The position numbers were made by a program, and so were the translations under genes. A stretch of 64,000 nt of DNA from Corynebacterium pilosum DSM 20521 = CIP 103422 (lineage in GTDB: Bacteria > Actinomycetota > Actinomycetes > Mycobacteriales > Mycobacteriaceae): the NCBI RefSeq assembly GCF_000373805.1, contig NZ_KB892438.1:28788-92787 (forward strand). The letters are read 5' to 3'. Each line of letters starts with the position of its first letter. Positions within the stretch are counted from its first letter, which is position 1. Shown here piece by piece: positions 1-64,000 of the stretch. Under the pieces are notes generated by a model. That model was not told the DNA's origin and did not search any database. It saw only the letters and a program-made list of their open reading frames with translations.

Positions 1-82
1 CATCAGGCAGGACCTCGCGGTAGAAGGTGGCGGCTTCGTGGGCGCTGGGCTTGCACCAGATTGTGGGCACAATTTTCTGCAT
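1..82 (-). CDS. VOC/PhnB-like protein, N-terminal fragment
   Basis: Only the first 27 codons lie in the window; the rest continues past the left edge. The ATG is at 82 on the minus strand. The peptide begins MQKIVPTIWC and continues with an EAATFYREVLPD-type segment. That opening matches PhnB / 3-demethylubiquinone-methyltransferase-like members of the vicinal oxygen chelate (glyoxalase) superfamily, which typically start with a beta strand, a short HxxEA-like turn and a helix ending FY. The function of these small proteins is usually unknown. The call rests on the N-terminal pattern only. Confidence 0.6.
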   Translation of the reverse strand, partial: MQKIVPTIWCKPSAHEAATFYREVLPD

Positions 83-151
83 ACCCGAAACGCTACACCC
101 CCACCTGCACTGGAGTTGGCGCGGGCGGGGGTGATCGTCGTTAAGCGATGT

Positions 152-1651
152 TTAGCGGTCCAGCTTGAGCATCTTCTGGGTGTAGTCCCACTGCTCCTGG
201 AACTTGGACTGGTCGCGGATCAGTGGCTCCCCGTAGGTTGGGATCATTTCGTAGAGCTTCGGGCCCCACTCGATCATGTGCTCGCCGAAGCAACGCTCGA
301 TGAGCTCCAGCATGGCGGCCGGTGCGATGGACGCACCAGGGGATGCACCGAGGATACCGGCGATGGAGCCTTCCTGGTTGTTCACAAGCGCGGTGCCGAA
401 CTCCAGGGAGCCGAAACGTGGTGGTGCCGATGGCTTGATCACCTGCACGCGCTGGCCGGCAACGATGGTCTCCCAATCCGAGCCCTCAGCGGAGGGGACA
501 TATTCCTTCAGGGTTTCGATCTTCGCGTCGAAGTCCTTCATCACTTCCTCGACCAGGTACTTCACCAGGCCGAAGTTGGTTGCCGCAACGCCCAGGTAGG
601 ACGGGATATTGTCCAGGCGAATGGACTTGAACAGGTCCAGGTAGGAACCTTCCTTGAGGAACTTCGGGGTCCAGCCACCGTATGGGCCGAACAGCAGACC
701 CTTCTCGCCATCGATCACGCGGGTATCCAGGTGAGGCACCGACATTGGTGGAGCGCCCACCTTGGCCTTGCCGTAGACCTTGGCGTTGTGCTGCCCGATC
801 AGCTCTGGGTTGGTGGAGCGCAGCCACATACCGGAGATGGGGAAGCCTGCGTAGCCGCGGACCTCTGGCACGCCTGCCTTGCGCAGCAGGTCCAGGGCGT
901 AGCCGCCGGCGCCGACGAAGACGAAGCGGGCCTTGGTGACCTTCTTGTCGCCGGTATGCACGTTCTTCACGGTCACGCGCCAGGAGTTGCCGTCCTTCTT
1001 CAGGCCGATGACTTCGTGGCCGTAGCGGACCTCAGTGCCTGCAGCTTCGGCAGCGGTGAGGAACTGGCGGGTCAGCGCGCCGAAGTTGACGTCGGTGCCT
1101 TCCTTGGTCCAGGAGATCGCCACTGGCTCTGCGCCGAAGTCGCGCTCCTTGGCCATCAGCGGCAGCTTCTCGGCGAACTCGGAGTGGTCGTCGGTGAATT
1201 CCATCGCCGGGAAGAGGTGGTTATCGTTCAGCAGTTCGTAGCGACGACGCAGGTAGTCAATCTGGTCCGGGCCCTGTGCGAAGGAGACATGCGGGACGGG
1301 GTTGATGAACTCCTTTGGGTTGGTCAGAATGCCATTGCCCAGCTGGTGTGCCCAGAACTGGCGGGAGACCTGGAACTTCTCGTTGATGTTCACCGCCTTG
1401 GTGATGTCAATCTTGCCGTTCTTTTCTGGCGTGTAGTTGAGCTCACACAGTGCGGAGTGACCAGTACCGGCGTTGTTCCAAGGGGAGGAAGATTCCTCTG
1501 CGGGGCCGTCCAGGCGCTCGTAGATCATCTGCGTCCAGCTTGGCTCCAGCTCACGCAACATGGCGCCGAGGGTTGCGCTCATCACGCCTGCGCCGATCAG
1601 GGGGACGTCGACCTCATCTTGGGCATTGCCGGTTGTATTTTCGTTCGTCAC
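152..1651 (-). CDS. mqo: malate:quinone oxidoreductase
   Basis: Membrane-associated FAD enzyme that oxidises malate to oxaloacetate and passes electrons to menaquinone; in corynebacteria it is the main malate oxidation step of the TCA cycle. The 499 residues match the usual length of about 500. A dinucleotide-binding segment (VPLIGAGVMSATLG, about residues 16-29) lies at the N terminus, and the family motifs WNNAGTGHSALCELNYTP and GASPGASIAPAAMLELIERC are present. The start is GTG at 1651, with AGAGG about 9 nt upstream; no ATG fits better. The next gene downstream on the same strand is the partial VOC gene, separated by about 70 bp. Confidence 0.97.
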   Translation of the reverse strand: MTNENTTGNAQDEVDVPLIGAGVMSATLGAMLRELEPSWTQMIYERLDGPAEESSSPWNNAGTGHSALCELNYTPEKNGKIDITKAVNINEKFQVSRQFWAHQLGNGILTNPKEFINPVPHVSFAQGPDQIDYLRRRYELLNDNHLFPAMEFTDDHSEFAEKLPLMAKERDFGAEPVAISWTKEGTDVNFGALTRQFLTAAEAAGTEVRYGHEVIGLKKDGNSWRVTVKNVHTGDKKVTKARFVFVGAGGYALDLLRKAGVPEVRGYAGFPISGMWLRSTNPELIGQHNAKVYGKAKVGAPPMSVPHLDTRVIDGEKGLLFGPYGGWTPKFLKEGSYLDLFKSIRLDNIPSYLGVAATNFGLVKYLVEEVMKDFDAKIETLKEYVPSAEGSDWETIVAGQRVQVIKPSAPPRFGSLEFGTALVNNQEGSIAGILGASPGASIAPAAMLELIERCFGEHMIEWGPKLYEMIPTYGEPLIRDQSKFQEQWDYTQKMLKLDR

Positions 1652-1856
1652 CTGTTTAAACCTCTTTTGTTGTCTCTCTTCCGCCTGCGTTCACGTTCCC
1701 GTCACGTGTTAGCTGCCGGAACACCCGCAGGCGATGGCTTCTTTTCCATAGTACGCCGATACACGGCGGGGGTGCCATCTATGGCCTGGTTCATCCCCTT
1801 TTGTTGGTATCCCCTCCCCTTCCGGGGGTACTGCGGGGTCATCCGTGCACCCTGAC

Positions 1857-1868
1857 GCTTGACGACGA
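1857..1868 (-). repeat. example copy of the dispersed TCGTCGNNAAGC motif (intergenic)
   Basis: One of the seven intergenic copies of the dispersed gapped motif, here read on the minus strand. It lies between the divergent mqo and hydrolase genes, so no protein sequence constrains it. The other intergenic copies begin at 135, 6590, 28437, 34833, 39355 and 50599. Confidence 0.6.
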
Positions 1869-1894
1869 GCACCTAGCCCATCCCGCTTGTCGCC

Positions 1895-1900
1895 TAGAGT
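1895..1900 (+). promoter_or_regulatory. putative -10 box of the alpha/beta hydrolase gene
   Basis: TAGAGT lies exactly 7 nt before the ATG at 1908, so transcription would begin at or next to the start codon (leaderless mRNA). The spacer AGGTGGC could also act as a weak ribosome binding site. I saw no convincing -35 box. Confidence 0.4.
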
Positions 1901-1907
1901 AGGTGGC

Positions 1908-2909
1908 ATGACACCTTCCGCACGACATTTCGACGATGCCGGCTGGCATCCCGACGAATTAGGTGACCACTTCGAATCCACCGATATCCACTTAGGCCCA
2001 GACCCAGAGGGCGAAGGCGAGGCCGTAGCCACGCTGGTGCGCCATCTTCCCGACGAGCCCACAGGAAAACCCGCGCTGCTGTGGGTCCACGGGATGACGG
2101 ACTACTTCTTCCACGACCACGTGGCTCGCTTCTTCGCCGCCGAAGGCTACCCCTTCTACGCCGTCGATCTGCGTAAATGCGGGCGGGCACGCCAGAAGGG
2201 CCAGACGTGGCACTATGCGGAGGATCTAGAGCACTACTTTCCTGACCTGTCCGCGGTCGCGCAGATGCTTGCCGAACGCCACGGCTCGTTCGTACCCATT
2301 GCGCATTCCACCGGCGGCTTGATCGTTCCCTTGTGGGCGGACCATGTGCGCCGCACCGCTTCTGAGATCCACCAGGGGCTTGCCGGTATCGTTCTTAACA
2401 GCGCGTGGTTGGACATGATGTACCCGCAGTGGGCGTTGACGCTGGCCAAGCCCGTGATCAAGTTCGTCGGCAAGCGCTGGCCGCGGATCGCTATCCCAGG
2501 CGGAAACCTGGGCTCCTACGGCAAGTCCATCCACTCCAGCGCGCATGGCCTGTGGGATTTTGATCTTGAGAAGAAGCCACTGGGCGGACATGAGAAGTAT
2601 CTGGGCTGGGTGCGTGCGGTGATGGCTGGCCAGGCGCAGATCCACCGCGGCGATATCGATGTCGGCGCACCCGTCTTAAGTTTGTGCTCGAACAAGTCCT
2701 ACTTGAATCAGCCTTATTCTGCAGCTGCAGACACCGCAGACACGGTCCTGGACGTGGACCAGATTCAGCGCTGGTCTCCGCGACTGTCCCATGACGTGCG
2801 CGTAGTGGAGATCCCCGGCGCCCGCCACGACGTATTCTTGTCCCTAGAAAACCCGCGCCAGCAGGCTTTTCAGACAACACTGCGGTGGCTTTCCCAGTTG
2901 GGTCAGTAG
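1908..2909 (+). CDS. alpha/beta hydrolase (lysophospholipase-like)
   Basis: A 333-residue serine hydrolase of the alpha/beta fold. The oxyanion strand-turn LLWVHGMTDYFF is at about residues 56-67. The nucleophile elbow is an AHSTGG segment (G-x-S-x-G variant with Ala first) in the middle of the protein, and a late GARHD segment supplies the probable catalytic His. The overall pattern resembles monoacylglycerol lipase/lysophospholipase L2 proteins. There is no signal peptide, so it is probably cytosolic. ATG 1908 is chosen because it follows both a TANNNT box and an AGGTGG stretch. It is divergent from mqo. The codons for YSAAAD at 2717-2732 carry a near-perfect copy of the dispersed 16-bp palindrome. 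Substrate is unknown. Confidence 0.8.
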   Translation: MTPSARHFDDAGWHPDELGDHFESTDIHLGPDPEGEGEAVATLVRHLPDEPTGKPALLWVHGMTDYFFHDHVARFFAAEGYPFYAVDLRKCGRARQKGQTWHYAEDLEHYFPDLSAVAQMLAERHGSFVPIAHSTGGLIVPLWADHVRRTASEIHQGLAGIVLNSAWLDMMYPQWALTLAKPVIKFVGKRWPRIAIPGGNLGSYGKSIHSSAHGLWDFDLEKKPLGGHEKYLGWVRAVMAGQAQIHRGDIDVGAPVLSLCSNKSYLNQPYSAAADTADTVLDVDQIQRWSPRLSHDVRVVEIPGARHDVFLSLENPRQQAFQTTLRWLSQLGQ

Positions 2910-2959
2910 GCCCGCGGGAATCAACTAGGCACACCCCGCGTTAGTCCTCTATATATAGG

Positions 2960-2965
2960 TATAGT
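2960..2965 (+). promoter_or_regulatory. putative -10 box for mtr
   Basis: TATAGT within an AT-rich run (CTCTATATATAGGTATAGTT) in the 98-bp gap before mtr. It leaves a leader of about 35 nt that contains the CAGGAG ribosome binding site. The -35 box is not clear. Confidence 0.4.
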
Positions 2966-3007
2966 TCGCGCGTTACTCGTCCCTTCACAATTGTCAGGAG
3001 TTTTACT

Positions 3008-4423
3008 GTGACCACCCCCGCAGCACCCGCTGTCGATGCTCATTATGACTACATCATTATCGGCGCCGGTTCCGGCAACTCGATCCCAACGGAGGACTTC
3101 GACGACAAGTCCATCGCCATCGTCGAAAAGGGCCTCTTCGGTGGCACCTGCATGAACGTCGGTTGCATCCCGACGAAGATGTACGTGGTGGCTGCGGATA
3201 CCGCACTGTCCGCATCCGACTCTTCCCACTTGAACCTGGATACTGAGTTCCATGGTGCAGATTGGAAGTCCATCATCGAGCGCGTTTTCCACAACCGCAT
3301 CGACCTGATCGCCCAGGGCGGCGAGGAGTACCGCCGCGGCCCGGAGACACCGAATATCACGGTCTACGATCACCACGCTTCCTTCCTAGCGCCGAAGACC
3401 ATTCAGACCGGCCAGGGCGATGAGCAGAAGATCATTTCGGGCGAGACGATCATCATCGCCACCGGTTCGCGCCCCGTGATCCCCGAGGTGATCCAGGAGT
3501 CGGGCGTGCCTTTCCACACCAATGAGACGATTATGCGCTTGGACAAGCAGCCGGAGTCCCTGACCATCGTCGGCGGCGGTTTCATCGCCATGGAGTTTGC
3601 CCACGTATTCCAGTCCCTAGGCACGAAGGTCACGGTGGTGAACCGCTCGCCACTGCTGCGCACCCTTGATAAGGACCTGACCGAGCGCTTCAATGATCTG
3701 ACGCAGCAGCGCTACACCACGCACATCGGGCGTACGGTCGCTGGCGCGCGTTCCGACGATCACAGCGTCACCCTCGTGCTTGACGACGACACCGAGGTCA
3801 CCTCAGAAGCTCTGCTGGTTGCGACGGGCCGCAAGCCCAACGGGGATCAGATGAATCTGGATTCTGCTGGCATTGAGATGCGCCCGGATGGCCGGATCGC
3901 TGTCGACGAGTTTGGCCGCACCACAGCCGAGGGCGTGTGGGCGCTGGGCGATGTGTCCTCGCCTTACCAGCTGAAGCACGTGGCAAATGCGGAGACCCGC
4001 GCTGTGCGCCACAACATCCTGCACCCAGACGAGATGGTGCCGATGCCACATGACAATGTGCCGTCCGCCATCTTCACCCATCCGCAGATCGCCACCGTGG
4101 GATTGACGGAGGAACAGGCCCGCGAGCAAGGCTATTACGTAACGACGAAGGTCCAGAACTATGGCGATGTCGCCTACGGCTGGGCACTGGAGGATAAGAC
4201 CGGCATAGTGAAGCTGGTAGCTGATCGCCAGTCTGGCAAATTGCTGGGTGCGCATTACATGGGTCCACAGGCGGCCACGTTGATCCAGCAGATGATTACC
4301 GTTATGGCCTTTGATCTGGACGTTCGCGAGGTAGCCACCCACCAGTACTGGATCCACCCCGCCCTGCCGGAAGTCACAGAGAATGCCTTGCTTGGGCTGG
4401 ACTTTGAGTTTCCTGACGTTTAA
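3008..4423 (+). CDS. mtr: mycothione reductase
   Basis: NADPH-dependent flavoprotein that reduces mycothiol disulfide and so maintains the actinobacterial thiol pool in the cytosol. The 471 residues match the family. FAD-binding IIGAGSGN is at about residues 17-24. The redox disulfide Cys48-Cys53 lies in GGTCMNVGCIPTKM. An NADPH-binding IVGGGFIAMEFA segment follows in mid-protein, and the C-terminal His450/Glu455 pair sits in HPALPEV, which forms the active site across the dimer. The start is GTG 3008 after CAGGAG. Glutathione reductase and lipoamide dehydrogenase share the fold, but the CMNVGC active site and the GSGN FAD loop favour mycothione reductase. Confidence 0.93.
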   Translation: MTTPAAPAVDAHYDYIIIGAGSGNSIPTEDFDDKSIAIVEKGLFGGTCMNVGCIPTKMYVVAADTALSASDSSHLNLDTEFHGADWKSIIERVFHNRIDLIAQGGEEYRRGPETPNITVYDHHASFLAPKTIQTGQGDEQKIISGETIIIATGSRPVIPEVIQESGVPFHTNETIMRLDKQPESLTIVGGGFIAMEFAHVFQSLGTKVTVVNRSPLLRTLDKDLTERFNDLTQQRYTTHIGRTVAGARSDDHSVTLVLDDDTEVTSEALLVATGRKPNGDQMNLDSAGIEMRPDGRIAVDEFGRTTAEGVWALGDVSSPYQLKHVANAETRAVRHNILHPDEMVPMPHDNVPSAIFTHPQIATVGLTEEQAREQGYYVTTKVQNYGDVAYGWALEDKTGIVKLVADRQSGKLLGAHYMGPQAATLIQQMITVMAFDLDVREVATHQYWIHPALPEVTENALLGLDFEFPDV

Positions 4424-4433
4424 CTAGCACCTC

Positions 4434-4490
4434 AGTGGTCTGGGCCCTACCCCATTCGGGTAGATGAGACCCAGGTCACTGTTAATTTTT
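4434..4490 (+). terminator. terminator after mtr
   Basis: Two-tier hairpin: an 11-bp outer stem (AGTGGTCTGGG at 4434-4444 with CCCAGGTCACT at 4470-4480, two G-U pairs), an inner CTACCC/GGGTAG stem, then a T-rich run TTAATTTTT ending at 4490. It begins 10 bp after the mtr stop codon. Confidence 0.75.
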
Positions 4491-4772
4491 CTCAGGAACT
4501 GCATATTTCCAAAACTTGAGGTCATTGCCTGAATCATCAACACTCTCCTGATCAAGTGGTGATCCGAACTCAGTATGTTCACAGACTCTTATCTGCTGGC
4601 TTACGGGAATAACTGCGTCCGCGTCAAGTTTCGGTTACAGTTACTCAACGACACCGGGACCGAGCCTGCCAAAGGCAACCGGGTGATCATGGCAAGCATG
4701 CAGGGTTTGCCACGATATGTGCAGATTTCCAACCCGGAAGTCTTGTCAGAACTACAGAGAAGGAATAGTTTC
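4491..4772 (+). other. long leader/promoter region without a gene
   Basis: About 280 bp separate the mtr terminator from the first small exported protein. The upstream in-frame extension of that ORF has no start-site signals or domain, and I do not read it as coding. A GGCAA...TTGCC hairpin lies near 4692-4712. The length suggests an mRNA leader, but I recognise no riboswitch class. Confidence 0.3.
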
Positions 4773-5156
4773 ATGCGCAATTTCCGCAAGGCAGCACTGG
4801 CTGGAGCAACTGCACTGGCAGTTGCATTCGGCTCCACCTCCGTCGCAGTCGCGGCAGAAGGCAGCAGCTTCGACAAGGTACCTACGCAGGTCGCTAATGA
4901 ACTCGGCGTTGACAATAACTCTGAGTCCAAGATTAACCAGGAAGAGTATGAATCCTGGGAAGAAGTCAGCAAAAACCACCCAGACGGTCAGCAGAACTGG
5001 GCTGACGGCCGAGCAATCTTCGGTTCCTCCAAGGACTTCTCCGAGCAGCCACTGTGGGCGAAGCTGTTCTACGGCGGCACCATCTTCGCTGCAGTCGCAG
5101 GCTTCATCGGCACGATTGTCGGCCCACTGTACTACTACGTCGTACACGGCCGCTAA
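4773..5156 (+). CDS. small exported membrane protein, copy 1
   Basis: A 127-residue protein with an N-terminal Sec signal (MRNFRKAALAGATAL... ending near AVAAEG, about residue 26), a polar acidic middle and a C-terminal hydrophobic helix (about residues 100-122) ending YYYVVHGR. The ATG at 4773 follows AGAGAAGGAA at a good distance; the longer in-frame ORF upstream is rejected. It is paralogous to the next gene: both begin MRxFRxAALAxATA and share the motif GSSxDxSxxPLW just before the last helix. Proteins of this type occur near mtr/map in other corynebacteria, where they are annotated only as secreted or membrane proteins. Function is unknown; a cell-envelope role is inferred. Confidence 0.75.
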   Translation: MRNFRKAALAGATALAVAFGSTSVAVAAEGSSFDKVPTQVANELGVDNNSESKINQEEYESWEEVSKNHPDGQQNWADGRAIFGSSKDFSEQPLWAKLFYGGTIFAAVAGFIGTIVGPLYYYVVHGR

Positions 5157-5214
5157 TCTGCGGAACCCCGCACACAACCCAGACATTCAATCTTTTCGAA
5201 AGTAGGAAATCATC

Positions 5215-5619
5215 ATGCGTAAGTTCCGCAACGCAGCACTGGCTGCAGCAACCGCAGTCACCGTCACCTTCGCAGGCGTGTCCGTCGCAGACGCTCAGAC
5301 CAATGGCACCGACGTCACCTGGAAAAACCCTGGCCTCTCTTCCGCCCGCGACGCAGACGCAGATACGGTCGACCGTCTGTCCAGCACCTGGGTCGATGGC
5401 GGCTCCTCCGCTGTCGGCGAGGCTACCGATGCAGGCAAGCCAGTCAACGCCATCAACCTCCTGGGCTCCTCTGTTGACGATTCGCAGAACCCACTGTGGT
5501 CGCTCCTCTGGCGTGACGGCGCAGGCATCGCAGCTATCGCAGCTGCAGTCGGTGGCGTCATCGCTGCCTACAACTACGCTGTCTACCAGGGCATCATCCC
5601 TCACGCTATCCAGTTCTAA
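5215..5619 (+). CDS. small exported membrane protein, copy 2
   Basis: A 134-residue paralogue of the preceding gene, 58 bp downstream and probably on the same transcript. A signal peptide ends near VSVADAQ (about residue 24). The mature part is Asp/Ser-rich and ends in a hydrophobic helix (GAGIAAIAAAVGGVIAAY, about residues 103-120) followed by a short tail. The start ATG 5215 follows AAAGTAGGAA. It shares GSSxDxSxxPLW with copy 1 but differs in most of the middle, so the duplication is not recent. A strong terminator follows. No function can be assigned. Confidence 0.75.
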   Translation: MRKFRNAALAAATAVTVTFAGVSVADAQTNGTDVTWKNPGLSSARDADADTVDRLSSTWVDGGSSAVGEATDAGKPVNAINLLGSSVDDSQNPLWSLLWRDGAGIAAIAAAVGGVIAAYNYAVYQGIIPHAIQF

Positions 5620-5642
5620 TCACTAGATAAGCGATACAGCTT

Positions 5643-5675
5643 AAAGCCCACCGGAGCTTTCCGGTGGGTTTTATT
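5643..5675 (+). terminator. terminator of the small exported protein pair
   Basis: CCCACCGG (5647-5654) pairs with CCGGTGGG (5661-5668); the flanking AAAG/TTTT extends the stem and is followed by TTTTATT. It may also work in reverse for map, whose stop codon is at 5683. Confidence 0.85.
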
Positions 5676-5682
5676 CATTTTC

Positions 5683-6579
5683 TTAGTCCCAGGGCGAGGT
5701 GAACTCGTCGTCGGGAAGCGTCAAAATCTCATTGCCGTCCTCCGTGATCACGATGGTGTGCTCGAACTGGGCGGTGAACTTGCCATCCAAGTTTTGGATC
5801 GTCCAGCCGTCGTCCCACATGCGGTAGGGCAACTCGCCCAGATTGATCATCGGCTCAATCGTCAGCGTCATACCCGGCTCCAGAACATCCGTGTAGGCAT
5901 CGGAATCATAATGCAGCACCACCAGCCCATTGTGGAAGGTGGGGCCCACACCGTGGCCCGTGAAGTCCGTGACCACGTTGTATCCGAAGCGCTTCGCGTA
6001 GGACTCGATCACGCGCCCAATCACGTTCACCTGCCGGCCAGGCTTGGCCACCTTGATGCCGCGCATCGTCGCCTCGCGGGTACGTTCCACCAGCAGGCGA
6101 TGTTCCTCGCTGACGTTGCCGGCCAGGAAGGTAGCGTTCGTGTCGCCGTGCACGCCGTTCTTGTACGCGGTCACATCAATGTTGACGATGTCCCCGTCCT
6201 GAATCACCGTGGTATCCGGGATACCGTGGCACACAATCTCATTGAGGGACACACACGTGGCCTTGGTGAAACCCCGGTAGCCCAGGCAGGAAGGGTAGGC
6301 GCCGTGGTCAATCATGTACTCGTGGGCCACCGCATCGATCTCGTCGGTCGTCTTGCCGGGCTCCACAGCCTCCCCCGCCAGTGCCAGAGCGTTGGCAGCG
6401 ATCTTCGAGGCCTCGCGCATTGTCTCAATCACCTCAGGCGTCTGCACGAAAGGCTCGCCCACGTTCTCTTGGACAGTGTCCTTCCACACATACTCGGGCC
6501 GCTCGATGTGCTTGGGCACATCGCGGATCGGGGTGGGTTTTCCTGGGGTCAACATTGCGCGTTCAGTCATGGCAACCAT
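5683..6579 (-). CDS. map: methionine aminopeptidase, type I
   Basis: Removes the initiator Met from nascent proteins; two metal ions in the cytosolic active site. It has 298 residues with an N-terminal extension of about 45 ([11 protein letters not shown]), as in the MetAP1c forms of actinobacteria. The pita-bread metal ligands are visible in order: [19 protein letters not shown] (two Asp), [10 protein letters not shown] (His), TIEPMI (Glu), QFEHTIV (Glu). The ATG at 6579 is chosen because AAGGA lies 7 nt upstream; the alternative ATG at 6570 is too far from it. It is the last gene of the dxr-rip1-ispG-pbp-map run, 25 bp after pbp. Confidence 0.96.
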
Positions 6580-6604
6580 GCTAGTCCTTGCTTGCCGACG
6601 AAGC

Positions 6605-8419
6605 CTAAGCCGGGTTGACCGCCTGATCGTAGTTAACCAACATATTGTCGGTGATGGCCACCGCTGCTTCCGAACCGCCGCCGAGAACCACGAGCGTGGC
6701 AAAAGCAATATCGTCCCGGTAGCCCGCAAACCAGGAGTGCGAACCCTGGTTGATTTCGGCCTCACCGGTCTTGCCGTGGATCTCTCCGCCGGCGCTCATG
6801 CCCCGGGCCGTACCCTCCGTGACCACTGAGCGCATCATTTGGCGCACCCCGTCGATGGATTCGGGGCTGAGTGGCGGCACCTCTTCGCTGACCTTCGTCT
6901 CTTGCCCCTCAATCAGATATGGCACCGGGCTGGCACCATTGGCTGCGGTGGCTGCCACCATCGCCAAGCCGAACGGACTGGCTAGGTCATAGCCCTGACC
7001 GTAGCCGGCCTCGGTGCGCTCCAGTGGGGTCTCGCCTTCGGGGATAGAGCCGGTCATCGTATCCAGCCCCGGAATGTCATAGTCGATGCCCAAGCCGAAT
7101 TGCTTGCCCACCTCCTGCAGCTCGCCCGGAGCAAGCTTCGTCGACATGTCCGCGAATGTGGTGTTGCACGAGCTCGCGAATGCACGCTGCAAGGGCACGC
7201 TGCCCAGCGAGAAGCCCGCGTAGTTGGTCACCACACGCCCATAAATATCCATGGTGCCTGGGCACGGAACGATCGAGCTTGTAGCCAGCCCCTGACGCTC
7301 AAGACCCGCAGCGGCGGTGACGATCTTGAACACCGAGCCCGGCGGGTACTGCCCCATCAGCCCAATATTGCCGTCCTTATCAGCGGCAGGCGTCTGCGCC
7401 ACCGCCAGGATCTGGCCTGTCGACGGGCGCACCGCCACAATCACCGCCTGCTGGCCCGCCACCGGCTCCAGGGCAGCCTCGGCTGCGCGCTGCAGCTTGT
7501 GGTCCAAGCTGATCCGGACCGCAGGCGACGGCGTGGGTGCGTGGTACTCCACGTCCTCCATCGCAGCACCCTCCTGGTTCACCTTGGCCACGCGCCAGCC
7601 GTTCGCCCCGTCCAGCTGATCACCTACGATGCGTCCCACACGCGCCATAATGTCAGGCGCGAACGTCGGATCCGCATTCACCATGGCGGCCTCTTCGTTC
7701 AGGCGCACGCCGGGTTCGTCGGCAAGCGCATCCGCTACCTCCTGGCCCCCTGCCTGTGGGATCATCGCCACCGAAAAAGTACCTTGGGCATTTTCCAGTG
7801 CTGCGGTCAGCTCACCGGCATCGCGCGTGGGCACCTGCGGATTGCGTTCGTGGGCTGCGGCGAGCGCCTCAGAAATCGCGAAGGCGGTCTCGGGGGCGCG
7901 ACGCATCGCAGACGTATCGACGAGCAACCGGAACGCCACGCCAGGTTTCAATAGTTCAGCACCGTCCGAAGAGACCACGGACGCTTTCTCCGCCTCTACG
8001 GGCCGCAGCTCTAGGTGCTGGTGCGCGCCCAAGGAGGGGTGCAGCAAGGAGGGCTGCCAGCGCACCGTCCACTCCTCGTCCGTCTGGGTCAGAATCATGG
8101 AGGTGTCATAGGCCAGCTCGCGATCGCGCGGCAGCTGCCACCGCAGCGAATAGCTCGCGGTAGCAAGGTTGTCATTTTGCTCAAGACCTGTGAGTTCGGC
8201 TTCCAGGCCCTCCGCTTGCAAACCGGCGAAGGTGGCGTCGATGGCGGCAGTCGCCGTGGGGGAATCGTCGATAAGCGAACCAAGCGTGTCCGAATCGTGC
8301 GCGGCCAGCGCGTCCAGAAATTCTTGGGCGGTAGGCTCGGCTGAATTCGGCTTCGGCGTGCATGCGACGAAGCCGGCACCGAGGAGCATCACGGTGAGCA
8401 GAACCCAGAGGCGTCTCAT
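6605..8419 (-). CDS. penicillin-binding protein (class B-type transpeptidase lipoprotein)
   Basis: A 604-residue D,D-transpeptidase of peptidoglycan synthesis, anchored outside the membrane. It has a short hydrophobic N terminus ending GAGFVAC, probably a lipobox. An NTF2-like MecA_N-type region and a dimerisation region follow. The transpeptidase domain shows the three penicillin-binding motifs: Ser362-x-x-Lys365 (SVFK), Ser417-Cys-Asn419 (SCN) and Lys550-Thr-Gly (KTGE). There is no glycosyltransferase domain. Start ATG 8419 is preceded by TATTTT at 6 nt, so it may be leaderless as well as read through from ispG. The order ispG-pbp-map matches other corynebacteria. Confidence 0.9.
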
Positions 8420-8425
8420 AGCTAA

Positions 8426-8431
8426 AAAATA
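8426..8431 (-). promoter_or_regulatory. putative -10 box for the penicillin-binding protein gene
   Basis: TATTTT on the minus strand ends 6 nt before the ATG at 8419 in the 61-bp gap after ispG. There is no purine-rich ribosome binding site, consistent with a leaderless transcript. Confidence 0.4.
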
Positions 8432-8480
8432 GCAGCGCCGACCAATTAGTCGGCGCTGCCACATACGAAACCCCCAGAGT

Positions 8481-9644
8481 CTAGCGAGTAACCTTGACTT
8501 CCGCCTTGGCCCCCGCCTTCGCCTCGAGGCCTTCTTCCTCAGCGATCTGGTGTGCCATCTCAATGAGCGTATCGACGATCTCCTCCTCCGGAACCGTCTT
8601 GACAACCTCGCCCTTGACAAAGATCTGGCCCTTGCCGTTACCGGAGGCAACACCCAAGTCCGCGTCGCGCGCCTCGCCCGGGCCGTTGACAACGCAACCC
8701 ATAACCGCAACGCGGAGTGGGTACTCCAGGTTCTCCAGACCGGCGGTAACATTTTCTGCCAGGCTAAACACGTCCACCTGGGCGCGACCACAGGACGGGC
8801 AAGAGACGATCTCCAAGCCGCGCTCGCGCAGGTTCATCGACTGGAGGATCTGGTCGCCGACCTTGATCTCCTCTACTGGGTCCGCGGACAGGGACACGCG
8901 GATGGTGTCACCGATACCCTGGCTCAGCAACGCGCCGAAAGCCACGGAAGACTTGATGGTGCCGCGGAACTTCGGGCCGGCCTCCGTCACGCCGAGGTGC
9001 AGCGGGTAGTCCGTCTGCGCGGCCAGCTGGCGGTAGGCCTCCACCATCAGCACTGGGTCCGAGTGCTTCACGGAGATGGCGATATCGCCAAAGCCGTGCT
9101 CCTCGAACAGGTTAGCCTCCCAGATCGCGGACTCCACCAGTGCCTCTGGAGTTGCTCGTCCGTATTTTTCCAGCAGGCGCTTATCCAAAGAACCGCCGTT
9201 AACGCCGATGCGGATGGGGATGCCCGCATCGCCCGCTGCCTGTGCGACTTCCTTGACGCGGCCGTCGAACTCCTTGATATTGCCCGGGTTCACGCGCACT
9301 GCGGCACAGCCGGCGTCGATCGCCGCAAAAATGTACTTCGGCTGGAAGTGGATGTCAGCGATGACGGGGATGGGCGATTTCTTCGCGATGATCGGCAGTG
9401 CTTCTGCATCGACCGTCTTCGGGCAGGCCACGCGCACAATATCGCAGCCCGCGGTGGTCAGCTGCGCGATCTGTTGCAGGGTGGCGTTGATGTCATGCGT
9501 TTTCGTCGTGGTCATCGACTGCACGGTCACCGGGTGATCGGAGCCGACCCCTACCCCGCCGACGGACAGCTGGCGGGTCTTACGGCGCGGTGCGAGTGTG
9601 GGGGCTGGGCCTTCCGGCATTCCGAGGCCGATGGGTGAATTCAT
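8481..9644 (-). CDS. ispG: 4-hydroxy-3-methylbut-2-enyl-diphosphate synthase (GcpE)
   Basis: A 4Fe-4S enzyme of the methylerythritol phosphate (MEP) isoprenoid pathway that converts ME-cPP to HMBPP. It has 387 residues. The N-terminal TIM-barrel begins [18 protein letters not shown], and the conserved AVRVNPGNI and RIGVNGGSL segments follow. The C-terminal cluster ligands sit in [11 protein letters not shown] and [12 protein letters not shown]. The start is ATG 9644 because GAGGAG lies just upstream; a TTG 12 nt further out is less likely. It is co-directional with dxr and rip1, so two MEP-pathway genes share this operon. Confidence 0.97.
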
Positions 9645-9708
9645 TATTCTCCTCAATCACGACAAACTAGGCAGATAGAGCTGCCACCCAGACTAGCATT
9701 GGTGTCAA

Positions 9709-10920
9709 CTACCCGAACAGCCTAATCGGGTTCACCACATCGGCAACGATCACGATCACACCAATGGTCAATAGCGTTGCCGCCATCACAAATGTCAGAG
9801 GCATCAGCTTCTCATAATTCGCCGGTGGTCCCGGCGCCAGGCCGCGGAGGCGGCGGATGTCGTCGCGAAGCTTCTCATAGAGCACCACCGCGATATGGCC
9901 GCCGTCCAGCGGCGGCAACGGCACAAGGTTGAACATGGCTAAGAAGAAGTTCAGGTTGGCCAGCAGCATCCAGAACACGCTCCACAGGGAGCGTTCCACC
10001 AGTTCGCCGCCGGCCATCGAGGCACCTACCACGCTCATCGGACCCTCAAGGTCGCGTTCGGCACCGAAGATTGCGGCGACCACACCGGGGATCTTCGCGG
10101 GGAACTGCAGCAGGGCCTCGAAAGTGGCATTCAGGGTTTGGCCGGTAAAGGTGAAGGTCGCGGGTACGGCCTCGAGCGGGCCGAAGGTGCGGATCGGATC
10201 CTCAATCGGGGCGTTGACTAGTCCGATGGCCCCGGCATCGACCATCTCTCCTTGCGCGTTGAGGCGCTGCACCGGGTCCACCTCGATCGGGAACATGAGT
10301 TCCTGCCCGTCGCGTTCGACGACGAGTTCCACCGTTTGGCCTGGGCGCACCATCACGTAGTCGCGCAGTTCGGTGAAGTGCTCTAGCTCGTGGCCGTCCA
10401 CCGACATCAGCTTGTCGCCGACTTCCACCCCGGCCTCACCCGCCGGGCCGGCCCCTGCGCAGTCCGCCACCGTTTCGGTGTCGATCTGGTCGGAGGTACA
10501 GGAGACTTCCCCCACGGTAGGTGTGCGATCCGCATAAGGGTTCGGGATACCAGCGGTGACCGCCACGAAGTACAAGATGATGAACCCCAAAAACAGGTTC
10601 ATCAACACGCCGCCAGACAGCACGATCACGCGCTGCCACCACGGCTTATTTACCATGGCGTGCGGCGCCTCTTCTTCAGTGACGGGGTCTTGGGCCGTCA
10701 TGCCCGCGATGTCGCAGAACCCGCCGAAAGGCAGGGCCGCCACGCCATATTCGGTGTGACCCTTGGTGGTGGACCACACCGTTGGCCCAAACCCGATGAA
10801 ATAGCGGCGCACGCGCATGCCAAAGGCGCGCGCGGCTAGCAGGTGCCCCAGCTCATGAAGCGCGATTGCTGCGGCGATGCCCAGCGCAAAGAGGACAACC
10901 CCCAATAAATATGACCCCAC
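9709..10920 (-). CDS. rip1: site-2 intramembrane zinc protease (RseP/Rip1 type)
   Basis: A 403-residue M50 metalloprotease that cleaves membrane-bound anti-sigma factors or other transmembrane substrates. The HELGH zinc motif is in the first helix (His22, Glu23, His26), and the third ligand, Asp339, is in PPLDGG. A single PDZ domain (about residues 140-220) recognises substrate ends. There are about four transmembrane segments. The GTG start at 10920 is 15 bp after dxr. The dxr-rip1-ispG arrangement matches mycobacteria, where Rip1 controls envelope and sigma-factor responses; its substrates here are not visible. Confidence 0.93.
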   Translation of the reverse strand: MGSYLLGVVLFALGIAAAIALHELGHLLAARAFGMRVRRYFIGFGPTVWSTTKGHTEYGVAALPFGGFCDIAGMTAQDPVTEEEAPHAMVNKPWWQRVIVLSGGVLMNLFLGFIILYFVAVTAGIPNPYADRTPTVGEVSCTSDQIDTETVADCAGAGPAGEAGVEVGDKLMSVDGHELEHFTELRDYVMVRPGQTVELVVERDGQELMFPIEVDPVQRLNAQGEMVDAGAIGLVNAPIEDPIRTFGPLEAVPATFTFTGQTLNATFEALLQFPAKIPGVVAAIFGAERDLEGPMSVVGASMAGGELVERSLWSVFWMLLANLNFFLAMFNLVPLPPLDGGHIAVVLYEKLRDDIRRLRGLAPGPPANYEKLMPLTFVMAATLLTIGVIVIVADVVNPIRLFG

Positions 10921-10935
10921 CAGGTCAGCCCCTTT

Positions 10936-12105
10936 CTAGCGGGCGAGTTCGTCGATCAGCACGTTGGCGCGACGACGAGCCTCTGCTTCTACGGTCACCA
11001 CATCTTCAAACGAGTGGGCCGGAACCGCAAAATCGCCTGCCCCACCGACGATCTCCCCGACCACATCCACGATCTGCGGGAAACGGATCCTACCAGCCAA
11101 AAAGGCCGCGGCCGCTTCCTCGTTCGCAGCGTTATACACCGCGGAGAACGTGCCGCCCTTACCAGCGACCTCGCGGGCGATTTGGACTGCGGGGAACGCT
11201 TCGTCGTCAAGCGGTTCGAAGCGCCAGTCGTGAGCCTGGCTGAAGTCCAAGGCGGGCTGGGCACCGGCGACGCGCTGCGGCCAGGCGAGTGCGTGGCTGA
11301 TCGGCAGTTTCATGCTCGGTGGGCTGGCCTGCGCGATGGTGCAGCCGTCGACAAAAGTCACCGCGGAATGGATGATGGACTGCGGGTGCACCGTCACGTC
11401 GATCAGGTCTGGGTCGACGTCGAAAAGCAGCGTCGCTTCGATCAGCTCCAGGCCTTTGTTGACCATGGTGGCCGAGTTCAGCGTGTTCATCTGCCCCATC
11501 GACCACGTCGGGTGCGCCGCTGCCTGCTCGGGCGTGACATCCCACATCTGCTCGCGTGTCTGGCCACGAAACGGCCCACCGGACGCCGTCAGCACAAAAC
11601 GCGCAACCTCGTCGACACGCCCTGCACGCAGGCACTGCGCCATCGCCGAATGCTCCGAATCCACCGGCACGATCTGCCCTGGCTTCGCCTGATTGGTCAC
11701 AAAAGTACCACCGGCCACCAGTGATTCCTTATTCGCCAGCGCCAGTGTGGCGCCCGTCTGCAGCGCGGCCAGCGTTGCGGCCAAGCCCATCGACCCGACA
11801 AGCCCATTAAGGACAGTGTCCGCAGACTGATTATCGACGAGCTCCCGCGCGGACTCCTCCCCCGCTAGCACCGCCCCGCCGAGGGCTTCGCCGACGATCT
11901 GCGCCGCCTCCGGCTTGGCCACCGCCACCTGCTCAGGCGCCAGGCCCAAAAGTCGTGCCTGCTGGACCACCTGGTCCGGGTTGGAACCCGCGGCGGCAAT
12001 GCCGACGACCTCGAAGCGGCCCGGGTTCTCCTCAATCACTTCGATGGCTTGGGTACCGATGGAGCCGGTAGACCCCAGAATTAAGATTTTCTTCTTCGTG
12101 CTCAC
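10936..12105 (-). CDS. dxr: 1-deoxy-D-xylulose 5-phosphate reductoisomerase
   Basis: NADPH enzyme that makes MEP, the committed step of non-mevalonate isoprenoid synthesis. NADPH-binding [10 protein letters not shown] is at about residues 9-18; the substrate/metal region VPVDSEHSA and the flexible-loop segment [21 protein letters not shown] are present. The likely start is GTG 12105 (VSTKKK), giving 389 residues; a TTG at 12126 would add seven residues without a ribosome binding site. It is the first gene of the run dxr-rip1-ispG-pbp-map. Confidence 0.96.
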
Positions 12106-12259
12106 GGCATCTATTGTGGCACCCAAAAACTCTCAAGCGAAAGTATGAAACATTTAGGGGGTGACAACTCCCTGGTTGGGGTATTTATGTGCCAAGATAG
12201 AGCACAGGTATCAGTGCATGTCTTGTGCTGCTTTTAATTGTGAATGACAAGGAGAACAC

Positions 12260-12760
12260 ATGGCTACGTCCCATGAGAAGACCTACGAGGTGTACAACGG
12301 CGTCTCTGAGCAGGACGTCCCATCGGCAAAGTGGGGCTGGTCTGAGCTGAGCCCGAAGACCATCCAGCTTGCTGGTTGGGGTTCCGTGATCTTCCTTGTC
12401 GCGTACAACTTCGGTAACCACGAAGGCCACGTGGAGACCATCTGGCTGCTCTCGATCGCAGCGATTATCGCTATTGGTCTGATCCTCTTCGCCCTGCGCC
12501 CACAACTGTCTCAGGTGCGCACCCTCACCGGTGCGAACCAGCCAGTCGGCTACCAGGAGAAGGACTGGGACTACGACCAGAAGACCCTCTCCGGCGAATA
12601 CGCCACGCTGACCGATTCTCAGCTGCGCGCTCTGAACATCGACCCAGCCCGCGTTGCACACCTGCGCGAGCTGGACAATGGCAGCACCGCCGCGAAGCCC
12701 GTCGAGGCCAACACCACCCGTGTTGACCGCTCCGGCTCCACCGTGGCGGACGAGAAGTAA
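12260..12760 (+). CDS. DUF2631-type membrane protein
   Basis: A 166-residue protein with an aromatic N-terminal segment, two closely spaced membrane helices (about residues 38-52 and 60-78) and a cytosolic tail with a YATLTDSQLRALNID segment. This matches the corynebacterial/mycobacterial DUF2631 family, which is found next to dxr and has no known function. A good ribosome binding site, CAAGGAGAA, precedes ATG 12260. It is a single-gene unit, divergent from dxr and closed by a strong terminator. Confidence 0.85.
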   Translation: MATSHEKTYEVYNGVSEQDVPSAKWGWSELSPKTIQLAGWGSVIFLVAYNFGNHEGHVETIWLLSIAAIIAIGLILFALRPQLSQVRTLTGANQPVGYQEKDWDYDQKTLSGEYATLTDSQLRALNIDPARVAHLRELDNGSTAAKPVEANTTRVDRSGSTVADEK

Positions 12761-12778
12761 AAAGCTTTCTCCTAGCGC

Positions 12779-12815
12779 AACGCCCCGGCTCCTTTAAGGA
12801 GCCGGGGCGTTGTCC
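12779..12815 (+). terminator. terminator after the DUF2631 gene
   Basis: A perfect 14-bp GC-rich stem (arms 12779-12792 and 12798-12811, loop TTTAA) followed by a short T-rich tail. It lies between convergent genes and probably also serves rlmN. Confidence 0.85.
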
Positions 12816-12819
12816 TTTT

Positions 12820-13926
12820 CTAACCCGTCTTTTCGTCGGCAGCCAACTGGCCACAGGCCGCCGCGATCTCCTGGCCCTTCGTGTCACGCACCGTGCACGG
12901 CACCCCCTGGGCGATCACGCGGCGCACGAATTCGTCCTGGCGTGCCTTCGGGGAAGCGTCCCACTTCGAGCCCGGGGTCGGGTTCAGCGGGATCAGGTTC
13001 ACGTGCACCTTGGAACCCAGCGCGTCGTGCAGCTTCTGCCCCAGCATGTCTGCACGGAAGTCCTGGTCGTTGATGTCACGGATCAAGGCGTACTCGATGG
13101 ACACGCGGCGCGAAGACTTGTCCGCGTAGTAGCGTGCAGCCTCCAGCACCTCGTCGACCGAGTAGCGCAAGTTGATGGGCACCAACGTGTCGCGCAGCTC
13201 GTCGTCAGGCGTGTGCAGTGACACCGCGAGAGTGCAGGAGAGGTCTTCGTCGGCAAGCTTCCTGATCGCAGGCGCGAGCCCCACCGTGGAGACCGTGATG
13301 TTGCGCTGCGAAATGCCGAACCCGTCTGGGGACGGCTGGGTGATCTGGCGCACCGCAGAGACCACGCGCTTGTAGTTGGCAAGCGGTTCACCCATGCCCA
13401 TGAACACGATATTGGACAGGCGCGAGCCTTCGGACTCCATGCGTGCGGCGGCTTCGCGTACCTGGTCGACGATCTCCGCGGCGGACAGGTTGCGGTCCAG
13501 ACCGCCCTGACCGGTCGCGCAGAATGGGCATGCCATGCCGCAGCCAGCCTGGGAAGAAATGCACAAGGTCGCGCGGTCCGAGTAGCGCATCAGAACGGAC
13601 TCCAGCAAGATGCCATCATGCAGGCGCCACAGAGTCTTGGTCGTATCGCCCTCATCGGTTTCCACGGTGCGCACCGGGCGCAGCAGCGTGGGGAACAAAG
13701 CATCCTTAACTAGGTCGCGCTGCGCGGCCGGCAGGTCCGTCATGGTGCTTGGGTCCGCCTCGAAGCGGCCATAGTAGTGACGGGCGATCTGATCCGCGCG
13801 GAACTTCGGCAGGCCCAACTCCTGGATTGCCTCCTGCCGCTCCTGCTTGGTCAGGTCAGCAAAGTGCTTCGGGGGCATGCCGTGCTTCGGTGCGAGTAGC
13901 TGGATCTTTGGAATATTGTCACTCAT
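12820..13926 (-). CDS. rlmN: dual-specificity 23S rRNA/tRNA adenine C2-methyltransferase
   Basis: Radical-SAM enzyme that methylates C2 of A2503 in 23S rRNA and A37 in some tRNAs. It has 368 residues. The radical-SAM CxxxCxxC is Cys129, Cys133, Cys136 in GCGMACPFC. The GMGEPLANY motif and a late conserved Cys ([10 protein letters not shown]), which receives the methyl group, are present. The start at ATG 13926 gives a normal N terminus with the [12 protein letters not shown] accessory helix. It lies between the DUF2631 gene and the divergent LapA-like gene. Confidence 0.97.
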
Positions 13927-14010
13927 CAGGTTTGGGCTCCGTAGGTGGTTCTAATAAAAAATATGTGTGGGCAGGGCGACGGGAGTAACGCCGCAGACGC
14001 GCCGTCAGTT

Positions 14011-14016
14011 TAAACT
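14011..14016 (+). promoter_or_regulatory. putative -10 box for the LapA-like gene
   Basis: TAAACT ends 6 nt before ATG 14023. The spacer GGGGGC may also pair weakly with the ribosome, so the mRNA may be leaderless or have a very short leader. Confidence 0.4.
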
Positions 14017-14022
14017 GGGGGC

Positions 14023-14439
14023 ATGACACGTGATTACAATCCCGTAGACCAGCCGGGCGACAACCCGGACCAGTACGATTCCACCGGGCCTGCCCCCACT
14101 GCTGGCGAGCCAGTCTACATCACAGAAGAGACGAACTCCACGCCGCCACCTGCGCCCCAGCCGCAGGAACCCGCCCATGGCGACGGCAAAGTCAAGGGAT
14201 CCATCGCAGGCGGCACGTGGGCAGCACTGATCATCGGCGCGCTGCTGCTCATCGTGCTGATCATTTTCATTCTGCAGAACCAGCAGCAGGTGGAAATCAA
14301 CTTCCTATCGTGGACGGTCCAGTTCCCGGCCGGGATCGCCTACCTGATTTCTGCGATTACGGGCGCGCTGATCATGGCGCTTGTTGGTGGCTGGCGCATG
14401 TTTGAGCTGCGCCGCCAGGTGAAAAAGGCCGCCCGCTAG
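14023..14439 (+). CDS. LapA-domain (DUF1049) membrane protein
   Basis: A 138-residue protein with a Pro/Thr-rich disordered N-terminal half, a first membrane helix (about residues 66-84), the family signature FILQNQQQVEINFLSW, and a second helix (about residues 104-125) followed by a basic ELRRQVKK tail. This is the lipopolysaccharide-assembly-protein-A fold; in actinobacteria, which lack LPS, its job is unknown. It is convergent with cdsA, and the two stop codons share the palindrome CTAG at 14436-14439. Confidence 0.85.
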   Translation: MTRDYNPVDQPGDNPDQYDSTGPAPTAGEPVYITEETNSTPPPAPQPQEPAHGDGKVKGSIAGGTWAALIIGALLLIVLIIFILQNQQQVEINFLSWTVQFPAGIAYLISAITGALIMALVGGWRMFELRRQVKKAAR

Positions 14440-15383
14440 CTCGCGAGAAAGCTGAGCACCAGCCACGTGGCTGCGGCTGCTGGAAGCATGCCGTCCAGTC
14501 GATCCATCAGGCCGCCGTGTCCAGGCAGAAGCGCGGACATATCTTTAATGCCTAGTTCGCGCTTGAACTGGCTTTCTACCAGGTCGCCCATCGTCGCGCA
14601 GACGACAAGCGCGAACCCGAGGATCAGGCCGATCCACCATTCTGTCTTCAGCAGGAAGACCACGCACGCAACGCCGGTGATCATGCCGAAGATGACGGAT
14701 CCCGCGAAGCCTTCCCAGGATTTCTTCGGGCTCACCGCGGGGGCCATGGGGTGGGCACCGAACATCACGCCGGCGATATAACCACCGATATCCGAGGCCA
14801 CCACGCACAACATGAACGTGAGGATGAACCGCGGGCCGGTAACGTCCCACGTCTCAAGGTTGGAGAGCATGGCGCCAAAACCGCCGAAGAGCGGCACCCA
14901 TGCCAGGACGAAGATGCACACCGCCGTGTCGCGGAGATAATTCTTCGGGGGTGTTGTTCGGCCGTGGTGGAACAGTCTGCCAAACATGAGCAGCAACACG
15001 CTGAGCGTGAAAGTAAAGAGCAGCCCAGTGGCATCGAAAAACCAGGTGGACCACACCATCACCTGGCCCAGGATGATCATGACGGTGCGCGGGAGCACGT
15101 AGCCTGCCTCGCGCAGCCTGGTGAGCACCTCGAACATGGCCACGCCCACCGCTACGGCGACCAGCGGGTACCACCCGATTGGTCCTGCGATTAGCGCGAC
15201 AATGACCAAAGCGCCAAGGCCGGCGCCGACAAGGATAGCTTGGCGCAGATCCCGGCCCGCCGAATTCCTCGGCTTGGGCATATCAAGGCGCAGCTTGTCC
15301 TCTAGGACGGCGCGTGCCCGGTCCCTCTTGCGCCGCCGCTTCCGTTCTTGTTCTGTGCTCACCGTCGTGGATTTGTGCTTCAA
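14436..15383 (-). CDS. cdsA: phosphatidate cytidylyltransferase (CDP-diacylglycerol synthase)
   Basis: Integral membrane enzyme that makes CDP-diacylglycerol from phosphatidic acid and CTP, the branch point for all phospholipids including phosphatidylinositol. It has 315 residues: a basic cytosolic N terminus of about 45, then about eight helices. The CDS signature is complete near the C terminus (KRELGIKDMS...LPGHGGLMDRLDG). Start ATG 15383 is 6 bp after frr ends at 15390, so frr and cdsA are co-transcribed. Confidence 0.95.
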   Translation of the reverse strand: MKHKSTTVSTEQERKRRRKRDRARAVLEDKLRLDMPKPRNSAGRDLRQAILVGAGLGALVIVALIAGPIGWYPLVAVAVGVAMFEVLTRLREAGYVLPRTVMIILGQVMVWSTWFFDATGLLFTFTLSVLLLMFGRLFHHGRTTPPKNYLRDTAVCIFVLAWVPLFGGFGAMLSNLETWDVTGPRFILTFMLCVVASDIGGYIAGVMFGAHPMAPAVSPKKSWEGFAGSVIFGMITGVACVVFLLKTEWWIGLILGFALVVCATMGDLVESQFKRELGIKDMSALLPGHGGLMDRLDGMLPAAAATWLVLSFLAS

Positions 15384-15389
15384 GAGGAC

Positions 15390-15947
15390 TTAGACCTCCA
15401 TCAGCTCCGCTTCTTTATTTTCGACGAGGTCATCGACCTGCTTGACGTACTTCGCGGTCACACCGTCCAGTTCCTTTTCTGCTGCGGTCACTTCGTCCTC
15501 GCCTGCATCGCCATCCTTCTGGATCTTCTTCAGACCCTCCATGCCGCTGCGGCGGATGTTACGGATAGCAATCTTGCCGTCCTCACCCTTCGACTTGGCA
15601 AGCTTGACCATGTCGCGGCGACGCTCCTCAGTCAGCTGCGGGATGGTCACGCGCAGGACCTGGCCGTCATTGGTGGGGTTCACACCGAGGTCAGAGTTGC
15701 GGATCGCGTTTTCGATCTCACCCATGGTGGACATGTCGTAAGGCTTAATCAGGAGCATGCGTGGCTCCGGTACCGAAATAGTGGCCATCTGGTTGATCGG
15801 GGTTGGCACGCCGTAGAAGTCTGCGACAACGCCGTTGAACATCGCCGGGTTCGCGCGTCCTGTGCGAATGGTCACCAGCTCCTCGCGGGTGTGTTCCACG
15901 GAGTTACCCATGCGTTCTTCAGCGTCCAACAAAATGTCATCAATCAT
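15390..15947 (-). CDS. frr: ribosome recycling factor
   Basis: Splits post-termination ribosomes together with EF-G. It has 185 residues, exactly the usual length, including the family motifs [10 protein letters not shown] and [19 protein letters not shown]. The ATG at 15947 follows AAGGGACC; a longer reading frame upstream is rejected. The usual upstream partner pyrH is 3.1 kb away, behind an acyltransferase gene. Confidence 0.98.
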
Positions 15948-16023
15948 AATGGTCCCTTCGATTCTCGGTTTAGATCTAACTTCTAATCTAGCAGCGCGAG
16001 CTATCACCTCACTCTACCCGACG

Positions 16024-17898
16024 TCACACCCCACACACGCCGGGCACGACCTTGTCTTTCGGGTCTTTTGTACTTGCCTGCCTCAAAGCGTCCATGACAG
16101 CATCGGTGTACGCGTATGTCCCCTCCACCGAGGGGTGGATGAAGTCATCGCGCAAGAGCACAGGATTATCCCTCACCGCGTGGCACCAGTCGGCCACGTA
16201 CACATTGGGGTACTTCGCCGCTCGATCAAGTACCTCGGCTTCCGCTTCGGGCATGTACCAGCGATCACCATAAGGCAACACGATCACCACTGTGCGGTCC
16301 TCCCCCAAGGTCTGGATGATCGAATCCAACAGCTGCTCATCACCCGCACCATTCGACGCACCGTTGGTGCCGAAGCCCAGCACAATATTCTCGCGCAGCA
16401 TCCCCTGCGCCTCATAGGTGGCGATCAAACCTGGCACCGATTCGTAGTGGCGCGACACCGCACCGTCGACATAAATGCCCGGCAAGCGTTCGTACATCGC
16501 AGTTGATGCGGCCAGCATCACCGAGTCACCGATCGCCAGGATCTCCGTGCCTTCAGGCACAGTCGGTTCCACGGACGCTGGCGCCTCCGAATGCTGCGTA
16601 GCCGTGGTCTTCTTCGCCTGAACCAGCGCCTCTTGTTGGGCACGCTTTTGCTCTTCCTCACGCGCGGCGAGTTCATACTCCATCTCCGTCATCTGCGGCG
16701 CATAGACCAACCCGCCGATGGTGGCCAGCACAGCGGCAATGGACACAGCAGAGGTGGACAGCATTCGCGCCGGTGAGGAGTTCTTTTCGACGATCGACCC
16801 CACCACCGACGCATAACCGCGACGCCGGAAGGGGTCCTCCACCAATCGCACGGAAACTTCCGACAAAATCCACGAGACCACTAGGGCTACCCACGCGGCA
16901 GCCTGCGTATCTCCCATGATCTCGCGGCAGAACACGATCACCGGCCAGTGCCAGAGATACAGGCTGAACGACAGCCTGCCCAGGTGGCGCAGGACCCACA
17001 GGCTAAACAGTGGCGCCAGCACGCGGTTGCCCTTAATCACCCCGTGCATCACCACAGCGGTGAGCGCAGAGGCAAGGAAGAGGCCCCCGTTATAGGTTTC
17101 GGGTGCTTCGTCGGAAAGCGTGGCCTTGAGCAGCAGCACACCGACCAGGGCCGCGACCTCGAGTGTGCCGGTCAGCCCGCGCAGACGAGTGCGCTCCCGC
17201 CACACCACATCTGAATGGCGGTGGCCCTGCATCCAGATCGCCATCCCGGCGCCAATCAGAAGCCCGAAGGCGTGCGTGTCGGTGCCGTAGTACACGCGCG
17301 ACGGGTCATCGCCGGGGACGTAGAGCTGAATCATCCACCACAGCGACAGGCCAGCCAGCGCAAAGCACACCAGGGCGATCCAGCGCAGCCGGTACACGCC
17401 CCACAGCGCCAGTAGCGCGATGACGATGACCGGCCAGAAGATATAGAACTGTTCCTCGATGGACAGGGACCAGTAGTGGGCGAAGACTTCCGTGTCGGCG
17501 AAGTAGGACTGGCTGGCGGCGATCTGTCCCCAGTTATTCACGAAGAACAAGGTGGTCAAAAACTGCCTAGCTAGGTCCACGGTGGCATCGCCGCGCACGA
17601 TGGCTGCCACGATGGTGCAGATCATGAGCACGAACACGGCCGCCGGCACGATGCGCCTGAAGCGCTTGAGCCAGAAATACTTCAGATCAATGCGCCCGGT
17701 AGCGGTCTTCTCGCGGATCAGCAGCGAGGTGATCAGGAAACCGGACAACACGAAGAAGATGTCAACGCCCAGGTAGCCGCCCGGCAGCACCGCCCCGAAG
17801 AGGTGATAAATGACCACTGCTGTTACCGCCAGGCCTCGGACGCCGTCCAAGCCGGGGACACGTGGGATGGAACGCTTCGCAGCGGTCAGGGTACTCAT
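16024..17898 (-). CDS. acyltransferase 3/SGNH membrane O-acyltransferase (OatA-like)
   Basis: A 624-residue two-domain protein. Residues 1-370 form a multi-helix acyltransferase-3 domain with the start motif PGLDGVRGLAVTAVVIYH, the GYLGVDIFFVLSGFLIT segment and a following RRIVPA. The C-terminal extracellular SGNH hydrolase-like domain carries GDSVM (Ser), GFGTNG (Asn) and DDFIHPS (Asp/His). This is the layout of OatA-type enzymes that acetylate peptidoglycan or envelope glycans; the acceptor here is unknown. ATG 17898 is chosen; a TTG at 17940 would add 14 residues. It lies between frr and the divergent amidase gene, in a position usually held by pyrH. Confidence 0.88.
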   Translation of the reverse strand: MSTLTAAKRSIPRVPGLDGVRGLAVTAVVIYHLFGAVLPGGYLGVDIFFVLSGFLITSLLIREKTATGRIDLKYFWLKRFRRIVPAAVFVLMICTIVAAIVRGDATVDLARQFLTTLFFVNNWGQIAASQSYFADTEVFAHYWSLSIEEQFYIFWPVIVIALLALWGVYRLRWIALVCFALAGLSLWWMIQLYVPGDDPSRVYYGTDTHAFGLLIGAGMAIWMQGHRHSDVVWRERTRLRGLTGTLEVAALVGVLLLKATLSDEAPETYNGGLFLASALTAVVMHGVIKGNRVLAPLFSLWVLRHLGRLSFSLYLWHWPVIVFCREIMGDTQAAAWVALVVSWILSEVSVRLVEDPFRRRGYASVVGSIVEKNSSPARMLSTSAVSIAAVLATIGGLVYAPQMTEMEYELAAREEEQKRAQQEALVQAKKTTATQHSEAPASVEPTVPEGTEILAIGDSVMLAASTAMYERLPGIYVDGAVSRHYESVPGLIATYEAQGMLRENIVLGFGTNGASNGAGDEQLLDSIIQTLGEDRTVVIVLPYGDRWYMPEAEAEVLDRAAKYPNVYVADWCHAVRDNPVLLRDDFIHPSVEGTYAYTDAVMDALRQASTKDPKDKVVPGVCGV

Positions 17899-17993
17899 GA
17901 GGTCGCGCAGACTTTCGCCGAAGAAACTTAGTTGACACAAAGAGTGTGCCTGCGCAATGAAGGAAAACCAAACCGAATGTCCAACTGGCGGGG

Positions 17994-17999
17994 TAATCT
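17994..17999 (+). promoter_or_regulatory. putative -10 box for the amidase gene
   Basis: TAATCT ends 6 nt before the ATG at 18006, with no ribosome binding site between, so a leaderless mRNA is likely. Confidence 0.45.
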
Positions 18000-18005
18000 T
18001 TTAGA

Positions 18006-19088
18006 ATGCCTCATCCCGCACTCACCTTTCTGGACAGCACCGCCACACCAACAACCACCGGCAGGCTGGCCGGCTGGATGATGCCGGCCAAAGACTTAAG
18101 CGACGTCGCCGGCATGCCCACCACCCTCGGCGCACCCCACCGCCGCTATATCGCCGAGCACACGGACCCGTTTCTGCAAGCGCTTATCGACGAAGGCCTG
18201 ACCATCACCGGTAAGTCTGTCACTTCGGAGCTAGGTGCCACGATCTACTGCGAGCGCGAGGACACTCCTCTTCTGGAGTCTGCCGCTTACCCCGGATGCA
18301 CACCTGGCGGGTCCTCTTCTGGTGCGGCGGTGGCGGTGGCTACTGGCATGTACCGGGCCGCCCACGGTTCCGATGCCGGCGGTTCCTTGCGCGTTCCCGC
18401 TGCCGCGAACGATGTGGTGGGCTTCAAGCCCGCGGCCGACGGGTTTTCCGCCCAGGGTTTCATCACGCGTTCGGTGGCCGACCAGGCACTACTCCACAAC
18501 CACGAGTTGGAGGAGGTCTCCGGGCTACGCATCGGGGTGCTCACCGATCCACTAGTCATCGACACGGACGTGTCTGCGGATCGTATCGCCGCAGTGATGA
18601 CGGCCGCCGATCAACTCGCAACGAGCAACGACGTGGTGCAGATCACCCCATATTCTGCAGCTGCAGAAACTTTCGCGCATTTCCGCAACCGCTTCTTCGC
18701 CCACTACGCCTCACTTGACGACGAGACCGGCGGCTACCTCGGCTGGGTGCGTGACTTCGGCCGGACTATCACCCCAGCGCAGCTGCGTGAGGCGGAGCGG
18801 CACTTCTCCACGCTCGCCACGCGCCTGCGCCATGAGTGGGGCGTGGACTTTGTTCTTACTCCGACGGTGGCCTTCGATCCCCCACCGATCGGCTACTTCC
18901 CCGGCTTGGATCACCCTGAGAATTTTGCGGCCCAGACGCGTTGGTCGCCGTGGTGCTCTCTGTTTAATGTGACTGGCGGCCCGGCAATAGCAATCGGCGC
19001 GGTCCACCTGGGAAGTCTCCAAGGTAGGACGCGCGCCGATGATAGAACGCTGCTTTCAGCCGCAGCGATCGTCGAAAAGCGACCTTAA
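18006..19088 (+). CDS. amidase-signature family hydrolase
   Basis: A 360-residue amidase-signature protein that hydrolyses C-N amide bonds of an unknown small substrate. The catalytic Ser-cisSer-Lys triad is visible: Lys in [10 protein letters not shown] (about residue 67), cis-Ser in [13 protein letters not shown], and nucleophile Ser in [12 protein letters not shown]. It is shorter than the usual 450-500 residues because the region between the core and the C terminus is reduced, but the frame is intact. No signal peptide. A TANNNT box before ATG 18006 supports the start. The segment YSAAAE at 18653-18668 carries an exact copy of the dispersed palindrome. The stop codon shares TTAA with that of convergent pyrH. 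Confidence 0.85.
18653..18668. repeat. dispersed 16-bp palindrome, copy in the amidase gene
   Basis: Exact TTCTGCAGCTGCAGAA; in the reading frame it encodes SAAAE. Confidence 0.7.
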
Positions 19089-19813
19089 GCGACCAGGGTG
19101 CCGATTTGCTCGCCGCCGACCGCACGCTTGATGTTGCCGTGCTCGAGCAGGTTGAACACCAGGATTGGCATGTTGTTGTCCATGCACAGGGAGAAGGCGG
19201 TGGCGTCGGCGACCTTCAGGCCCTTCTCGATGACCTCGCGCGGGGTGATCTCGGTGAAGAGTTCCGCGTCTGGGTTGGTTCGTGGGTCATCCGAGTAGAC
19301 ACCGTCGACGGCCTTGGCCATGAGCAGCACCTCGCACCCGATCTCTAGGGCACGCTGGGCTGCGGTGGTGTCGGTGGAGAAGTACGGCATACCCATGCCC
19401 GCGCCGAAGATGACCACGCGGCCCTTCTCCAAGTGGCGGACAGCGCGCAGCGGCAGGTAGGGCTCGGCGATCTGCGCCATGTTGATGGCGGTCTGCACGC
19501 GGGTGTCGATGCCGCGCTGCTGCAGGAAGTCCTGGAGGGCCAGGCAGTTCATGACGGTGCCGAGCATGCCCATGTAGTCGGAGCGCGCCCGGTCCATGCC
19601 ACGTTGCTGCAGCTCAGCGCCGCGGAAGAAGTTTCCGCCGCCGATCACCACGGCGATCTCTGCCCCGGTGGAGGCCACTTCGGCGATCTGCGCGGCGACA
19701 TTCTCCACGACATCCGGGTCGATGCCGACTTCTCCGCCGCCGAACATCTCACCACCCAGCTTGAGCATCACACGCTTGTAACCATGACGTTTGGGGGTTT
19801 CGGGGGCAGTCAC
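19085..19813 (-). CDS. pyrH: UMP kinase
   Basis: Phosphorylates UMP to UDP in pyrimidine nucleotide synthesis; hexameric bacterial enzyme of the amino-acid kinase family. It has 242 residues with [14 protein letters not shown] at the start, the GGGNFFRG nucleotide loop, and late segments [11 protein letters not shown] and [16 protein letters not shown] 19813 is chosen because AAGGAG lies 9 nt upstream; the frame continues 10 codons further without start signals. It lies 130 bp downstream of tsf, behind a terminator. Confidence 0.97.
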
Positions 19814-19891
19814 TGCTGTTGGCTCCTTATAGGTGGTGGGCAAAACTGTCCCATATCCTACCCTTTCGGCTCCTGGGAAGAGAAAACGCAG

Positions 19892-19932
19892 GAACCCCCC
19901 TAGCGCCTACCTGCGTAGGTACTAGGGGGTTC
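19892..19932 (-). terminator. terminator after tsf
   Basis: On the minus strand GAACCCCCTAG...CTAGGGGGGTTC forms a long stem whose loop contains a second TACCTACG/CGTAGGTA-like pairing. It is followed by CCTGCGTTTTCTC. It separates rpsB-tsf from pyrH. Confidence 0.75.
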
Positions 19933-19944
19933 GGGTGGGAAGGC

Positions 19945-20772
19945 TTACTGCTGGCCAACCTCGAAGCGAGCGAACTGGGTGATCTCTACACCGTTCTCCT
20001 CGCAGAACTGCTTGGTGGTCTTCTTGGAGTCTGCCAGTGCTGGCTGCTCCAGCAGGACGATGTCCTTGAAGAATGCGCCAACGCGGCCTTCGACGATCTT
20101 GTCGATGGCAGCCTCAGGCTTGCCCTCGTTGCGGGTAATCTCTTCCTGAACTGCGCGCTCCTTCTCAACGGTCTCCGCTGGGACGTCCTCGCGGGTCAGG
20201 TAGCGTGCCTTCATTGCAGCGATCTGCAGAGCAACCTGGTGCGCGGCCTCATCGGCCTTATCGCCCTCGCCGGAGTAAGCGATCAGTACGCCGACTGCTG
20301 GTGGCAGGTCAGCGGAGCGCTGGTGCAGGTACTCGTGGGTCTTCTCACCCTTGACGGTGACTGCGCGACGCAGTTCCAGCTTCTCACCGATCTTTGCGGA
20401 GAGCTCCTGCAGAACCTCGTGTGCGGTCTTGCCGTCCACGTCTGCGTTTGCCAGCTCTTCCTGGGAGTTTGCGTTGACTGCTGCTGCAGCGTCGGCGATC
20501 TTTGCTGCGAGGTCCTTGAACTCCTGGTTCTTCGCCACGAAGTCGGTCTCTGCGTTGACCTCGATCATGGTGTTGCCGGAGACAGCAACCAGGCCCTCAA
20601 GAGCGTTGCGCTCTGCGCGCTTGCCCACGTCCTTTGCACCCTGAACGCGCAGGATTTCGACGGCCTTGTCGAAGTCGCCACCGGACTCTTCCAGTGCCTT
20701 CTTGCAGTCCATCATGCCGGAGCCGGTCATCTCGCGGAGCTTCTTAACATCAGCAGCGGTGTAGTTCGCCAT
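19945..20772 (-). CDS. tsf: elongation factor Ts
   Basis: Nucleotide-exchange factor for EF-Tu. It has 275 residues; the N-terminal UBA-like domain begins with [24 protein letters not shown], and the EF-Tu contact TDFV (in AETDFVAKN, about residue 80) is present. It follows rpsB with a 188-bp gap in which I see no clear terminator, so rpsB-tsf is probably one transcript. Confidence 0.98.
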
Positions 20773-20960
20773 AGTGGGCGATCCTCCTCGTTAATTCGTG
20801 ATCAGTGTCAGTTGTTGATCTTGTAGAAAGATTAGTCGACTACCAGTGCACTGGCATGTCGAAACGACGACACCCCCGGCATACCGCGCGTGCGCCCTGA
20901 TTGAAGTGATCGGACGTCGTGCAGGACACAAGGGGTGACTATCGTGCGTGAAGCGCGGGC

Positions 20961-21794
20961 TTATGCCTCGGTCTTCTCCTCAGCCTTGTCTTCCGACTCA
21001 GCCTGGGCTGGGGCCTCAGATGCCTCTGCTGCTGCAGTTGCGTCGTTCGCGGCCTTCTCCTCGGTGTCACCAGCCTGCTCGCGTGCAGCTGCCAGCTGGC
21101 GCTCTTCGCGTGCCTGCTTACCAGCGACGACAGCCTCGCCGATGATGTGGGTGAGGACCTTGACGGAACGGATTGCGTCGTCGTTGCCTGGGATCGGGAA
21201 GTCCACAACGTCTGGGTCACAGTTGGTGTCCAGGATTGCGACAACAGGGATACGCAGCTTCTCTGCCTCAGAGACAGCGATGTGCTCCTTGTTGGTGTCC
21301 ACGATCCACAGTGCGGAAGGCACCTTGGTCATCTCAGAGATGCCGCCCAGGACGCGCTCGAGCTTGTTGCGCTCGCGAGTCAGCATCAGGACTTCCTTCT
21401 TGCCGCGGCCTGCGTAGCCGTCCTCGGCTGCGTCCATGGCCTGCAGTTCCTTCATGCGGCGCAGACGCTTGGACACGGTCTGGAAGTTGGTCAGCATGCC
21501 GCCGAGCCAGCGGTGGTTGACATATGGCATACCAACGCGGTCTGCCTCTTCCTGTACCGCTTCCTGTGCCTGCTTCTTGGTGCCGACGAACAGGATGGTG
21601 CCGCCGTGTGCGACGGTCTCCTTGACGAATTCGAATGCTTCGTCGATGTAGGTCAGCGTCTGCTGCAGGTCGATGATGTAGATGCCGTTACGGTCGGTGA
21701 AGATGAAGCGACGCATCTTCGGGTTCCAGCGACGGGTCTGGTGGCCAAAGTGCACACCAGCGTCGAGGAGTTCGCGCATGGTTACAACTGCCAT
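20961..21794 (-). CDS. rpsB: 30S ribosomal protein S2
   Basis: A 277-residue small-subunit protein, opening [23 protein letters not shown], with the conserved [13 protein letters not shown] and PGNDDAIRS segments. The last 45 residues are an Ala/Glu-rich acidic tail, common in actinobacterial S2. A GGAGAG ribosome binding site precedes ATG 21794. First gene of rpsB-tsf. Confidence 0.98.
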
Positions 21795-22113
21795 GGGAAG
21801 CTCTCCTTCGGAGTAAAATCAGTTCGGTTAATGTCATGTGCGCGGGTTTTTGTCCCGCGCCCTAGCGACGAGCCACTCCGACACCCAGAAAACCCTGGGA
21901 CCGTTGTTGGAGGTGGCGCCACAAAAATCGTGGTCGTTCGCCGCGCGTAGTCAGCCTGGCCAGAAGGTTCTGGACACACTGCTGTCGCTTAGTGTAAACC
22001 CTCTTGACGCTTTCGCCAAACGCACGCGGCTCCTTTATCCACAGGCACCTAGTTATCCACAGGTTTTCGCCAGCGCCTCTGCACGGTCCCTCGCTTCCTG
22101 CCACGATCAGGCT
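21795..22113. other. rpsB / M23 divergent intergenic region
   Basis: 319 bp with no gene I can support. It must hold the rpsB promoter (minus) and that of the M23-like gene (plus). Its notable content is the pair of DnaA boxes at 22035-22061. Confidence 0.5.
22035..22061 (+). promoter_or_regulatory. two direct DnaA-box sequences
   Basis: TTATCCACA occurs at 22035-22043 and again at 22053-22061, same strand, 18 bp apart start to start, and each is followed by GG. Both match the strict DnaA-box consensus. They lie 53 bp upstream of the M23-like gene start. Confidence 0.6.
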
Positions 22114-22614
22114 ATGAATCTCACGCGATCGTCGTTAAGCGCACTCCTGCTCTGTGCCCTGCTCTCCCCTGCCCTTGCCTGGGCTTATGTCGACCCGACG
22201 ACGGGGGCACCGTCCGCCACGCGCGTGCTGCGTGGCCCGGATATCCCGGAGCAGAATTGGTTACCCGGCCACCGCGGCGTCGACTTGGCGCTGGGTATCG
22301 GCGATGATGTGCTTGCCGCCGAGGACGGCACCGTCGCTTTCGCTGGGATGGTCGCGGGCACGCCTGTGATCTCGATTGATCATGACGACGGGATCCGCAC
22401 CACCTATCAGCCCGTGCATGCGCTTGTCGACGAGGGCGAGCGCGTTACATCAGGCACCGTGATCGGGCGGCTGGGCCATCCCACCGACGGCTACCCCGGC
22501 CTGCACTGGGGCGCGCTGATCGCCAAGGACACGTATATCAATCCGCTGTCGCTTCTCGACGATCCCATGATCCGCCTCAAGCCCGTGGATGCGCCCGCGC
22601 GTAGACCTCTTTAA
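22114..22614 (+). CDS. M23-like (LytM-fold) exported protein, degenerate active site
   Basis: A 166-residue protein with a signal peptide (about residues 1-24, ending ALAWA) followed by a single LytM/peptidase M23 fold. The first zinc ligands are present (His53 and Asp57 in HRGVD). The second motif reads GLHWG instead of HxH: the first His is replaced by Gly129 and only His131 remains. It may therefore bind peptidoglycan or regulate an amidase rather than cut. ATG 22114 gives a clean signal peptide; the longer frame is rejected. It overlaps the convergent xerC gene by 38 bp. Confidence 0.82.
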   Translation: MNLTRSSLSALLLCALLSPALAWAYVDPTTGAPSATRVLRGPDIPEQNWLPGHRGVDLALGIGDDVLAAEDGTVAFAGMVAGTPVISIDHDDGIRTTYQPVHALVDEGERVTSGTVIGRLGHPTDGYPGLHWGALIAKDTYINPLSLLDDPMIRLKPVDAPARRPL

Positions 22615-23467
22615 GCCGCTGCGCCGACACGTGCGTGTAGATCTGGGTGGTCTGCAAGGAGGAGTGCCCCAAAAGTTCCTGCACCACGCGCAGGTCCGCG
22701 CCACCTTCCAGCAGGTGGGTGGCGGCGGAGTGGCGCAGTTCGTGCGGGGTAAGCTCGCTGACACCTGCCTGCTTCCCGGCGCGCTCGGCGACGCGGCGGA
22801 CCTGGCGTTGGTCGATCCGCCCGCCACGCACCCCGACGAAGAGCGCCTCGGTGTCTCCTGCTAGTTCCTCGCGCCCGTGGTCGAGCCAGCTGCGGATCGC
22901 GGTGGCCGCTTCCGTGCCGAAGGGGACGACGCGTTGTTTGTTGCCCTTGCCCGTTACGCGGGCTTGCGCGCGGTTGAGGTCAATGTCATGCAGGTTCAGG
23001 CCGGTCAGTTCGGCGACGCGCATGCCGGTGGCGTAGAGCAGCTCAAGCATGGCGTGGTCGCGCAGGCTCTCTGGGGTCTCGCCTTCGGGCGAGGTGACGA
23101 TCTCGTCGGCACGCTCCGGGTTGACAACCGTGGGCAGGTGGCGGTTGATTTTTGGCGTGACCAGGCGTGCGGCCACATCGGAGTTGAGGTGGCCGTGGTT
23201 GTAGGCCCAGGTGGAAAAGGCGCGCACGGCGGCGGTGCGCCGGGCCAGGGTGGTGCGCGCCAAGCCGTTGCGGACGGCGTCGGCAAGCCAGGACCGCAAC
23301 GTCACGATGGAGAAGGCGCGGAAGGTGGGCGCAAACTCGGTGAGCGTGGCCAAGTCGGAGGTGTACCCGGCCACGGTGGCTTCGCTGCGGCCTTGGACAT
23401 ACCTGAGGTGGTCGGCGAAGTCCTCGATCGCCGCTCCGACTTGGGTTACTTCACTTGCGTCACTCAC
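22577..23467 (-). CDS. xerC: site-specific tyrosine recombinase XerC
   Basis: Resolves chromosome dimers at dif together with XerD. It has 296 residues: a SAM-like N-terminal domain (about 1-100) and a catalytic domain with Arg in ATGMRVAELTG, Lys in the TGKGNKQR hairpin, HxLRH in LTPHELRHSAATHLLEGG, His in LGHSSLQTTQ and the Tyr nucleophile in IYTHV. GTG start at 23467; TATAGT lies 8 nt upstream. The position next to dprA and rpsB fits xerC rather than xerD. Confidence 0.93.
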   Translation of the reverse strand: MSDASEVTQVGAAIEDFADHLRYVQGRSEATVAGYTSDLATLTEFAPTFRAFSIVTLRSWLADAVRNGLARTTLARRTAAVRAFSTWAYNHGHLNSDVAARLVTPKINRHLPTVVNPERADEIVTSPEGETPESLRDHAMLELLYATGMRVAELTGLNLHDIDLNRAQARVTGKGNKQRVVPFGTEAATAIRSWLDHGREELAGDTEALFVGVRGGRIDQRQVRRVAERAGKQAGVSELTPHELRHSAATHLLEGGADLRVVQELLGHSSLQTTQIYTHVSAQRLKEVYARAHPRA

Positions 23468-23476
23468 GCCTCATTA

Positions 23477-24640
23477 CTATACCCGCGCCCACGCATTCCC
23501 CTCGCGGACCACCACCCCACGCTTGGCTAGGTCCACCAGCAGGTGCACCGTCAGCCCGATCGGCATATTTGCCAGACTCGCGATCTCTTCGGCGGTATGG
23601 CGCTGCTCCCCCGGTTTCGCCATCGCGTCGAAGACCCGCAGCTCATTGCGCGACAACTGCTGGATCGGCGAGGGCGCGAACTCGAATTCCATCTGCTGGT
23701 CCACATCCACCTCGCCCACCTTCGACAGGTGCGCGTGCACCTCCCGGATATCCGCGATCGCGGTAACGCCAGGGTCCCGCAGGCGGGCGTTGCAGCCCAT
23801 TGAGTTGGCATCATTGATCGGTCCGGGAACCACCATGGCCAAGCGCCCGAACGTGCCCGCCCGCGTCAAAGTGTTCAACGCACCAGAGCGAAAGCCCGCC
23901 TGTGTCACCAGCGTGCCCTGCGCCATCGCCGCAACCAGCCGGTTGCGCTCCAGGAAGCGGTAGCGCTGCGCATGCGAGCCCGGATAGTACTCGGCCACCA
24001 GAGTTCCGCCGGCCTCCACCACCCGCTCAAACATGGGGATATTGGACTGCGGGTACCACCAGCCCGGCCCGCTGGCCATCACGACCATCGTGCTCCCGCC
24101 CAGCTCCAGGGCCGTCTCATGCGCCACTGTGTCCACGCCCAACGCCCCACCGGAAATGATGGTGTACTGGTTGGCCACCATGTGGGTCGCCACAGCTTTC
24201 GTGACATCAGTGCCGTACGTCGTGGCCGTGCGCGTGCCGACGATCGCCACCGACCTGGCGGACAAACGGGATAGGTCCGTTTCACCACGCACCCACAGCC
24301 CATGCGGCGCAGTCAACTCACCAATGGAGGTCTTCTGGTTCACCGCACTGCTTTCCGCCGCCGCGTTAAACGCGGTAGAAAACTCGGCGGCTGGCCACCG
24401 CGGGTCCCCAGGATGAATCAGTTCGAACCCGTAACGGTCTGCGTGCTCCAGCATCTGGTGCGGGTTCGCCGACGCCCGGGCGGCCGTCTCGTCGTACAGC
24501 GGACCGATCCACCCCTCGCGATTTTTCACCGCCGCAGCGATCTCTGGCGCGCTGTGGCCCGCCCGCAACAACTGCTGCAGGTGCTGCGAAGGCCCATCCA
24601 GCACAGCCTTTAGGTACGCCCATGCCATCAGGTCACTCAT
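23477..24640 (-). CDS. dprA: DNA-processing protein DprA
   Basis: A 387-residue Rossmann-like protein that in competent bacteria loads RecA on incoming single-stranded DNA. The DprA core motifs are present: SVAIVGTRTATTYG, IISGGALGVDTVAHETAL and MASGPGWWYPQSN. A winged-helix-like C-terminal region follows. Its start overlaps the comM stop by 4 nt (translational coupling). Most corynebacteria keep this gene although natural competence is not established for them. Confidence 0.93.
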   Translation of the reverse strand: MSDLMAWAYLKAVLDGPSQHLQQLLRAGHSAPEIAAAVKNREGWIGPLYDETAARASANPHQMLEHADRYGFELIHPGDPRWPAAEFSTAFNAAAESSAVNQKTSIGELTAPHGLWVRGETDLSRLSARSVAIVGTRTATTYGTDVTKAVATHMVANQYTIISGGALGVDTVAHETALELGGSTMVVMASGPGWWYPQSNIPMFERVVEAGGTLVAEYYPGSHAQRYRFLERNRLVAAMAQGTLVTQAGFRSGALNTLTRAGTFGRLAMVVPGPINDANSMGCNARLRDPGVTAIADIREVHAHLSKVGEVDVDQQMEFEFAPSPIQQLSRNELRVFDAMAKPGEQRHTAEEIASLANMPIGLTVHLLVDLAKRGVVVREGNAWARV

Positions 24641-26154
24641 GCCGCCACCTGCCCGCCCGGCGCGTCGCGCAGATCAACCGCCTGCGCCACGTGTTCAAGT
24701 TCTGGCTGGTCGGCTCCTGCGAGATCAGCAAGCGTCCACGCCAGCTTGATCGACTTATCCACCCCGCGCTGGGTCACATCCCCCTGCGACAAAAGCGCGG
24801 AGAGCAGCGCCATGCCGGATTCGGTCGCCGGATACTCCCGGCGCAGCAGCGCACCAGATACCGTCGCGTTGATGATCCCTTCCAGCCCTGCGCGCTGCCA
24901 CCGCGCGGTACTGCGCTCCCGGGCCAGAGCCACACGTTCCGCAATCATCGCCGAACTTTCCGCGTTAGCGGCATGCAGCACCGCGGTATCGGCGGCAGTC
25001 TCCACGGCGATGTCGATGCGATCCCGCAGCGGGACCGACACATTATTCAGATACGTCGCACGGTGCCGCGAAGAACAGGTACACCTGCGCCAATCGGCGG
25101 CACCACACCTGCACGGGTTCGCAGCCAGGATCAGCTGGAAGCGTGCCGGGAAGGTCACTTCGCGCTGCGCCCGTGACAATCGCACAGCACCCTCTTCCAG
25201 TGGTACCCGCAACCCGTCCAGCACCACCGCCGGTATCTCGCTGACCTCGTCCAAGAACAGCACGCCGTGGTGGGCCAAGCTCACCGCGCCGGGCATGGGC
25301 CTCCCGCTTCCACCGCCGATCAGCGCCGCTTTAGTGATTGCTGGGTGCGGCGCCACATACGGCGCGTGGGTGATCACCTGGCTGGCGGACTCCGCCGCCA
25401 CCGAGTGGACGGCGGTCGCCTCCACCATCTGGGTGGTGCTCAGCGGTGGGAGGATCGATGGGAGGCGGGCAGCCAGCATCGATTTTCCCGATCCCGGAGG
25501 TCCCGTCATGAAGACGTGGTGCCCACCAGCCGCGGCGACCTCCAAGGCGTGCTTGGCCGAGGACTGCCCGGCGATATCCTGAAAGTCCTCACGCTGGGGT
25601 GGCGCCGGCCGTGGCCCTGCAACATCGACTGCCGCCAGCAGCTCTCCTCCTCCCTGTAGCCACTGCCATACCTCCTGCAAGGTGTCTGCCACCAGGATGG
25701 AGCGGTCCCCCAACAGCGCAGCCTCGTCGGCGTTGTCCGTGGGGATCACTTTAAAGTCCACATCCGTCTTCGCCGCCAGCATGGGCAGCACACCGTCGAC
25801 CCCGCGCAGCCGCCCGTCCAAGCCTAATTCGCCGGCCAGCAACGTGCGCGACAAGCGCGGCGCAAGCTCCGGCAGAAAGGTGCTCAGCACCGCGATGGCC
25901 ACCGGCAGGTCAAAATGGGATCCGGCTTTCGGCAGGTTCGCCGGCGATAAAGACACGGTGATCTTCGTCTTCGGCCACGGCAGGCGCGCGTTCATCACCG
26001 CGGTGCGGATCCGGTCGCGCGACTCTTTCACCGCCGTTCCTGCCAAGCCGACGATAAACATGCCCGGCAACCCTTTGCCGATATTCGCCTCCACCTTCAC
26101 TGGGTGCGCTACCACCCCTTCGACAGTGGCGGTATAAGTGCTAGCAAGCGCCAT
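24637..26154 (-). CDS. comM: ComM/YifB family AAA+ ATPase (Mg-chelatase-like)
   Basis: A 505-residue AAA+ protein. The N-terminal Lon-protease-like subdomain (about 1-170) is followed by the ATPase with Walker A GPPGSGKSMLA, Walker B GVLFLDEVSE and a Cys-rich insert, ANPCRCGAADWRRCTCS. ComM proteins act as branch-migration helicases in natural transformation and recombination. ATG 26154 has GAGGGGG upstream; it overlaps yraN by 14 bp. The cluster yraN-comM-dprA-xerC is typical for the genus. Confidence 0.93.
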   Translation of the reverse strand: MALASTYTATVEGVVAHPVKVEANIGKGLPGMFIVGLAGTAVKESRDRIRTAVMNARLPWPKTKITVSLSPANLPKAGSHFDLPVAIAVLSTFLPELAPRLSRTLLAGELGLDGRLRGVDGVLPMLAAKTDVDFKVIPTDNADEAALLGDRSILVADTLQEVWQWLQGGGELLAAVDVAGPRPAPPQREDFQDIAGQSSAKHALEVAAAGGHHVFMTGPPGSGKSMLAARLPSILPPLSTTQMVEATAVHSVAAESASQVITHAPYVAPHPAITKAALIGGGSGRPMPGAVSLAHHGVLFLDEVSEIPAVVLDGLRVPLEEGAVRLSRAQREVTFPARFQLILAANPCRCGAADWRRCTCSSRHRATYLNNVSVPLRDRIDIAVETAADTAVLHAANAESSAMIAERVALARERSTARWQRAGLEGIINATVSGALLRREYPATESGMALLSALLSQGDVTQRGVDKSIKLAWTLADLAGADQPELEHVAQAVDLRDAPGGQVAA

Positions 26155-26503
26155 CGTCGACCCCCTCGAAAAGCTCCACGGCAAAGGAGTCGCCCACCAC
26201 GTTTAAGGCCAGCACGTCGAAACGCACCGGCGCATAAGGCTTGTCCATCAGCCAGCGCAGCGCGGCCTGGCGCATCCGGTACAGCTTGCGCTGGGTGACG
26301 GATTCCGCGTTGCCGAACCCGAGCCCGGAGCGCGTTTTCACCTCGACGAACACGATCGTGCCGTCTGGCTCGCGCACGATGAGGTCAAGTTCCCCCACCG
26401 TGTAATAGACGTTGCGCGCAAGAACCGTCGCCCCACGCTGTTCATAGAATGTGGCCGCCGCCTGTTCCCCGCGGCGCGCCAAAGATTGACGAGCAGTAGT
26501 CAT
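26141..26503 (-). CDS. YraN family (UPF0102) putative nuclease
   Basis: A 120-residue protein with a restriction-endonuclease-like core: Glu and Asp in VGELDLIVREPD, then FVEVKTRSG (the ExK motif). Biological role is uncertain; it is nearly always next to comM/dprA or rnhB, as here. The start at ATG 26503 follows CAGGGGGAGA. First gene of the yraN-comM-dprA-xerC run. Confidence 0.9.
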   Translation of the reverse strand: MTTARQSLARRGEQAAATFYEQRGATVLARNVYYTVGELDLIVREPDGTIVFVEVKTRSGLGFGNAESVTQRKLYRMRQAALRWLMDKPYAPVRFDVLALNVVGDSFAVELFEGVDDGAC

Positions 26504-26577
26504 AATCTCCCCCTGAGAAAGTGTGTTGGTACACCTTCATCATGAGGGCCCGGGAGGCGTTCGTCGATACGCGACGA

Positions 26578-26629
26578 AAAAATGCCCGAAATCTGTGGAA
26601 AACAACATTGTTATCCACAGGTTCCGGGC
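26578..26629 (-). terminator. terminator after the DUF2469 gene, containing a DnaA box
   Basis: Stem arms 26584-26598 and 26615-26629 pair at 14 of 15 positions; on the minus strand the hairpin is followed by ATTTTTTCG. One arm contains TTATCCACA (26611-26619), a perfect DnaA box, and the other a near copy (TGTGGAAAA). Confidence 0.75.
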
Positions 26630-26650
26630 GAAAAGCCGAATTTTACCTAT

Positions 26651-26959
26651 CTATTTATCGGGGAACACAAGGTCTGGCTTATCAAGCTCTTCGATGTTGA
26701 CGTCCTTGTACGTGATCACACGCACATAACGCACGAAACGCACGGCGCGGTACATGTCCCACACCCACGCGTCCGACATACGCACCTCGTAGTACACATC
26801 CTTGCCTTCCGTGTGCGGAATCAGCTCAACGGCATTGGCCAGATAAAACCGGCGATCCGTCTCCACCACGTAGGAAAACTGACTGACCACGTCGCGATAC
26901 TCGCGGTACAGGCTCAGCTCGACCTCTGCCTCGTAGTTATCCAATTCCTCAGCGCTCAT
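26651..26959 (-). CDS. DUF2469 protein
   Basis: A 102-residue acidic soluble protein (MSAEELDNYEAEVELSLYREY... ending PDLVFPDK) of an actinobacterial family with no known function that regularly sits beside rnhB and lepB. The ATG at 26959 is inside the end of rnhB (11-bp overlap), and a longer frame is rejected. The high level of conservation in actinobacteria suggests a core role. Confidence 0.88.
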   Translation of the reverse strand: MSAEELDNYEAEVELSLYREYRDVVSQFSYVVETDRRFYLANAVELIPHTEGKDVYYEVRMSDAWVWDMYRAVRFVRYVRVITYKDVNIEELDKPDLVFPDK

Positions 26960-27605
26960 GGGCACGCACTCCTTCTTGGTACAACGCGTCTGCTGCAGCA
27001 ACGTTGGAATAAGTGTAGCGATGCAAAGGGGTCGCACCGTGGCGGCGCACCGCATCCATATGCGCCTTTGTGCCATAACCCTTATGCCTGTCCAACCCAT
27101 ACTCCGGATAATCCTGCGCAAGTTTGCCGACGAGGCGATCGCGACTTACCTTCGCCAACACACTCGCCGCGGCAATACACCGCGCTGAATAATCCCCACC
27201 GATCACCGGCAGCTGCGGCTGCACAAGCCCTGGCACACAAAACGCATCCACCAGCACATACTCCGGCCTCACGCCAAGGCGGGACACCGCCAAACGCGCC
27301 CCGTCCAGGTTCGCGTTCTGAATCCCTCGGGCATCGATCGTCGCCGCGTCAATATGGACCACGCTGTGTGCGAGGCACTTATCGACGATCACCTCAAACA
27401 GTTTCTCGCGGCGCACCGGAGAAAGCTTCTTCGAATCCGTTAGCCCCTCCAACTCCGGGATGATGCGCTGCGGGAGGATGCACGCCGCAATGGTGATCGG
27501 CCCGAAGCACGCCCCGCGACCGGCCTCGTCGATGCCTGCCACAGGCCCCAAGCCAGCCTTTGCCAGGGCGACCTCGAAGGTGCGCAGCTGCTTCAGCCGG
27601 CGCAC
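26949..27605 (-). CDS. rnhB: ribonuclease HII
   Basis: Removes RNA from RNA-DNA hybrids and single ribonucleotides in DNA. It has 218 residues from GTG 27605. The first catalytic pair lies in GIDEAGRGACFGP; the third Asp is in YVLVDAFCVPG, and the RDRLVGKLAQDYPEYGLDRHKGYGTKAH block is typical. The start directly follows the lepB stop (TAGCGTG), so it is translationally coupled to lepB. Confidence 0.96.
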   Translation of the reverse strand: MRRLKQLRTFEVALAKAGLGPVAGIDEAGRGACFGPITIAACILPQRIIPELEGLTDSKKLSPVRREKLFEVIVDKCLAHSVVHIDAATIDARGIQNANLDGARLAVSRLGVRPEYVLVDAFCVPGLVQPQLPVIGGDYSARCIAAASVLAKVSRDRLVGKLAQDYPEYGLDRHKGYGTKAHMDAVRRHGATPLHRYTYSNVAAADALYQEGVRAHER

Positions 27606-27606
27606 G

Positions 27607-28362
27607 CTACTGCTGGATGTCCGGGTCGTCCACGCCACCGAACCGGCTGAGTGGAAGGATGATCATCTGCACCTTGCCGCGCAGGTTCTCCTCCGGGATC
27701 GCACCCTGGTGCGGGTCACCAATGTGGTAGCGCGAGTCAAGAGAGTTGGTGCGGTTATCGCCCATCATGAAGTAGTGATCCTCTGGCACCTGGACCGGCC
27801 CGAAGTAGTCGCCGCCACAGGCCTCCGAGCCCGTGGCTGGATTCACCGGGTAGTACGGTGGCTGCAACGTGTAGGACTGATCAATCGGCTGGCCGTCCAC
27901 CATCACAGCAGGGTCGCCCTCCTGGCAGGACACGGTCTGCCCACCCGTGGCGATGATGCGCTTGACCAGGTTATTCTCATCCGGTGCAACCAGCCCCACG
28001 TAGGAGCCCAGGTTCTGCAACCCGCGCACCACGCCGTTATCGCTGCGCTGGGACACAAAGCCCTGGTTCCACGAGTCGGTCCCCTCAAACACGACCACGT
28101 CGCCGGCTTCGGGCTCACTGAAATAGTAGGAGACCTTTTCGACGAAGATCCGGTCCCCCGTACACCCCTCACACCCATGCAGGGTCGGCTCCATCGACGC
28201 CGAAGGGATCAAGTAGACGCGCCCCACAAACGTCTGCAGCACAAAGATGATCGCGAGAGTAAGAACGATCACCACAGGGATTTCGATATACCACGGAGTA
28301 GTCTTCTCTTCTCCCTCTTCGCGGTTCTGCCCCGAGTCTGCTGCATCAGTTGAAGTCGTCAC
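27607..28362 (-). CDS. lepB: signal peptidase I
   Basis: Membrane serine protease that removes Sec/Tat signal peptides on the outer face. It has 251 residues: a charged cytosolic N terminus, one membrane helix (about residues 27-45), catalytic Ser56 in PSASMEPTL, Lys134 in NNLVKRIIA and the box GDNRTNSLDSRYHIG. An insert with CEGCTG lies after the Ser motif. GTG start at 28362 with TAGAGT 8 nt upstream. First gene of lepB-rnhB-DUF2469. Confidence 0.95.
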   Translation of the reverse strand: MTTSTDAADSGQNREEGEEKTTPWYIEIPVVIVLTLAIIFVLQTFVGRVYLIPSASMEPTLHGCEGCTGDRIFVEKVSYYFSEPEAGDVVVFEGTDSWNQGFVSQRSDNGVVRGLQNLGSYVGLVAPDENNLVKRIIATGGQTVSCQEGDPAVMVDGQPIDQSYTLQPPYYPVNPATGSEACGGDYFGPVQVPEDHYFMMGDNRTNSLDSRYHIGDPHQGAIPEENLRGKVQMIILPLSRFGGVDDPDIQQ

Positions 28363-28397
28363 AAGGGGCTACTCTAGCAGCACACAAGAACAACAAA

Positions 28398-28435
28398 CGC
28401 CCCGCCACACTGTTTGTGAACAGTGTGGCGGGGCG
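28398..28435 (-). terminator. terminator after rplS
   Basis: Perfect 17-bp stem (arms 28398-28414 and 28419-28435, loop of 4) followed on the minus strand by TTTGTTGTTCTT. An intergenic TCGTCGNNAAGC copy begins 2 bp from its base at 28437. Confidence 0.9.
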
Positions 28436-28457
28436 CTCGTCGATAAGCGCGCTAAAA

Positions 28458-28805
28458 CTAGCGGCGCTCCTTAATACGTGCAGCCTTACCGCGCAGCTCA
28501 CGCATGTAGTACAGCTTCGCGCGACGGACCTTGCCGTGGCGGTCCACCTCGATGGACTCGATGTTCGGGGAGTGCACCGGGAAGGTACGCTCCACGCCAA
28601 TGCCGAAGGAGACCTTGCGGACGGTGAAGGTCTCGCGGATGCCGTCGCCCTGGCGGCGGATGCACACGCCCTTGAACAGCTGGGTACGGGTGGTGGAGCC
28701 CTCGATGACCTTCACGTTCACGTCCAGGGTGTCGCCTGGGCGGAAGGATGGGATGTCGTCGCGCAGCTGTGCTGCATCAATCTTGTCGATAATGCCGTTG
28801 CTCAT
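28458..28805 (-). CDS. rplS: 50S ribosomal protein L19
   Basis: A 115-residue large-subunit protein at the 30S-50S interface. Motifs [35 protein letters not shown] and [19 protein letters not shown] are all present. ATG 28805 is correct; upstream codons in the frame are not. It normally closes the rpsP-rimM-trmD-rplS operon; here tex lies between trmD and rplS. Confidence 0.98.
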
Positions 28806-28922
28806 TGAAGCAATCCTTTTCAATTCTGGATAGAGGATCCTGGCGGCTTCTCCCACGCGGGGCGCACGTACCGGTTCATATCAGCTACAAAGTACAAGCA
28901 AATATTGTGCCACAGGCCGTGC

Positions 28923-31187
28923 TTAGCGGCCAAATCCAGCCTGGCGCAGCGCGTCCGCCATGCTGCCGGACTGAGACTGTTGTTTCTTCTTGCCGCGCTT
29001 CTGCTCCTTGGCCTTGCGCTTCGGCTTGTTGCTCGCGCCGGGTTCGTCGTCGAGGCGCAGACTGAGTCCGATGCGCTGGCGCTCCACGTCCACATCCATG
29101 ACCTTGACTTTCACCACTTCGCCGGAACGGACCACGTCGTGCGGATCCTCCACGAACTTGTGGCTCATCGCCGACACGTGCACCAAACCGTCCTGGTGAA
29201 CGCCCACGTCTACGAAGGCGCCGAACGCGGCCACGTTCGTCACGGTGCCCTCCAGGATCATGCCCGGGGTCAAGTCAGAAACCTTGTTTACGCCTTCTTT
29301 GAAGGTGGCCGTCTTGAACTCGGGGCGTGGGTCGCGGCCCGGCTTGTCCAGCTCGGCGATGATATCGGTCACCGTGGGAACGCCGAACGTGTCGTCAGCA
29401 AAGTCCGCCGGCTTCAGCTTCTCCAACACGCGTGTGTTCCCGATCAACTCATCGACAGCCAGCCCGGTACTCTGCGCGATCTTTTCGACGACAGGATACG
29501 CCTCTGGGTGCACCGCCGACGCATCCAAAGGCTGGTCGCCACCATTGATGCGCAGGAAGCCGGCACACTGCTCAAAAGCCTTCGGGCCCAAGCGCGGCAC
29601 CTTGCCCAGTTCCTTACGGGTGGCAAAAACACCATTGTCGTCGCGGTAGGCCACGATATTTTTCGCCACGGTGTTAGAGATGCCTGCCACGCGTTCCAGA
29701 AGCGGCACGGACGCCGTGTTCAGGTCCACGCCGACGGCGTTCACCGCGTCTTCCACCACGTCATCCAAGGTCTTCGCTAGGGCCGTCTGGTTCACATCGT
29801 GCTGGTACTGCCCCACTCCGATCGATTTGGGGTCCACCTTCACCAGCTCCGCCAGCGGGTCCTGCAGGCGACGCGCGATGGAAACGGCCGAGCGCAACGA
29901 GACATCCATGTCCGGGAATTCCTTCGCCGCGATCTCACTGGCCGAGTACACCGACGCACCCGATTCACTAACGACGACCGGCGTCGGCCTTGTGCCACCC
30001 GCCTTCTCGATCAGGTCAGCGACTTCCCCGGCAAGCTTTTCAGACTCGCGGCTGGCCGTGCCATTACCCACGGCGATCAGCTCCACGCCGTGCGTGGCCA
30101 CCAGGGTGGACAGCTGCTGTACAGCCTGGCTCCACTGGTTCTGAGGCTGGTGCGGATAGACGATCGCGGTATCCATCACCTTGCCGGTCTCGTCTACCAC
30201 CGCGCACTTCACACCGTTGCGGTAGCCCGGGTCCAGCGCCAACGTGGAACGCTGACCGGCCGGTGCCGCGAGCAGGACGTCGCGCAGGTTGGTGGCGAAG
30301 ATGTCTAGCGCCCCCTCCTCCGCCTTTTCCTTCAGGCGCATCCGCACATCCAGACCGGAGGAGACCAGCAGTTTGGTCCGCCAGCCCCAACGCACCGCGT
30401 TGGCCAACCACGTCGAGGTCTTCGTGTCTAGGTCGAAGCGGTCCGCGATCTTTGCCTCATAGGTGGCGTCCTCCCCCGGATCCAGGTTGAGGTTCAGCAC
30501 GCCCTCCTTCTCCCCTCGCAGCAACGCCAGGATGCGGTGGGACGGCAGGGAGGTGAAGTCCTCATTGAAGTCGAAGTAGTCCTTAAACTTCGCACCTTCC
30601 TGTTCCTTGCCCTCGACCACGCTGGCACGCATGGTACCGGTGGAGTACATTTCCTCGCGGACCTCGCCGACCAGGTCCGCATCGAGTGCGAAGCGGTCGA
30701 TCAAGATGGCGCGGGCACCCTCCAGCACGGCCTTCGTGTCGGCGAAGCCCTCGGTCACATACTCCTGGGCCAGGGCCTCAGGATCAGCGGAGGGATCGTC
30801 GATAAGCGAATCCGTGAGCGGCTCGATGCCGGCCTCGCGAGCGATGTCCGCCTTCGTCTTGCGGCGCTTCTTGTAGGGCAGGTAGAGGTCCTCAAGGCGG
30901 GCCTTCGTATCGGTGGCCTCGATCAGCGCGCGCAACTCGTCGGTGAGTTTGCCCTGCTCATCGATCGCCTCGATGATCGCTTCCTTGCGCTCGGCCAGTT
31001 CGACGAGGTAGGTGTTGCGTTCCTCGATGTGGCGCAGCTGGGCGTCATCCAGCCCGCCGGTGGCTTCCTTGCGGTAGCGGGAGATGAACGGGACCGTGTT
31101 GCCTTCGGCAAGTAGGGTCAGCGCGGCATCAACCTGTGACTGCTTAATGCCAAGTTCTTCTGCAATAGTGCGGGCGATAAATGTCAT
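28923..31187 (-). CDS. tex: Tex family RNA-binding protein
   Basis: A 754-residue transcription accessory factor. Order: N-terminal helical region (IAEELGIKQSQVDAAL), YqgF/RNase-H-like domain (LALDPGYRNGVKCAVVDETG, about residue 330), two helix-hairpin-helix segments (VPLLERVAGISNTVAKNIVAYRD region), then a C-terminal S1 RNA-binding domain (GMILEGTVTNVAAFGAFVDVGVHQDGLVHVS). The tail is basic. ATG 31187 follows TAGAGT at 7 nt. It ends 117 bp before rplS. Confidence 0.95.
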   Translation of the reverse strand: MTFIARTIAEELGIKQSQVDAALTLLAEGNTVPFISRYRKEATGGLDDAQLRHIEERNTYLVELAERKEAIIEAIDEQGKLTDELRALIEATDTKARLEDLYLPYKKRRKTKADIAREAGIEPLTDSLIDDPSADPEALAQEYVTEGFADTKAVLEGARAILIDRFALDADLVGEVREEMYSTGTMRASVVEGKEQEGAKFKDYFDFNEDFTSLPSHRILALLRGEKEGVLNLNLDPGEDATYEAKIADRFDLDTKTSTWLANAVRWGWRTKLLVSSGLDVRMRLKEKAEEGALDIFATNLRDVLLAAPAGQRSTLALDPGYRNGVKCAVVDETGKVMDTAIVYPHQPQNQWSQAVQQLSTLVATHGVELIAVGNGTASRESEKLAGEVADLIEKAGGTRPTPVVVSESGASVYSASEIAAKEFPDMDVSLRSAVSIARRLQDPLAELVKVDPKSIGVGQYQHDVNQTALAKTLDDVVEDAVNAVGVDLNTASVPLLERVAGISNTVAKNIVAYRDDNGVFATRKELGKVPRLGPKAFEQCAGFLRINGGDQPLDASAVHPEAYPVVEKIAQSTGLAVDELIGNTRVLEKLKPADFADDTFGVPTVTDIIAELDKPGRDPRPEFKTATFKEGVNKVSDLTPGMILEGTVTNVAAFGAFVDVGVHQDGLVHVSAMSHKFVEDPHDVVRSGEVVKVKVMDVDVERQRIGLSLRLDDEPGASNKPKRKAKEQKRGKKKQQSQSGSMADALRQAGFGR

Positions 31188-31194
31188 TCGTGTA

Positions 31195-31200
31195 ACTCTA
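31195..31200 (-). promoter_or_regulatory. putative -10 box for tex
   Basis: TAGAGT on the minus strand, 7 nt before ATG 31187, no ribosome binding site in the spacer: a probable leaderless start overlapping the trmD border. Confidence 0.4.
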
Positions 31201-31204
31201 GCAA

Positions 31205-32410
31205 CTAGTCCTTGTGGTTCCACGCACACGCAGCGGTCACGCCGGGCTCCTTGTAGCCCTCGTCGGTGGTGCCATACCAGTAGGTGCCGGCGGGAAGGGC
31301 GGCGACGACAGCCTTCGTGGCATCGCGCAGGTCCAGCGCGCTGCGCCCGTTGACCACCACGCGGTACAGCGCCTCCGCCACCGGCACGTGCCCCTCGGCC
31401 TGTTCGAACTGGCAGACCAGCATGTTGTCCGGTTCGCAGGTTAAATCCACCAGATCTGTATTAATGTCATAGGGCTCAAAACCGGCCTTGCGCAGCTTCT
31501 TCGGCATCTTTTTCGCGGAGCGTTCCCACTCCGTCGGGGTGATCAGCACGTTCAGGTCGGTCGCAATATCGCGTGCATGCAAAGTAAACAGGTCCTCCTC
31601 GGTCAGGGTGTTCTCGTCGATAAGTTCAGGCCGTACGCGCTGGGTCCGCAAGAGCGACTGGTCGCGGCGCCACCGCTCGACCTTGGCGTGGTTGCCGCTG
31701 AGCAGCACCTCGGGCGCCTCGATCCCGCGCCACACGCGCGGCTTGGTGTAGGACGGCCCCTCCAGCAGCCCGTCGGAGAAGCTGTCCTCCTCGTGGCTGG
31801 CCGCGTTACCCAGTACGCCGGGGATCAGGCGGGTCACCGCCTCCGCGATCACCAGCGCGGCCACTTCCCCGCCGATCAGCACATAATCGCCGATGGAGAC
31901 CTCGCGCACGCGGTAGCGCTTCTCCGCATCCTCGAACACGCGCTGGTCGATGCCCTCGTAGCGGCCACATGCGATCACGATATGTTCCTCGCGCGACCAC
32001 GCCTGCGCGTCCGCCTGGGTAAAAGGTTTACCCGCGGGGGTGGGCACCAGCAGCAGCGGCTTGGAGCGGTCCTCGCCCGTGTCGGCGTAGGGCCGCGGTG
32101 CCTTACCCAGCAGTTCGTCGTGACGCAGCTGGTCCGCGCGGTGTTCGCTTGCCGACGATAGCTCGTACCCCACCCGGCCGTCCGCCACGTCGTCGAGCGC
32201 CGGACCCCACACCTCTGGTTTCATCACCATGCCGGGACCGCCGCCGAGCGGCGTGTCGTCGACGGACTTGTGGCGATCGGTTGCCCAGTCCCGCAAATTG
32301 TGAACGCCGATCTCGATGATGCCGTCCTCGATCGCCTTGCCCAGCAGGGCATGCCTTAAAGGTTCGAGGTAGTCGGGAAAGATGGTGATGATATCGAGTC
32401 GCTGAGCCAT
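31205..32410 (-). CDS. trmD: tRNA (guanine37-N1)-methyltransferase with C-terminal extension
   Basis: SPOUT-class enzyme that makes m1G37 in tRNA and prevents +1 frameshifting. The core (about residues 1-280) is complete: ITIFPDYLEPL, the PLGGGPGMVMKPE loop, HIVIACGRYEGIDQRV and the knot SIGDYVLIGGE, then SGNHAKVERWRRDQSL. The frame continues about 119 residues beyond the normal end (31205 to about 31564) with no stop codon. The added part has two Cys, several Trp/Tyr and no membrane helix; I recognise no domain. ATG 32410 follows AAAGGTGA. Total 401 residues against about 230-275 in the family. Confidence 0.93.
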   Translation of the reverse strand: MAQRLDIITIFPDYLEPLRHALLGKAIEDGIIEIGVHNLRDWATDRHKSVDDTPLGGGPGMVMKPEVWGPALDDVADGRVGYELSSASEHRADQLRHDELLGKAPRPYADTGEDRSKPLLLVPTPAGKPFTQADAQAWSREEHIVIACGRYEGIDQRVFEDAEKRYRVREVSIGDYVLIGGEVAALVIAEAVTRLIPGVLGNAASHEEDSFSDGLLEGPSYTKPRVWRGIEAPEVLLSGNHAKVERWRRDQSLLRTQRVRPELIDENTLTEEDLFTLHARDIATDLNVLITPTEWERSAKKMPKKLRKAGFEPYDINTDLVDLTCEPDNMLVCQFEQAEGHVPVAEALYRVVVNGRSALDLRDATKAVVAALPAGTYWYGTTDEGYKEPGVTAACAWNHKD

Positions 32411-32428
32411 TTGAGTCACCTTTTCAAC

Positions 32429-32434
32429 GATACT
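32429..32434 (+). promoter_or_regulatory. putative -10 box for the DUF4232 lipoprotein
   Basis: GATACT ends 7 nt before ATG 32442; the spacer AGGGGCC could also serve as a ribosome binding site. Confidence 0.3.
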
Positions 32435-32441
32435 AGGGGCC

Positions 32442-33050
32442 ATGCCGAAGTTGAATCGTCTCTTGATCGTCGCCGCCACCGCCGCCCTCCTCACGGCGTG
32501 TGGCTCCGGCGCCGAATCTGCCGCCCCCAGCCCGACTGCTGCACCAGAGGTTCTGCAAAATGACCTCCCCAGCGAGTCCCCTGCACCTGAGATGGCACCA
32601 GAGACGACCGGCAACCGCCAAGAGGATCTGACCGCAGGCACGGATAAGGATGCGTGCATCGCATCGAACCTCGACGTGACGCTGGCGAACGAAGAAGGCT
32701 CCGCCGGCTCCCGCGCCTTAGAGCTTGAATTCACCAACACGGGTGACACGTGCGAAATGATTGGTTTCCCCACGGTCACCGTGGTCGGCGACGGCACCGG
32801 CCGCCAGATCGGCGCGACCGCTTCCCGCGAGCCCGTCTCCACCGACTACGTCACTTTGAAGAAGGGCGATTCCGCCACGAGCACCGTGACCGTTGCCGAA
32901 TCCGACGCCGCCACCTGCAACCCCACCGACGCCGACGGCCTACGCGTGTTCCCACCAGCCAACACGAACTCCATCTATGTGCCCGTGCCTGGCCTCGAGG
33001 GTTGCGATAACCCAGACTTGTCCACGCTGACGGTGGGCCCAGTTCTCTAG
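32442..33050 (+). CDS. DUF4232 lipoprotein
   Basis: A 202-residue exported lipoprotein: lipobox LLTACGSG (Cys about residue 21), a Pro/Ser/Ala-rich linker, then a DUF4232 domain that begins CIASNLDVTLANEEG and has four Cys likely in two disulfides (CIAS, DTCEMIGFP, ATCNP, GCDNP). DUF4232 proteins are envelope proteins of actinobacteria without assigned function. It is transcribed opposite to its neighbours, between trmD and rimM, and its stop codon shares CTAG with that of rimM. Confidence 0.85.
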   Translation: MPKLNRLLIVAATAALLTACGSGAESAAPSPTAAPEVLQNDLPSESPAPEMAPETTGNRQEDLTAGTDKDACIASNLDVTLANEEGSAGSRALELEFTNTGDTCEMIGFPTVTVVGDGTGRQIGATASREPVSTDYVTLKKGDSATSTVTVAESDAATCNPTDADGLRVFPPANTNSIYVPVPGLEGCDNPDLSTLTVGPVL

Positions 33051-33544
33051 AGTTCGAAGAGCCCTTCCGGCGGGGTGACCACTAGCAGGCCCTCGTCGAG
33101 GTCTACTTCGGGCACGATGTCATAGACGAAGGGCACGAGCACCTCGCGGCCTTTATAGTCCACCTCAAGGATCTGGCGTCCCGGCGTGTGCATCACTCCG
33201 GTGACTTCGCCGCTTTCCTCGTCGTCACGCACCACTTTCAGCCCGATCAACTCATGGTCATAGAAGCCGTCATCGTCGTCATCCTCCAGCGGAGGGGCGA
33301 AGAAGATAGTGCCGCGCAGCGTCTCTGCCATGTTCCGGTCCGGCACTTCCTTGAATTTGATCAAGAGGCGTCCCTTGTGCGGGCGCATGGTCTCCACCGT
33401 CAGCTCATGCTCTTTCCCGGCCTGCTTGCCGTGGAGGACTTCGTCGATAGCAAAGCGCGTCTCCGGCTCATCCGTGGTGGGGTCCACCACCACTTCGCCT
33501 TTGATGCCGTGGCATTTAATCACGCGTCCGATCTGCAATTCCAT
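33047..33544 (-). CDS. rimM: 16S rRNA processing protein RimM
   Basis: Binds S19 and helps mature the 30S head. It has 165 residues: an N-terminal beta-barrel (QIGRVIKCHGIKGEVVVDPTTDEPE) and a C-terminal PRC-like barrel (HELIGLKVV...GRQILEVDYKGREVLVPFV...EGLLVVTPPEGLFEL). An acidic run in the linker is usual. ATG 33544. It is separated from trmD by the opposite-strand DUF4232 gene. Confidence 0.97.
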   Translation of the reverse strand: MELQIGRVIKCHGIKGEVVVDPTTDEPETRFAIDEVLHGKQAGKEHELTVETMRPHKGRLLIKFKEVPDRNMAETLRGTIFFAPPLEDDDDDGFYDHELIGLKVVRDDEESGEVTGVMHTPGRQILEVDYKGREVLVPFVYDIVPEVDLDEGLLVVTPPEGLFEL

Positions 33545-33598
33545 GGTCGCTGATTTTAGCGCAGATTAATTAAAGCCCTTGCATGAGAAGCCCTACGA

Positions 33599-33614
33599 TT
33601 CTGCAGCTGCAGAA
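33599..33614. repeat. dispersed 16-bp palindrome, intergenic copy (rimM-Nudix)
   Basis: Exact TTCTGCAGCTGCAGAA in the 80-bp gap between rimM and the Nudix gene, 11 bp past the Nudix stop. No T-run follows, so a simple terminator is unlikely. Confidence 0.7.
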
Positions 33615-33624
33615 AATACCATGC

Positions 33625-34143
33625 TTACCGGTTGAAAACGTCAGGCTTATCGACGAAATCCCAGACGAACTGGATCACCGATTCGCGGTAAGGCAAAAAG
33701 TGGCCGGCGCGCATAAGATCGATCACCTCGTCGTCACGCGCCCACCGCACCTCCGCCACTTCGCGGTTCGGAACGGCTAGCGCACTCGCATCCACCTCGT
33801 GGCGCAGCACATACACATCGTCGAAGCCGTGGGCATAGTTCGCCGTGAAAGCGGGCCGGCCAAGCTCCAACTCAAGGCCAAGTTCCTCCCTGGTTTCGCG
33901 CTGCATCGCCTCCCGCGACGTCTCGCCGGCCATGGCGGAGCCGCCCACGGTCACGTCCCACAAGCTGGGCCACAAGGTCTTCTCGTCGGCACGCCGCTGG
34001 ACCAACAGGCGGTCCTGGGCATCGAAAAGACACAACGTGACCACTAGGTGAAACTCGCCCGGCCCATGTTCCGTGCCGGTCTCGACGATTTTTCCGGTCC
34101 GAATACGGTTCTCGTCGTAAATGTCCCAGTGCTCCATGGGCAT
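33625..34143 (-). CDS. Nudix hydrolase
   Basis: A 172-residue protein with a full Nudix box, GSAMAGETSREAMQRETREELGLE. The N terminus (EHWDIYDENRIRTGK...HLVVTLCLFDAQDRLLVQRRA) resembles the Nudix subgroup that includes isopentenyl-diphosphate isomerase-like and YfcD-like proteins, but lacks a clear isomerase Cys motif, so I do not call it idi. Start ATG 34143 (or ATG 34137) lies only about 8 nt after the rpsP terminator stem. It is inserted between rpsP and rimM. Confidence 0.85.
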   Translation of the reverse strand: MPMEHWDIYDENRIRTGKIVETGTEHGPGEFHLVVTLCLFDAQDRLLVQRRADEKTLWPSLWDVTVGGSAMAGETSREAMQRETREELGLELELGRPAFTANYAHGFDDVYVLRHEVDASALAVPNREVAEVRWARDDEVIDLMRAGHFLPYRESVIQFVWDFVDKPDVFNR

Positions 34144-34179
34144 AAAAATACCCCACACCGCGGAATATGCGGTGCGGGG
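34144..34179 (-). terminator. terminator after rpsP, abutting the Nudix start
   Basis: Arms 34151-34161 and 34169-34179 pair with one mismatch; on the minus strand TATTTTT follows and runs directly into the ATG of the Nudix gene. Confidence 0.8.
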
Positions 34180-34195
34180 CAGGAGTACGCGAGAT

Positions 34196-34696
34196 TTACT
34201 CTGCGTCCTTCTCCTCAGCAGCTTCTTCAGCTGGAGCCTCTGCCTCTTCAGCCTCAGCCTTCGCAGCAGCCTCGGCCTCAGCAGCGGCCTTTGCCTCTGC
34301 TTCTTCCTTAGCCTTCTTGCGCTTCTCGGTGATTGCCTCAGCGGTTGGGCCGTTGTTGGCCTCTTCCAGAGCCTGGTTGAACAGGTCGAGCTTGGATGGC
34401 TTCTCCTCAGCGGTCTTCAGAGTGCCCTCTGCGCCAGCCTCGCCCTTGTGCTTCTGCCAGTCACCGGTGACCTTCAGCAGAGCAGCGACAGGCTCGGTTG
34501 GCTGCGCGCCAACGCCCAGCCAGTACTGTGCGCGCTCGGAGTCGATCTGGATGAGCGATGGCTCTTCCTTTGGGTGGTAGATGCCGATGTTCTCGATGAT
34601 CTTGCCATCGCGGCGGGTGCGTGCATCAGCGATGACAACGCGGTACTGCGCGTTGCGGATCTTACCGACGCGCTGCAGCTTAATCTTGACAGCCAT
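34196..34696 (-). CDS. rpsP: 30S ribosomal protein S16
   Basis: A 166-residue protein: the S16 core ([21 protein letters not shown]...[19 protein letters not shown], about residues 1-85) followed by an 80-residue Ala/Glu/Lys-rich tail likely to be helical or disordered. Such tails are usual in actinobacterial S16. ATG 34696 follows AAGGAAAC; the longer upstream frame is rejected. Confidence 0.97.
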
Positions 34697-34974
34697 AATT
34701 GTTTCCTTCAGGTCACTGGGCAGTTCAGTCACCCGCCTCTTCTCGGCGGGCCGGTTCAGCCCTTGGTTTGGTCTGCGCGTGACACGACCGGCGGGACGTA
34801 CCCGGAATCGGCGCTTACGCAGTTCGTTACACGCTTTTCGACGAGCGCATAACCCGAACAATGTTACTAGGCACCTGCATCCTTTCCAAACCGGTGCGCC
34901 GAAAGCTGGTGGCGACAACAAAACGCGCTACAGTCTGGGTGATAAAAAATTGTTCTGCTACACAGGGTGGTGTC

Positions 34975-37050
34975 ATGACTTCCACACAGAGCAGGCCCGC
35001 TTATCGGTACGACTTGGATGGTTTGCGCGGTTACGCGATTGCTCTTGTCGTGCTTTTTCACGTTTACGTCGGCCGCGTTTCCGGTGGCGTGGACGTGTTC
35101 CTGCTGTTATCCGGTTTCTTCTTTTTGGGCTCCCAGCTGCGTTACGCATTAAGACCACACGCTAGCTTGAATCCGTGGTGGCCGATCTGGCGGACAGCAC
35201 GCCGCCTCTTGCCGGCCCTGGCCGTCACCTTGGTGGCCACTGTCATCGCAGTACTGCTGTTTGCGCCTGAGCTCATGACGCCGGAGCTGACCCAACAGCT
35301 CACCGCCGCCGCGTTCTACTTCATCAACTGGGAGCTGATTTCCCAGGACCTTGCGTATTCCGCGGCAAGTGTGGACACCTCTCCCCTGCAGCACCTGTGG
35401 TCGATGAGCGTGCAGGGCCAGTTCTATCTGATCGGCATTCTCTTTGCTATCGGCGTTGCCTGGTGGGCACGCCGCAGGAACACCCCGCGCGATGTGGCCA
35501 AACGCACCGTGGGCGTGATCCTGCTGGTGGTCACCATCGTGTCTTTCCTGTGGGCGTCGCGCTTTGGGCTCGTCGGCACGCCTGACAATTACTACTCCAC
35601 GTTCTCCCGCATGTGGGAACTGACCCTCGGCGGGCTGCTCGCCATCATGGCGCATCGCCTCACGGTGCCTGCGAAGGTTGCGCCGTGGACCGCCGGGCTG
35701 GGCGTGTTCATGATCACGATCACCGGTTTCGCGATCCCAACCTCGCTGGCATTCCCGGGGCCCCTCGCCCTGCTGCCTCTGACGGGCGCCATGCTCGTCA
35801 TCATTTCTACCGGTAACCATCCGGTGTCGCGCGTCTTGTCGTCGAAACCTGCAACGTGGCTGGGCAGTATTGCCTACTCCCTTTACCTGTGGCACTGGCC
35901 GATGCTGATCATCACCACCGCCGTCACCGGCCACGACACCCCACCGGTGTGGCTGGGCACGCTCGTGATCGCAGCGTCCCTCCTGCTTGCCCACTTCACG
36001 CACAAGTGGATCGAAGAACCACTGCGCCAGCACCGCAAGCGCCCGACCCACCTCGAAGCCCCTGTGCCAGAGGCCATGGCCACCCTGCAGCAACCGAAGG
36101 GCCGTCAGCGCGCAGCCGGCGGAGTTGTGGTCGCAGCGTTGCTGGCAGCCATCGTGTCGGTCCAACCTGTGTGGCAGAAACTAACCGATAACTCGAGCGA
36201 CCGCCTCGACCCGACACGCTACCCCGGTGCCATGGCCCAATTCGGCGCCCCACCCCCCAACGTGAAGCCCCAGCCGAACCCGGCACTGATCGCCGGAATG
36301 TACCCGCCCATCGGCATGGACGAGTGCATGATTAATATGTACGCCCCACCAGAGGAGTTCCGTGGTGAGGACTGCGTCTACGGCAACCCAGACGCAGAAA
36401 CCACAGTGCTTCTCGTCGGCGGTTCGCATGCGGAACCCTACGGAATTCCTTTGGACAGCCTGGGCCAGCAGCACGATTTCCGCGTGATCCCCCTGATCCG
36501 CCAGCAGTGCCCCATCATGCTTGACGACGACACCGGCGTCCTACCCGAATGCGTCGCCTGGAGCGAGAACGCTTTCCAGCGCATCATCGAATTCGATCCG
36601 GATCTGGTCGTTTCCACCTCTACGCGCCCTCAGGGCGAGATCGGCCACGGCCCCGACATCGTCCCCGCCGGCTACGCCAACTTCTGGCAGGCTCTCGACG
36701 ATTACGGCATCCCATTCCTCGGTCTGCGCGATAACCCCTGGTTCTTCGACGACGCCCTCGATCCTGAGGACCCGAATCACTGCATGCTTCGCGACGAGGA
36801 TGAGGACGCCTGTTCCATGGACCGCGCTGCCGTGTACTCGCCTGTCGACCCGGCACAACTTTTACTCGGCTCCATGAGCAATGCCGTGGCGGTGGATACC
36901 GCTGACTGGTTCTGCAGTGCAGAATCCTGCTCGCCGATCGTCGGAAATATCTTCGCCTACCGCGACACCAACCACATTTCCAACCAGTTTGCCGCTACCA
37001 CGGAAGAACTCTTGTGGGAGAACATGCGCCCGTTCCTTGCCCGGGGGTAG
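34975..37050 (+). CDS. acyltransferase 3/SGNH membrane O-acyltransferase
   Basis: A 691-residue protein with a multi-helix acyltransferase-3 domain (YRYDLDGLRGYAIALVVLFH at about residues 9-28, then GGVDVFLLLSGFFF), one last helix near residue 385, and an extracellular SGNH-like domain with GGSHAEPYG (Ser) and YRDTNHIS (Asp/His). Cys residues in this domain probably form disulfides. The likely role is acylation of an envelope glycan or glycolipid; the acceptor is unknown. ATG 34975 follows ACAGGGTGG. It is on the plus strand among minus-strand ribosomal genes and is followed by a decayed copy of itself. Confidence 0.88.
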   Translation: MTSTQSRPAYRYDLDGLRGYAIALVVLFHVYVGRVSGGVDVFLLLSGFFFLGSQLRYALRPHASLNPWWPIWRTARRLLPALAVTLVATVIAVLLFAPELMTPELTQQLTAAAFYFINWELISQDLAYSAASVDTSPLQHLWSMSVQGQFYLIGILFAIGVAWWARRRNTPRDVAKRTVGVILLVVTIVSFLWASRFGLVGTPDNYYSTFSRMWELTLGGLLAIMAHRLTVPAKVAPWTAGLGVFMITITGFAIPTSLAFPGPLALLPLTGAMLVIISTGNHPVSRVLSSKPATWLGSIAYSLYLWHWPMLIITTAVTGHDTPPVWLGTLVIAASLLLAHFTHKWIEEPLRQHRKRPTHLEAPVPEAMATLQQPKGRQRAAGGVVVAALLAAIVSVQPVWQKLTDNSSDRLDPTRYPGAMAQFGAPPPNVKPQPNPALIAGMYPPIGMDECMINMYAPPEEFRGEDCVYGNPDAETTVLLVGGSHAEPYGIPLDSLGQQHDFRVIPLIRQQCPIMLDDDTGVLPECVAWSENAFQRIIEFDPDLVVSTSTRPQGEIGHGPDIVPAGYANFWQALDDYGIPFLGLRDNPWFFDDALDPEDPNHCMLRDEDEDACSMDRAAVYSPVDPAQLLLGSMSNAVAVDTADWFCSAESCSPIVGNIFAYRDTNHISNQFAATTEELLWENMRPFLARG
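36910..36924. repeat. variant of the dispersed palindrome
   Basis: TTCTGCAGTGCAGAA, an odd-length perfect palindrome that lacks the central C of the 16-bp form. It is inside the SGNH domain codons, in a different frame from the other genic copies. Confidence 0.4.
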
Positions 37051-37056
37051 TTCGCC

Positions 37057-37640
37057 GTGACTACCCTGCCCCGCACTAAGCCACCGCGCACGAACTGCCG
37101 CCACGACTTGGATGGACTGCGCTATGCGGTACGCCCAAGCGCCAGCCTAAACCCCTGGTGATCACTGTGGCGCACCATTCGGCGCCTCGTCCCAGCCCTT
37201 GCCGTGACGCTGGCCGCCACATAGCTGGGGCTTGCGATGGTGGTCTCCACCGGCCTGATCATCCCCTCGTCGTTAATGTTCCCCGGCCCTGCAGCGCTCC
37301 TTCCGGTCGGCGGCCCCGCCTCCCGCCTATTGGAGACCGCCCCCGCGCCGTGGGCGGTGTCGGGGTTGCCGCGGTGATGATTCTGCTGCTGTCTGTGCAA
37401 CCACGCTGGATGGGCGAGACCGCGCAGCGTGGAATGGCCTACCTGGATCCGCAGGTGTATCCCGGCGCAATGGCCTTTTTCGGCGCCGATGTCCCTGACG
37501 GGGTGGAGCCGCTGCCCGCCGATAATCTGGGCGGGGGCGACTACGGGTGGCCGATCGGCGACCACTCCTTCTACCCCGCCGATTTCCCCTCGACATCACC
37601 AACGTCTGCGCGGTATCCGCAGTTCCCCTGCTGCGGCCCT
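37057..37640 (+). pseudogene. decayed tandem copy of the SGNH acyltransferase gene
   Basis: Translation in shifting frames recovers three blocks of the gene just upstream, in order: RHDLDGLR joined directly to YAVRPSASLNPW (the intervening helix-2 region is deleted), then WRTIRRLVPALAVTLAAT, broken by stops at 37159-37161 (second Trp of WW changed to TGA) and after LAAT. Next comes STGLIIPSSLMFPGPAALLP, matching TGFAIPTSLAFPGPLALLP. Last is GVGVAAVMILLLSVQPRW through PQVYPGAMAFFGADVP, matching GVVVAALLAAIVSVQPVW and PTRYPGAMAQFGAPPP. The whole SGNH domain is missing. It lies 6 bp past the intact gene. Confidence 0.9.
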
Positions 37641-37663
37641 TCGTCGAACCGTTCTTCGGTTAT

Positions 37664-39277
37664 CTACTTCCCCTTGTTCATGCGCTTCATGGCTTCGCCG
37701 AAGTCCAGGTTGTCTAGGTCAATATTTTCCATGCCTTTTGGCATAGCCTGACCCGGCATACCTGGCATGCCGCCGCCTTGCTCCATTTGCTGGGCAAGTT
37801 TCTGCATCTCTGCCATGTTCGGCATACCGCCACCGCCACCACGGCGGTTCTTCACCGGCTTGCGCTTACCGTTCTTGCCGCGGCGCCCCTTCGGCTTCTT
37901 CTTGGTTGCAGAACGGCCCATCCCGGGCATGCCCGGCATACCCATCTGGTTAGCCATCTTGCTCATCATCTTCTTGGCCTCGAAGAAGCGCTCCACAAGC
38001 TGGTTCACGTCGGATACCTCGACGCCGGAGCCGTTAGCGATACGCTTTCGTCGAGAAGCGTTCAAAATCTTTGGATCCTGGCGCTCGGCCGGGGTCATGC
38101 CGCGGATGATGGCCTGGATGCGGTCGATCTGCTTCTCGTCGACCATGTCTGCCATCTCGTTCATCTGCTTGCCACCCGGCATCATCTTTAGCAGATTGCC
38201 GATCGGCCCCATGCGACGAATCATCAGCAGCTGGTCGAGGAAGTCCTCCAGCGTGAGCTCGCCGGTGCCGATCTTCAACGCGGCATCTTCGGCCTTCTGC
38301 TGGTCCATGACGGACTCAGCCTGCTCAATCAGCGAGAGCACATCGCCCATGCCAAGGATGCGGCTGGCCATGCGGTCTGGGTGGAAGACGTCGAAGTCGT
38401 CCAGCTTCTCACCGTTGGAGGCGAACAGGATTGGCTTGCCTGTGACCTCACGGATCGACAGCGCTGCACCACCGCGGGCATCGCCATCAAGCTTGGTCAG
38501 CACCACGCCGGTGAAGTCCACGCCCTCGGCGAAAGCCTGGGCGGTGGTCACGGCGTCCTGGCCGATCATTGCATCGATGACGAATAGCACTTCGTCCGGA
38601 GCCACAGCATCACGGATGTTGCGGGCCTGGGTCATCAAGGTTTCGTCGATACCCAAACGGCCCGCGGTATCGATAATCACCACGTCATGCTGCGCACGCT
38701 TCGCTTCTTCCACGCCCGCAAGAGCGACAGCGACCGGGTCACCGTGCGAGGTACCCATCTCATGATCATGCGAATCCACGGACGTGCCTGGGTCCGGCGC
38801 AAAAGTTTTCACGCCTGCGCGCTCACCGACAATCTGCAGCTGCTGCACCGCACCCGGGCGCTGCAAGTCACAGGCCACCAGCATTGGCGTGTGCCCCTGC
38901 TTTTCCAGGTGGCGCGCTAGCTTACCGGCCAGGGTCGTCTTACCAGCACCCTGCAAACCGGCCAGCATGATTACTGTCGGTGGGTTCTTCGCAAAGTGCA
39001 GACGACGAGTCTCCCCGCCAAGGATGGCGGTCAGTTCTTCGTCGACAATCTTAATAACCTGCTGCGCAGGATTCAGCGCCTCAGAAACGTCCGCACCCAA
39101 GGCGCGTTCCTTCACACGCTTGATGAAAGCGCGGACGACGGTCAGAGACACGTCGGCTTCTAGTAATGCGATGCGGATTTCCCGGGCAGTGGCATTAATG
39201 TCTGCCTCGGTGAGCTTGCCCTTGCCGCGCAGGCCCGACAGAGCTGTTTGGAGGCGGTCGGACAGTGACTCGAACAC
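37664..39277 (-). CDS. ffh: signal recognition particle protein Ffh
   Basis: GTPase that with 4.5S RNA captures signal sequences on the ribosome and delivers them to FtsY. It has 537 residues: N domain, G domain (GLQGAGKTTLAGKLA; DTAGRLGIDE; TKLDGDARGG) from about 100 to 300, then the Met-rich M domain and a long basic Gly/Met tail (GMPGMPGM, KKKPKGRRGKNGKRK). GTG 39277 follows AAGGGAG. ftsY lies directly upstream on the same strand. Confidence 0.98.
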   Translation of the reverse strand: MFESLSDRLQTALSGLRGKGKLTEADINATAREIRIALLEADVSLTVVRAFIKRVKERALGADVSEALNPAQQVIKIVDEELTAILGGETRRLHFAKNPPTVIMLAGLQGAGKTTLAGKLARHLEKQGHTPMLVACDLQRPGAVQQLQIVGERAGVKTFAPDPGTSVDSHDHEMGTSHGDPVAVALAGVEEAKRAQHDVVIIDTAGRLGIDETLMTQARNIRDAVAPDEVLFVIDAMIGQDAVTTAQAFAEGVDFTGVVLTKLDGDARGGAALSIREVTGKPILFASNGEKLDDFDVFHPDRMASRILGMGDVLSLIEQAESVMDQQKAEDAALKIGTGELTLEDFLDQLLMIRRMGPIGNLLKMMPGGKQMNEMADMVDEKQIDRIQAIIRGMTPAERQDPKILNASRRKRIANGSGVEVSDVNQLVERFFEAKKMMSKMANQMGMPGMPGMGRSATKKKPKGRRGKNGKRKPVKNRRGGGGGMPNMAEMQKLAQQMEQGGGMPGMPGQAMPKGMENIDLDNLDFGEAMKRMNKGK

Positions 39278-39370
39278 GCTTCAACACTCCCTTAAGTAGC
39301 TAATAGATAATGCACCTAGCCTAGCGTGTCGCCGCCCCCTTGGTCACATTGCACTCGTCGAAAAGCGAGG

Positions 39371-40957
39371 TTAACCCAGCAGCGCGTCGACGAAACCTTC
39401 CACCTCAAACGGTGCAAGGTCATCCGCGCCCTCGCCGAGGCCCACCAGTTTGACCGGCACGCCCAGCTCCTCCTGGACCTGGAAAACGATGCCACCCTTC
39501 GCGGTGCCATCCAGCTTGGTCAGCACAACACCGGTGATGTCCACGACATCGCGGAAGACGCGCGCCTGCGTCAGGCCATTTTGGCCGACGGTGGCGTCCA
39601 ACACCAGCAGCACCTCGTCGACATTGGATTTCTTTTCGACGACGCGCTTGACCTTACCGAGCTGGTCCATCAAACCGGTCGACGTATGCAGGCGGCCGGC
39701 GGTATCGATGAGAACGACGTCGGCCTGCTCCTCCACACCCTTGGCCACGGCGTCGAACGCGACAGATGCCGGGTCCGCGCCCTCCTTGCCACGCACAGTG
39801 GTCGCTCCGACGCGACGCCCCCAGGTCTCCAGCTGATCTGCCGCCGCCGCGCGGAATGTATCCGCAGCACCAAACAGAACGCGGTGACCCATGGACACCA
39901 GCACGCGGCCGAGCTTGCCCGTCGTGGTGGTTTTGCCTGTGCCGTTCACACCGACAACGAGGATCACGGCAGGCTTACCCTCAACCGGCATTGCCTTGAT
40001 CGAGCGATCCATATCTGGGCGGCCAGCTTCGACGAGGGTCTCGCGTAGCATCGCACGCGCTTCTTCCTCGCTGCCCACGCCACGCTCAGCGATCTTCTCA
40101 CGCAGCTGATCGGTAACGCGCATCGTTAGATCCGCGCCCAAGTCAGCCATGATGAGGGTGTCTTCGATCTCCTCCCAGGCGTCCTCGTCCAAATCACCCG
40201 CAGTCAGGATGCCCAGCAGGCCCTGACCGATCGCGTTCTGCGAACGAGACAGCCGGCCACGCAGACGGCCGATACGACCAGCCGCAGGAGCAATATCGTC
40301 GAGCGGCTCTTGCGGTGGCGCAGGCTCCCCTTCAGGGATTGGCGTTTGCTCGCGCGCCTGCTCCGCAACCTCCGCGGTGACCTGCGCGATGTCGGCAGCC
40401 TCTTGCGCCTCTTCTTCTGGAGTCAGCGCTTCATCTTCTTCGACCTGCTTTTCGACGTCCACCTCTGTCTCAGGATCCTCAGCGTGCTCCTCCGCTAAGT
40501 CCTCAAAGAGAGGGGCTTCTTCCTCTACTTCTACGGGCTCATCGATTTCCGGCGAGCCATCGTCGTTAAGCACCTCGACCGCCTCGGCCGCGTCATGGGT
40601 GAGCTCAACCTCCGGCTCATTTTCTGCAGCTGCAGAATCCTCCGGGGCAGTATCCGGCTCATTTTCTGCAGCTGCAGAATCCTCAGCAATATTTTCGGTT
40701 GGCTTCTCCACCCGGCGTGGCTCAACCGGCTCCGCCTCCTTCTCGGGCGCCGTCGCCGGGGCAAAGTTGAACCCGCCCACGGCCTGGTAGTTGCCCGATT
40801 TCTCCTGCTGCGTCAGCTCCTTCGGCTGCTCTTCTTTCTTCTCGAAGGAGACAGTCTTTGACTTCTTTCGGTTGTTGCCAACGATCACGACGATGCCCAC
40901 GATGATGAGCAGCACGACGACGATGGCGACGATAATCCAGAGAAGATTCATATCCAT
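39371..40957 (-). CDS. ftsY: signal recognition particle receptor FtsY
   Basis: SRP receptor GTPase. It has 528 residues: an N-terminal membrane helix (about residues 4-24, as in actinobacterial FtsY), a highly acidic Glu/Ala/Pro A region (about 45-215), and the NG domain with VGVNGTGKTTTTGKLG, DTAGRLHTS and TKLDGTAKGG. The A region contains a 14-residue tandem repeat with SAAAENEP, encoded by a 42-bp DNA repeat that carries two copies of the 16-bp palindrome. Starts at ATG 40957 or ATG 40951 are both possible; TATAGA lies close upstream. Confidence 0.96.
   Translation of the reverse strand: MDMNLLWIIVAIVVVLLIIVGIVVIVGNNRKKSKTVSFEKKEEQPKELTQQEKSGNYQAVGGFNFAPATAPEKEAEPVEPRRVEKPTENIAEDSAAAENEPDTAPEDSAAAENEPEVELTHDAAEAVEVLNDDGSPEIDEPVEVEEEAPLFEDLAEEHAEDPETEVDVEKQVEEDEALTPEEEAQEAADIAQVTAEVAEQAREQTPIPEGEPAPPQEPLDDIAPAAGRIGRLRGRLSRSQNAIGQGLLGILTAGDLDEDAWEEIEDTLIMADLGADLTMRVTDQLREKIAERGVGSEEEARAMLRETLVEAGRPDMDRSIKAMPVEGKPAVILVVGVNGTGKTTTTGKLGRVLVSMGHRVLFGAADTFRAAAADQLETWGRRVGATTVRGKEGADPASVAFDAVAKGVEEQADVVLIDTAGRLHTSTGLMDQLGKVKRVVEKKSNVDEVLLVLDATVGQNGLTQARVFRDVVDITGVVLTKLDGTAKGGIVFQVQEELGVPVKLVGLGEGADDLAPFEVEGFVDALLG
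40611..40690. repeat. 42-bp tandem repeat in ftsY with two palindrome copies
   Basis: Exact palindromes TTCTGCAGCTGCAGAA at 40622-40637 and 40664-40679, exactly 42 bp apart, with matching flanks (CCGGCTCATT before, TCCTC after). In frame it encodes a repeated 14-residue unit of the acidic A domain. Confidence 0.8.
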
Positions 40958-41031
40958 GCTGTCTATAGTGCCAGGTTTTTGGGTTTTCGCACCAATAAGA
41001 GAACCCTTTTCGCAAACTTTCTCCACCCGGA

Positions 41032-41051
41032 AATTCTGCAGCTGCAGAATT
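41032..41051. repeat. dispersed palindrome, intergenic copy (ftsY-HNH)
   Basis: The core TTCTGCAGCTGCAGAA (41034-41049) is extended to a perfect 20-bp palindrome. It lies in the divergent gap between ftsY and the HNH gene, 75 bp from the ftsY start and 118 bp from the HNH start, where an operator could be. Confidence 0.7.
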
Positions 41052-41167
41052 CTGCCCCTTCATCGCGGGCACAACTTCTTCACCAAGCCAATGTCGTACA
41101 CGTATTCTATAATGCACTTAAAGCCACAAATGAGGCCCACTACCAGCAAGTTTCCGGGGGTTTAAAA

Positions 41168-42457
41168 ATGACTAACACGAACGTACTTTCGCCCACTTCA
41201 CTGATTTCTACAAGCCCGTTATCCGAATATACAAATGCAGAAATCATCGATACGCTTCTTGAGTGCGAGCATGCCCAACGCATGACTCGCGCCGAGTTTC
41301 TAGTCGCGCTCGAGCAGTTTCATACCCGTAACCTCTGCACAGATCAGGGGTCTTCCTCGACCGTCGCGTGGGTGTGCCGCACCTTGGATCTCAGGCCGAA
41401 GACGGCCTACGAGTACATCAATGTCGCCGTGAAAATGGTCAGTTTTCCTTTGTTGGTCCAGCATTTTCGGCGCGGCGACCTTAGTTATTCCGTAGTCCGC
41501 TTCTTGCTGAAGTACATCACCCACGACAATGAAGCGGAGCTTGTGACCCTGGCCTTGAAGCACAATTTGGCCCACCTTGAGCACGCTCTTGCAGGTCACG
41601 CGCCTACAGACGAACCCGAACCAGAAGAAGATTATGTCCGCCTTCGCAACCGCGAGGACGGAGGCATCAACGTGCACATTAGCTTGAACCCCGCTGATGC
41701 TGCTGCTTTCCTTGCAGCACTCAAGATCGGTGAGCTGAGCTTTACGACGACCACCCCTACCGAAGACACCGACATCCCTGAGGAGGACCAACCCGAACAT
41801 TTGCCTTCGCGTTTCGGCATTACCCCTGCTCGCGCCATGTTGTCGTCCCTGCAGGGCATGATCAATATTGTGCGCAACAACCCCGGCGTGGCGAAGCGTG
41901 CACCGGGTGCACAGGTCAACATCATGATGACTCAAGACGGCCACGCCTTCCTCCCCTTTCAGCCCAAGGCAATCTCCTCCAAGCTTGCCAATATCGCAGG
42001 TAATGCCATTCAACGTGTTCACCTTCTCAACGACAAAGGGCTCACCCTCAATGTCAGCCGTGGCACTAGGTTTGCCTCCGATGCTCAACAGAAAGCGCTG
42101 CTAGCAGCGTGGAACTTCACATGCGCCACCCCAGGCTGTGATCACACGAACTGGATCGAATTCCACCACATCCGCGAATGGTGCGAGGGCGGAGAAACGT
42201 CCGTGGACAACATCGTTCCGTTGTGTTCACGCTGTCATTCGCTGGTCACAGAGGGAATCATGAAGATCGAAGCTCACGCAGATGACATTTTCTTCGTCTT
42301 CCCAGATGACACCTGCTTCGTATCCCGCAACCGCGGGCTGCCGGAACGCGCCACCATGGAGGAATACCTCAGCCGCCAGGCCACGGACTTCGGCGACATC
42401 GACAGTTTCGACGATGTCGTACTGGAAGAGGCGGAAGGCGGTGTGATGTACAGCTAG
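41168..42457 (+). CDS. DUF222/HNH endonuclease-domain protein
   Basis: A 429-residue protein of the large actinobacterial DUF222-HNH (13E12-like) family: an N-terminal helical DUF222 region (about 20-300) and a C-terminal HNH motif with two CxxC pairs, CATPGCDHTNWIEFHHIREWCEGG and NIVPLCSRCH. These multi-copy proteins are suspected mobile or self-spreading endonucleases; function is not established. ATG 41168 has a CGGGGGT run upstream. The first part of the gene looks AT-richer than its neighbours. It lies between ftsY and smc and its stop codon shares CTAG with that of smc. Confidence 0.88.
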   Translation: MTNTNVLSPTSLISTSPLSEYTNAEIIDTLLECEHAQRMTRAEFLVALEQFHTRNLCTDQGSSSTVAWVCRTLDLRPKTAYEYINVAVKMVSFPLLVQHFRRGDLSYSVVRFLLKYITHDNEAELVTLALKHNLAHLEHALAGHAPTDEPEPEEDYVRLRNREDGGINVHISLNPADAAAFLAALKIGELSFTTTTPTEDTDIPEEDQPEHLPSRFGITPARAMLSSLQGMINIVRNNPGVAKRAPGAQVNIMMTQDGHAFLPFQPKAISSKLANIAGNAIQRVHLLNDKGLTLNVSRGTRFASDAQQKALLAAWNFTCATPGCDHTNWIEFHHIREWCEGGETSVDNIVPLCSRCHSLVTEGIMKIEAHADDIFFVFPDDTCFVSRNRGLPERATMEEYLSRQATDFGDIDSFDDVVLEEAEGGVMYS

Positions 42458-45400
42458 TTCGGGGCTGGGCTCATCCGCTGGGAAAGCACGCGGGTCACGC
42501 CGTCGCCACGCATGGTCACGCCATACAGCACGTTGGCCACGTCCATCGTGGGTTTCTGGTGGGTGATCACGATCAGCTGCGAGTCCTCACGCAACTCCTT
42601 TAGCAGGGCGATCAGGCGGCGCAGGTTGACATCGTCGAGCGCGGCCTCCACCTCGTCGAGAACGTAGAAAGGTGATGGACGCGCCCGGAAGATGGCAACC
42701 AGCAACGCCAGCGCGGTGAGCGACTTTTCGCCACCGGATAGCAGGGACAAACGCTTCACCTTCTTGCCCGGTGGGCGCGCTTCAATCTCGATGCCGGTCG
42801 TCAACATGTCGTCCGGATCAGTGAGCAGCAAACGCGCCTCGCCGCCAGGAAACAGCGTGTTGAATACCTTCGGGAATTCGGCTTCGACGTCGTGCCAGGC
42901 GTCGGTGAACAGCTGCAGGATCTGCGCGTCGACCTCCTCGATCACATCGCTCAGATCCTTGCGTGCCTGCACAACATCATCGAGTTGGGTGGAGAGGAAA
43001 CTGTAGCGCTCCTCCAGCGCCTTGTATTCCTCCAAGGCCAGCGGGTTGACTTTGCCCAGCGCAGTGAGATCCTTCTCTGCCTGCTTGAGGCGTTTGGTCT
43101 CCTCGGCCTTGTCGAAGTCCTCTCCGGGGGTATAGTCCTCCAGCAGGTCGGTAATCGCGATGCCCAACTGCTCCGTGATTTTCGTTTCGGCCTCGTCGAT
43201 ACGCACCTGTGCTTGGGATCGCGCGATATCGGATGAGTGTGCGTTATCAGTCAGGCGCGAAAGGTGCTGGCGGGTGGTGTTGACCTTGTCGCGCGCCTGA
43301 GCGTGCTGCGATTGCAAACTTTTCACCTGCGCGGACAGTTCGTCGCGGGAGGTGGTGGCGCGCTCGAGGGCGTCATCGATGCGGGCGACGAGGTCACGCG
43401 CGTGGCCGGCTACCGTGTGTGCCAGTTCCGCTTGGGCTTTACGACGAGCCATCGCCGCATCGTGACGCGCTTTCGCTTGGCGTTCGTGTTCTGCTTGGCG
43501 GCGCAGCGCGTCCCCCTTGCCCGCGACCTGTTCCGCGTTCTGGGTTGCGGTGCGCGCCTGCAGGGTGGCCTCCATCTCCATGCTCTTGACCTGCGCCAAC
43601 GCGGCCGATGCCTCATCGCGGCCCGCGGTGGAGGGCTCTTCGGGGGCATCGCTATCGTCGACACGCGATAGGCGGTCGCGGGTTTCAGCCAGCTCCTCGC
43701 GGCGGCGGGTCAGGCGCACTTCGGCCTCGGTGGCTCGCTCAGCGGCGCGCTCATGTTCGGCCTTGTTTACCTCATACTGCTTGATCAGGCGCTGGTGGTC
43801 GCGCTGCCAGGCTTCGACGTTGGCATCGTGTTCGTTGAGAGCCGCGCGTGCCGACGCCGCCGCCACGCGTGCGTCCTCGGCGGAAAGTTTCGCGCCCTCC
43901 AACGTGCCGGAGAGCTCCTCAAGCTGGGCGCACGCTGTAGCAAGTTCTTCGCGCGCTGCCTCGATTTGCGCGGTGACCTCCACGGCGCTGGCCTGCCCGC
44001 TACCGGCGGCGACCCACCCCTCACCCACCAGAACGCCCGCCGGGGTAACGGCGCGCAGTCGCGGATCCTCTTCCACGGCGGCACGTGCCTGCGGTAGATC
44101 GTCGGCAAGCACCACGTCGACGAGCAGGCGCGCAACGGGGCCGGTGATCTCGTCGGCAAGCGTCACATGATCCAACAGCCAGGACGTTCCGGCGGGCAGC
44201 GTGCCGTCGAGACGCCAGGTGCGACCGCCGGCGGTGTCGATCACGATGGTGCGTGACGCATCAGAAAGCGTATCGACGACCGACTGGTCCACCTGGCCAG
44301 CCACCGCCTCCGCGTACGGTCCCAACGCTGCGGCGAGCGCTTTCTCCACGCCCTGCTCCGCGCGCACCAGGCCGGCGAGCGGACCATATCCCTCGCCGAG
44401 GGCCTCTGTGCCGCTGGCCGTGGGTGCCGATTCTTCCAGGGTGGAAATGCGGGACTCCAGAGAATACACGGCCCTCTCGCGCTCGCGCTGGGCGTCGCGC
44501 AGCTGGTCAAGGCGCTTATCGGCTGCGGAAGATTCGGTGGCGGCGCGGACGTAGTTCTCGTCGAGAGGGGCGCGTTCGTCGTGAAGCGCCTGCAAAGTGC
44601 GGCCGACCTCGGTGGCTTCGCTGTCGGCGTCGCGGGTACGTGTGCGGGTTTCCTCCAGAGTCTCGTTCAACCGCGCGATCTCGTCCTCAGCCGCCACGAC
44701 CGCCCCGGCCTGCGATTCCTCCTGGGCGAGCAAGCGGACAACGCCTTCGCGGCGGTCGGCGATCGCCCGGACCTGAGCCATGTGCTCCGCCTCGGCGGCA
44801 TCGGCAGCCTCTTGGCGAGCAGCGACTTCCTCGCGGATGGACTCCAGGCGCTCGGCCGCCTCTTCGGCGACCATGAGGGCTTCTTGGTACTGCTCGTCGG
44901 CGACCGTGGCGCGGGCCAGTAGTTCGTCGGGATCCTGGCCGGAATAGGCCACCTGTGCGCCCACGTTTGAGGCGCGCTCGGTGGCGATGCGGACAGTCGC
45001 GCTCACGCGTTCTGCCAGCGTGGACAGCTGGAACCACAACTGCTGGGCCTGCTCCGCCTGCGGGGTGACTTGTTGCTGCTGCGCCTCGATCGCCTCCTGC
45101 GCCGCAGTGAATTCCTCCAGGTTCTGGGTGACCGTGTCCACCTGCTCTGCCAGAAGTTCGGCGTTGCGGGCGGCGTCGTTGAGTTTCGCGCGCAGCTCCA
45201 CCACCTGGTGGCCAGCCAGCTTCAGGCGGGCGTCGCGCAACGTGGCCTGCACCGTTGCTGCCCGTTGCGCCGCCTCCGCCTGGCGTGCCAGAGGTTTGAG
45301 CTGCTTGCCCAACTCATCGGTGAGGTCCTGCAAGCGGTCCAGGTTCGCCTGCATGCCGGTCAGCTTGCGCTGCGCCTTCTCTTTGCGGCGGCGGTGCTTC

Positions 45401-45903
45401 AGCACGCCCGCTGCCTCCTCGATATAGGCGCGGCGCTCCTCCGGTTTTGATTCCAAAATCTCGCTGAGCTTGCCCTGGCCGACGATGATATGCATCTCGC
45501 GGCCAATACCGGAATCGCTGAGCAGCTCCTGAATATCCATCAGGCGGGCCTTGGAACCGTTGATCTCATACTCGCTGGCGCCATCGCGGAACATGCGCCG
45601 CGTGATGGCTACTTCGGTGTACTCGATCGGCAAATGGCCATCAGAGTTATCAAAGGTGAGGGTAACTTCCGCACGCCCCAGCGGTTTCCGGTCGCCTGCG
45701 CCGGCAAAAATGACATCCTGCATCTTGCCGCCGCGCAGGTTTTTCGCCCCCTGCTCACCCATCACCCACGCGATCGCGTCCACAACATTCGACTTGCCCG
45801 ATCCATTCGGCCCGACCACGGCACAGATGCCGGGCTCAAATTTCATGGTCGTCGCAGACGCAAAAGACTTGAATCCCTTAAGCGTCAACGATTTTAGGTG
45901 CAC
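42454..45903 (-). CDS. smc: chromosome segregation ATPase SMC
   Basis: Condensin ATPase that folds and segregates the chromosome with ScpA/ScpB. It has 1149 residues: Walker A VVGPNGSGKSN (about residues 29-39), long coiled coils, the hinge in the middle (ALGEGYGPLAGLV...VLADDLPQARAAV, about 490-640), a second coiled coil, then LLSGGEKSLTALALL and Walker B FYVLDEVEAALDDVN. GTG 45903 gives the standard start HLKSLTLKGFKSFA; TAAGAT lies 6 nt before it. Three copies of the dispersed motif lie near the hinge (44099, 44150, 44576). Confidence 0.97.
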   Translation of the reverse strand: MHLKSLTLKGFKSFASATTMKFEPGICAVVGPNGSGKSNVVDAIAWVMGEQGAKNLRGGKMQDVIFAGAGDRKPLGRAEVTLTFDNSDGHLPIEYTEVAITRRMFRDGASEYEINGSKARLMDIQELLSDSGIGREMHIIVGQGKLSEILESKPEERRAYIEEAAGVLKHRRRKEKAQRKLTGMQANLDRLQDLTDELGKQLKPLARQAEAAQRAATVQATLRDARLKLAGHQVVELRAKLNDAARNAELLAEQVDTVTQNLEEFTAAQEAIEAQQQQVTPQAEQAQQLWFQLSTLAERVSATVRIATERASNVGAQVAYSGQDPDELLARATVADEQYQEALMVAEEAAERLESIREEVAARQEAADAAEAEHMAQVRAIADRREGVVRLLAQEESQAGAVVAAEDEIARLNETLEETRTRTRDADSEATEVGRTLQALHDERAPLDENYVRAATESSAADKRLDQLRDAQRERERAVYSLESRISTLEESAPTASGTEALGEGYGPLAGLVRAEQGVEKALAAALGPYAEAVAGQVDQSVVDTLSDASRTIVIDTAGGRTWRLDGTLPAGTSWLLDHVTLADEITGPVARLLVDVVLADDLPQARAAVEEDPRLRAVTPAGVLVGEGWVAAGSGQASAVEVTAQIEAAREELATACAQLEELSGTLEGAKLSAEDARVAAASARAALNEHDANVEAWQRDHQRLIKQYEVNKAEHERAAERATEAEVRLTRRREELAETRDRLSRVDDSDAPEEPSTAGRDEASAALAQVKSMEMEATLQARTATQNAEQVAGKGDALRRQAEHERQAKARHDAAMARRKAQAELAHTVAGHARDLVARIDDALERATTSRDELSAQVKSLQSQHAQARDKVNTTRQHLSRLTDNAHSSDIARSQAQVRIDEAETKITEQLGIAITDLLEDYTPGEDFDKAEETKRLKQAEKDLTALGKVNPLALEEYKALEERYSFLSTQLDDVVQARKDLSDVIEEVDAQILQLFTDAWHDVEAEFPKVFNTLFPGGEARLLLTDPDDMLTTGIEIEARPPGKKVKRLSLLSGGEKSLTALALLVAIFRARPSPFYVLDEVEAALDDVNLRRLIALLKELREDSQLIVITHQKPTMDVANVLYGVTMRGDGVTRVLSQRMSPAPN

Positions 45904-45909
45904 CGATGC

Positions 45910-45915
45910 ATCTTA
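45910..45915 (-). promoter_or_regulatory. putative -10 box for smc
   Basis: TAAGAT, 6 nt before GTG 45903, overlapping the end of acyP; no ribosome binding site is visible. Confidence 0.4.
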
Positions 45916-46194
45916 ACATTCCCGGAAGCCTTGCTCCCCGCGTGGCTCGGAGAACTGCGTAATCACGGTATCCACTCGGCCCGGGCGGCCGGCTGTGGAG
46001 GGGTCTTCGTCGAGAAGCGAAAGAAGCTTCTCGACGAGCGCCTGCTCCCCTTCAGCGACGACCTCAACGCGGCCGTCGCGCAAATTCCTCGCGTGCCCGG
46101 TGAGTCCAAGTTCGAGGGCGCGGGAGCGGGTCCACCACCGGAAGCCGACGCCTTGGACGTGTCCGTGGACAAAGGCTGTAACTCGTGTGCTCAT
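45913..46194 (-). CDS. acyP: acylphosphatase
   Basis: A 93-residue enzyme that hydrolyses acyl phosphates. The signature VHGHVQGVGFRWW holds the catalytic Arg; the catalytic Asn is in GHARNLRDGRVEVVAEG. ATG 46194 follows TAAAAT at 7 nt. The gene contains an inverted pair of the TCGTCGNNAAGC motif (46007 and 46026). It is next to smc, a common actinobacterial arrangement. Confidence 0.94.
   Translation of the reverse strand: MSTRVTAFVHGHVQGVGFRWWTRSRALELGLTGHARNLRDGRVEVVAEGEQALVEKLLSLLDEDPSTAGRPGRVDTVITQFSEPRGEQGFREC
46007..46037. repeat. inverted pair of the TCGTCGNNAAGC motif inside acyP
   Basis: One copy reads left to right from 46007 and one on the other strand from 46026-46037, with a 7-bp gap. 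Together they form TCGTCGAGAAGC-7-GCTTCTCGACGA, a perfect inverted repeat with 12-bp arms. Confidence 0.7.
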
Positions 46195-46199
46195 GCAAC

Positions 46200-47663
46200 C
46201 TATTTTATGATGTCCTCTTCGCTACGGCGGGTCACCGGGTCTGATCCGTCCCAGTACTCTACGTTTTTCAGCTCTGGGATCATGTCGCGGTGGAACACGG
46301 GGTCAAGACCGGCGGAGCGCTGCTCCGAGTAATTCTTCAACAGCTTGATGGCCACCCCGCCAAGCGGGACGATGGCGATCAGGTTGATGAACACCAGCGA
46401 CGCAGCGAAGGTGTCGCCGAGCGCCCACACCAGCGGGATCGAACCGACCGCGCCGAAGAAGACGAAACCAATGACGACGACGCGGAACAGGTTCATGACC
46501 AACTTGGACTTCGTCAGGTACTCAATATTTGCCTGCGCCAAGTAGTAGTTCCCGATGATCGAGGAAAACGCCAGGAAGAACAGGATGAAGGTGACAAAGT
46601 GGATTGCCCAATCGCCGACGGAATCGGCAAGCGCCGCCTGAGTCAGCGAGGCGCCCTGCACCTCTTCCCCGTACACCGGCTGGGGGCCGAGCAAAATGAT
46701 AAACGCGGTGATGGAGCACACAACGATGGTGTCGAAGTACACGCCCAAAGTTTGCACCAGGCCCTGCTTGACGGGGTGGGACACGGTTGCGGTCGCAGCC
46801 ACGTTCGGTGCGGAGCCCATACCGGCCTCATTGGAGAACAGGCCACGGCGCACACCGTTCATGAAAGCAGCACCCAGAGTAGCGCCCGCGATCTCCTTGA
46901 AGCCCAGCGCGTGGGTGACAATGTCGACGAACATGCCCGGGATTTCGTTGATATTCACCAGCAGCACGATCGCACCCATGATGATGTACGCACCGGCCAT
47001 GAACGGCACGATAATCTGGGTGGCATTCGCGATGCGCGTGACACCGCCGAAAATGATCGACGCTGTCAGCAGCGCAACGATGCCACCGACGATCAGTTTG
47101 AAGGTCAAGGAATCCGCGTCCAGAGAGGTGCCCATGGACTCAACGATAGAGTTGGTCTGGATCGCGTTGTACACAAAGCCATAGGTCACGGCGAGGAATA
47201 CGGCGAAGATGGTGGCCAGAGGGGTCCATCCCAGCCCGCGCGTCATGTAATAGGCCGGGCCGCCGTGGTAGTTGCCCTCGTCGTCCTTGGTCTTCCACAG
47301 CTGCGCCAAGGTGGACTCCACAAAAGAAGTCGCGCCGCCGACAATGGCGATCAGCCACATCCAGAACACGGCGCCGGGCCCGCCCAGGGAGATCGCCACG
47401 GCCACACCAGCCACGTTGCCCGTGCCGACGCGCGAGGCCGCCGAGATCGTGAACGCTTTGAACGCGGAGATGCCGCCATAGTCTTCGTCCTGGTCGGTCG
47501 TCGGCTTTTCGACGACCGCCTTAAACATGTCGGGCAGCATGCGGACCTGCACCAGAATCGTCCGGATACCAAAGTAAATTCCAGCGGCGATGAGCACCCA
47601 GGGGACAACCATCCACAGGTTGTCATTGATCGTCGAAGTGACGAAGCTTTCAAGCCATTCCAC
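46200..47663 (-). CDS. sodium:alanine symporter family transporter (AGCS)
   Basis: A 487-residue secondary transporter with about ten membrane helices that imports alanine or glycine with Na+. Family segments are visible: SAASRVGTGNVAGVAVAISLGGPGA, GGPAYYMTRGLGW and VRRGLFSNEAGMGSAPN. GTG 47663 follows TAAGAT at 6 nt. It lies between mutM and acyP, 5 bp before acyP, so acyP can be read from it as well as from its own promoter. Confidence 0.93.
   Translation of the reverse strand: MEWLESFVTSTINDNLWMVVPWVLIAAGIYFGIRTILVQVRMLPDMFKAVVEKPTTDQDEDYGGISAFKAFTISAASRVGTGNVAGVAVAISLGGPGAVFWMWLIAIVGGATSFVESTLAQLWKTKDDEGNYHGGPAYYMTRGLGWTPLATIFAVFLAVTYGFVYNAIQTNSIVESMGTSLDADSLTFKLIVGGIVALLTASIIFGGVTRIANATQIIVPFMAGAYIIMGAIVLLVNINEIPGMFVDIVTHALGFKEIAGATLGAAFMNGVRRGLFSNEAGMGSAPNVAATATVSHPVKQGLVQTLGVYFDTIVVCSITAFIILLGPQPVYGEEVQGASLTQAALADSVGDWAIHFVTFILFFLAFSSIIGNYYLAQANIEYLTKSKLVMNLFRVVVIGFVFFGAVGSIPLVWALGDTFAASLVFINLIAIVPLGGVAIKLLKNYSEQRSAGLDPVFHRDMIPELKNVEYWDGSDPVTRRSEEDIIK
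46202..46207 (-). promoter_or_regulatory. putative -10 box for acyP
   Basis: TAAAAT, 7 nt before ATG 46194, overlapping the symporter stop codon. Confidence 0.4.
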
Positions 47664-47669
47664 GAGGAA

Positions 47670-47675
47670 ATCTTA
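47670..47675 (-). promoter_or_regulatory. putative -10 box for the alanine symporter gene
   Basis: TAAGAT, 6 nt before GTG 47663; same box and spacing as for smc. Confidence 0.4.
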
Positions 47676-47696
47676 ATACCGCACGGCCCGACTTTG

Positions 47697-48521
47697 TTAA
47701 AGAACCTGGCAATTGGCGCAAAAATAGCTTGAGCGACCGTTGACTTTGGTGCGCACGATCGGCTGCCCGCACCGCGCGCACGGCTCGTCGAGCTGCCCAT
47801 AAGCATTCAAAGAGCGCGAGAAATAGCCGCTGGCGCCGTTGACGTTCACGTACAACGCATCGAAACTGGTGCCACCTTGTTCCAACGCACGGGCCATTAC
47901 CTCGCGCGATTCCTCCAGCAGTCGCACTGCGTCGCGTTGCCTCAAGGCGCGCGCCTTCCGCGTCGGTTTCACACCCGCGGCCCACATTGCCTCGTCGGCA
48001 TAGATCGACCCGATGCCAGACACAATGCCCTGGTCAAGCAGCACCGTCTTCACGGCAGAATTCTTTTTCCGCATCGCGCGCGCTGTCTCCACCACGTCGA
48101 AGGCAGGCTCAAAAGGATCGGGAGCGATATGGGCCATCGTCGTGGGTATGCCCTCGTCGTCAAGCGCCGTGTACTGCCAGTAGCCGAACGTGCGCTGATC
48201 GACGAAGCACAGCTCGCGCGGGCCCATGTCGGCGCGAATGCGCAGGTGGGGGCTGGTGACGTCGCCGTGCGTGCCGACGAGCAACTGACCACTCATGCGC
48301 AGGTGGATCACCAAGGCATAGCCGTCAGACAATTCGAACCAGAGGTACTTGCCCCGGCGGCGCACCGCGTCGATGCTCAGGCCGGGAAGTATGGCGCTTA
48401 AGTCCACATCGTTGTCGCGGGCTGCGCGCGGGTGCAACACCTCGACAGAGCGGAAGGTCAGCCCGCGCACGTGCTCATCGAGGCCGCGGCGCACCACTTC
48501 CACTTCGGGAAGTTCAGGCAT
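47697..48521 (-). CDS. mutM: formamidopyrimidine-DNA glycosylase
   Basis: Removes 8-oxoguanine and formamidopyrimidines from DNA. It has 274 residues: mature N terminus PELPEVEVVRRGL (Pro2 nucleophile, Glu3), Lys in RRRGKYLWF, helix-two-turn-helix VSGIGSIYADEAMW, and the C-terminal zinc finger CxxC...CxxC (CARCG and FCANC). ATG 48521 overlaps the rnc stop by 8 bp. A longer frame upstream is rejected because of the required N-terminal Pro. Confidence 0.97.
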   Translation of the reverse strand: MPELPEVEVVRRGLDEHVRGLTFRSVEVLHPRAARDNDVDLSAILPGLSIDAVRRRGKYLWFELSDGYALVIHLRMSGQLLVGTHGDVTSPHLRIRADMGPRELCFVDQRTFGYWQYTALDDEGIPTTMAHIAPDPFEPAFDVVETARAMRKKNSAVKTVLLDQGIVSGIGSIYADEAMWAAGVKPTRKARALRQRDAVRLLEESREVMARALEQGGTSFDALYVNVNGASGYFSRSLNAYGQLDEPCARCGQPIVRTKVNGRSSYFCANCQVL

Positions 48522-49284
48522 CGGCAGTCCCCGCGACGGCGGCTGGGTGATCCCGCAGGAAAAGCACGGCTTGGCGGGCCGCTTCTTGCTCCGCAAGCTT
48601 CTTGTTCGGGCCCACGCCCTGGCCCCGGGACGTGCCGCCGACAAGGACATCGGCGGTAAAAGTGAGGTCGTGCTCGGGCCCAACACTGGTGGCGGTGTAC
48701 ACCGCGGTCGGCGCCTTCAGCTCGGCCAGTCGCTCCTGCAGTGTCGTCTTCCAGTCCTGATGGCGGCCCGTGGCGCTGGCGGTGTGGATCTTCTCGTCGA
48801 AAAGCCTCAGGATCACGTCCCGGGCGGTCTCAAAATCGTGCTGGCGGTAGATCGCGCCAAACAGCGCCTCCGTAGTGTCGGCCAGGATGGAGTCCTTGTT
48901 CCGGCCGTCGGTGACCACCTCGCCATGACCCAGCAAGATGTGCGGGCCCAGGTCGATCTGGTGGGCGATGTCCGCCAGCCCATAACGCGACACGATGGAG
49001 GCGCGCATCTTCGAAATGTCCGACTCCGGGCGCGACGGGTACTCCTCATACAACTTGGTGGCTACCGAAAGGCCCAGCACCGCATCGCCGAGGAACTCGA
49101 GGCGCTCATTGTTCGGCAGATTGCCATTTTCATTGGCGAAGCTGCGGTGGGTCAATGCCAGCCGCAGGTGCTCATCGTCGATGGCGACCCCCAGGGCCTT
49201 CAGCAGCGGACCGTGGTCCACCGCTTCATAGGCCTGCTGCCAGGCCTGCTCGCCCGTGATCTTACGTTTGCGTGATCTGCTCAC
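48514..49284 (-). CDS. rnc: ribonuclease III
   Basis: Double-strand RNA endonuclease for rRNA and mRNA processing. It has 256 residues: nuclease signature ERLEFLGDAVLG (Glu60 onward), second catalytic Asp/Glu in DTTEALFGAIY, and a C-terminal dsRNA-binding domain (WKTTLQERLAELKAP...GPNKKLAEQEAARQAVLFL). GTG 49284 overlaps the upstream stop by 4 nt (coupling). Confidence 0.97.
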   Translation of the reverse strand: MSRSRKRKITGEQAWQQAYEAVDHGPLLKALGVAIDDEHLRLALTHRSFANENGNLPNNERLEFLGDAVLGLSVATKLYEEYPSRPESDISKMRASIVSRYGLADIAHQIDLGPHILLGHGEVVTDGRNKDSILADTTEALFGAIYRQHDFETARDVILRLFDEKIHTASATGRHQDWKTTLQERLAELKAPTAVYTATSVGPEHDLTFTADVLVGGTSRGQGVGPNKKLAEQEAARQAVLFLRDHPAAVAGTADA

Positions 49285-49814
49285 AGGAACTTCTCCAGGC
49301 CAGCCCAGCGCGGATCCACCCGCTCCACCTCGCCCGAGACACCATCCGGCTCCGGGACATCCGTTTCAGCGCAGCTCGGCTGGCAGGTCGGATTAAACGG
49401 GAGGGACAGGCCGGCTTCGTCGACGAAAGCCTGCTCTAGGTCCACGGTGTCGTCGGGGGCGACGTACTTCACCTCATCGCCAGAGCCCTTATCTTCGTCG
49501 TCTTCGGCGTCCCCGCTGATGAAATCATCGTCAGTGGAAAAGACCTGGCTGATACTCAGCGTTTCGGTCGGGGTCAGGGGTGCCAGGCAGCGCACGCATT
49601 CGCCTTCAAGCTGGGCGGTTGCGGTGGCGTCGACAAGCACACCAGAGCCCAGGTTCGTCACTGTGGCTTCGACAGTGACCTCTCCACCTTCGGGGATGGC
49701 GATCATTTCCGGCCCGATGCGCGAAGGCGAAGGGCCGGTCGCGGTGATGTCCAGTGGCATGCCGTCAGAGCGAAGCGCGTCTGCGACGTTCAGTACAAAA
49801 GGATTGTTTGCCAT
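49281..49814 (-). CDS. YceD/DUF177 family protein
   Basis: A 177-residue protein with the conserved CVRCLAPL and a later CQPSC pair, probably a metal or structural site, and an acidic middle. The family is linked to 23S rRNA accumulation in plants and E. coli and usually precedes rpmF or rnc. Here it lies between sepIVA and rnc. ATG 49814 gives the standard NPFVLNVADAL opening. Confidence 0.9.
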   Translation of the reverse strand: MANNPFVLNVADALRSDGMPLDITATGPSPSRIGPEMIAIPEGGEVTVEATVTNLGSGVLVDATATAQLEGECVRCLAPLTPTETLSISQVFSTDDDFISGDAEDDEDKGSGDEVKYVAPDDTVDLEQAFVDEAGLSLPFNPTCQPSCAETDVPEPDGVSGEVERVDPRWAGLEKFL

Positions 49815-49824
49815 ACGCCCTACC

Positions 49825-50583
49825 CTATTCGGAACGTGGGCGACGGGTACGCTCCGAGCGCTCATAACGGTGGTAGGAGTCCGCACGCTGGCTACCAGAT
49901 ACGCCGGCGCCTCGTCGTAAAGCGCTGCGATCGCGCGTCACAGTCCGCAGGATGCCGGACAGGGACTCCTCAAATTCGCCCAACTTCGTATCGACAAAAT
50001 CATCGCACTCGGTGCGCAGGCGGTTGGACTCGGTGTGCGCGCTTTCGACGATGCGGTGCGCTTCCTCGTCGGCACGTTTCATCACCTCAGACTCGGAGAC
50101 AAGACGCTCCTGTTCCGCCAAGCCCTCGGCCACGGAACGCTCGTAGGATTCGTTGCCCTCCTGCACAAGGCGATCGGACTCTGCCTGGGCGTTCTGGACG
50201 GTGTAATTAGCCTCTTCGTTCGCACGGTTCACGATATCCGCAGCCTCGTCCTGCGCCTGCGCCACCATCGCGGTGGAACGGTGCTGCGCATCCGCTAGCA
50301 TGTCCTGCGCCTCATTGTGCGCCTCGCCGACGATGCGCTGCGACTCCTCCTCCGCGTCCGCGATGAGGCCATCGGCGCGCTCTTGGGCGCCGCGTAGAAT
50401 TTCGTCCTGCTTGTCCAGCACGTCCTGGGCGTCGTCGAGTTCGACGGGCAGCGCGTTGCGCAGGTCATCAAGCAGGGCCAGCATGTCGTTGCGGGGCACC
50501 ATGCAGTTGGCGGTCATCGGCACACCGTAGGCCTGCTCTACCGTGTGTACGAGTTCATCCAGAGATTCAAAGACGCGATACAT
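49825..50583 (-). CDS. sepIVA: SepIVA-like DivIVA-domain septal protein
   Basis: A 252-residue protein, almost entirely coiled coil: DivIVA-like N terminus (MYRVFESLDELVHTVEQAYG), then long Ala/Glu/Gln heptads (about 60-215) and a basic tail (RYERSERTRRPRSE). Its position upstream of a DUF177 gene, rnc and mutM is the same as that of mycobacterial Rv2927c (SepIVA), an essential septation factor, so I infer orthology. It is distinct from Wag31/DivIVA. ATG 50583 follows TACTCT at 7 nt. Confidence 0.85.
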   Translation of the reverse strand: MYRVFESLDELVHTVEQAYGVPMTANCMVPRNDMLALLDDLRNALPVELDDAQDVLDKQDEILRGAQERADGLIADAEEESQRIVGEAHNEAQDMLADAQHRSTAMVAQAQDEAADIVNRANEEANYTVQNAQAESDRLVQEGNESYERSVAEGLAEQERLVSESEVMKRADEEAHRIVESAHTESNRLRTECDDFVDTKLGEFEESLSGILRTVTRDRSALRRGAGVSGSQRADSYHRYERSERTRRPRSE

Positions 50584-50590
50584 GCACCCA

Positions 50591-50596
50591 AGAGTA
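50591..50596 (-). promoter_or_regulatory. putative -10 box for sepIVA
   Basis: TACTCT, 7 nt before ATG 50583. An intergenic copy of the dispersed motif lies 2 bp further upstream (50599-50610). Confidence 0.4.
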
Positions 50597-50636
50597 CTGC
50601 TTAACGACGAAACAGTGCCCGCCCGACACGAAGAAT

Positions 50637-52025
<1,389 letters not shown>

Positions 52026-52063
52026 TCATTTTTCCTTCCTAACTGGAGTTTCGCAAGTTGTTC

Positions 52064-52069
52064 TACACT
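52064..52069 (+). promoter_or_regulatory. putative -10 box for the glycerate kinase gene
   Basis: TACACT, 7 nt before ATG 52077; no ribosome binding site in the spacer. Confidence 0.45.
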
Positions 52070-52076
52070 GATTCCC

Positions 52077-53222
52077 ATGACTGATTCAGCCCCTAGCCCG
52101 CTTGACGCGCTTGCCGACGATCCCACCATCGTGATCGCCCCAGATTCTTTCAAAGGAACTGCCACTGCCTCCGAGGCTGCGCAGTGGCTTGGTGAGGGGG
52201 TGCGGCAGATCATCGCGAACGCGGAGATTGTCATTGCACCGATGGCTGACGGTGGCGAAGGTACCTCTGAGCTTTTCGAGGGCGATCGCATCACGCTGCC
52301 CACCACGGATGCGGCCGGCCGCCTCACCGAGGCCACCTATACCTATGATGCTTCGCTCACAACTGCCTATATCGACGTCGCCGCCGCATCCGGCCTGCCC
52401 GCGGTCGCGGATGCGCCGGTGGCTGCCACCGGGGACACCTATGGCACTGGCGTGCTCATCGCGGATGCGCAGACCCGCGGCGCAACCCGCATCGTCCTGG
52501 GTTTGGGTGGGTCCGCCACGGTCGACGGCGGCACCGGCATCTTGGTGGCGCTGGGCATTAACCCGATCAACAAGGAGGGCTACACCCCGCGCAAAGGTGG
52601 CGCCCACTTGAGCGAGCTGCACGATTTTGACACCGCCAAGATGAATATTCCGGCCGCCGCGGTGGATTGGGTGCTGGCAGCCGATGTCACAGCCCCGGTC
52701 ACTGGCCCGGAGGGCGCCGCCCGCGTCTTCGGCCCGCAGAAGGGCGCCACGGAGGAAGAGGTGCAGCTTCTCGACGGGGGTCTGGCCCGCCTGTGCGAGG
52801 TCACCGGAATCGATCCCACCGCTGCCGGCTACGGTGCTGCCGGCGCTATCCCCGTGGGGGTGAGCTGGGTGTCGCAGCTGCTGCATGGTACCGACGAGCA
52901 CGTGCACCTGGTCTCTGGCGCGCGCTTGGTCGCCGATGCGCTGGGCCTGCCCGAGAAGTTAAAGCAGGCCTCTTTGGTGATTACGGGCGAAGGCAAGTAC
53001 GACGAGCAGACCGCCACCGGAAAGGTTGTGGATGTCGTCGGAAAGCTTGCTGCCGAAGCAGACGTGCCCGTAGCCATCGCCGCCGGTAAGCTGGAGGCCG
53101 ACGCGCCTGCCGGCGCGATCGCCGTCGAGCTCGTGCCAGACTTGGAGGTGGCCGAGCAGTTGCGCCGCGCCGGTGCGCAGATCGCGGTGGATTACCTCGA
53201 TATCTCCACGGTCCACGGGTAG
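52077..53222 (+). CDS. glycerate kinase (type 1)
   Basis: A 381-residue kinase of the GarK/GlxK family that makes phosphoglycerate from glycerate. Motifs: IVIAPDSFKGTATASEAAQ near the start, PMADGGEGTSELF, GLGGSATVDGGTG (about residue 140) and a C-terminal LVITGEGKYDEQTATGKV. ATG 52077 is supported by the TANNNT box; the longer frame is rejected. The last 31 bp overlap the convergent unknown gene. No glyoxylate genes are adjacent. Confidence 0.92.
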   Translation: MTDSAPSPLDALADDPTIVIAPDSFKGTATASEAAQWLGEGVRQIIANAEIVIAPMADGGEGTSELFEGDRITLPTTDAAGRLTEATYTYDASLTTAYIDVAAASGLPAVADAPVAATGDTYGTGVLIADAQTRGATRIVLGLGGSATVDGGTGILVALGINPINKEGYTPRKGGAHLSELHDFDTAKMNIPAAAVDWVLAADVTAPVTGPEGAARVFGPQKGATEEEVQLLDGGLARLCEVTGIDPTAAGYGAAGAIPVGVSWVSQLLHGTDEHVHLVSGARLVADALGLPEKLKQASLVITGEGKYDEQTATGKVVDVVGKLAAEADVPVAIAAGKLEADAPAGAIAVELVPDLEVAEQLRRAGAQIAVDYLDISTVHG

Positions 53223-53593
53223 AGCGAGGGTAGTTCGAAGTCCGTCTCGCGCTCTAAGGCCACAGGATCGGCCGGCAGGTCAGCCTTCGGGGTGAGGATG
53301 CGCGACAGCCCCATGGCCAGCTGGTTATAGGAGCGCACATTGTCTGCTGTGACGATGATGCGGTGCATGCTGGCCTCGTCCGGGTCTTCGCCGCGCTCAT
53401 CGCGGTAGACGTTGCGCAGCTGCTCCACCGTAAAGTCTTCACACTGTTGGCCCGGGGTGTGGGCGACAGCGCCGTCGCTCAGCATCTGGTGTTTTTCAAG
53501 GATCTCGACCGCTCGTCGAAAAGCGTCCACGAGCTCAGTTGCCGCGGACTCGGGCTGGTCCGGGATCAGGATGTCAAACTGGATTGAAGGCAT
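53192..53593 (-). CDS. hypothetical protein
   Basis: A 133-residue soluble, acidic protein (MPSIQFDILIPDQPES... with DAFRRAVEILEKHQML, and a late NVRSYNQLAMGLSRIL helix). I recognise no family. Support for coding: ATG 53593 follows TAGTCT at 6 nt, the frame is open throughout and composition is normal. The 31-bp tail overlap with glycerate kinase is a weak point, though a stop overlap of this size is tolerable. It is divergent from the GalT-like gene 30 bp away. Confidence 0.65.
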   Translation of the reverse strand: MPSIQFDILIPDQPESAATELVDAFRRAVEILEKHQMLSDGAVAHTPGQQCEDFTVEQLRNVYRDERGEDPDEASMHRIIVTADNVRSYNQLAMGLSRILTPKADLPADPVALERETDFELPSLYPWTVEISR

Positions 53594-53599
53594 GTTCTA

Positions 53600-53605
53600 A
53601 GACTA
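53600..53605 (-). promoter_or_regulatory. putative -10 box for the hypothetical gene
   Basis: TAGTCT, 6 nt before ATG 53593. The oppositely directed box TACTGT for the GalT-like gene is 5 bp away, so the two promoters face apart from one small region. Confidence 0.4.
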
Positions 53606-53610
53606 GCTAA

Positions 53611-53616
53611 TACTGT
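53611..53616 (+). promoter_or_regulatory. putative -10 box for the GalT-like gene
   Basis: TACTGT, 7 nt before ATG 53624. Confidence 0.35.
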
Positions 53617-53623
53617 GGATAGT

Positions 53624-54967
53624 ATGACGTTCCCAATCCATTCTTACCGCGAAGCCCTCTCCACGATGGCGGACGGCACAATTAAACAGATCAATCCGTT
53701 CTCCGGAACCCAGGTGTGGACGGTGCCCGGGCGTGGCAATCGTCCCCTGTCGAAGCCGAAGCACGACGCACAGCCGCTCGGGCCGGAAGACTTCACCCAC
53801 TCCTGCGCCTTTTGCTCCGGGAACCCGCTGCAGACGCCACCGGAGAAGTCGCGCATGGTGCGCGGCAGCGACGGCGATTGGCACATCCTGCGCGGCCTTC
53901 TTCCTGATGAGATGGAGCAGGCCGATGCCGCTTTTCGACGAGTGCCCAACCTCTTTGAGATCGTGTCCTATGACTACTGGGTGGAAAATTACCAGTATGA
54001 GATGGCCTCTGATACCGCTTTCCAGATGCAGCGCTACATTTCCGACGAGCGCGGGCGCCAGCACGTGATCGATATCGTGCGCACGCGCCTCAACGCTTCG
54101 GGCAATGGCCAAGGCGACGAGATGACAGATGAGGAGCTGCTGGCGAAGGCACCGACCTATTTTGCGGGAGGCCACGATGTGATCGTGTCCTCGCGCCACT
54201 ATATCGACGGGGCGACGGATGATTCGCAGCTGGCGTCCTCCGGCACGATGACACCGGATGAGCACTACGGGTTCACCGCTTTTACTATCGACGCGATGCG
54301 GGACCTGTATGAGAACAACCGTTACGCACCGTACGTGGTGGTGTTCCAGAACTGGCTGTCTGCTGCCGGCGCATCCTTCGATCACCTGCACAAGCAGTTG
54401 GTGGCGATCGACGAGCGCGGCGTGCAGACCGACATGGAGATCCAGAAGCTGCGCACCAACCCGAACATGTACAACGAGTGGGCGGTCAACTACGCCAGCT
54501 ACCACAACCTGGTGATCGCGGAGAATGACTACGCGATCCTGATCGCGGGCATCGGCCACCGCTACCCCACCTTGGGCCTGTACTCGAAGTCAGCGGTACC
54601 GGAGCCCTGGTTGCAAGCCCCGGAGGAGGTGCGCGGCATGTCTGACCTGCTGCACGCAGCGCACGCCGCCACTGGCCCCGATATCGCCTGCAATGAGGAG
54701 TGGCACCACAAACCTGTCGATTTGGACATGCCGATGCCGTGGCGCATCAATCTGAAGTGGCGCGTGTCCACCCTGGCTGGTTTTGAGGGTGGCACCAAAG
54801 TGTACGTGAACACGATTTCCCCGTTTGACCTGCGCGATCGGGTGGTCAGCTCGATGTACAAGTTGCGCGACGAAGGCAAGATCGAATCGTCGATACGCAT
54901 TGCGACAGAGTGCTCGGCAGCGACAAACGTGTTGCGATATAACCCGATGCTGCATCTGACGCAGTAG
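53624..54967 (+). CDS. DUF4921 family GalT/HIT-fold protein
   Basis: A 447-residue protein of the galactose-1-phosphate uridylyltransferase-like (HIT) superfamily. A FCSGN segment (about residue 66) resembles the zinc site of GalT; the active-site triad equivalent is FDHLHKQ (H-x-H-x-Q, about residue 255). It is annotated in actinobacteria as DUF4921; it may be a nucleotidylyl-transferase or phosphorylase acting on a sugar or nucleotide phosphate. I infer no exact substrate. ATG 53624 is preferred over GTG 53615 because of the TACTGT box. It lies among carbon-metabolism genes (glycerate kinase, glgP). Confidence 0.78.
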   Translation: MTFPIHSYREALSTMADGTIKQINPFSGTQVWTVPGRGNRPLSKPKHDAQPLGPEDFTHSCAFCSGNPLQTPPEKSRMVRGSDGDWHILRGLLPDEMEQADAAFRRVPNLFEIVSYDYWVENYQYEMASDTAFQMQRYISDERGRQHVIDIVRTRLNASGNGQGDEMTDEELLAKAPTYFAGGHDVIVSSRHYIDGATDDSQLASSGTMTPDEHYGFTAFTIDAMRDLYENNRYAPYVVVFQNWLSAAGASFDHLHKQLVAIDERGVQTDMEIQKLRTNPNMYNEWAVNYASYHNLVIAENDYAILIAGIGHRYPTLGLYSKSAVPEPWLQAPEEVRGMSDLLHAAHAATGPDIACNEEWHHKPVDLDMPMPWRINLKWRVSTLAGFEGGTKVYVNTISPFDLRDRVVSSMYKLRDEGKIESSIRIATECSAATNVLRYNPMLHLTQ

Positions 54968-55021
54968 GTTTCGCTATCGTCGTGGGAAGAATTGTCGTCT
55001 AGCACCGGAGGCCGATCACCC

Positions 55022-56278
55022 ATGCCGAGCATTGCCCGTATCCTGCAGACTCACAATATCGATTTGTCGTGGCAGCGTGGAACCTACGAATGGTTCCATG
55101 AGCACCCCGAGCTGTCGGGCCACGAGCATGAGACGCATCGGCGCATCCTCCAGGAGCTGGAGCGCTTTAACTGTGAGGTGATTGCGCCGATCGGCGGGTA
55201 CGGCATCGTGGCGGTCTTCCGCAACGGCGAAGGCCCGTCCGTGCTGTTCCGTGCGGACTTCGATGCCCTTCCGATCAAAGAGGAAACGGGTGTGCCTTAT
55301 GCGTCCACGCGTGTGCGACCCAATCCCGACGGCTCGCAGGTGGGCGTGATGCACGCCTGTGGCCACGACATGCACACCACTGCCCTGCTAGGTGCGTGCG
55401 CGCTGATCGACGGCACCCGCGACGAATGGGCCGGCACCTTCATCGCGCTTTTCCAGCCCGCCGAGGAGAATGCGATGGGCGCTACCGCGATGGTCCACGA
55501 CGGTCTGCTCACGCGCATCCCGAAACCGGATGTGTGCATGGCGCAACACGTGATGCCAGGGCGCGCGGGCGAGGTCCAGACCAAACCCGGCCCACAGTTC
55601 GCTGCCTGCGACTCGATCCGCATCCTGATCCCTGGCCGCAGCGCGCACGGGTCGATGCCGAATAAGGCGATTGACCCCACCTATATCGCGGCTATGGTGG
55701 TGATCCGCCTGCAAGGCATCGTCGGCCGCGAGGTTGACCCCAACGATTTTGCCGTGGTATCCGTGGGCACGCTGCGCTCCGGGACGACGAATAACATCAT
55801 CCCCGACCACGCCGAACTAGTACTGAACTGCCGCTTCTACAACGACGACGTGAAGCGTCGCGTGTACGCAGCCATTCGCCGTGTCGTGGAGGCGGAATGT
55901 GTTGCCTCCGGTGTTGAAGAGACACCGCGCTTGGAATTTTTTGCCCACGGCGAGCTGATTGATAATTCGCCGGAGGTCTTCTCCCAGGTTCGTGGCACCT
56001 TCGACGCGGTATTCGGCAAGATGTCCGTGGACGCTGAACGACGCACCGTGTCCGAGGACTTCGCGAATATCCCCCTCGCGTTGGGCACCCCCTACCTGTA
56101 CTGGGTGGTGGGATGTACTCCGGCCGAAGTGTGGGATGCGGCAGTGGCGAGTAACCGCGTGACCGAAGACGTGCCGGTTAACCACATGAATACATTTTTG
56201 CCGGACTACGAACCGACTGTGTACGCGACCACCTACGCAGCGGCGGCAGCCGTATTGTCCTACCTCGCCGTCGAATAG
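55022..56278 (+). CDS. M20D family amidohydrolase
   Basis: A 418-residue zinc/manganese amidohydrolase of the IAA-amino acid hydrolase/hippurate hydrolase group. Metal ligands: HACGHDMHTTALLGA (about residue 110), QPAEENAMGATAMV, AQHVMPG and the late RTVSEDFANIPLA. The lid domain begins at about ARSAHGSMPNKAIDP-type residues 205-220. It probably removes an acyl or aminoacyl group from a small substrate. ATG 55022 with CGGAGG upstream. No signal peptide. Followed by glgP after 87 bp. Confidence 0.9.
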   Translation: MPSIARILQTHNIDLSWQRGTYEWFHEHPELSGHEHETHRRILQELERFNCEVIAPIGGYGIVAVFRNGEGPSVLFRADFDALPIKEETGVPYASTRVRPNPDGSQVGVMHACGHDMHTTALLGACALIDGTRDEWAGTFIALFQPAEENAMGATAMVHDGLLTRIPKPDVCMAQHVMPGRAGEVQTKPGPQFAACDSIRILIPGRSAHGSMPNKAIDPTYIAAMVVIRLQGIVGREVDPNDFAVVSVGTLRSGTTNNIIPDHAELVLNCRFYNDDVKRRVYAAIRRVVEAECVASGVEETPRLEFFAHGELIDNSPEVFSQVRGTFDAVFGKMSVDAERRTVSEDFANIPLALGTPYLYWVVGCTPAEVWDAAVASNRVTEDVPVNHMNTFLPDYEPTVYATTYAAAAAVLSYLAVE

Positions 56279-56365
56279 TGCTACTTATAGTCAAGAAATA
56301 GCCAGAATACTTGGTAGACTCACACACTGTACGGTCAATATCTTCCCATTACGTGAGGTAATTAT

Positions 56366-58753
56366 ATGAACCAGCCTGCTACCCCGCCTGCATTAGAGAC
56401 CACCGTCGGTGGCCATGTACGTGCTTACTCCGGCCAGTCGCCGCAGTCAGCAACTAACTACAAGTTCTGGGCCGGCCTTGCCGCCGCAGTCCAAGAACAG
56501 ATCGCAGACAAGTGGGAGGCAACCAACAAGGCCTACAACGCCACCCGCAAGCAGTCCTACCTGTCTGCGGAGTTCTTGATGGGCCGTGCCTTGCTGAACA
56601 ACCTGACCAACCTCGGCCTCGTCGACGAAGCCGCCAAGGCCGCTGAGGCCAACGGGCACAACCTGACGGACGTGCTCGAGGCCGAGAACGATGCTGCGCT
56701 AGGCAACGGTGGCCTCGGCCGGCTTGCAGCCTGCTTCCTAGACTCCTCCGTCACCCAAGACTTCCCTGTCACCGGCTACGGCCTGCTCTACCGCTACGGC
56801 CTGTTCCGCCAGGAATTCGTCGACGGCTTCCAGAAGGAGCACCCTGACGCATGGAAGGAATCGGCTTACCCATTCCTCGTGCGCCGCAACACGCAGCAGC
56901 GCATCGTGCGTTTCGACGACATGACTGTCCGCGCCGTGCCACACGACATGGCAATCACCGGCTACGACACCGACAACGTGGGCACCCTGCGCCTGTGGAA
57001 CTCTGAGCCCATGCGCGAGTTCGACTATGACGCCTTCAACTCCCAGCGCTTCTCCGATGCCATAATCGAGCGCGAAGCCGTGCACGACCTGTGCCGCGTG
57101 CTCTACCCGAACGACACCACCTACCAGGGCAAACTGCTGCGCGTGCGCCAGCAGTACTTCTTCGTGTCCGCATCCCTGCAGGAGCTCATCGACAACTACA
57201 TCGAGCACCACGGCGAGGACCTGACCGATTTCCACAAGTACAACTCCATCCAGCTCAACGACACCCACCCAGTACTGGCGATCCCAGAGCTGATGCGCCT
57301 GCTGATGGACGATCACGGCCTGGGCTGGGATGAGGCATGGTCCGTCACCACGCAGACCTTCGCGTACACCAACCACACCGTGCTCACCGAGGCCCTGGAG
57401 ACCTGGGATGAGTCCATCTTCAAGCAGCTGTTCTGGCGCATCTGGGAGATCTGCCTGGAGATTGATCGCCGCTTCCGCATCGATATGCACGAGCGTGGCA
57501 TCGCACCGGATCGTGCTCACCGCATGTCCCCCGTCCACGACGGCAAGGTCCACATGGCGTGGATCGCGTGCTACGCCTCCTACTCCATCAACGGCGTGGC
57601 GGCCCTGCACACCGAGATCCTGAAGCGCGACACGCTGAACGACTGGTTCGACATCTGGCCAGAGCGCTTCAACAACAAGACCAACGGTGTGACCCCTCGT
57701 CGTTGGCTGCGCATGTGCAACCCACGCCTGTCCGAGCTGCTGGACCGCCTTGCAGGTTCCGACGACTGGGTCACCGACATGGACCAGCTCAAGGAGCTGC
57801 GCAAGTACGCCGATGACCCAGAAGTGATGAAGGAACTCAACTCCATCAAGGTGGAGAACAAGAAGGACTTCGCGGACTGGATCCTCGAGCGCCAGGGCAT
57901 CGAGGTGGACCCTGAGTCCATCTTCGACACCCAGATCAAGCGCCTGCATGAGTACAAGCGCCAGCTGATGAACGCGCTGTATATCCTGGACCTCTACTTC
58001 CGTATCAAGGAAGATGGCGAGACCGTCCCACGCCGCACCTTCATCTTCGGTGCGAAGGCCGCCCCTGGCTACACCCGGGCGAAGGGCATCATCAAGCTGA
58101 TCAATGAGATCGGCGAGCTGGTCAATAATGACCCAGAGGTGTCCAAGGTCCTGTCCGTAGTGTTCGTGGAGAACTACAACGTCTCCCCTGCCGAGCACAT
58201 CATTCCGGCAACCGACGTCTCCGAGCAGATCTCCACCGCAGGCAAGGAAGCCTCCGGTACCGGCAACATGAAGTTCATGATGAACGGTGCACTAACCCTG
58301 GGTACCCTCGACGGCGCCAACGTGGAGATCGCAGAGGCTGTGGGCGAAGAGAATGCTTACATCTTCGGCGCGAAGGAAGACGAGCTGCCTGAGCTGCGCA
58401 AGACCTACAACCCGCAGAACGTCTACGAGAACGTCCCTGGTGTCAAGCGCGTCCTTGACGCCTTGACCAACGGCACCCTCAACGACAATGATTCGGGCGC
58501 TTTCCACGACATCCGTTCCTCCCTGCTGGATGGCGGCGGCTGGGAAACCCCGGACACCTGGTACGTCCTGGGTGACTTTGAGGATTACCGCGCCACCCGC
58601 GACCGCATGGCCGAGGAGTACTACGAGGATCCGCAGCACTGGGCACGCATGTGCTGGGTGAACATCTGCGAGTCCGGCCGCTTCTCCTCTGACCGCACCA
58701 TCCGCGATTACGCGGACGAAGTCTGGAAGATCGAGCCAACCCCGATCGGGTAA
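56366..58753 (+). CDS. glgP: glycogen/alpha-glucan phosphorylase
   Basis: A 795-residue PLP enzyme that releases glucose 1-phosphate from glycogen or maltodextrin. The start region ATRKQSYLSAEFLMGRALLNNL, the GLGRLAACFLDS segment and the PLP-site EASGTGNMKFMMNG with Lys636 are all intact. Length fits bacterial GlgP. ATG 56366 follows GTGAGGTAATT. Transcription ends at a strong terminator. Confidence 0.97.
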   Translation: MNQPATPPALETTVGGHVRAYSGQSPQSATNYKFWAGLAAAVQEQIADKWEATNKAYNATRKQSYLSAEFLMGRALLNNLTNLGLVDEAAKAAEANGHNLTDVLEAENDAALGNGGLGRLAACFLDSSVTQDFPVTGYGLLYRYGLFRQEFVDGFQKEHPDAWKESAYPFLVRRNTQQRIVRFDDMTVRAVPHDMAITGYDTDNVGTLRLWNSEPMREFDYDAFNSQRFSDAIIEREAVHDLCRVLYPNDTTYQGKLLRVRQQYFFVSASLQELIDNYIEHHGEDLTDFHKYNSIQLNDTHPVLAIPELMRLLMDDHGLGWDEAWSVTTQTFAYTNHTVLTEALETWDESIFKQLFWRIWEICLEIDRRFRIDMHERGIAPDRAHRMSPVHDGKVHMAWIACYASYSINGVAALHTEILKRDTLNDWFDIWPERFNNKTNGVTPRRWLRMCNPRLSELLDRLAGSDDWVTDMDQLKELRKYADDPEVMKELNSIKVENKKDFADWILERQGIEVDPESIFDTQIKRLHEYKRQLMNALYILDLYFRIKEDGETVPRRTFIFGAKAAPGYTRAKGIIKLINEIGELVNNDPEVSKVLSVVFVENYNVSPAEHIIPATDVSEQISTAGKEASGTGNMKFMMNGALTLGTLDGANVEIAEAVGEENAYIFGAKEDELPELRKTYNPQNVYENVPGVKRVLDALTNGTLNDNDSGAFHDIRSSLLDGGGWETPDTWYVLGDFEDYRATRDRMAEEYYEDPQHWARMCWVNICESGRFSSDRTIRDYADEVWKIEPTPIG

Positions 58754-58763
58754 GTAGAATTTT

Positions 58764-58805
58764 GACCGCCCGCAGCGAACTGAATCGCTGCGGGCGGTCT
58801 GGTTT
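58764..58805 (+). terminator. terminator after glgP
   Basis: GACCGCCCGCAGCGA pairs perfectly with TCGCTGCGGGCGGTC (ends 58799), loop of 6, followed by TGGTTTT. The 16-bp palindrome starts inside this tail. Confidence 0.88.
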
Positions 58806-58822
58806 TCTGCAGCTGCAGAAAA
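58803..58822. repeat. dispersed palindrome, intergenic copy next to the glgP terminator
   Basis: Core TTCTGCAGCTGCAGAA at 58805-58820, extended to a perfect 20-bp palindrome, then AATAAAAAC. It lies between the convergent ends of glgP and the ABC operon. Confidence 0.7.
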
Positions 58823-58832
58823 ATAAAAACTT

Positions 58833-60011
58833 TTATTCTTGCGAGGTTGGGTCTTCCCCGAAGGTGAGTGGATTAAACCACAGGCCAGCTTCCTTTAGTT
58901 TGTCCGAGTAGGATTGACCGAGTAGCACTTCAAAGACTTCGTCAGTAAATTCTTCCATGTCAACGTCTTCGAAACGCTCTGGGTAAGCAACTTTTCCTAC
59001 ATAGAAAGTATCCGCGATAGCCAATTCAAAATTGGTGCCAGAGAAAATGTACGGTGGCTGGGAGTACACTTGACCATTCTGTACAGCCGACAGATTATCG
59101 AAGAACGCTGGGTTCTCATCGTAATCCTCGTTCACCAAGTCCATATTCGCCGGATTCAAGAAGATGAGGTCAGGGTCCCAATCCTGGAGCTTCTCCAGAT
59201 CAATTTGGAATGCGCCCTCCTGGCCGGTCTCGTCGACAACGTTCACCACGTTTGCCAAATCGAATGGCATGTACTTCGCGTAGGAACCGGTGACGCCGTG
59301 AGCGCCATTGAAGTTAACAGCACCCGTGTAAGCAGTCAACCTTTCCGCTTCGGGGATGTCACCAACTCGTTTCTCTAGGTCAGCTCCCCACTGTTCCATA
59401 GCTGCGGTGACCTCCGAGGCCCGCTGCTCGGTGCCCATCAATTCACCAAGCAAATTAATCATGCGGATGATCTCTTCGTCGAAAACGTTGTTCTGGACAA
59501 TCGTCTCGTAAAGCGCGATAACTGGGACACCTGTTCGCTCCTGCATTTCGTCAAGGAAACCAGCATCTGCAGAGGACGAGACAATAATGTCTGGCGATTG
59601 TTCAATAATCTGCTCCTCATACATAGGGTCGGCAGACTTACCTGACGTACCTATTGGGAGGTCTTTCAGCTCCTCATGGTTGATATATGCATATGGCATG
59701 GCCACATTGTCACGTTGGTCGCCCTCGGCCACGACAGATAGCTTGTCTAAACCACCAGCGTAAATAACCATCCGTGCTGCGGTGCCATGGGTAGCGATTT
59801 CATCGACACTTGCCGGCACCTCAACTTCACGGCCGAGCGCATCTGTAATGACCCGCGTTGAGGTCTCGGACTCGGCGTGGGCTTCTGTCTGCGTTGCAGT
59901 ACCGGTCGATGTTGATGAGGCAGCGTCGTTATCGTCTCCGCAAGCAGACGTCACGAAGAGCGCGGCTACTAGTCCCGCTGCAAGCAAGGACTTTTTGGGT
60001 AGGAATTTCAT
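58833..60011 (-). CDS. ABC transporter substrate-binding lipoprotein, copy 2
   Basis: A 392-residue lipoprotein: signal peptide with lipobox VTSACGDD (Cys about residue 27), a short Ser/Thr/Glu linker, then a metal-chelate/siderophore-type (BtuF/FecB-like) binding fold starting ITDALGREVEVPA. It is clearly paralogous to the first gene of the operon (shared AYTGAV, NVVDETGQ, DLIFLNPANMDLVNEDY). ATG 60011 follows TTAGGAGAA. Last gene of the five-gene ABC operon. Substrate is unknown; iron chelate or other metallophore is inferred. Confidence 0.88.
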   Translation of the reverse strand: MKFLPKKSLLAAGLVAALFVTSACGDDNDAASSTSTGTATQTEAHAESETSTRVITDALGREVEVPASVDEIATHGTAARMVIYAGGLDKLSVVAEGDQRDNVAMPYAYINHEELKDLPIGTSGKSADPMYEEQIIEQSPDIIVSSSADAGFLDEMQERTGVPVIALYETIVQNNVFDEEIIRMINLLGELMGTEQRASEVTAAMEQWGADLEKRVGDIPEAERLTAYTGAVNFNGAHGVTGSYAKYMPFDLANVVNVVDETGQEGAFQIDLEKLQDWDPDLIFLNPANMDLVNEDYDENPAFFDNLSAVQNGQVYSQPPYIFSGTNFELAIADTFYVGKVAYPERFEDVDMEEFTDEVFEVLLGQSYSDKLKEAGLWFNPLTFGEDPTSQE

Positions 60012-60069
60012 GAGATGTTCTCCTAATGGATCGGGAGTTAAATGTCTAATTGCGAGTAGCAGTCTCTTA

Positions 60070-60873
60070 TTAGCGGCTCCAGAAAATTTGGACCATCGTG
60101 GTCGTAGTGATCGACCGGACCTTTCCATCGACAGCACGTTTCTCCATGAACGCGCGAATCTCTGGTTCTCGCTGTTCACGTTGTTTGCGATCCAGGCCAA
60201 GTCGGCCTGAATAGAACTCCACGGCAACATCGACCGTTTGATCGTTGACCCAATCGGCATCTTCGTATTCAAGTTCCGGCTTGTAACCACGCAATAGCAA
60301 TTCATTAAGCGCGAGGAGAATTGATCCGTGGCTCGGCCTGCTGTTCTGGATACCGAGAGCGTCCTGGAGCTCGTCGACAAGCGAATCACGCATGTTGGTC
60401 GGCGAGCTCATCGCGTAGTGTGATTTTGACGCTGCCAGCAGTTTCTCTAATGCGTTGCTCGAGCTAATTGCAGGAGTGTTGCGTGCAAAAACTAGGTCAA
60501 ACTTATTACGCCACCCGCGTTCATCCAGATCAACCTCGTGCCAATTTTCGCACATTAGCTCTACGTTGGATATCCCGTGCTGCTCGAGCATTGCCCTACC
60601 GGCGGCGATCATTTTTTCTGATAAATCAGTGCCGACGGCATTTTTGACCAAAGGCGCACAGGCCATACTGTATGCACCTGCTCCACATCCGACATCAAGT
60701 ATCTCCGTCTCCTCATGCAACCATCCACGCTGCTGCAGCCGCGTCAGAAAAGCATTAGAGGAAATATCTGGGACAGTATTGTAATTTGAGCGCGTGGACT
60801 GGGAATCCCACATCGCTGCATTGATGGGCGCAGGTTCAGCCCATTTTTCTTGAATTTCTTCGAGAGTAAACAC
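60070..60873 (-). CDS. class I SAM-dependent methyltransferase
   Basis: A 267-residue methyltransferase with motif I ILDVGCGAGAYSMA (about residues 59-72), an acidic loop VGTDLSEKMIAAG, and NKFDLVFARNTPA (motif IV region). There is no membrane helix. It is embedded between the ABC ATPase and the second binding protein, so its role should be tied to the transported compound, for example processing a metallophore or corrinoid after import. That link is inferred from position only. ATG 60873 lies 12 bp after the ATPase gene. Confidence 0.85.
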   Translation of the reverse strand: MFTLEEIQEKWAEPAPINAAMWDSQSTRSNYNTVPDISSNAFLTRLQQRGWLHEETEILDVGCGAGAYSMACAPLVKNAVGTDLSEKMIAAGRAMLEQHGISNVELMCENWHEVDLDERGWRNKFDLVFARNTPAISSSNALEKLLAASKSHYAMSSPTNMRDSLVDELQDALGIQNSRPSHGSILLALNELLLRGYKPELEYEDADWVNDQTVDVAVEFYSGRLGLDRKQREQREPEIRAFMEKRAVDGKVRSITTTTMVQIFWSR

Positions 60874-60885
60874 GCAAATACCTTT

Positions 60886-61650
60886 CTAAAGCGTGACGAC
60901 AACAGTGCGGTTCTTATGTTCGATTACATCAGCGGTGATCCCATACACCGCTTGCAAATTTTCCGGTGTGACAGTTTCAATACCACCGTGGGCATACACA
61001 CTCCCCTCTTTGAGGAAAACGAATGAGTCGCAGAACCTGGCAGCCAGATTCAGATCATGCATTACCGCTACAGCGGCGATCTGGTCTTCATCAACGACCT
61101 CTCGGACAGCGCGCATGACTTCGTGCTGATTGTGCGGGTCTAGGTTGTTCGTCGGCTCGTCGAGAAGCAAAATATTGGCGTCTTGCGCTAATGCCCGAGC
61201 CAAAATGACCTTCTGGAATTCACCACCCGAAAGCTCGTCGACATAACGCAAGGCAAGGTCTTTAATTCCGATTCGCGCTATTGCTTTCTCGACAAGCTGA
61301 TAATCTTTCTCCGATGGAGAAAAATTAATGTGCGGTCGCCTCCCCAGCAGCACAGCGTCAAACACGGTCAAACGCCCCGCGTGGCTATGTTGTGCAACGA
61401 AGGCGATATTTCGCGCGAGATCCATCCTGGACAGGTCTGCGACATCGCGGGAAGCCTTACCGGTTGTCAAAACGACCTTTCCCCCTGTAGGACGCAAAAT
61501 CCGGTTGAGACAAAACATAAAGGTGGATTTGCCCACACCATTGTTACCTAGTATTGCCATAAAAGAACCAGAAGATACGCTTGCGCTAACTTTGTGCAGA
61601 ATCTGGCGCCCGCTTTTGAAGGAAAAATCTATATCCGTTGCGGTAATCAT
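60886..61650 (-). CDS. ABC transporter ATP-binding protein (FecE/BtuD type)
   Basis: A 254-residue ATPase. Walker A GNNGVGKST (about residues 35-43), Q-loop in AFVAQHSHAG, signature LSGGEFQKV, Walker B ILLLDEPT, switch His in AVMHDLN. The subfamily pattern is that of iron-siderophore/cobalamin importers. ATG 61650 overlaps the permease stop by 4 nt. Confidence 0.94.
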   Translation of the reverse strand: MITATDIDFSFKSGRQILHKVSASVSSGSFMAILGNNGVGKSTFMFCLNRILRPTGGKVVLTTGKASRDVADLSRMDLARNIAFVAQHSHAGRLTVFDAVLLGRRPHINFSPSEKDYQLVEKAIARIGIKDLALRYVDELSGGEFQKVILARALAQDANILLLDEPTNNLDPHNQHEVMRAVREVVDEDQIAAVAVMHDLNLAARFCDSFVFLKEGSVYAHGGIETVTPENLQAVYGITADVIEHKNRTVVVTL

Positions 61651-62783
61651 CGGCGATTAACTCCCCTAAATAACAAGTACAGGAACATCGGCCCTCCAAG
61701 AAACGATGTGATTGCCCCAATTGGCAAAATGATGGGCGCCATCAGCATCCGCGCGGTCAAATCAGACAGCAGGAGCAGCAAACTACCGGCAACGCCTGCA
61801 GCTGGGATCAGATAACGATGATCAGAGCCGATGAAGCGCCGCATGATATGTGGCGCGATTAGGCCGATAAAGCTGATGATCCCCACAAACGACACCACCA
61901 CAGATGTGACAAGGGTTCCCATGACCATGGTTCCGAGGCGCACCTGATTCGCGTTGACGCCAAGACCGATTGCCGTGGTCTCTCCGCTTTCCATCGCGTT
62001 GTAGTTCCAGCGGTTATAAAGGAAATAAATAGCTGCTGCAAGCACAACGATGAAGACGAGTAGAATTTCACGATACGAGGCGCGCCCTAGGTCACCGAAC
62101 GTCCAAAACACTACCGCGGCAATTTGAACATCGTCGGCAAAATACTGCACCAAGGTGGTCCCTGCCGAAAAGATAGAAGATAAAGCGACGCCTGCAAGCA
62201 CCATGGATTCCGGTGTAATCTGGCGAAATTTTGACAACCCGAGAATGACAATCGTCGACAGCATCGCCCCGCTAAAGGCACAGATCGTCACAATATATGG
62301 GTTATCGATCTGTACGGGACTCGCAGCTGAGACACCGGCAGTAGTGCCCGCTCCAAAAACGACGATGCCAATCGATGCGCCGAAGCTAGCTCCCTGCGCA
62401 ACGCCCAATGTAGACGGCGAGGCCAATGGATTTCGCAATACACTTTGAAAAGCTGCGCCAGCAATAGCTAGGCCAAATCCTCCTGCTATTGCGACTAAAA
62501 CCCGGGGTAGACGCAAGCGGGTGACAATATTTTGAGCCTGTTCATTGCCTCCGCCGAAGAGCGCCCCGATTGACTCGGGGATGGTCATCGTTGCAGATCC
62601 CATTCCAACAGATAGGAGCGCTGCTACTAGCAAGATGAGGATTGCGATGACAATAACTAGCCATTTCTTTCCTACATATCCCTTGTAGCGAGAGGTCGCA
62701 TCATCTCTTTCGCTCTTGGCAAGCTTGTGGGCTCTGGCTGAAGTCCCCGGCGCAAGTTTCGGCGTGTCGTTTACGGCTCCCAC
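61647..62783 (-). CDS. FecCD-type ABC transporter permease
   Basis: A 378-residue permease with about ten membrane helices, after a 40-residue charged N terminus. Segments [38 protein letters not shown] and [24 protein letters not shown]-like blocks are typical of FecCD/BtuC. A single permease gene implies a homodimer. GTG 62783 shares one base with the upstream stop codon (TAGTG). Confidence 0.94.
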   Translation of the reverse strand: [378 protein letters not shown]

Positions 62784-63955
62784 TACTGAACATCCTCACC
62801 CAAGGTTAGTTCTTGAAACCAGAGCCCCTCTTGTTTGAGCAGATCTGCGTATTCCATGCCAAGGTAAGCCCTAAAGACCTCGTCAACAATCTGTTTCATC
62901 TCCACATCCGCAAAACGCTCGGGATAGACCACTTTGCCAACGTAATATGTGTTCGCGACAGCCATCTCATGGTTTAGTGCGTGCCAAATGAACGACGGTT
63001 GAGAATACACCCGCCCCTCTTTCACGGCAGTCAGGCTGTCGAAAAATTCTGGGTTGTTTGCGTAGTCCTCGTTGACAAGATCCATGTTCGCTGGGTTGAG
63101 GAAGATGAAGTCTGGGTCCCACTCAGGAACTTTCTCAAGGTCCGCTTGGAACGGCCCATCCTGACCTGTTTCGTCGACAACATTAATCACTTTTACCGTG
63201 TCGAACGGCATATAGTGTGCCCTGGTACCTGCAAACCCGTGCGCGCCTCGGAAGCTTACGGCACCTGTATATGCGGTCTTAACTTCATCTTCGGAAAGAT
63301 CCGCCACCCGTCCGGTCAGGTCTTTTTCCCATTCTTGGATTTTGTCAACAAGAGCTTGGGACTGCTCCTCGGTGCCGAGAAGCTCGCCAAGCAAGAGAAT
63401 CATTTCCGCATTAACTTCAGAAAATGCGGAGTAGTCAGGGGCCGGGTCTGACACTGCGATAACTGGAACACCGGTCCGGTCTTGGATCTGATCGAGCATA
63501 GCGGGATCTGACCAGGTGGTCACCATAAGGTCAGGGTCTACCTCGATGAGAGATTCTTCGTAAGTTGTCTGTGCAGGGCCGCCCGGTCCGGTGACAGGAA
63601 GGTCTTCAAATATCTCTCGCCCCGCGTACTTATATGGTGCGCCCACATCAGGGCCTTGGTCCGTTTCGGTCACTGCCACGATTTTGTCCAGTCCACCAGC
63701 GTAAATAACATTCCGCGCCGCACTACCTTGCGTGGCCACCGTTTCCACTCGAGCGGGAACCTCAACTTCACGCCCTAATGAATCTGTCACGGTCCGGAGT
63801 GCATCATTACTGGATGATGCGGTCGATTCCATAGAAACTTCGACGCCCGACGCGCTATTTCCTACCGCGCCAGACGGTTCCTCCGAGGTCGAACACGCGC
63901 TAGTCAAAATTACAGCAGCTGCTGCACACAGGGCTGCGATCCTCTTCCTTCCCAT
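62783..63955 (-). CDS. ABC transporter substrate-binding lipoprotein, copy 1
   Basis: A 390-residue lipoprotein, first gene of the ABC operon. Lipobox ILTSACST (Cys about residue 21), Ser/Glu linker, then the binding fold starting VTDSLGREVEVPA, which matches copy 2 for almost the whole length. ATG 63955 is preferred over ATG 63970 because GGAG lies 9 nt upstream of it. A GATAAT box lies further upstream at about 63980-63985. No DtxR-like box (TTAGGTTAGSCTAACCTAA) is visible in the short upstream part within the window. Confidence 0.88.
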   Translation of the reverse strand: MGRKRIAALCAAAAVILTSACSTSEEPSGAVGNSASGVEVSMESTASSSNDALRTVTDSLGREVEVPARVETVATQGSAARNVIYAGGLDKIVAVTETDQGPDVGAPYKYAGREIFEDLPVTGPGGPAQTTYEESLIEVDPDLMVTTWSDPAMLDQIQDRTGVPVIAVSDPAPDYSAFSEVNAEMILLLGELLGTEEQSQALVDKIQEWEKDLTGRVADLSEDEVKTAYTGAVSFRGAHGFAGTRAHYMPFDTVKVINVVDETGQDGPFQADLEKVPEWDPDFIFLNPANMDLVNEDYANNPEFFDSLTAVKEGRVYSQPSFIWHALNHEMAVANTYYVGKVVYPERFADVEMKQIVDEVFRAYLGMEYADLLKQEGLWFQELTLGEDVQ

Positions 63956-64000
63956 CACAATCAGCTCCATTGCGTTGAAAGCACATTATCTATCATTCAA

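Follow-up and report, generated by a model that had tools for sequence, protein, structure and literature searches.

Signals that mark DNA for uptake have been described in two Gram-negative families, i.e. the DUS of the Neisseriaceae and the USS of the Pasteurellaceae. The DUS receptor is ComP, and ComN/PpdA is the predicted receptor of the USS. Inverted pairs that work as terminators are common with DUS and USS, a feature that is typical of these systems, not defining.

According to excerpts of PMC3630211, about 1,900 DUS copies are present in 2.2–2.3 Mb, and the density is about one copy per kb, in genes as well as between them, making the DUS the commonest word in meningococcal and gonococcal genomes. 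The same excerpts describe eight dialects that track phylogeny and restrict exchange. Published DUS counts vary among genomes, with 943 copies at the low end and nearly 6,000 at the high end. For the USS, 1,465 copies are given in excerpts of PMC7811141, which, together with excerpts of PMC12616744, describe a core with weaker flanking positions and 17-base extended forms, two dialects in two clades, and build-up by molecular drive. Transformation of the actinobacterium Micrococcus luteus requires tad genes; in the excerpted text of PMC4322843 a sequence preference is not mentioned, and the term "uptake sequence" occurs 0 times. For Corynebacterium, a literature search revealed neither natural transformation nor uptake sequences, which counts against the uptake reading proposed below.

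Here we describe TCGTCGNNAAGC, a genome-wide word on both strands that exists in Corynebacterium dialects. Judged from genome sequences, it is probably an uptake sequence that would let a predicted Tad/Flp competence pilus prefer DNA of its own kind when the cell undergoes natural transformation.

Abundance of the word in the window and the genome

The window, i.e. the whole stretch of 64,000 nucleotides of Corynebacterium pilosum that was analysed, contains 45 copies of TCGTCGNNAAGC (Table 1), compared with a mean of 0.21 and a maximum of 2 in 100 dinucleotide shuffles. All 42 of the 42 positions listed in the first-pass annotation, which had described a dispersed motif, were recovered, and three further copies were found. 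Among 6+4 gapped words of the window, none is more strongly over-represented (45 copies versus 0.91 expected from its parts). A second form, TCGTCGNNACGC, is represented by 17 copies (0.46 expected), and 5 copies have another first base (0.81 expected).

The over-representation extends to the whole 2.53-Mb genome, which has 814 + 779 = 1,593 copies, one per 1.6 kb, versus 22 + 7 = 29 of a reversed control word. As in the DUS/USS-like class, the copies number hundreds to thousands, far above a sequence model. Copy numbers in 5-kb bins along a 326.6-kb contig are Poisson-like (mean 3.45, variance 3.31), and bins of lower GC along contig C1 hold fewer copies (Spearman 0.50).

Table 1. Copies of the word, its second form, and two competence-related genes in the window
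Feature	Position	Strand	Remark
TCGTCGNNAAGC motif	135..146	+	intergenic
TCGTCGNNAAGC motif	1857..1868	-	intergenic
TCGTCGNNAAGC motif	2464..2475	+	additional to first-pass annotation
TCGTCGNNAAGC motif	3778..3789	-	
TCGTCGNNAAGC motif	5708..5719	+	
TCGTCGNNAAGC motif	6590..6601	-	intergenic
TCGTCGNNAAGC motif	7716..7727	+	
TCGTCGNNAAGC motif	8265..8276	+	
TCGTCGNNAAGC motif	9860..9871	+	additional to first-pass annotation
TCGTCGNNAAGC motif	11201..11212	+	
TCGTCGNNAAGC motif	13247..13258	+	
TCGTCGNNAAGC motif	17108..17119	+	
TCGTCGNNAAGC motif	18182..18193	-	
TCGTCGNNAAGC motif	19069..19080	+	
TCGTCGNNAAGC motif	22129..22140	+	no called gene here
TCGTCGNNAAGC motif	22422..22433	-	no called gene here
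TCGTCGNNAAGC motif	22551..22562	-	no called gene here
TCGTCGNNAAGC motif	28437..28448	+	intergenic
TCGTCGNNAAGC motif	30796..30807	+	motif (T or other first base) at aligned place in 5/9 relatives' aligned loci
TCGTCGNNAAGC motif	32147..32158	-	
TCGTCGNNAAGC motif	33645..33656	-	
TCGTCGNNAAGC motif	34833..34844	-	intergenic
TCGTCGNNAAGC motif	36519..36530	-	
TCGTCGNNAAGC motif	36786..36797	-	
TCGTCGNNAAGC motif	38048..38059	+	
TCGTCGNNAAGC motif	39355..39366	+	intergenic
TCGTCGNNAAGC motif	40560..40571	+	
TCGTCGNNAAGC motif	41739..41750	-	additional to first-pass annotation
TCGTCGNNAAGC motif	43436..43447	-	
TCGTCGNNAAGC motif	44099..44110	+	
TCGTCGNNAAGC motif	44150..44161	+	
TCGTCGNNAAGC motif	44576..44587	+	
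TCGTCGNNAAGC motif	46007..46018	+	left arm of inverted pair; starts 19 bases apart, tightest spacing among the 12 close pairs
TCGTCGNNAAGC motif	46026..46037	-	right arm of inverted pair; CGTCGNNAAGC preceded by A or G at aligned place in 5/8 relatives' aligned loci
TCGTCGNNAAGC motif	47504..47515	-	
TCGTCGNNAAGC motif	48154..48165	+	
TCGTCGNNAAGC motif	48794..48805	+	
TCGTCGNNAAGC motif	49912..49923	+	
TCGTCGNNAAGC motif	50599..50610	-	intergenic
TCGTCGNNAAGC motif	52109..52120	-	
TCGTCGNNAAGC motif	53035..53046	+	
TCGTCGNNAAGC motif	53513..53524	+	
TCGTCGNNAAGC motif	53930..53941	-	
TCGTCGNNAAGC motif	60371..60382	+	
TCGTCGNNAAGC motif	61157..61168	+	
variant TCGTCGNNACGC	3748..3759	-	
variant TCGTCGNNACGC	8567..8578	-	
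variant TCGTCGNNACGC	11609..11620	+	
variant TCGTCGNNACGC	23103..23114	+	
variant TCGTCGNNACGC	24232..24243	-	
variant TCGTCGNNACGC	26561..26572	+	
variant TCGTCGNNACGC	32115..32126	+	
variant TCGTCGNNACGC	33219..33230	+	
variant TCGTCGNNACGC	33728..33739	+	
variant TCGTCGNNACGC	33983..33994	+	
variant TCGTCGNNACGC	35570..35581	+	
variant TCGTCGNNACGC	43193..43204	+	
variant TCGTCGNNACGC	43655..43666	+	
variant TCGTCGNNACGC	44268..44279	-	
variant TCGTCGNNACGC	48269..48280	-	
variant TCGTCGNNACGC	54887..54898	+	
variant TCGTCGNNACGC	56908..56919	-	
dprA (DNA recombination-mediator protein A)	23477..24640	-	PF02481 189.8 bits; putative part in word system
yifB/comM (Mg-chelatase-like AAA ATPase)	24637..26154	-	TIGR00368 437.9 bits (24637-26184), PF01078, PF13541; putative part in word system

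Evidence for a DNA-level signal

Were there no DNA signal, the word would be a by-product of Leu-x-Asp-Asp/Glu protein motifs, codon use or mutation bias. The majority of copies are indeed genic, and the annotated bias of the coding strand toward GCTTNNCGACGA is real: among the 280 coding copies in a 446.6-kb sample, 186 have the word antisense, i.e. GCTTNNCGACGA in sense, versus 94 sense. Yet the probability of this explanation is negligible. Synonymous shuffles (n = 100) yielded 11.3 + 5.7 (about 17) coding copies, not 280, bearing out the first-pass view that protein sequence alone is insufficient, and the intergenic density (0.757 per kb) equals that in coding regions (0.701 per kb). Places whose amino acids permit the motif carry it in 279/394 cases in G000 and 188/293 in G088, versus 0/35, 0/36, and 0/37 in the motif-free relatives G014, G010, and G065, respectively; the reversed control word in G000 occupies 13/365 permissive places, with 11.6 expected.

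Genic copies use every reading frame, and further copies are intergenic. Upstream Gs near −5 and near −11 recur in every context tested (6/6 contexts having at least 12 copies), and a G at +12 is found in 5/6 contexts and in 81% of 37 intergenic copies; its absence in one frame class counts against the uptake reading. The extended consensus comprises about 24 bases. The seven copies annotated as intergenic were all confirmed by our own gene calls, and the total rose to 10 of the 45, the three additional ones lying inside an ORF (21838–22614) that was not called a gene. These results support a signal at the DNA level, in and between genes and in both orientations, as in the DUS/USS-like class.

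Orientation and pairing of the copies

Known Chi sites are polar toward the origin, and Chi has 8 bases. A Chi-like site for recombination or repair, active in both orientations and read by an enzyme of the RecBCD/AdnAB type, would be in line with a word that is frequent, dispersed, short, and non-palindromic, and Chi words vary between species (excerpts of PMC3630211). Against this stand the extended consensus, which is unlike the 8-base Chi, and the lack of polarity: in 20 stretches of the single-contig relative genome G088, 105 copies are located on the G-rich strand and 121 on its C-rich counterpart (p 0.32). Because the copies have no bias with replication direction, a polar Chi-like or FtsK-orienting (KOPS) site, as offered in the first-pass annotation, is unsupported. 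The Chi-like site active in both orientations is very unlikely.

Motif pairs at most 60 bases apart number 12 in 446.6 kb, 9 of them in opposite orientation (p 0.15 versus an even split), and spacings <50 bases on contig C1 show no excess (6 seen versus 7.7 expected). A single inverted pair is tight (46007/46026), and inspection by eye showed a pair that flanks a terminator-like stem (L159 9430/9480). Inverted pairs acting as terminators, typically frequent with DUS and USS, are thus rare in 446.6 kb, which counts against the uptake reading.

Dialects across the genus

Of the 101 Corynebacterium genomes, 75 show enrichment of the core CGTCGNNAAGC, with 280–1,891 copies each. The T-form, which is that of the window, accounts for 73–92% of the core copies in 4 of these, whereas its share in the remaining 71 does not exceed 37%. 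In another three genomes, i.e. G006 (1,021 copies), G093 (736), and G052 (680), the spelling is CATCGNNAAGC, and roughly one in five of the genomes counted lacks the word. Comparable enrichment was not found outside the genus, in 149 genomes from the same order. The dialects share the scaffold CRTCGNNAAGC, and on a TadA tree (31 rows) a minimum of 2 changes is required to explain the T label. Clade-specific dialects on one scaffold are likewise a property of the DUS/USS-like class.

Dialects switch in place between sister species

The strongest new evidence is that dialects switch in place between sister species. When the aligned CGTCGNNAAGC sites of G004 are compared with G006, 20/34 read CATCGNNAAGC (CGTCG to CATCG) and 0 keep CGTCG, versus 32/270 so changed and 68/270 kept for background 5-mers outside the motif (Fisher 4e-9). 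At aligned G004 sites, CATCGNNAAGC is found at 4/9 in the outgroup G052 and at 3/7 in the outgroup G093, and CGTCGNNAAGC at none in either; the change was therefore likely an A-to-G replacement on the G004 branch rather than CpG decay. From G048 to G016, 6 of the 13 conserved non-T sites turned to T (background 14/260, p 8.8e-5), so that the evidence for the T-dialect switch comprises 13 sites; conserved T sites kept T in 20/20 cases. The switch between G004 and G006 points to a trans-acting reader of altered specificity.

Such a reader could also be a nucleoid or chromosome-organising protein that is active at its binding site in either orientation and whose DNA-reading surface the dialects follow. 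A changing taste of this protein would account for the in-place switching, and the spread along the chromosome is even and non-polar. A site essential for chromosome architecture, though, could hardly be expected to switch freely at 20/20 sites with the other core bases kept, and we know of no nucleoid site that occurs once per 1.6 kb, has one-base dialects swapping between sister species, and is missing in roughly one fifth of the genomes counted. We regard this explanation as unlikely. Of the three options of the first-pass annotation, the uptake sequence is the best fit because the species dialects switch in place; the polar site is unsupported, and the nucleoid-protein site retains a low probability. 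Counting against the uptake reading, the motif is present at only 14/122 aligned window sites in aligned loci of 20 relatives, i.e. copies turn over fast.

Uptake machinery and mobile DNA

At the gene level, the host has uptake machinery, as do hosts of the DUS/USS-like class. ComEC and DprA are present in 101/101 Corynebacterium genomes, T2SSE exceeds the cut-off in 97/101, and the A24 prepilin peptidase does so in 94/101 (100/101 at E 0.001); ComEA is present in 10/10 com loci examined (Pfam HHH_3 + SLBB in G000). Counting against the uptake reading, this machinery fails to separate motif-rich from motif-free species, as ComEC and DprA occur in 101/101 and almost every genome has Tad genes. 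That dprA and comM lie in the window is suggestive at most, as had been stated before, because DprA is found in all genomes with or without the motif. No receptor for the word was found, which also counts against the uptake reading.

An uptake sequence of the DUS/USS-like class would be expected to be rare in foreign and mobile DNA. Records of Corynebacterium plasmids and phages (12 records, 602 kb) contain 43 copies of CRTCGNNAAGC, about 71 per Mb, the count covering these records alone. This density weighs for the uptake reading, and the excess over the reversed control (13 copies) weighs against it. The low density would also suit the nucleoid-protein site and equally a mark of self that belongs to a defence system (restriction, methylation or other), e.g. 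a protective word. Restriction targets, however, are usually avoided, not enriched, and decay through methylation needs G to A at CG, opposite to the direction that is likely for the G004 line. A defence mark is therefore highly improbable.

Proposed mechanism and significance

By analogy, the word likely resembles the DUS/USS uptake-sequence systems and would be read by a Tad/Flp pilus together with ComEA/ComEC. It would be bound by a putative pilus receptor, the first candidate being a TadE/TadF-like minor pilin, or by ComEA; bound fragments would be drawn in and handed to ComEA and ComEC, and DprA would assist their recombination. Together with recombination, such biased uptake could let the word accumulate by molecular drive. 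If the receptor changed its taste, existing sites would be rewritten singly to the new spelling, and they would decay if uptake specificity were lost. The balance tilts slightly toward the broader proposal that Corynebacterium independently evolved a language for self-DNA. Its uptake word, in three dialects or more, would be recognised across a mycomembrane by a Tad/Flp competence pilus, and whole genomes would be re-spelled site by site when the reader changes.

If true, this would be the first uptake-sequence system beyond the Gram-negative families named in the cited literature, and a further independent origin for testing receptor-word co-evolution. In Corynebacterium, a genus that includes commensals of the skin, pathogens, and industrial workhorses, most species would have some condition under which they are naturally transformable, and they would select DNA by a readable tag. 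The search for competence would become direct by offering tagged DNA, and gene-exchange partners could be predicted from genomes. For the search for the receptor, a natural experiment is already at hand in the sister pairs whose dialects have switched.

Comparison with known systems

By eye, the scaffold is unrelated to the DUS (GCCGTCTGAA) and to the USS cores AAGTGCGGT and ACAAGCGGT, and the word is therefore not placed in the DUS or the USS family. Like the DUS of the Neisseriaceae, it is an abundant genic and intergenic word with dialects (1,593 copies in the Corynebacterium genome). In contrast to the continuous DUS, it is gapped, its inverted terminator pairs are rare, and its host is a Gram-positive actinobacterium with a predicted Tad/Flp pilus. 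With the USS of the Pasteurellaceae it shares a core with weaker flanking positions and dialects; the flanks are G-rich upstream, whereas those of the USS are AT-rich downstream, the core has a gap of two free bases, and several dialects occur inside one genus. Chi and KOPS/FtsK sites are likewise short, dispersed, oriented words, but they are polar along the replichores, unlike the Corynebacterium word. The Flp-pilus-dependent transformation of Micrococcus luteus, as far as the excerpted text describes it, is found in the same phylum and involves genes of the same kind, i.e. a tad cluster, ComEA/ComEC, and a distant prepilin peptidase gene.

Abundance of the motif in the window and in the genome

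The 12-bp gapped motif TCGTCGNNAAGC (the T-form) occurs 45 times in the window, compared with 0.21 copies expected, and is its top over-represented 6+4 gapped word. All 42 positions listed in the first-pass annotation were correct, and three further copies had been overlooked. A count over the whole genome that holds the window (G000; 2,531,632 bases in 35 contigs), proposed alongside them, confirms the enrichment, with 814 forward and 779 reverse copies versus 22 and 7 for the reversed pattern. A second form, TCGTCGNNACGC, is also used by this genome and enriched, with 17 places in the window. For CGTCGNNACGC, 148 copies were found in G000 (16.5 expected; 417 kb), of which 124 are preceded by T, with G-rich flanks as in the main form. 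Elsewhere, CGTCGNNACGC has 51 copies versus 11.4 expected in genome G016 and, more weakly, 33 versus 12.8 in G088. The window also encodes a mycothione reductase and a signal-recognition protein that is closest to Corynebacterium, with 18 of the first 20 loci listed bearing this name (74-87% identical).

Coding and intergenic copies

A simple script based on codon usage called 395 genes in 446.6 kb of G000. Of the 319 motif copies in this sample, 37 are intergenic (0.757 per kb), 279 lie inside one gene (0.701 per kb), and the remaining three are partial or in overlaps. The first-pass annotation had held that protein sequence alone does not explain the motif, and this is borne out by synonymous-codon shuffles within genes (100 rounds), which gave means of 11.3 sense and 5.7 antisense copies and maxima of 18 and 14, far below the observed 94 and 186. 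Among the places at which the amino acids permit the motif, 279 of 394 carry it in G000, compared with 12.3 expected from codon use, and 188 of 293 in G088. The values are 0/35, 0/36, and 0/37 in the motif-free genomes G014, G010, and G065. In G000, a reversed control word occupies 13 of 365 permitted places (11.6 expected).

For the flanks, the analysis covered every context represented by 12 or more copies, namely five frame classes and the intergenic copies. G is prominent near −5 (−4 to −6) and near −11 (−10 to −12) in all six contexts, at +12 in five (30 of the 37 intergenic copies, but not prominent in one frame class), and at −2 in three. Since bases outside the core are constrained as well, the word spans about 24 bases, and its core is strong.

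Spread and polarity

In the 326.6-kb contig, the number of motif copies per 5-kb bin has a mean of 3.45 and a variance of 3.31, and bins of lower GC are poorer in copies (Spearman 0.50). A polar Chi-like or FtsK-orienting site, among the options in the first-pass annotation, is not supported by a check of strand bias. From the single-contig genome G088, 20 stretches of 20 kb were examined, some of them nearly without skew. They carry 105 copies on their G-rich strand and 121 on the opposite one (p 0.32), so that Chi/KOPS polarity was rejected; summed over 101 genomes, 40,718 core copies are forward and 40,840 reverse. A terminator role as the main function was also rejected. Close motif pairs show no excess; nine of 12 close pairs are in opposite orientation (p 0.15).

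At the end of the window, GC is down to 0.546 in the final 8 kb, and two of the 45 motif copies start past 54000. With its low GC and few motif copies, this region looks like acquired DNA.

Coordinates of further features of the window
Feature	Coordinates
Perfect 16-base palindrome TTCTGCAGCTGCAGAA, six copies	18653, 33599, 40622, 40664, 41034, 58805
End of window with low GC and few motif copies	54500-64000

The palindrome occurs 15 times in the 326.6-kb contig, partly intergenic and partly inside genes, and is absent from six other 20-kb stretches of G000 and from 400 kb of G088. Other repeated words were seen in other genomes. The palindrome-like TAGTCNNACTA has 12 matches on both strands in 80 kb of G044 (L211-L214), compared with 0.13 expected, and G020 (L207-L210) has 16 matches of ACCGTNACAT (0.46 expected) and 18 of CCGTGACAT (0.74 expected).

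Dialects across the genus

The motif is a real DNA-level word that is genus-wide and has dialects. The core count (TCGTCGNNAAGC and VCGTCGNNAAGC summed) divides 101 Corynebacterium genomes into 75 with 280-1,891 copies and 26 with 8-134 (reversed control 30-91). Counts for 19 named genomes agree with this picture, 14 having 352-1,875 copies and five 24-134 (e.g. C. glaucum 1,553, C. senegalense 1,465, C. tuscaniense 874, C. lemuris 858, and C. falsenii 24). T precedes the core in 73-92% of cases in G000, G016, G085, and G088, and in the other 71 of the 75 its share does not exceed 37%.

In a de novo word search, CGTCGNNAAGC, the core with CGTCG, ranked first or second among 5+4 words in seven of seven motif-rich genomes, and pieces of GGCATCGNNAAGC ranked first in three of the seven “motif-free” genomes tested (G006, G052, and G093). 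These three contain 1,021, 680, and 736 copies, respectively, of the CATCG dialect CATCGNNAAGC, which is found 213 times in G072 and 12-159 times in the remaining 97 genomes. Together with the 75 core-rich genomes, 78 of the 101 thus have a strong form. In-between counts (about 100-300 of either form) were observed in G072, G083, G040, G061, G013, G076, and G091, which may represent decaying or beginning systems. CGTCGNNSAGC, a further dialect hinted at by G038, was rejected (1,132 copies versus 757 of the reversed control in that genome), and a de novo search in 80-140 kb each of the motif-free genomes G014, G038, G010, G065, and G032 revealed no comparable word.

The scaffold common to both dialects, CRTCGNNAAGC, occurs 1,969 times in G000 (reversed control 112). 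In 149 genomes from 55 other genera of the order, it reaches at most about 2.1 times the reversed control, as judged by eye from the table. A set of 12 plasmids and phages of Corynebacterium, with 601,922 bases in total, contains 43 copies (reversed control 13), or about 71 per Mb. In G000, the core reaches 747 per Mb; with this genome as comparator, a scarcity in mobile DNA is suggestive only.

In-place switching between sister species

Comparison of the window with the loci of 20 relatives (19 named Corynebacterium and one Actinomycetales) had little power, as 14 of 122 aligned sites carried the motif, and sister species were therefore compared instead. In the TadA tree (31 rows, several long branches, eight of 28 inner branches open), G006 (CATCG) is the sister of G004 (CGTCG) with a support of 100/100. 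G016 (T) is joined to G048 within a starred clade of five, the other four being non-T; by the starred branches, T must have changed at least twice.

The aligned stretches of both pairs, G004/G006 and G048/G016, are 79-80% identical; the G004/G006 counts were taken without stretch L222, which overlaps L293. At 34 aligned CGTCGNNAAGC sites of G004, G006 has CATCGNNAAGC at 20 and CGTCGNNAAGC at none. The background, 270 aligned CGTCG lying outside motif copies, is retained in 68 cases and changed to CATCG in 32 (Fisher 4e-9 versus motif sites). In the reverse view, 31 CATCG sites of G006 correspond to CGTCG in G004 at 20 and to CATCG at three. The outgroups have CATCGNNAAGC at four of nine (G052) and three of seven (G093) aligned G004 sites, and CGTCGNNAAGC at none of these sites, which makes an A-to-G change in the line of G004 the most likely direction of the switch. 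If methylated CG had decayed, the change would have gone the opposite way. In the second pair, six of 13 conserved non-T sites changed to T, compared with 14 of 260 in the background (p 8.8e-5), and T was retained at 20 of 20 conserved T sites. Such site-by-site rewriting of one base, with the other eight core bases retained, is what a changed reader combined with a genome-wide drive or selection would do; we saw no mutational account that fits the in-place switching.

Uptake machinery and candidate receptors

In G000, comEA (HHH_3, SLBB) adjoins comEC (PF03772). Besides a T2SSE ATPase, the tad cluster codes for two T2SSF proteins and a small pilin-like protein (DUF4244). It also codes for two small TadE/TadF-like proteins, of which one matches PF13400 weakly, below the cut-off, and the other has no match; the labels Flp, TadE, and TadF were assigned by position and shape. 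As the first-pass annotation had stated, dprA and comM (yifB) are in the window. ComEC and DprA are each present in 101 of 101 genomes, and T2SSE and peptidase A24 are over the cut-off in 97 and 94, respectively. Among 31 tad loci, 30 have Flp-like, 29 TadE-like, and 29 TadF-like genes; the G072 contig ends at the locus. The tad locus of the motif-free genome G038 (L276) has TadA and Flp-like genes, but neither of the two small TadE/TadF-like ones could be located there.

Motif-rich and motif-free genomes among the 101 cannot be told apart by which of ComEC, DprA, prepilin peptidase, and the T2SSE ATPase they possess; motif-free species with the machinery would have lost specificity or expression. 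The T2SSE ATPase phylogeny was rejected as a separator, as the motif-free G010, G015, and G065 form their own long-branched clade, but G014 and G038, likewise motif-free, are among the others. The comEC-side clusters c11 and c12, which are found in several motif-rich genomes and resemble a LysE-type exporter and an ankyrin protein (sequences judged by eye), were rejected as receptor: they are absent in G010, G065, and G015, but present in the motif-free G014. When amino-acid identities in the two sister pairs were compared for TadE, TadF, Flp, ComEA, and further proteins, no receptor stood out.

Comparison with known systems

In searches of the open-access literature, we found neither an uptake sequence in Actinobacteria nor natural transformation of Corynebacterium. 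In the accessible part of a spaced-motif survey, the Corynebacterium entries are CRISPR-derived pairs only, not the CRTCGNNAAGC word (PMC5217627). According to the accessible part of another study, transformation of Micrococcus luteus requires tad genes, and the set of tad and ComEA/ComEC is common in actinobacteria (PMC4322843). Given this precedent and the tad, ComEA/ComEC, and DprA genes, a DNA uptake route in Corynebacterium is plausible.

As judged from sequence, the word behaves like an uptake sequence, and we infer that it is probably linked to DNA uptake. Two families show strong sequence preference, according to the part of the source available (PMC7811141). The Corynebacterium word is a member of neither the DUS family, known from Neisseriaceae, nor the USS family, known from Pasteurellaceae.
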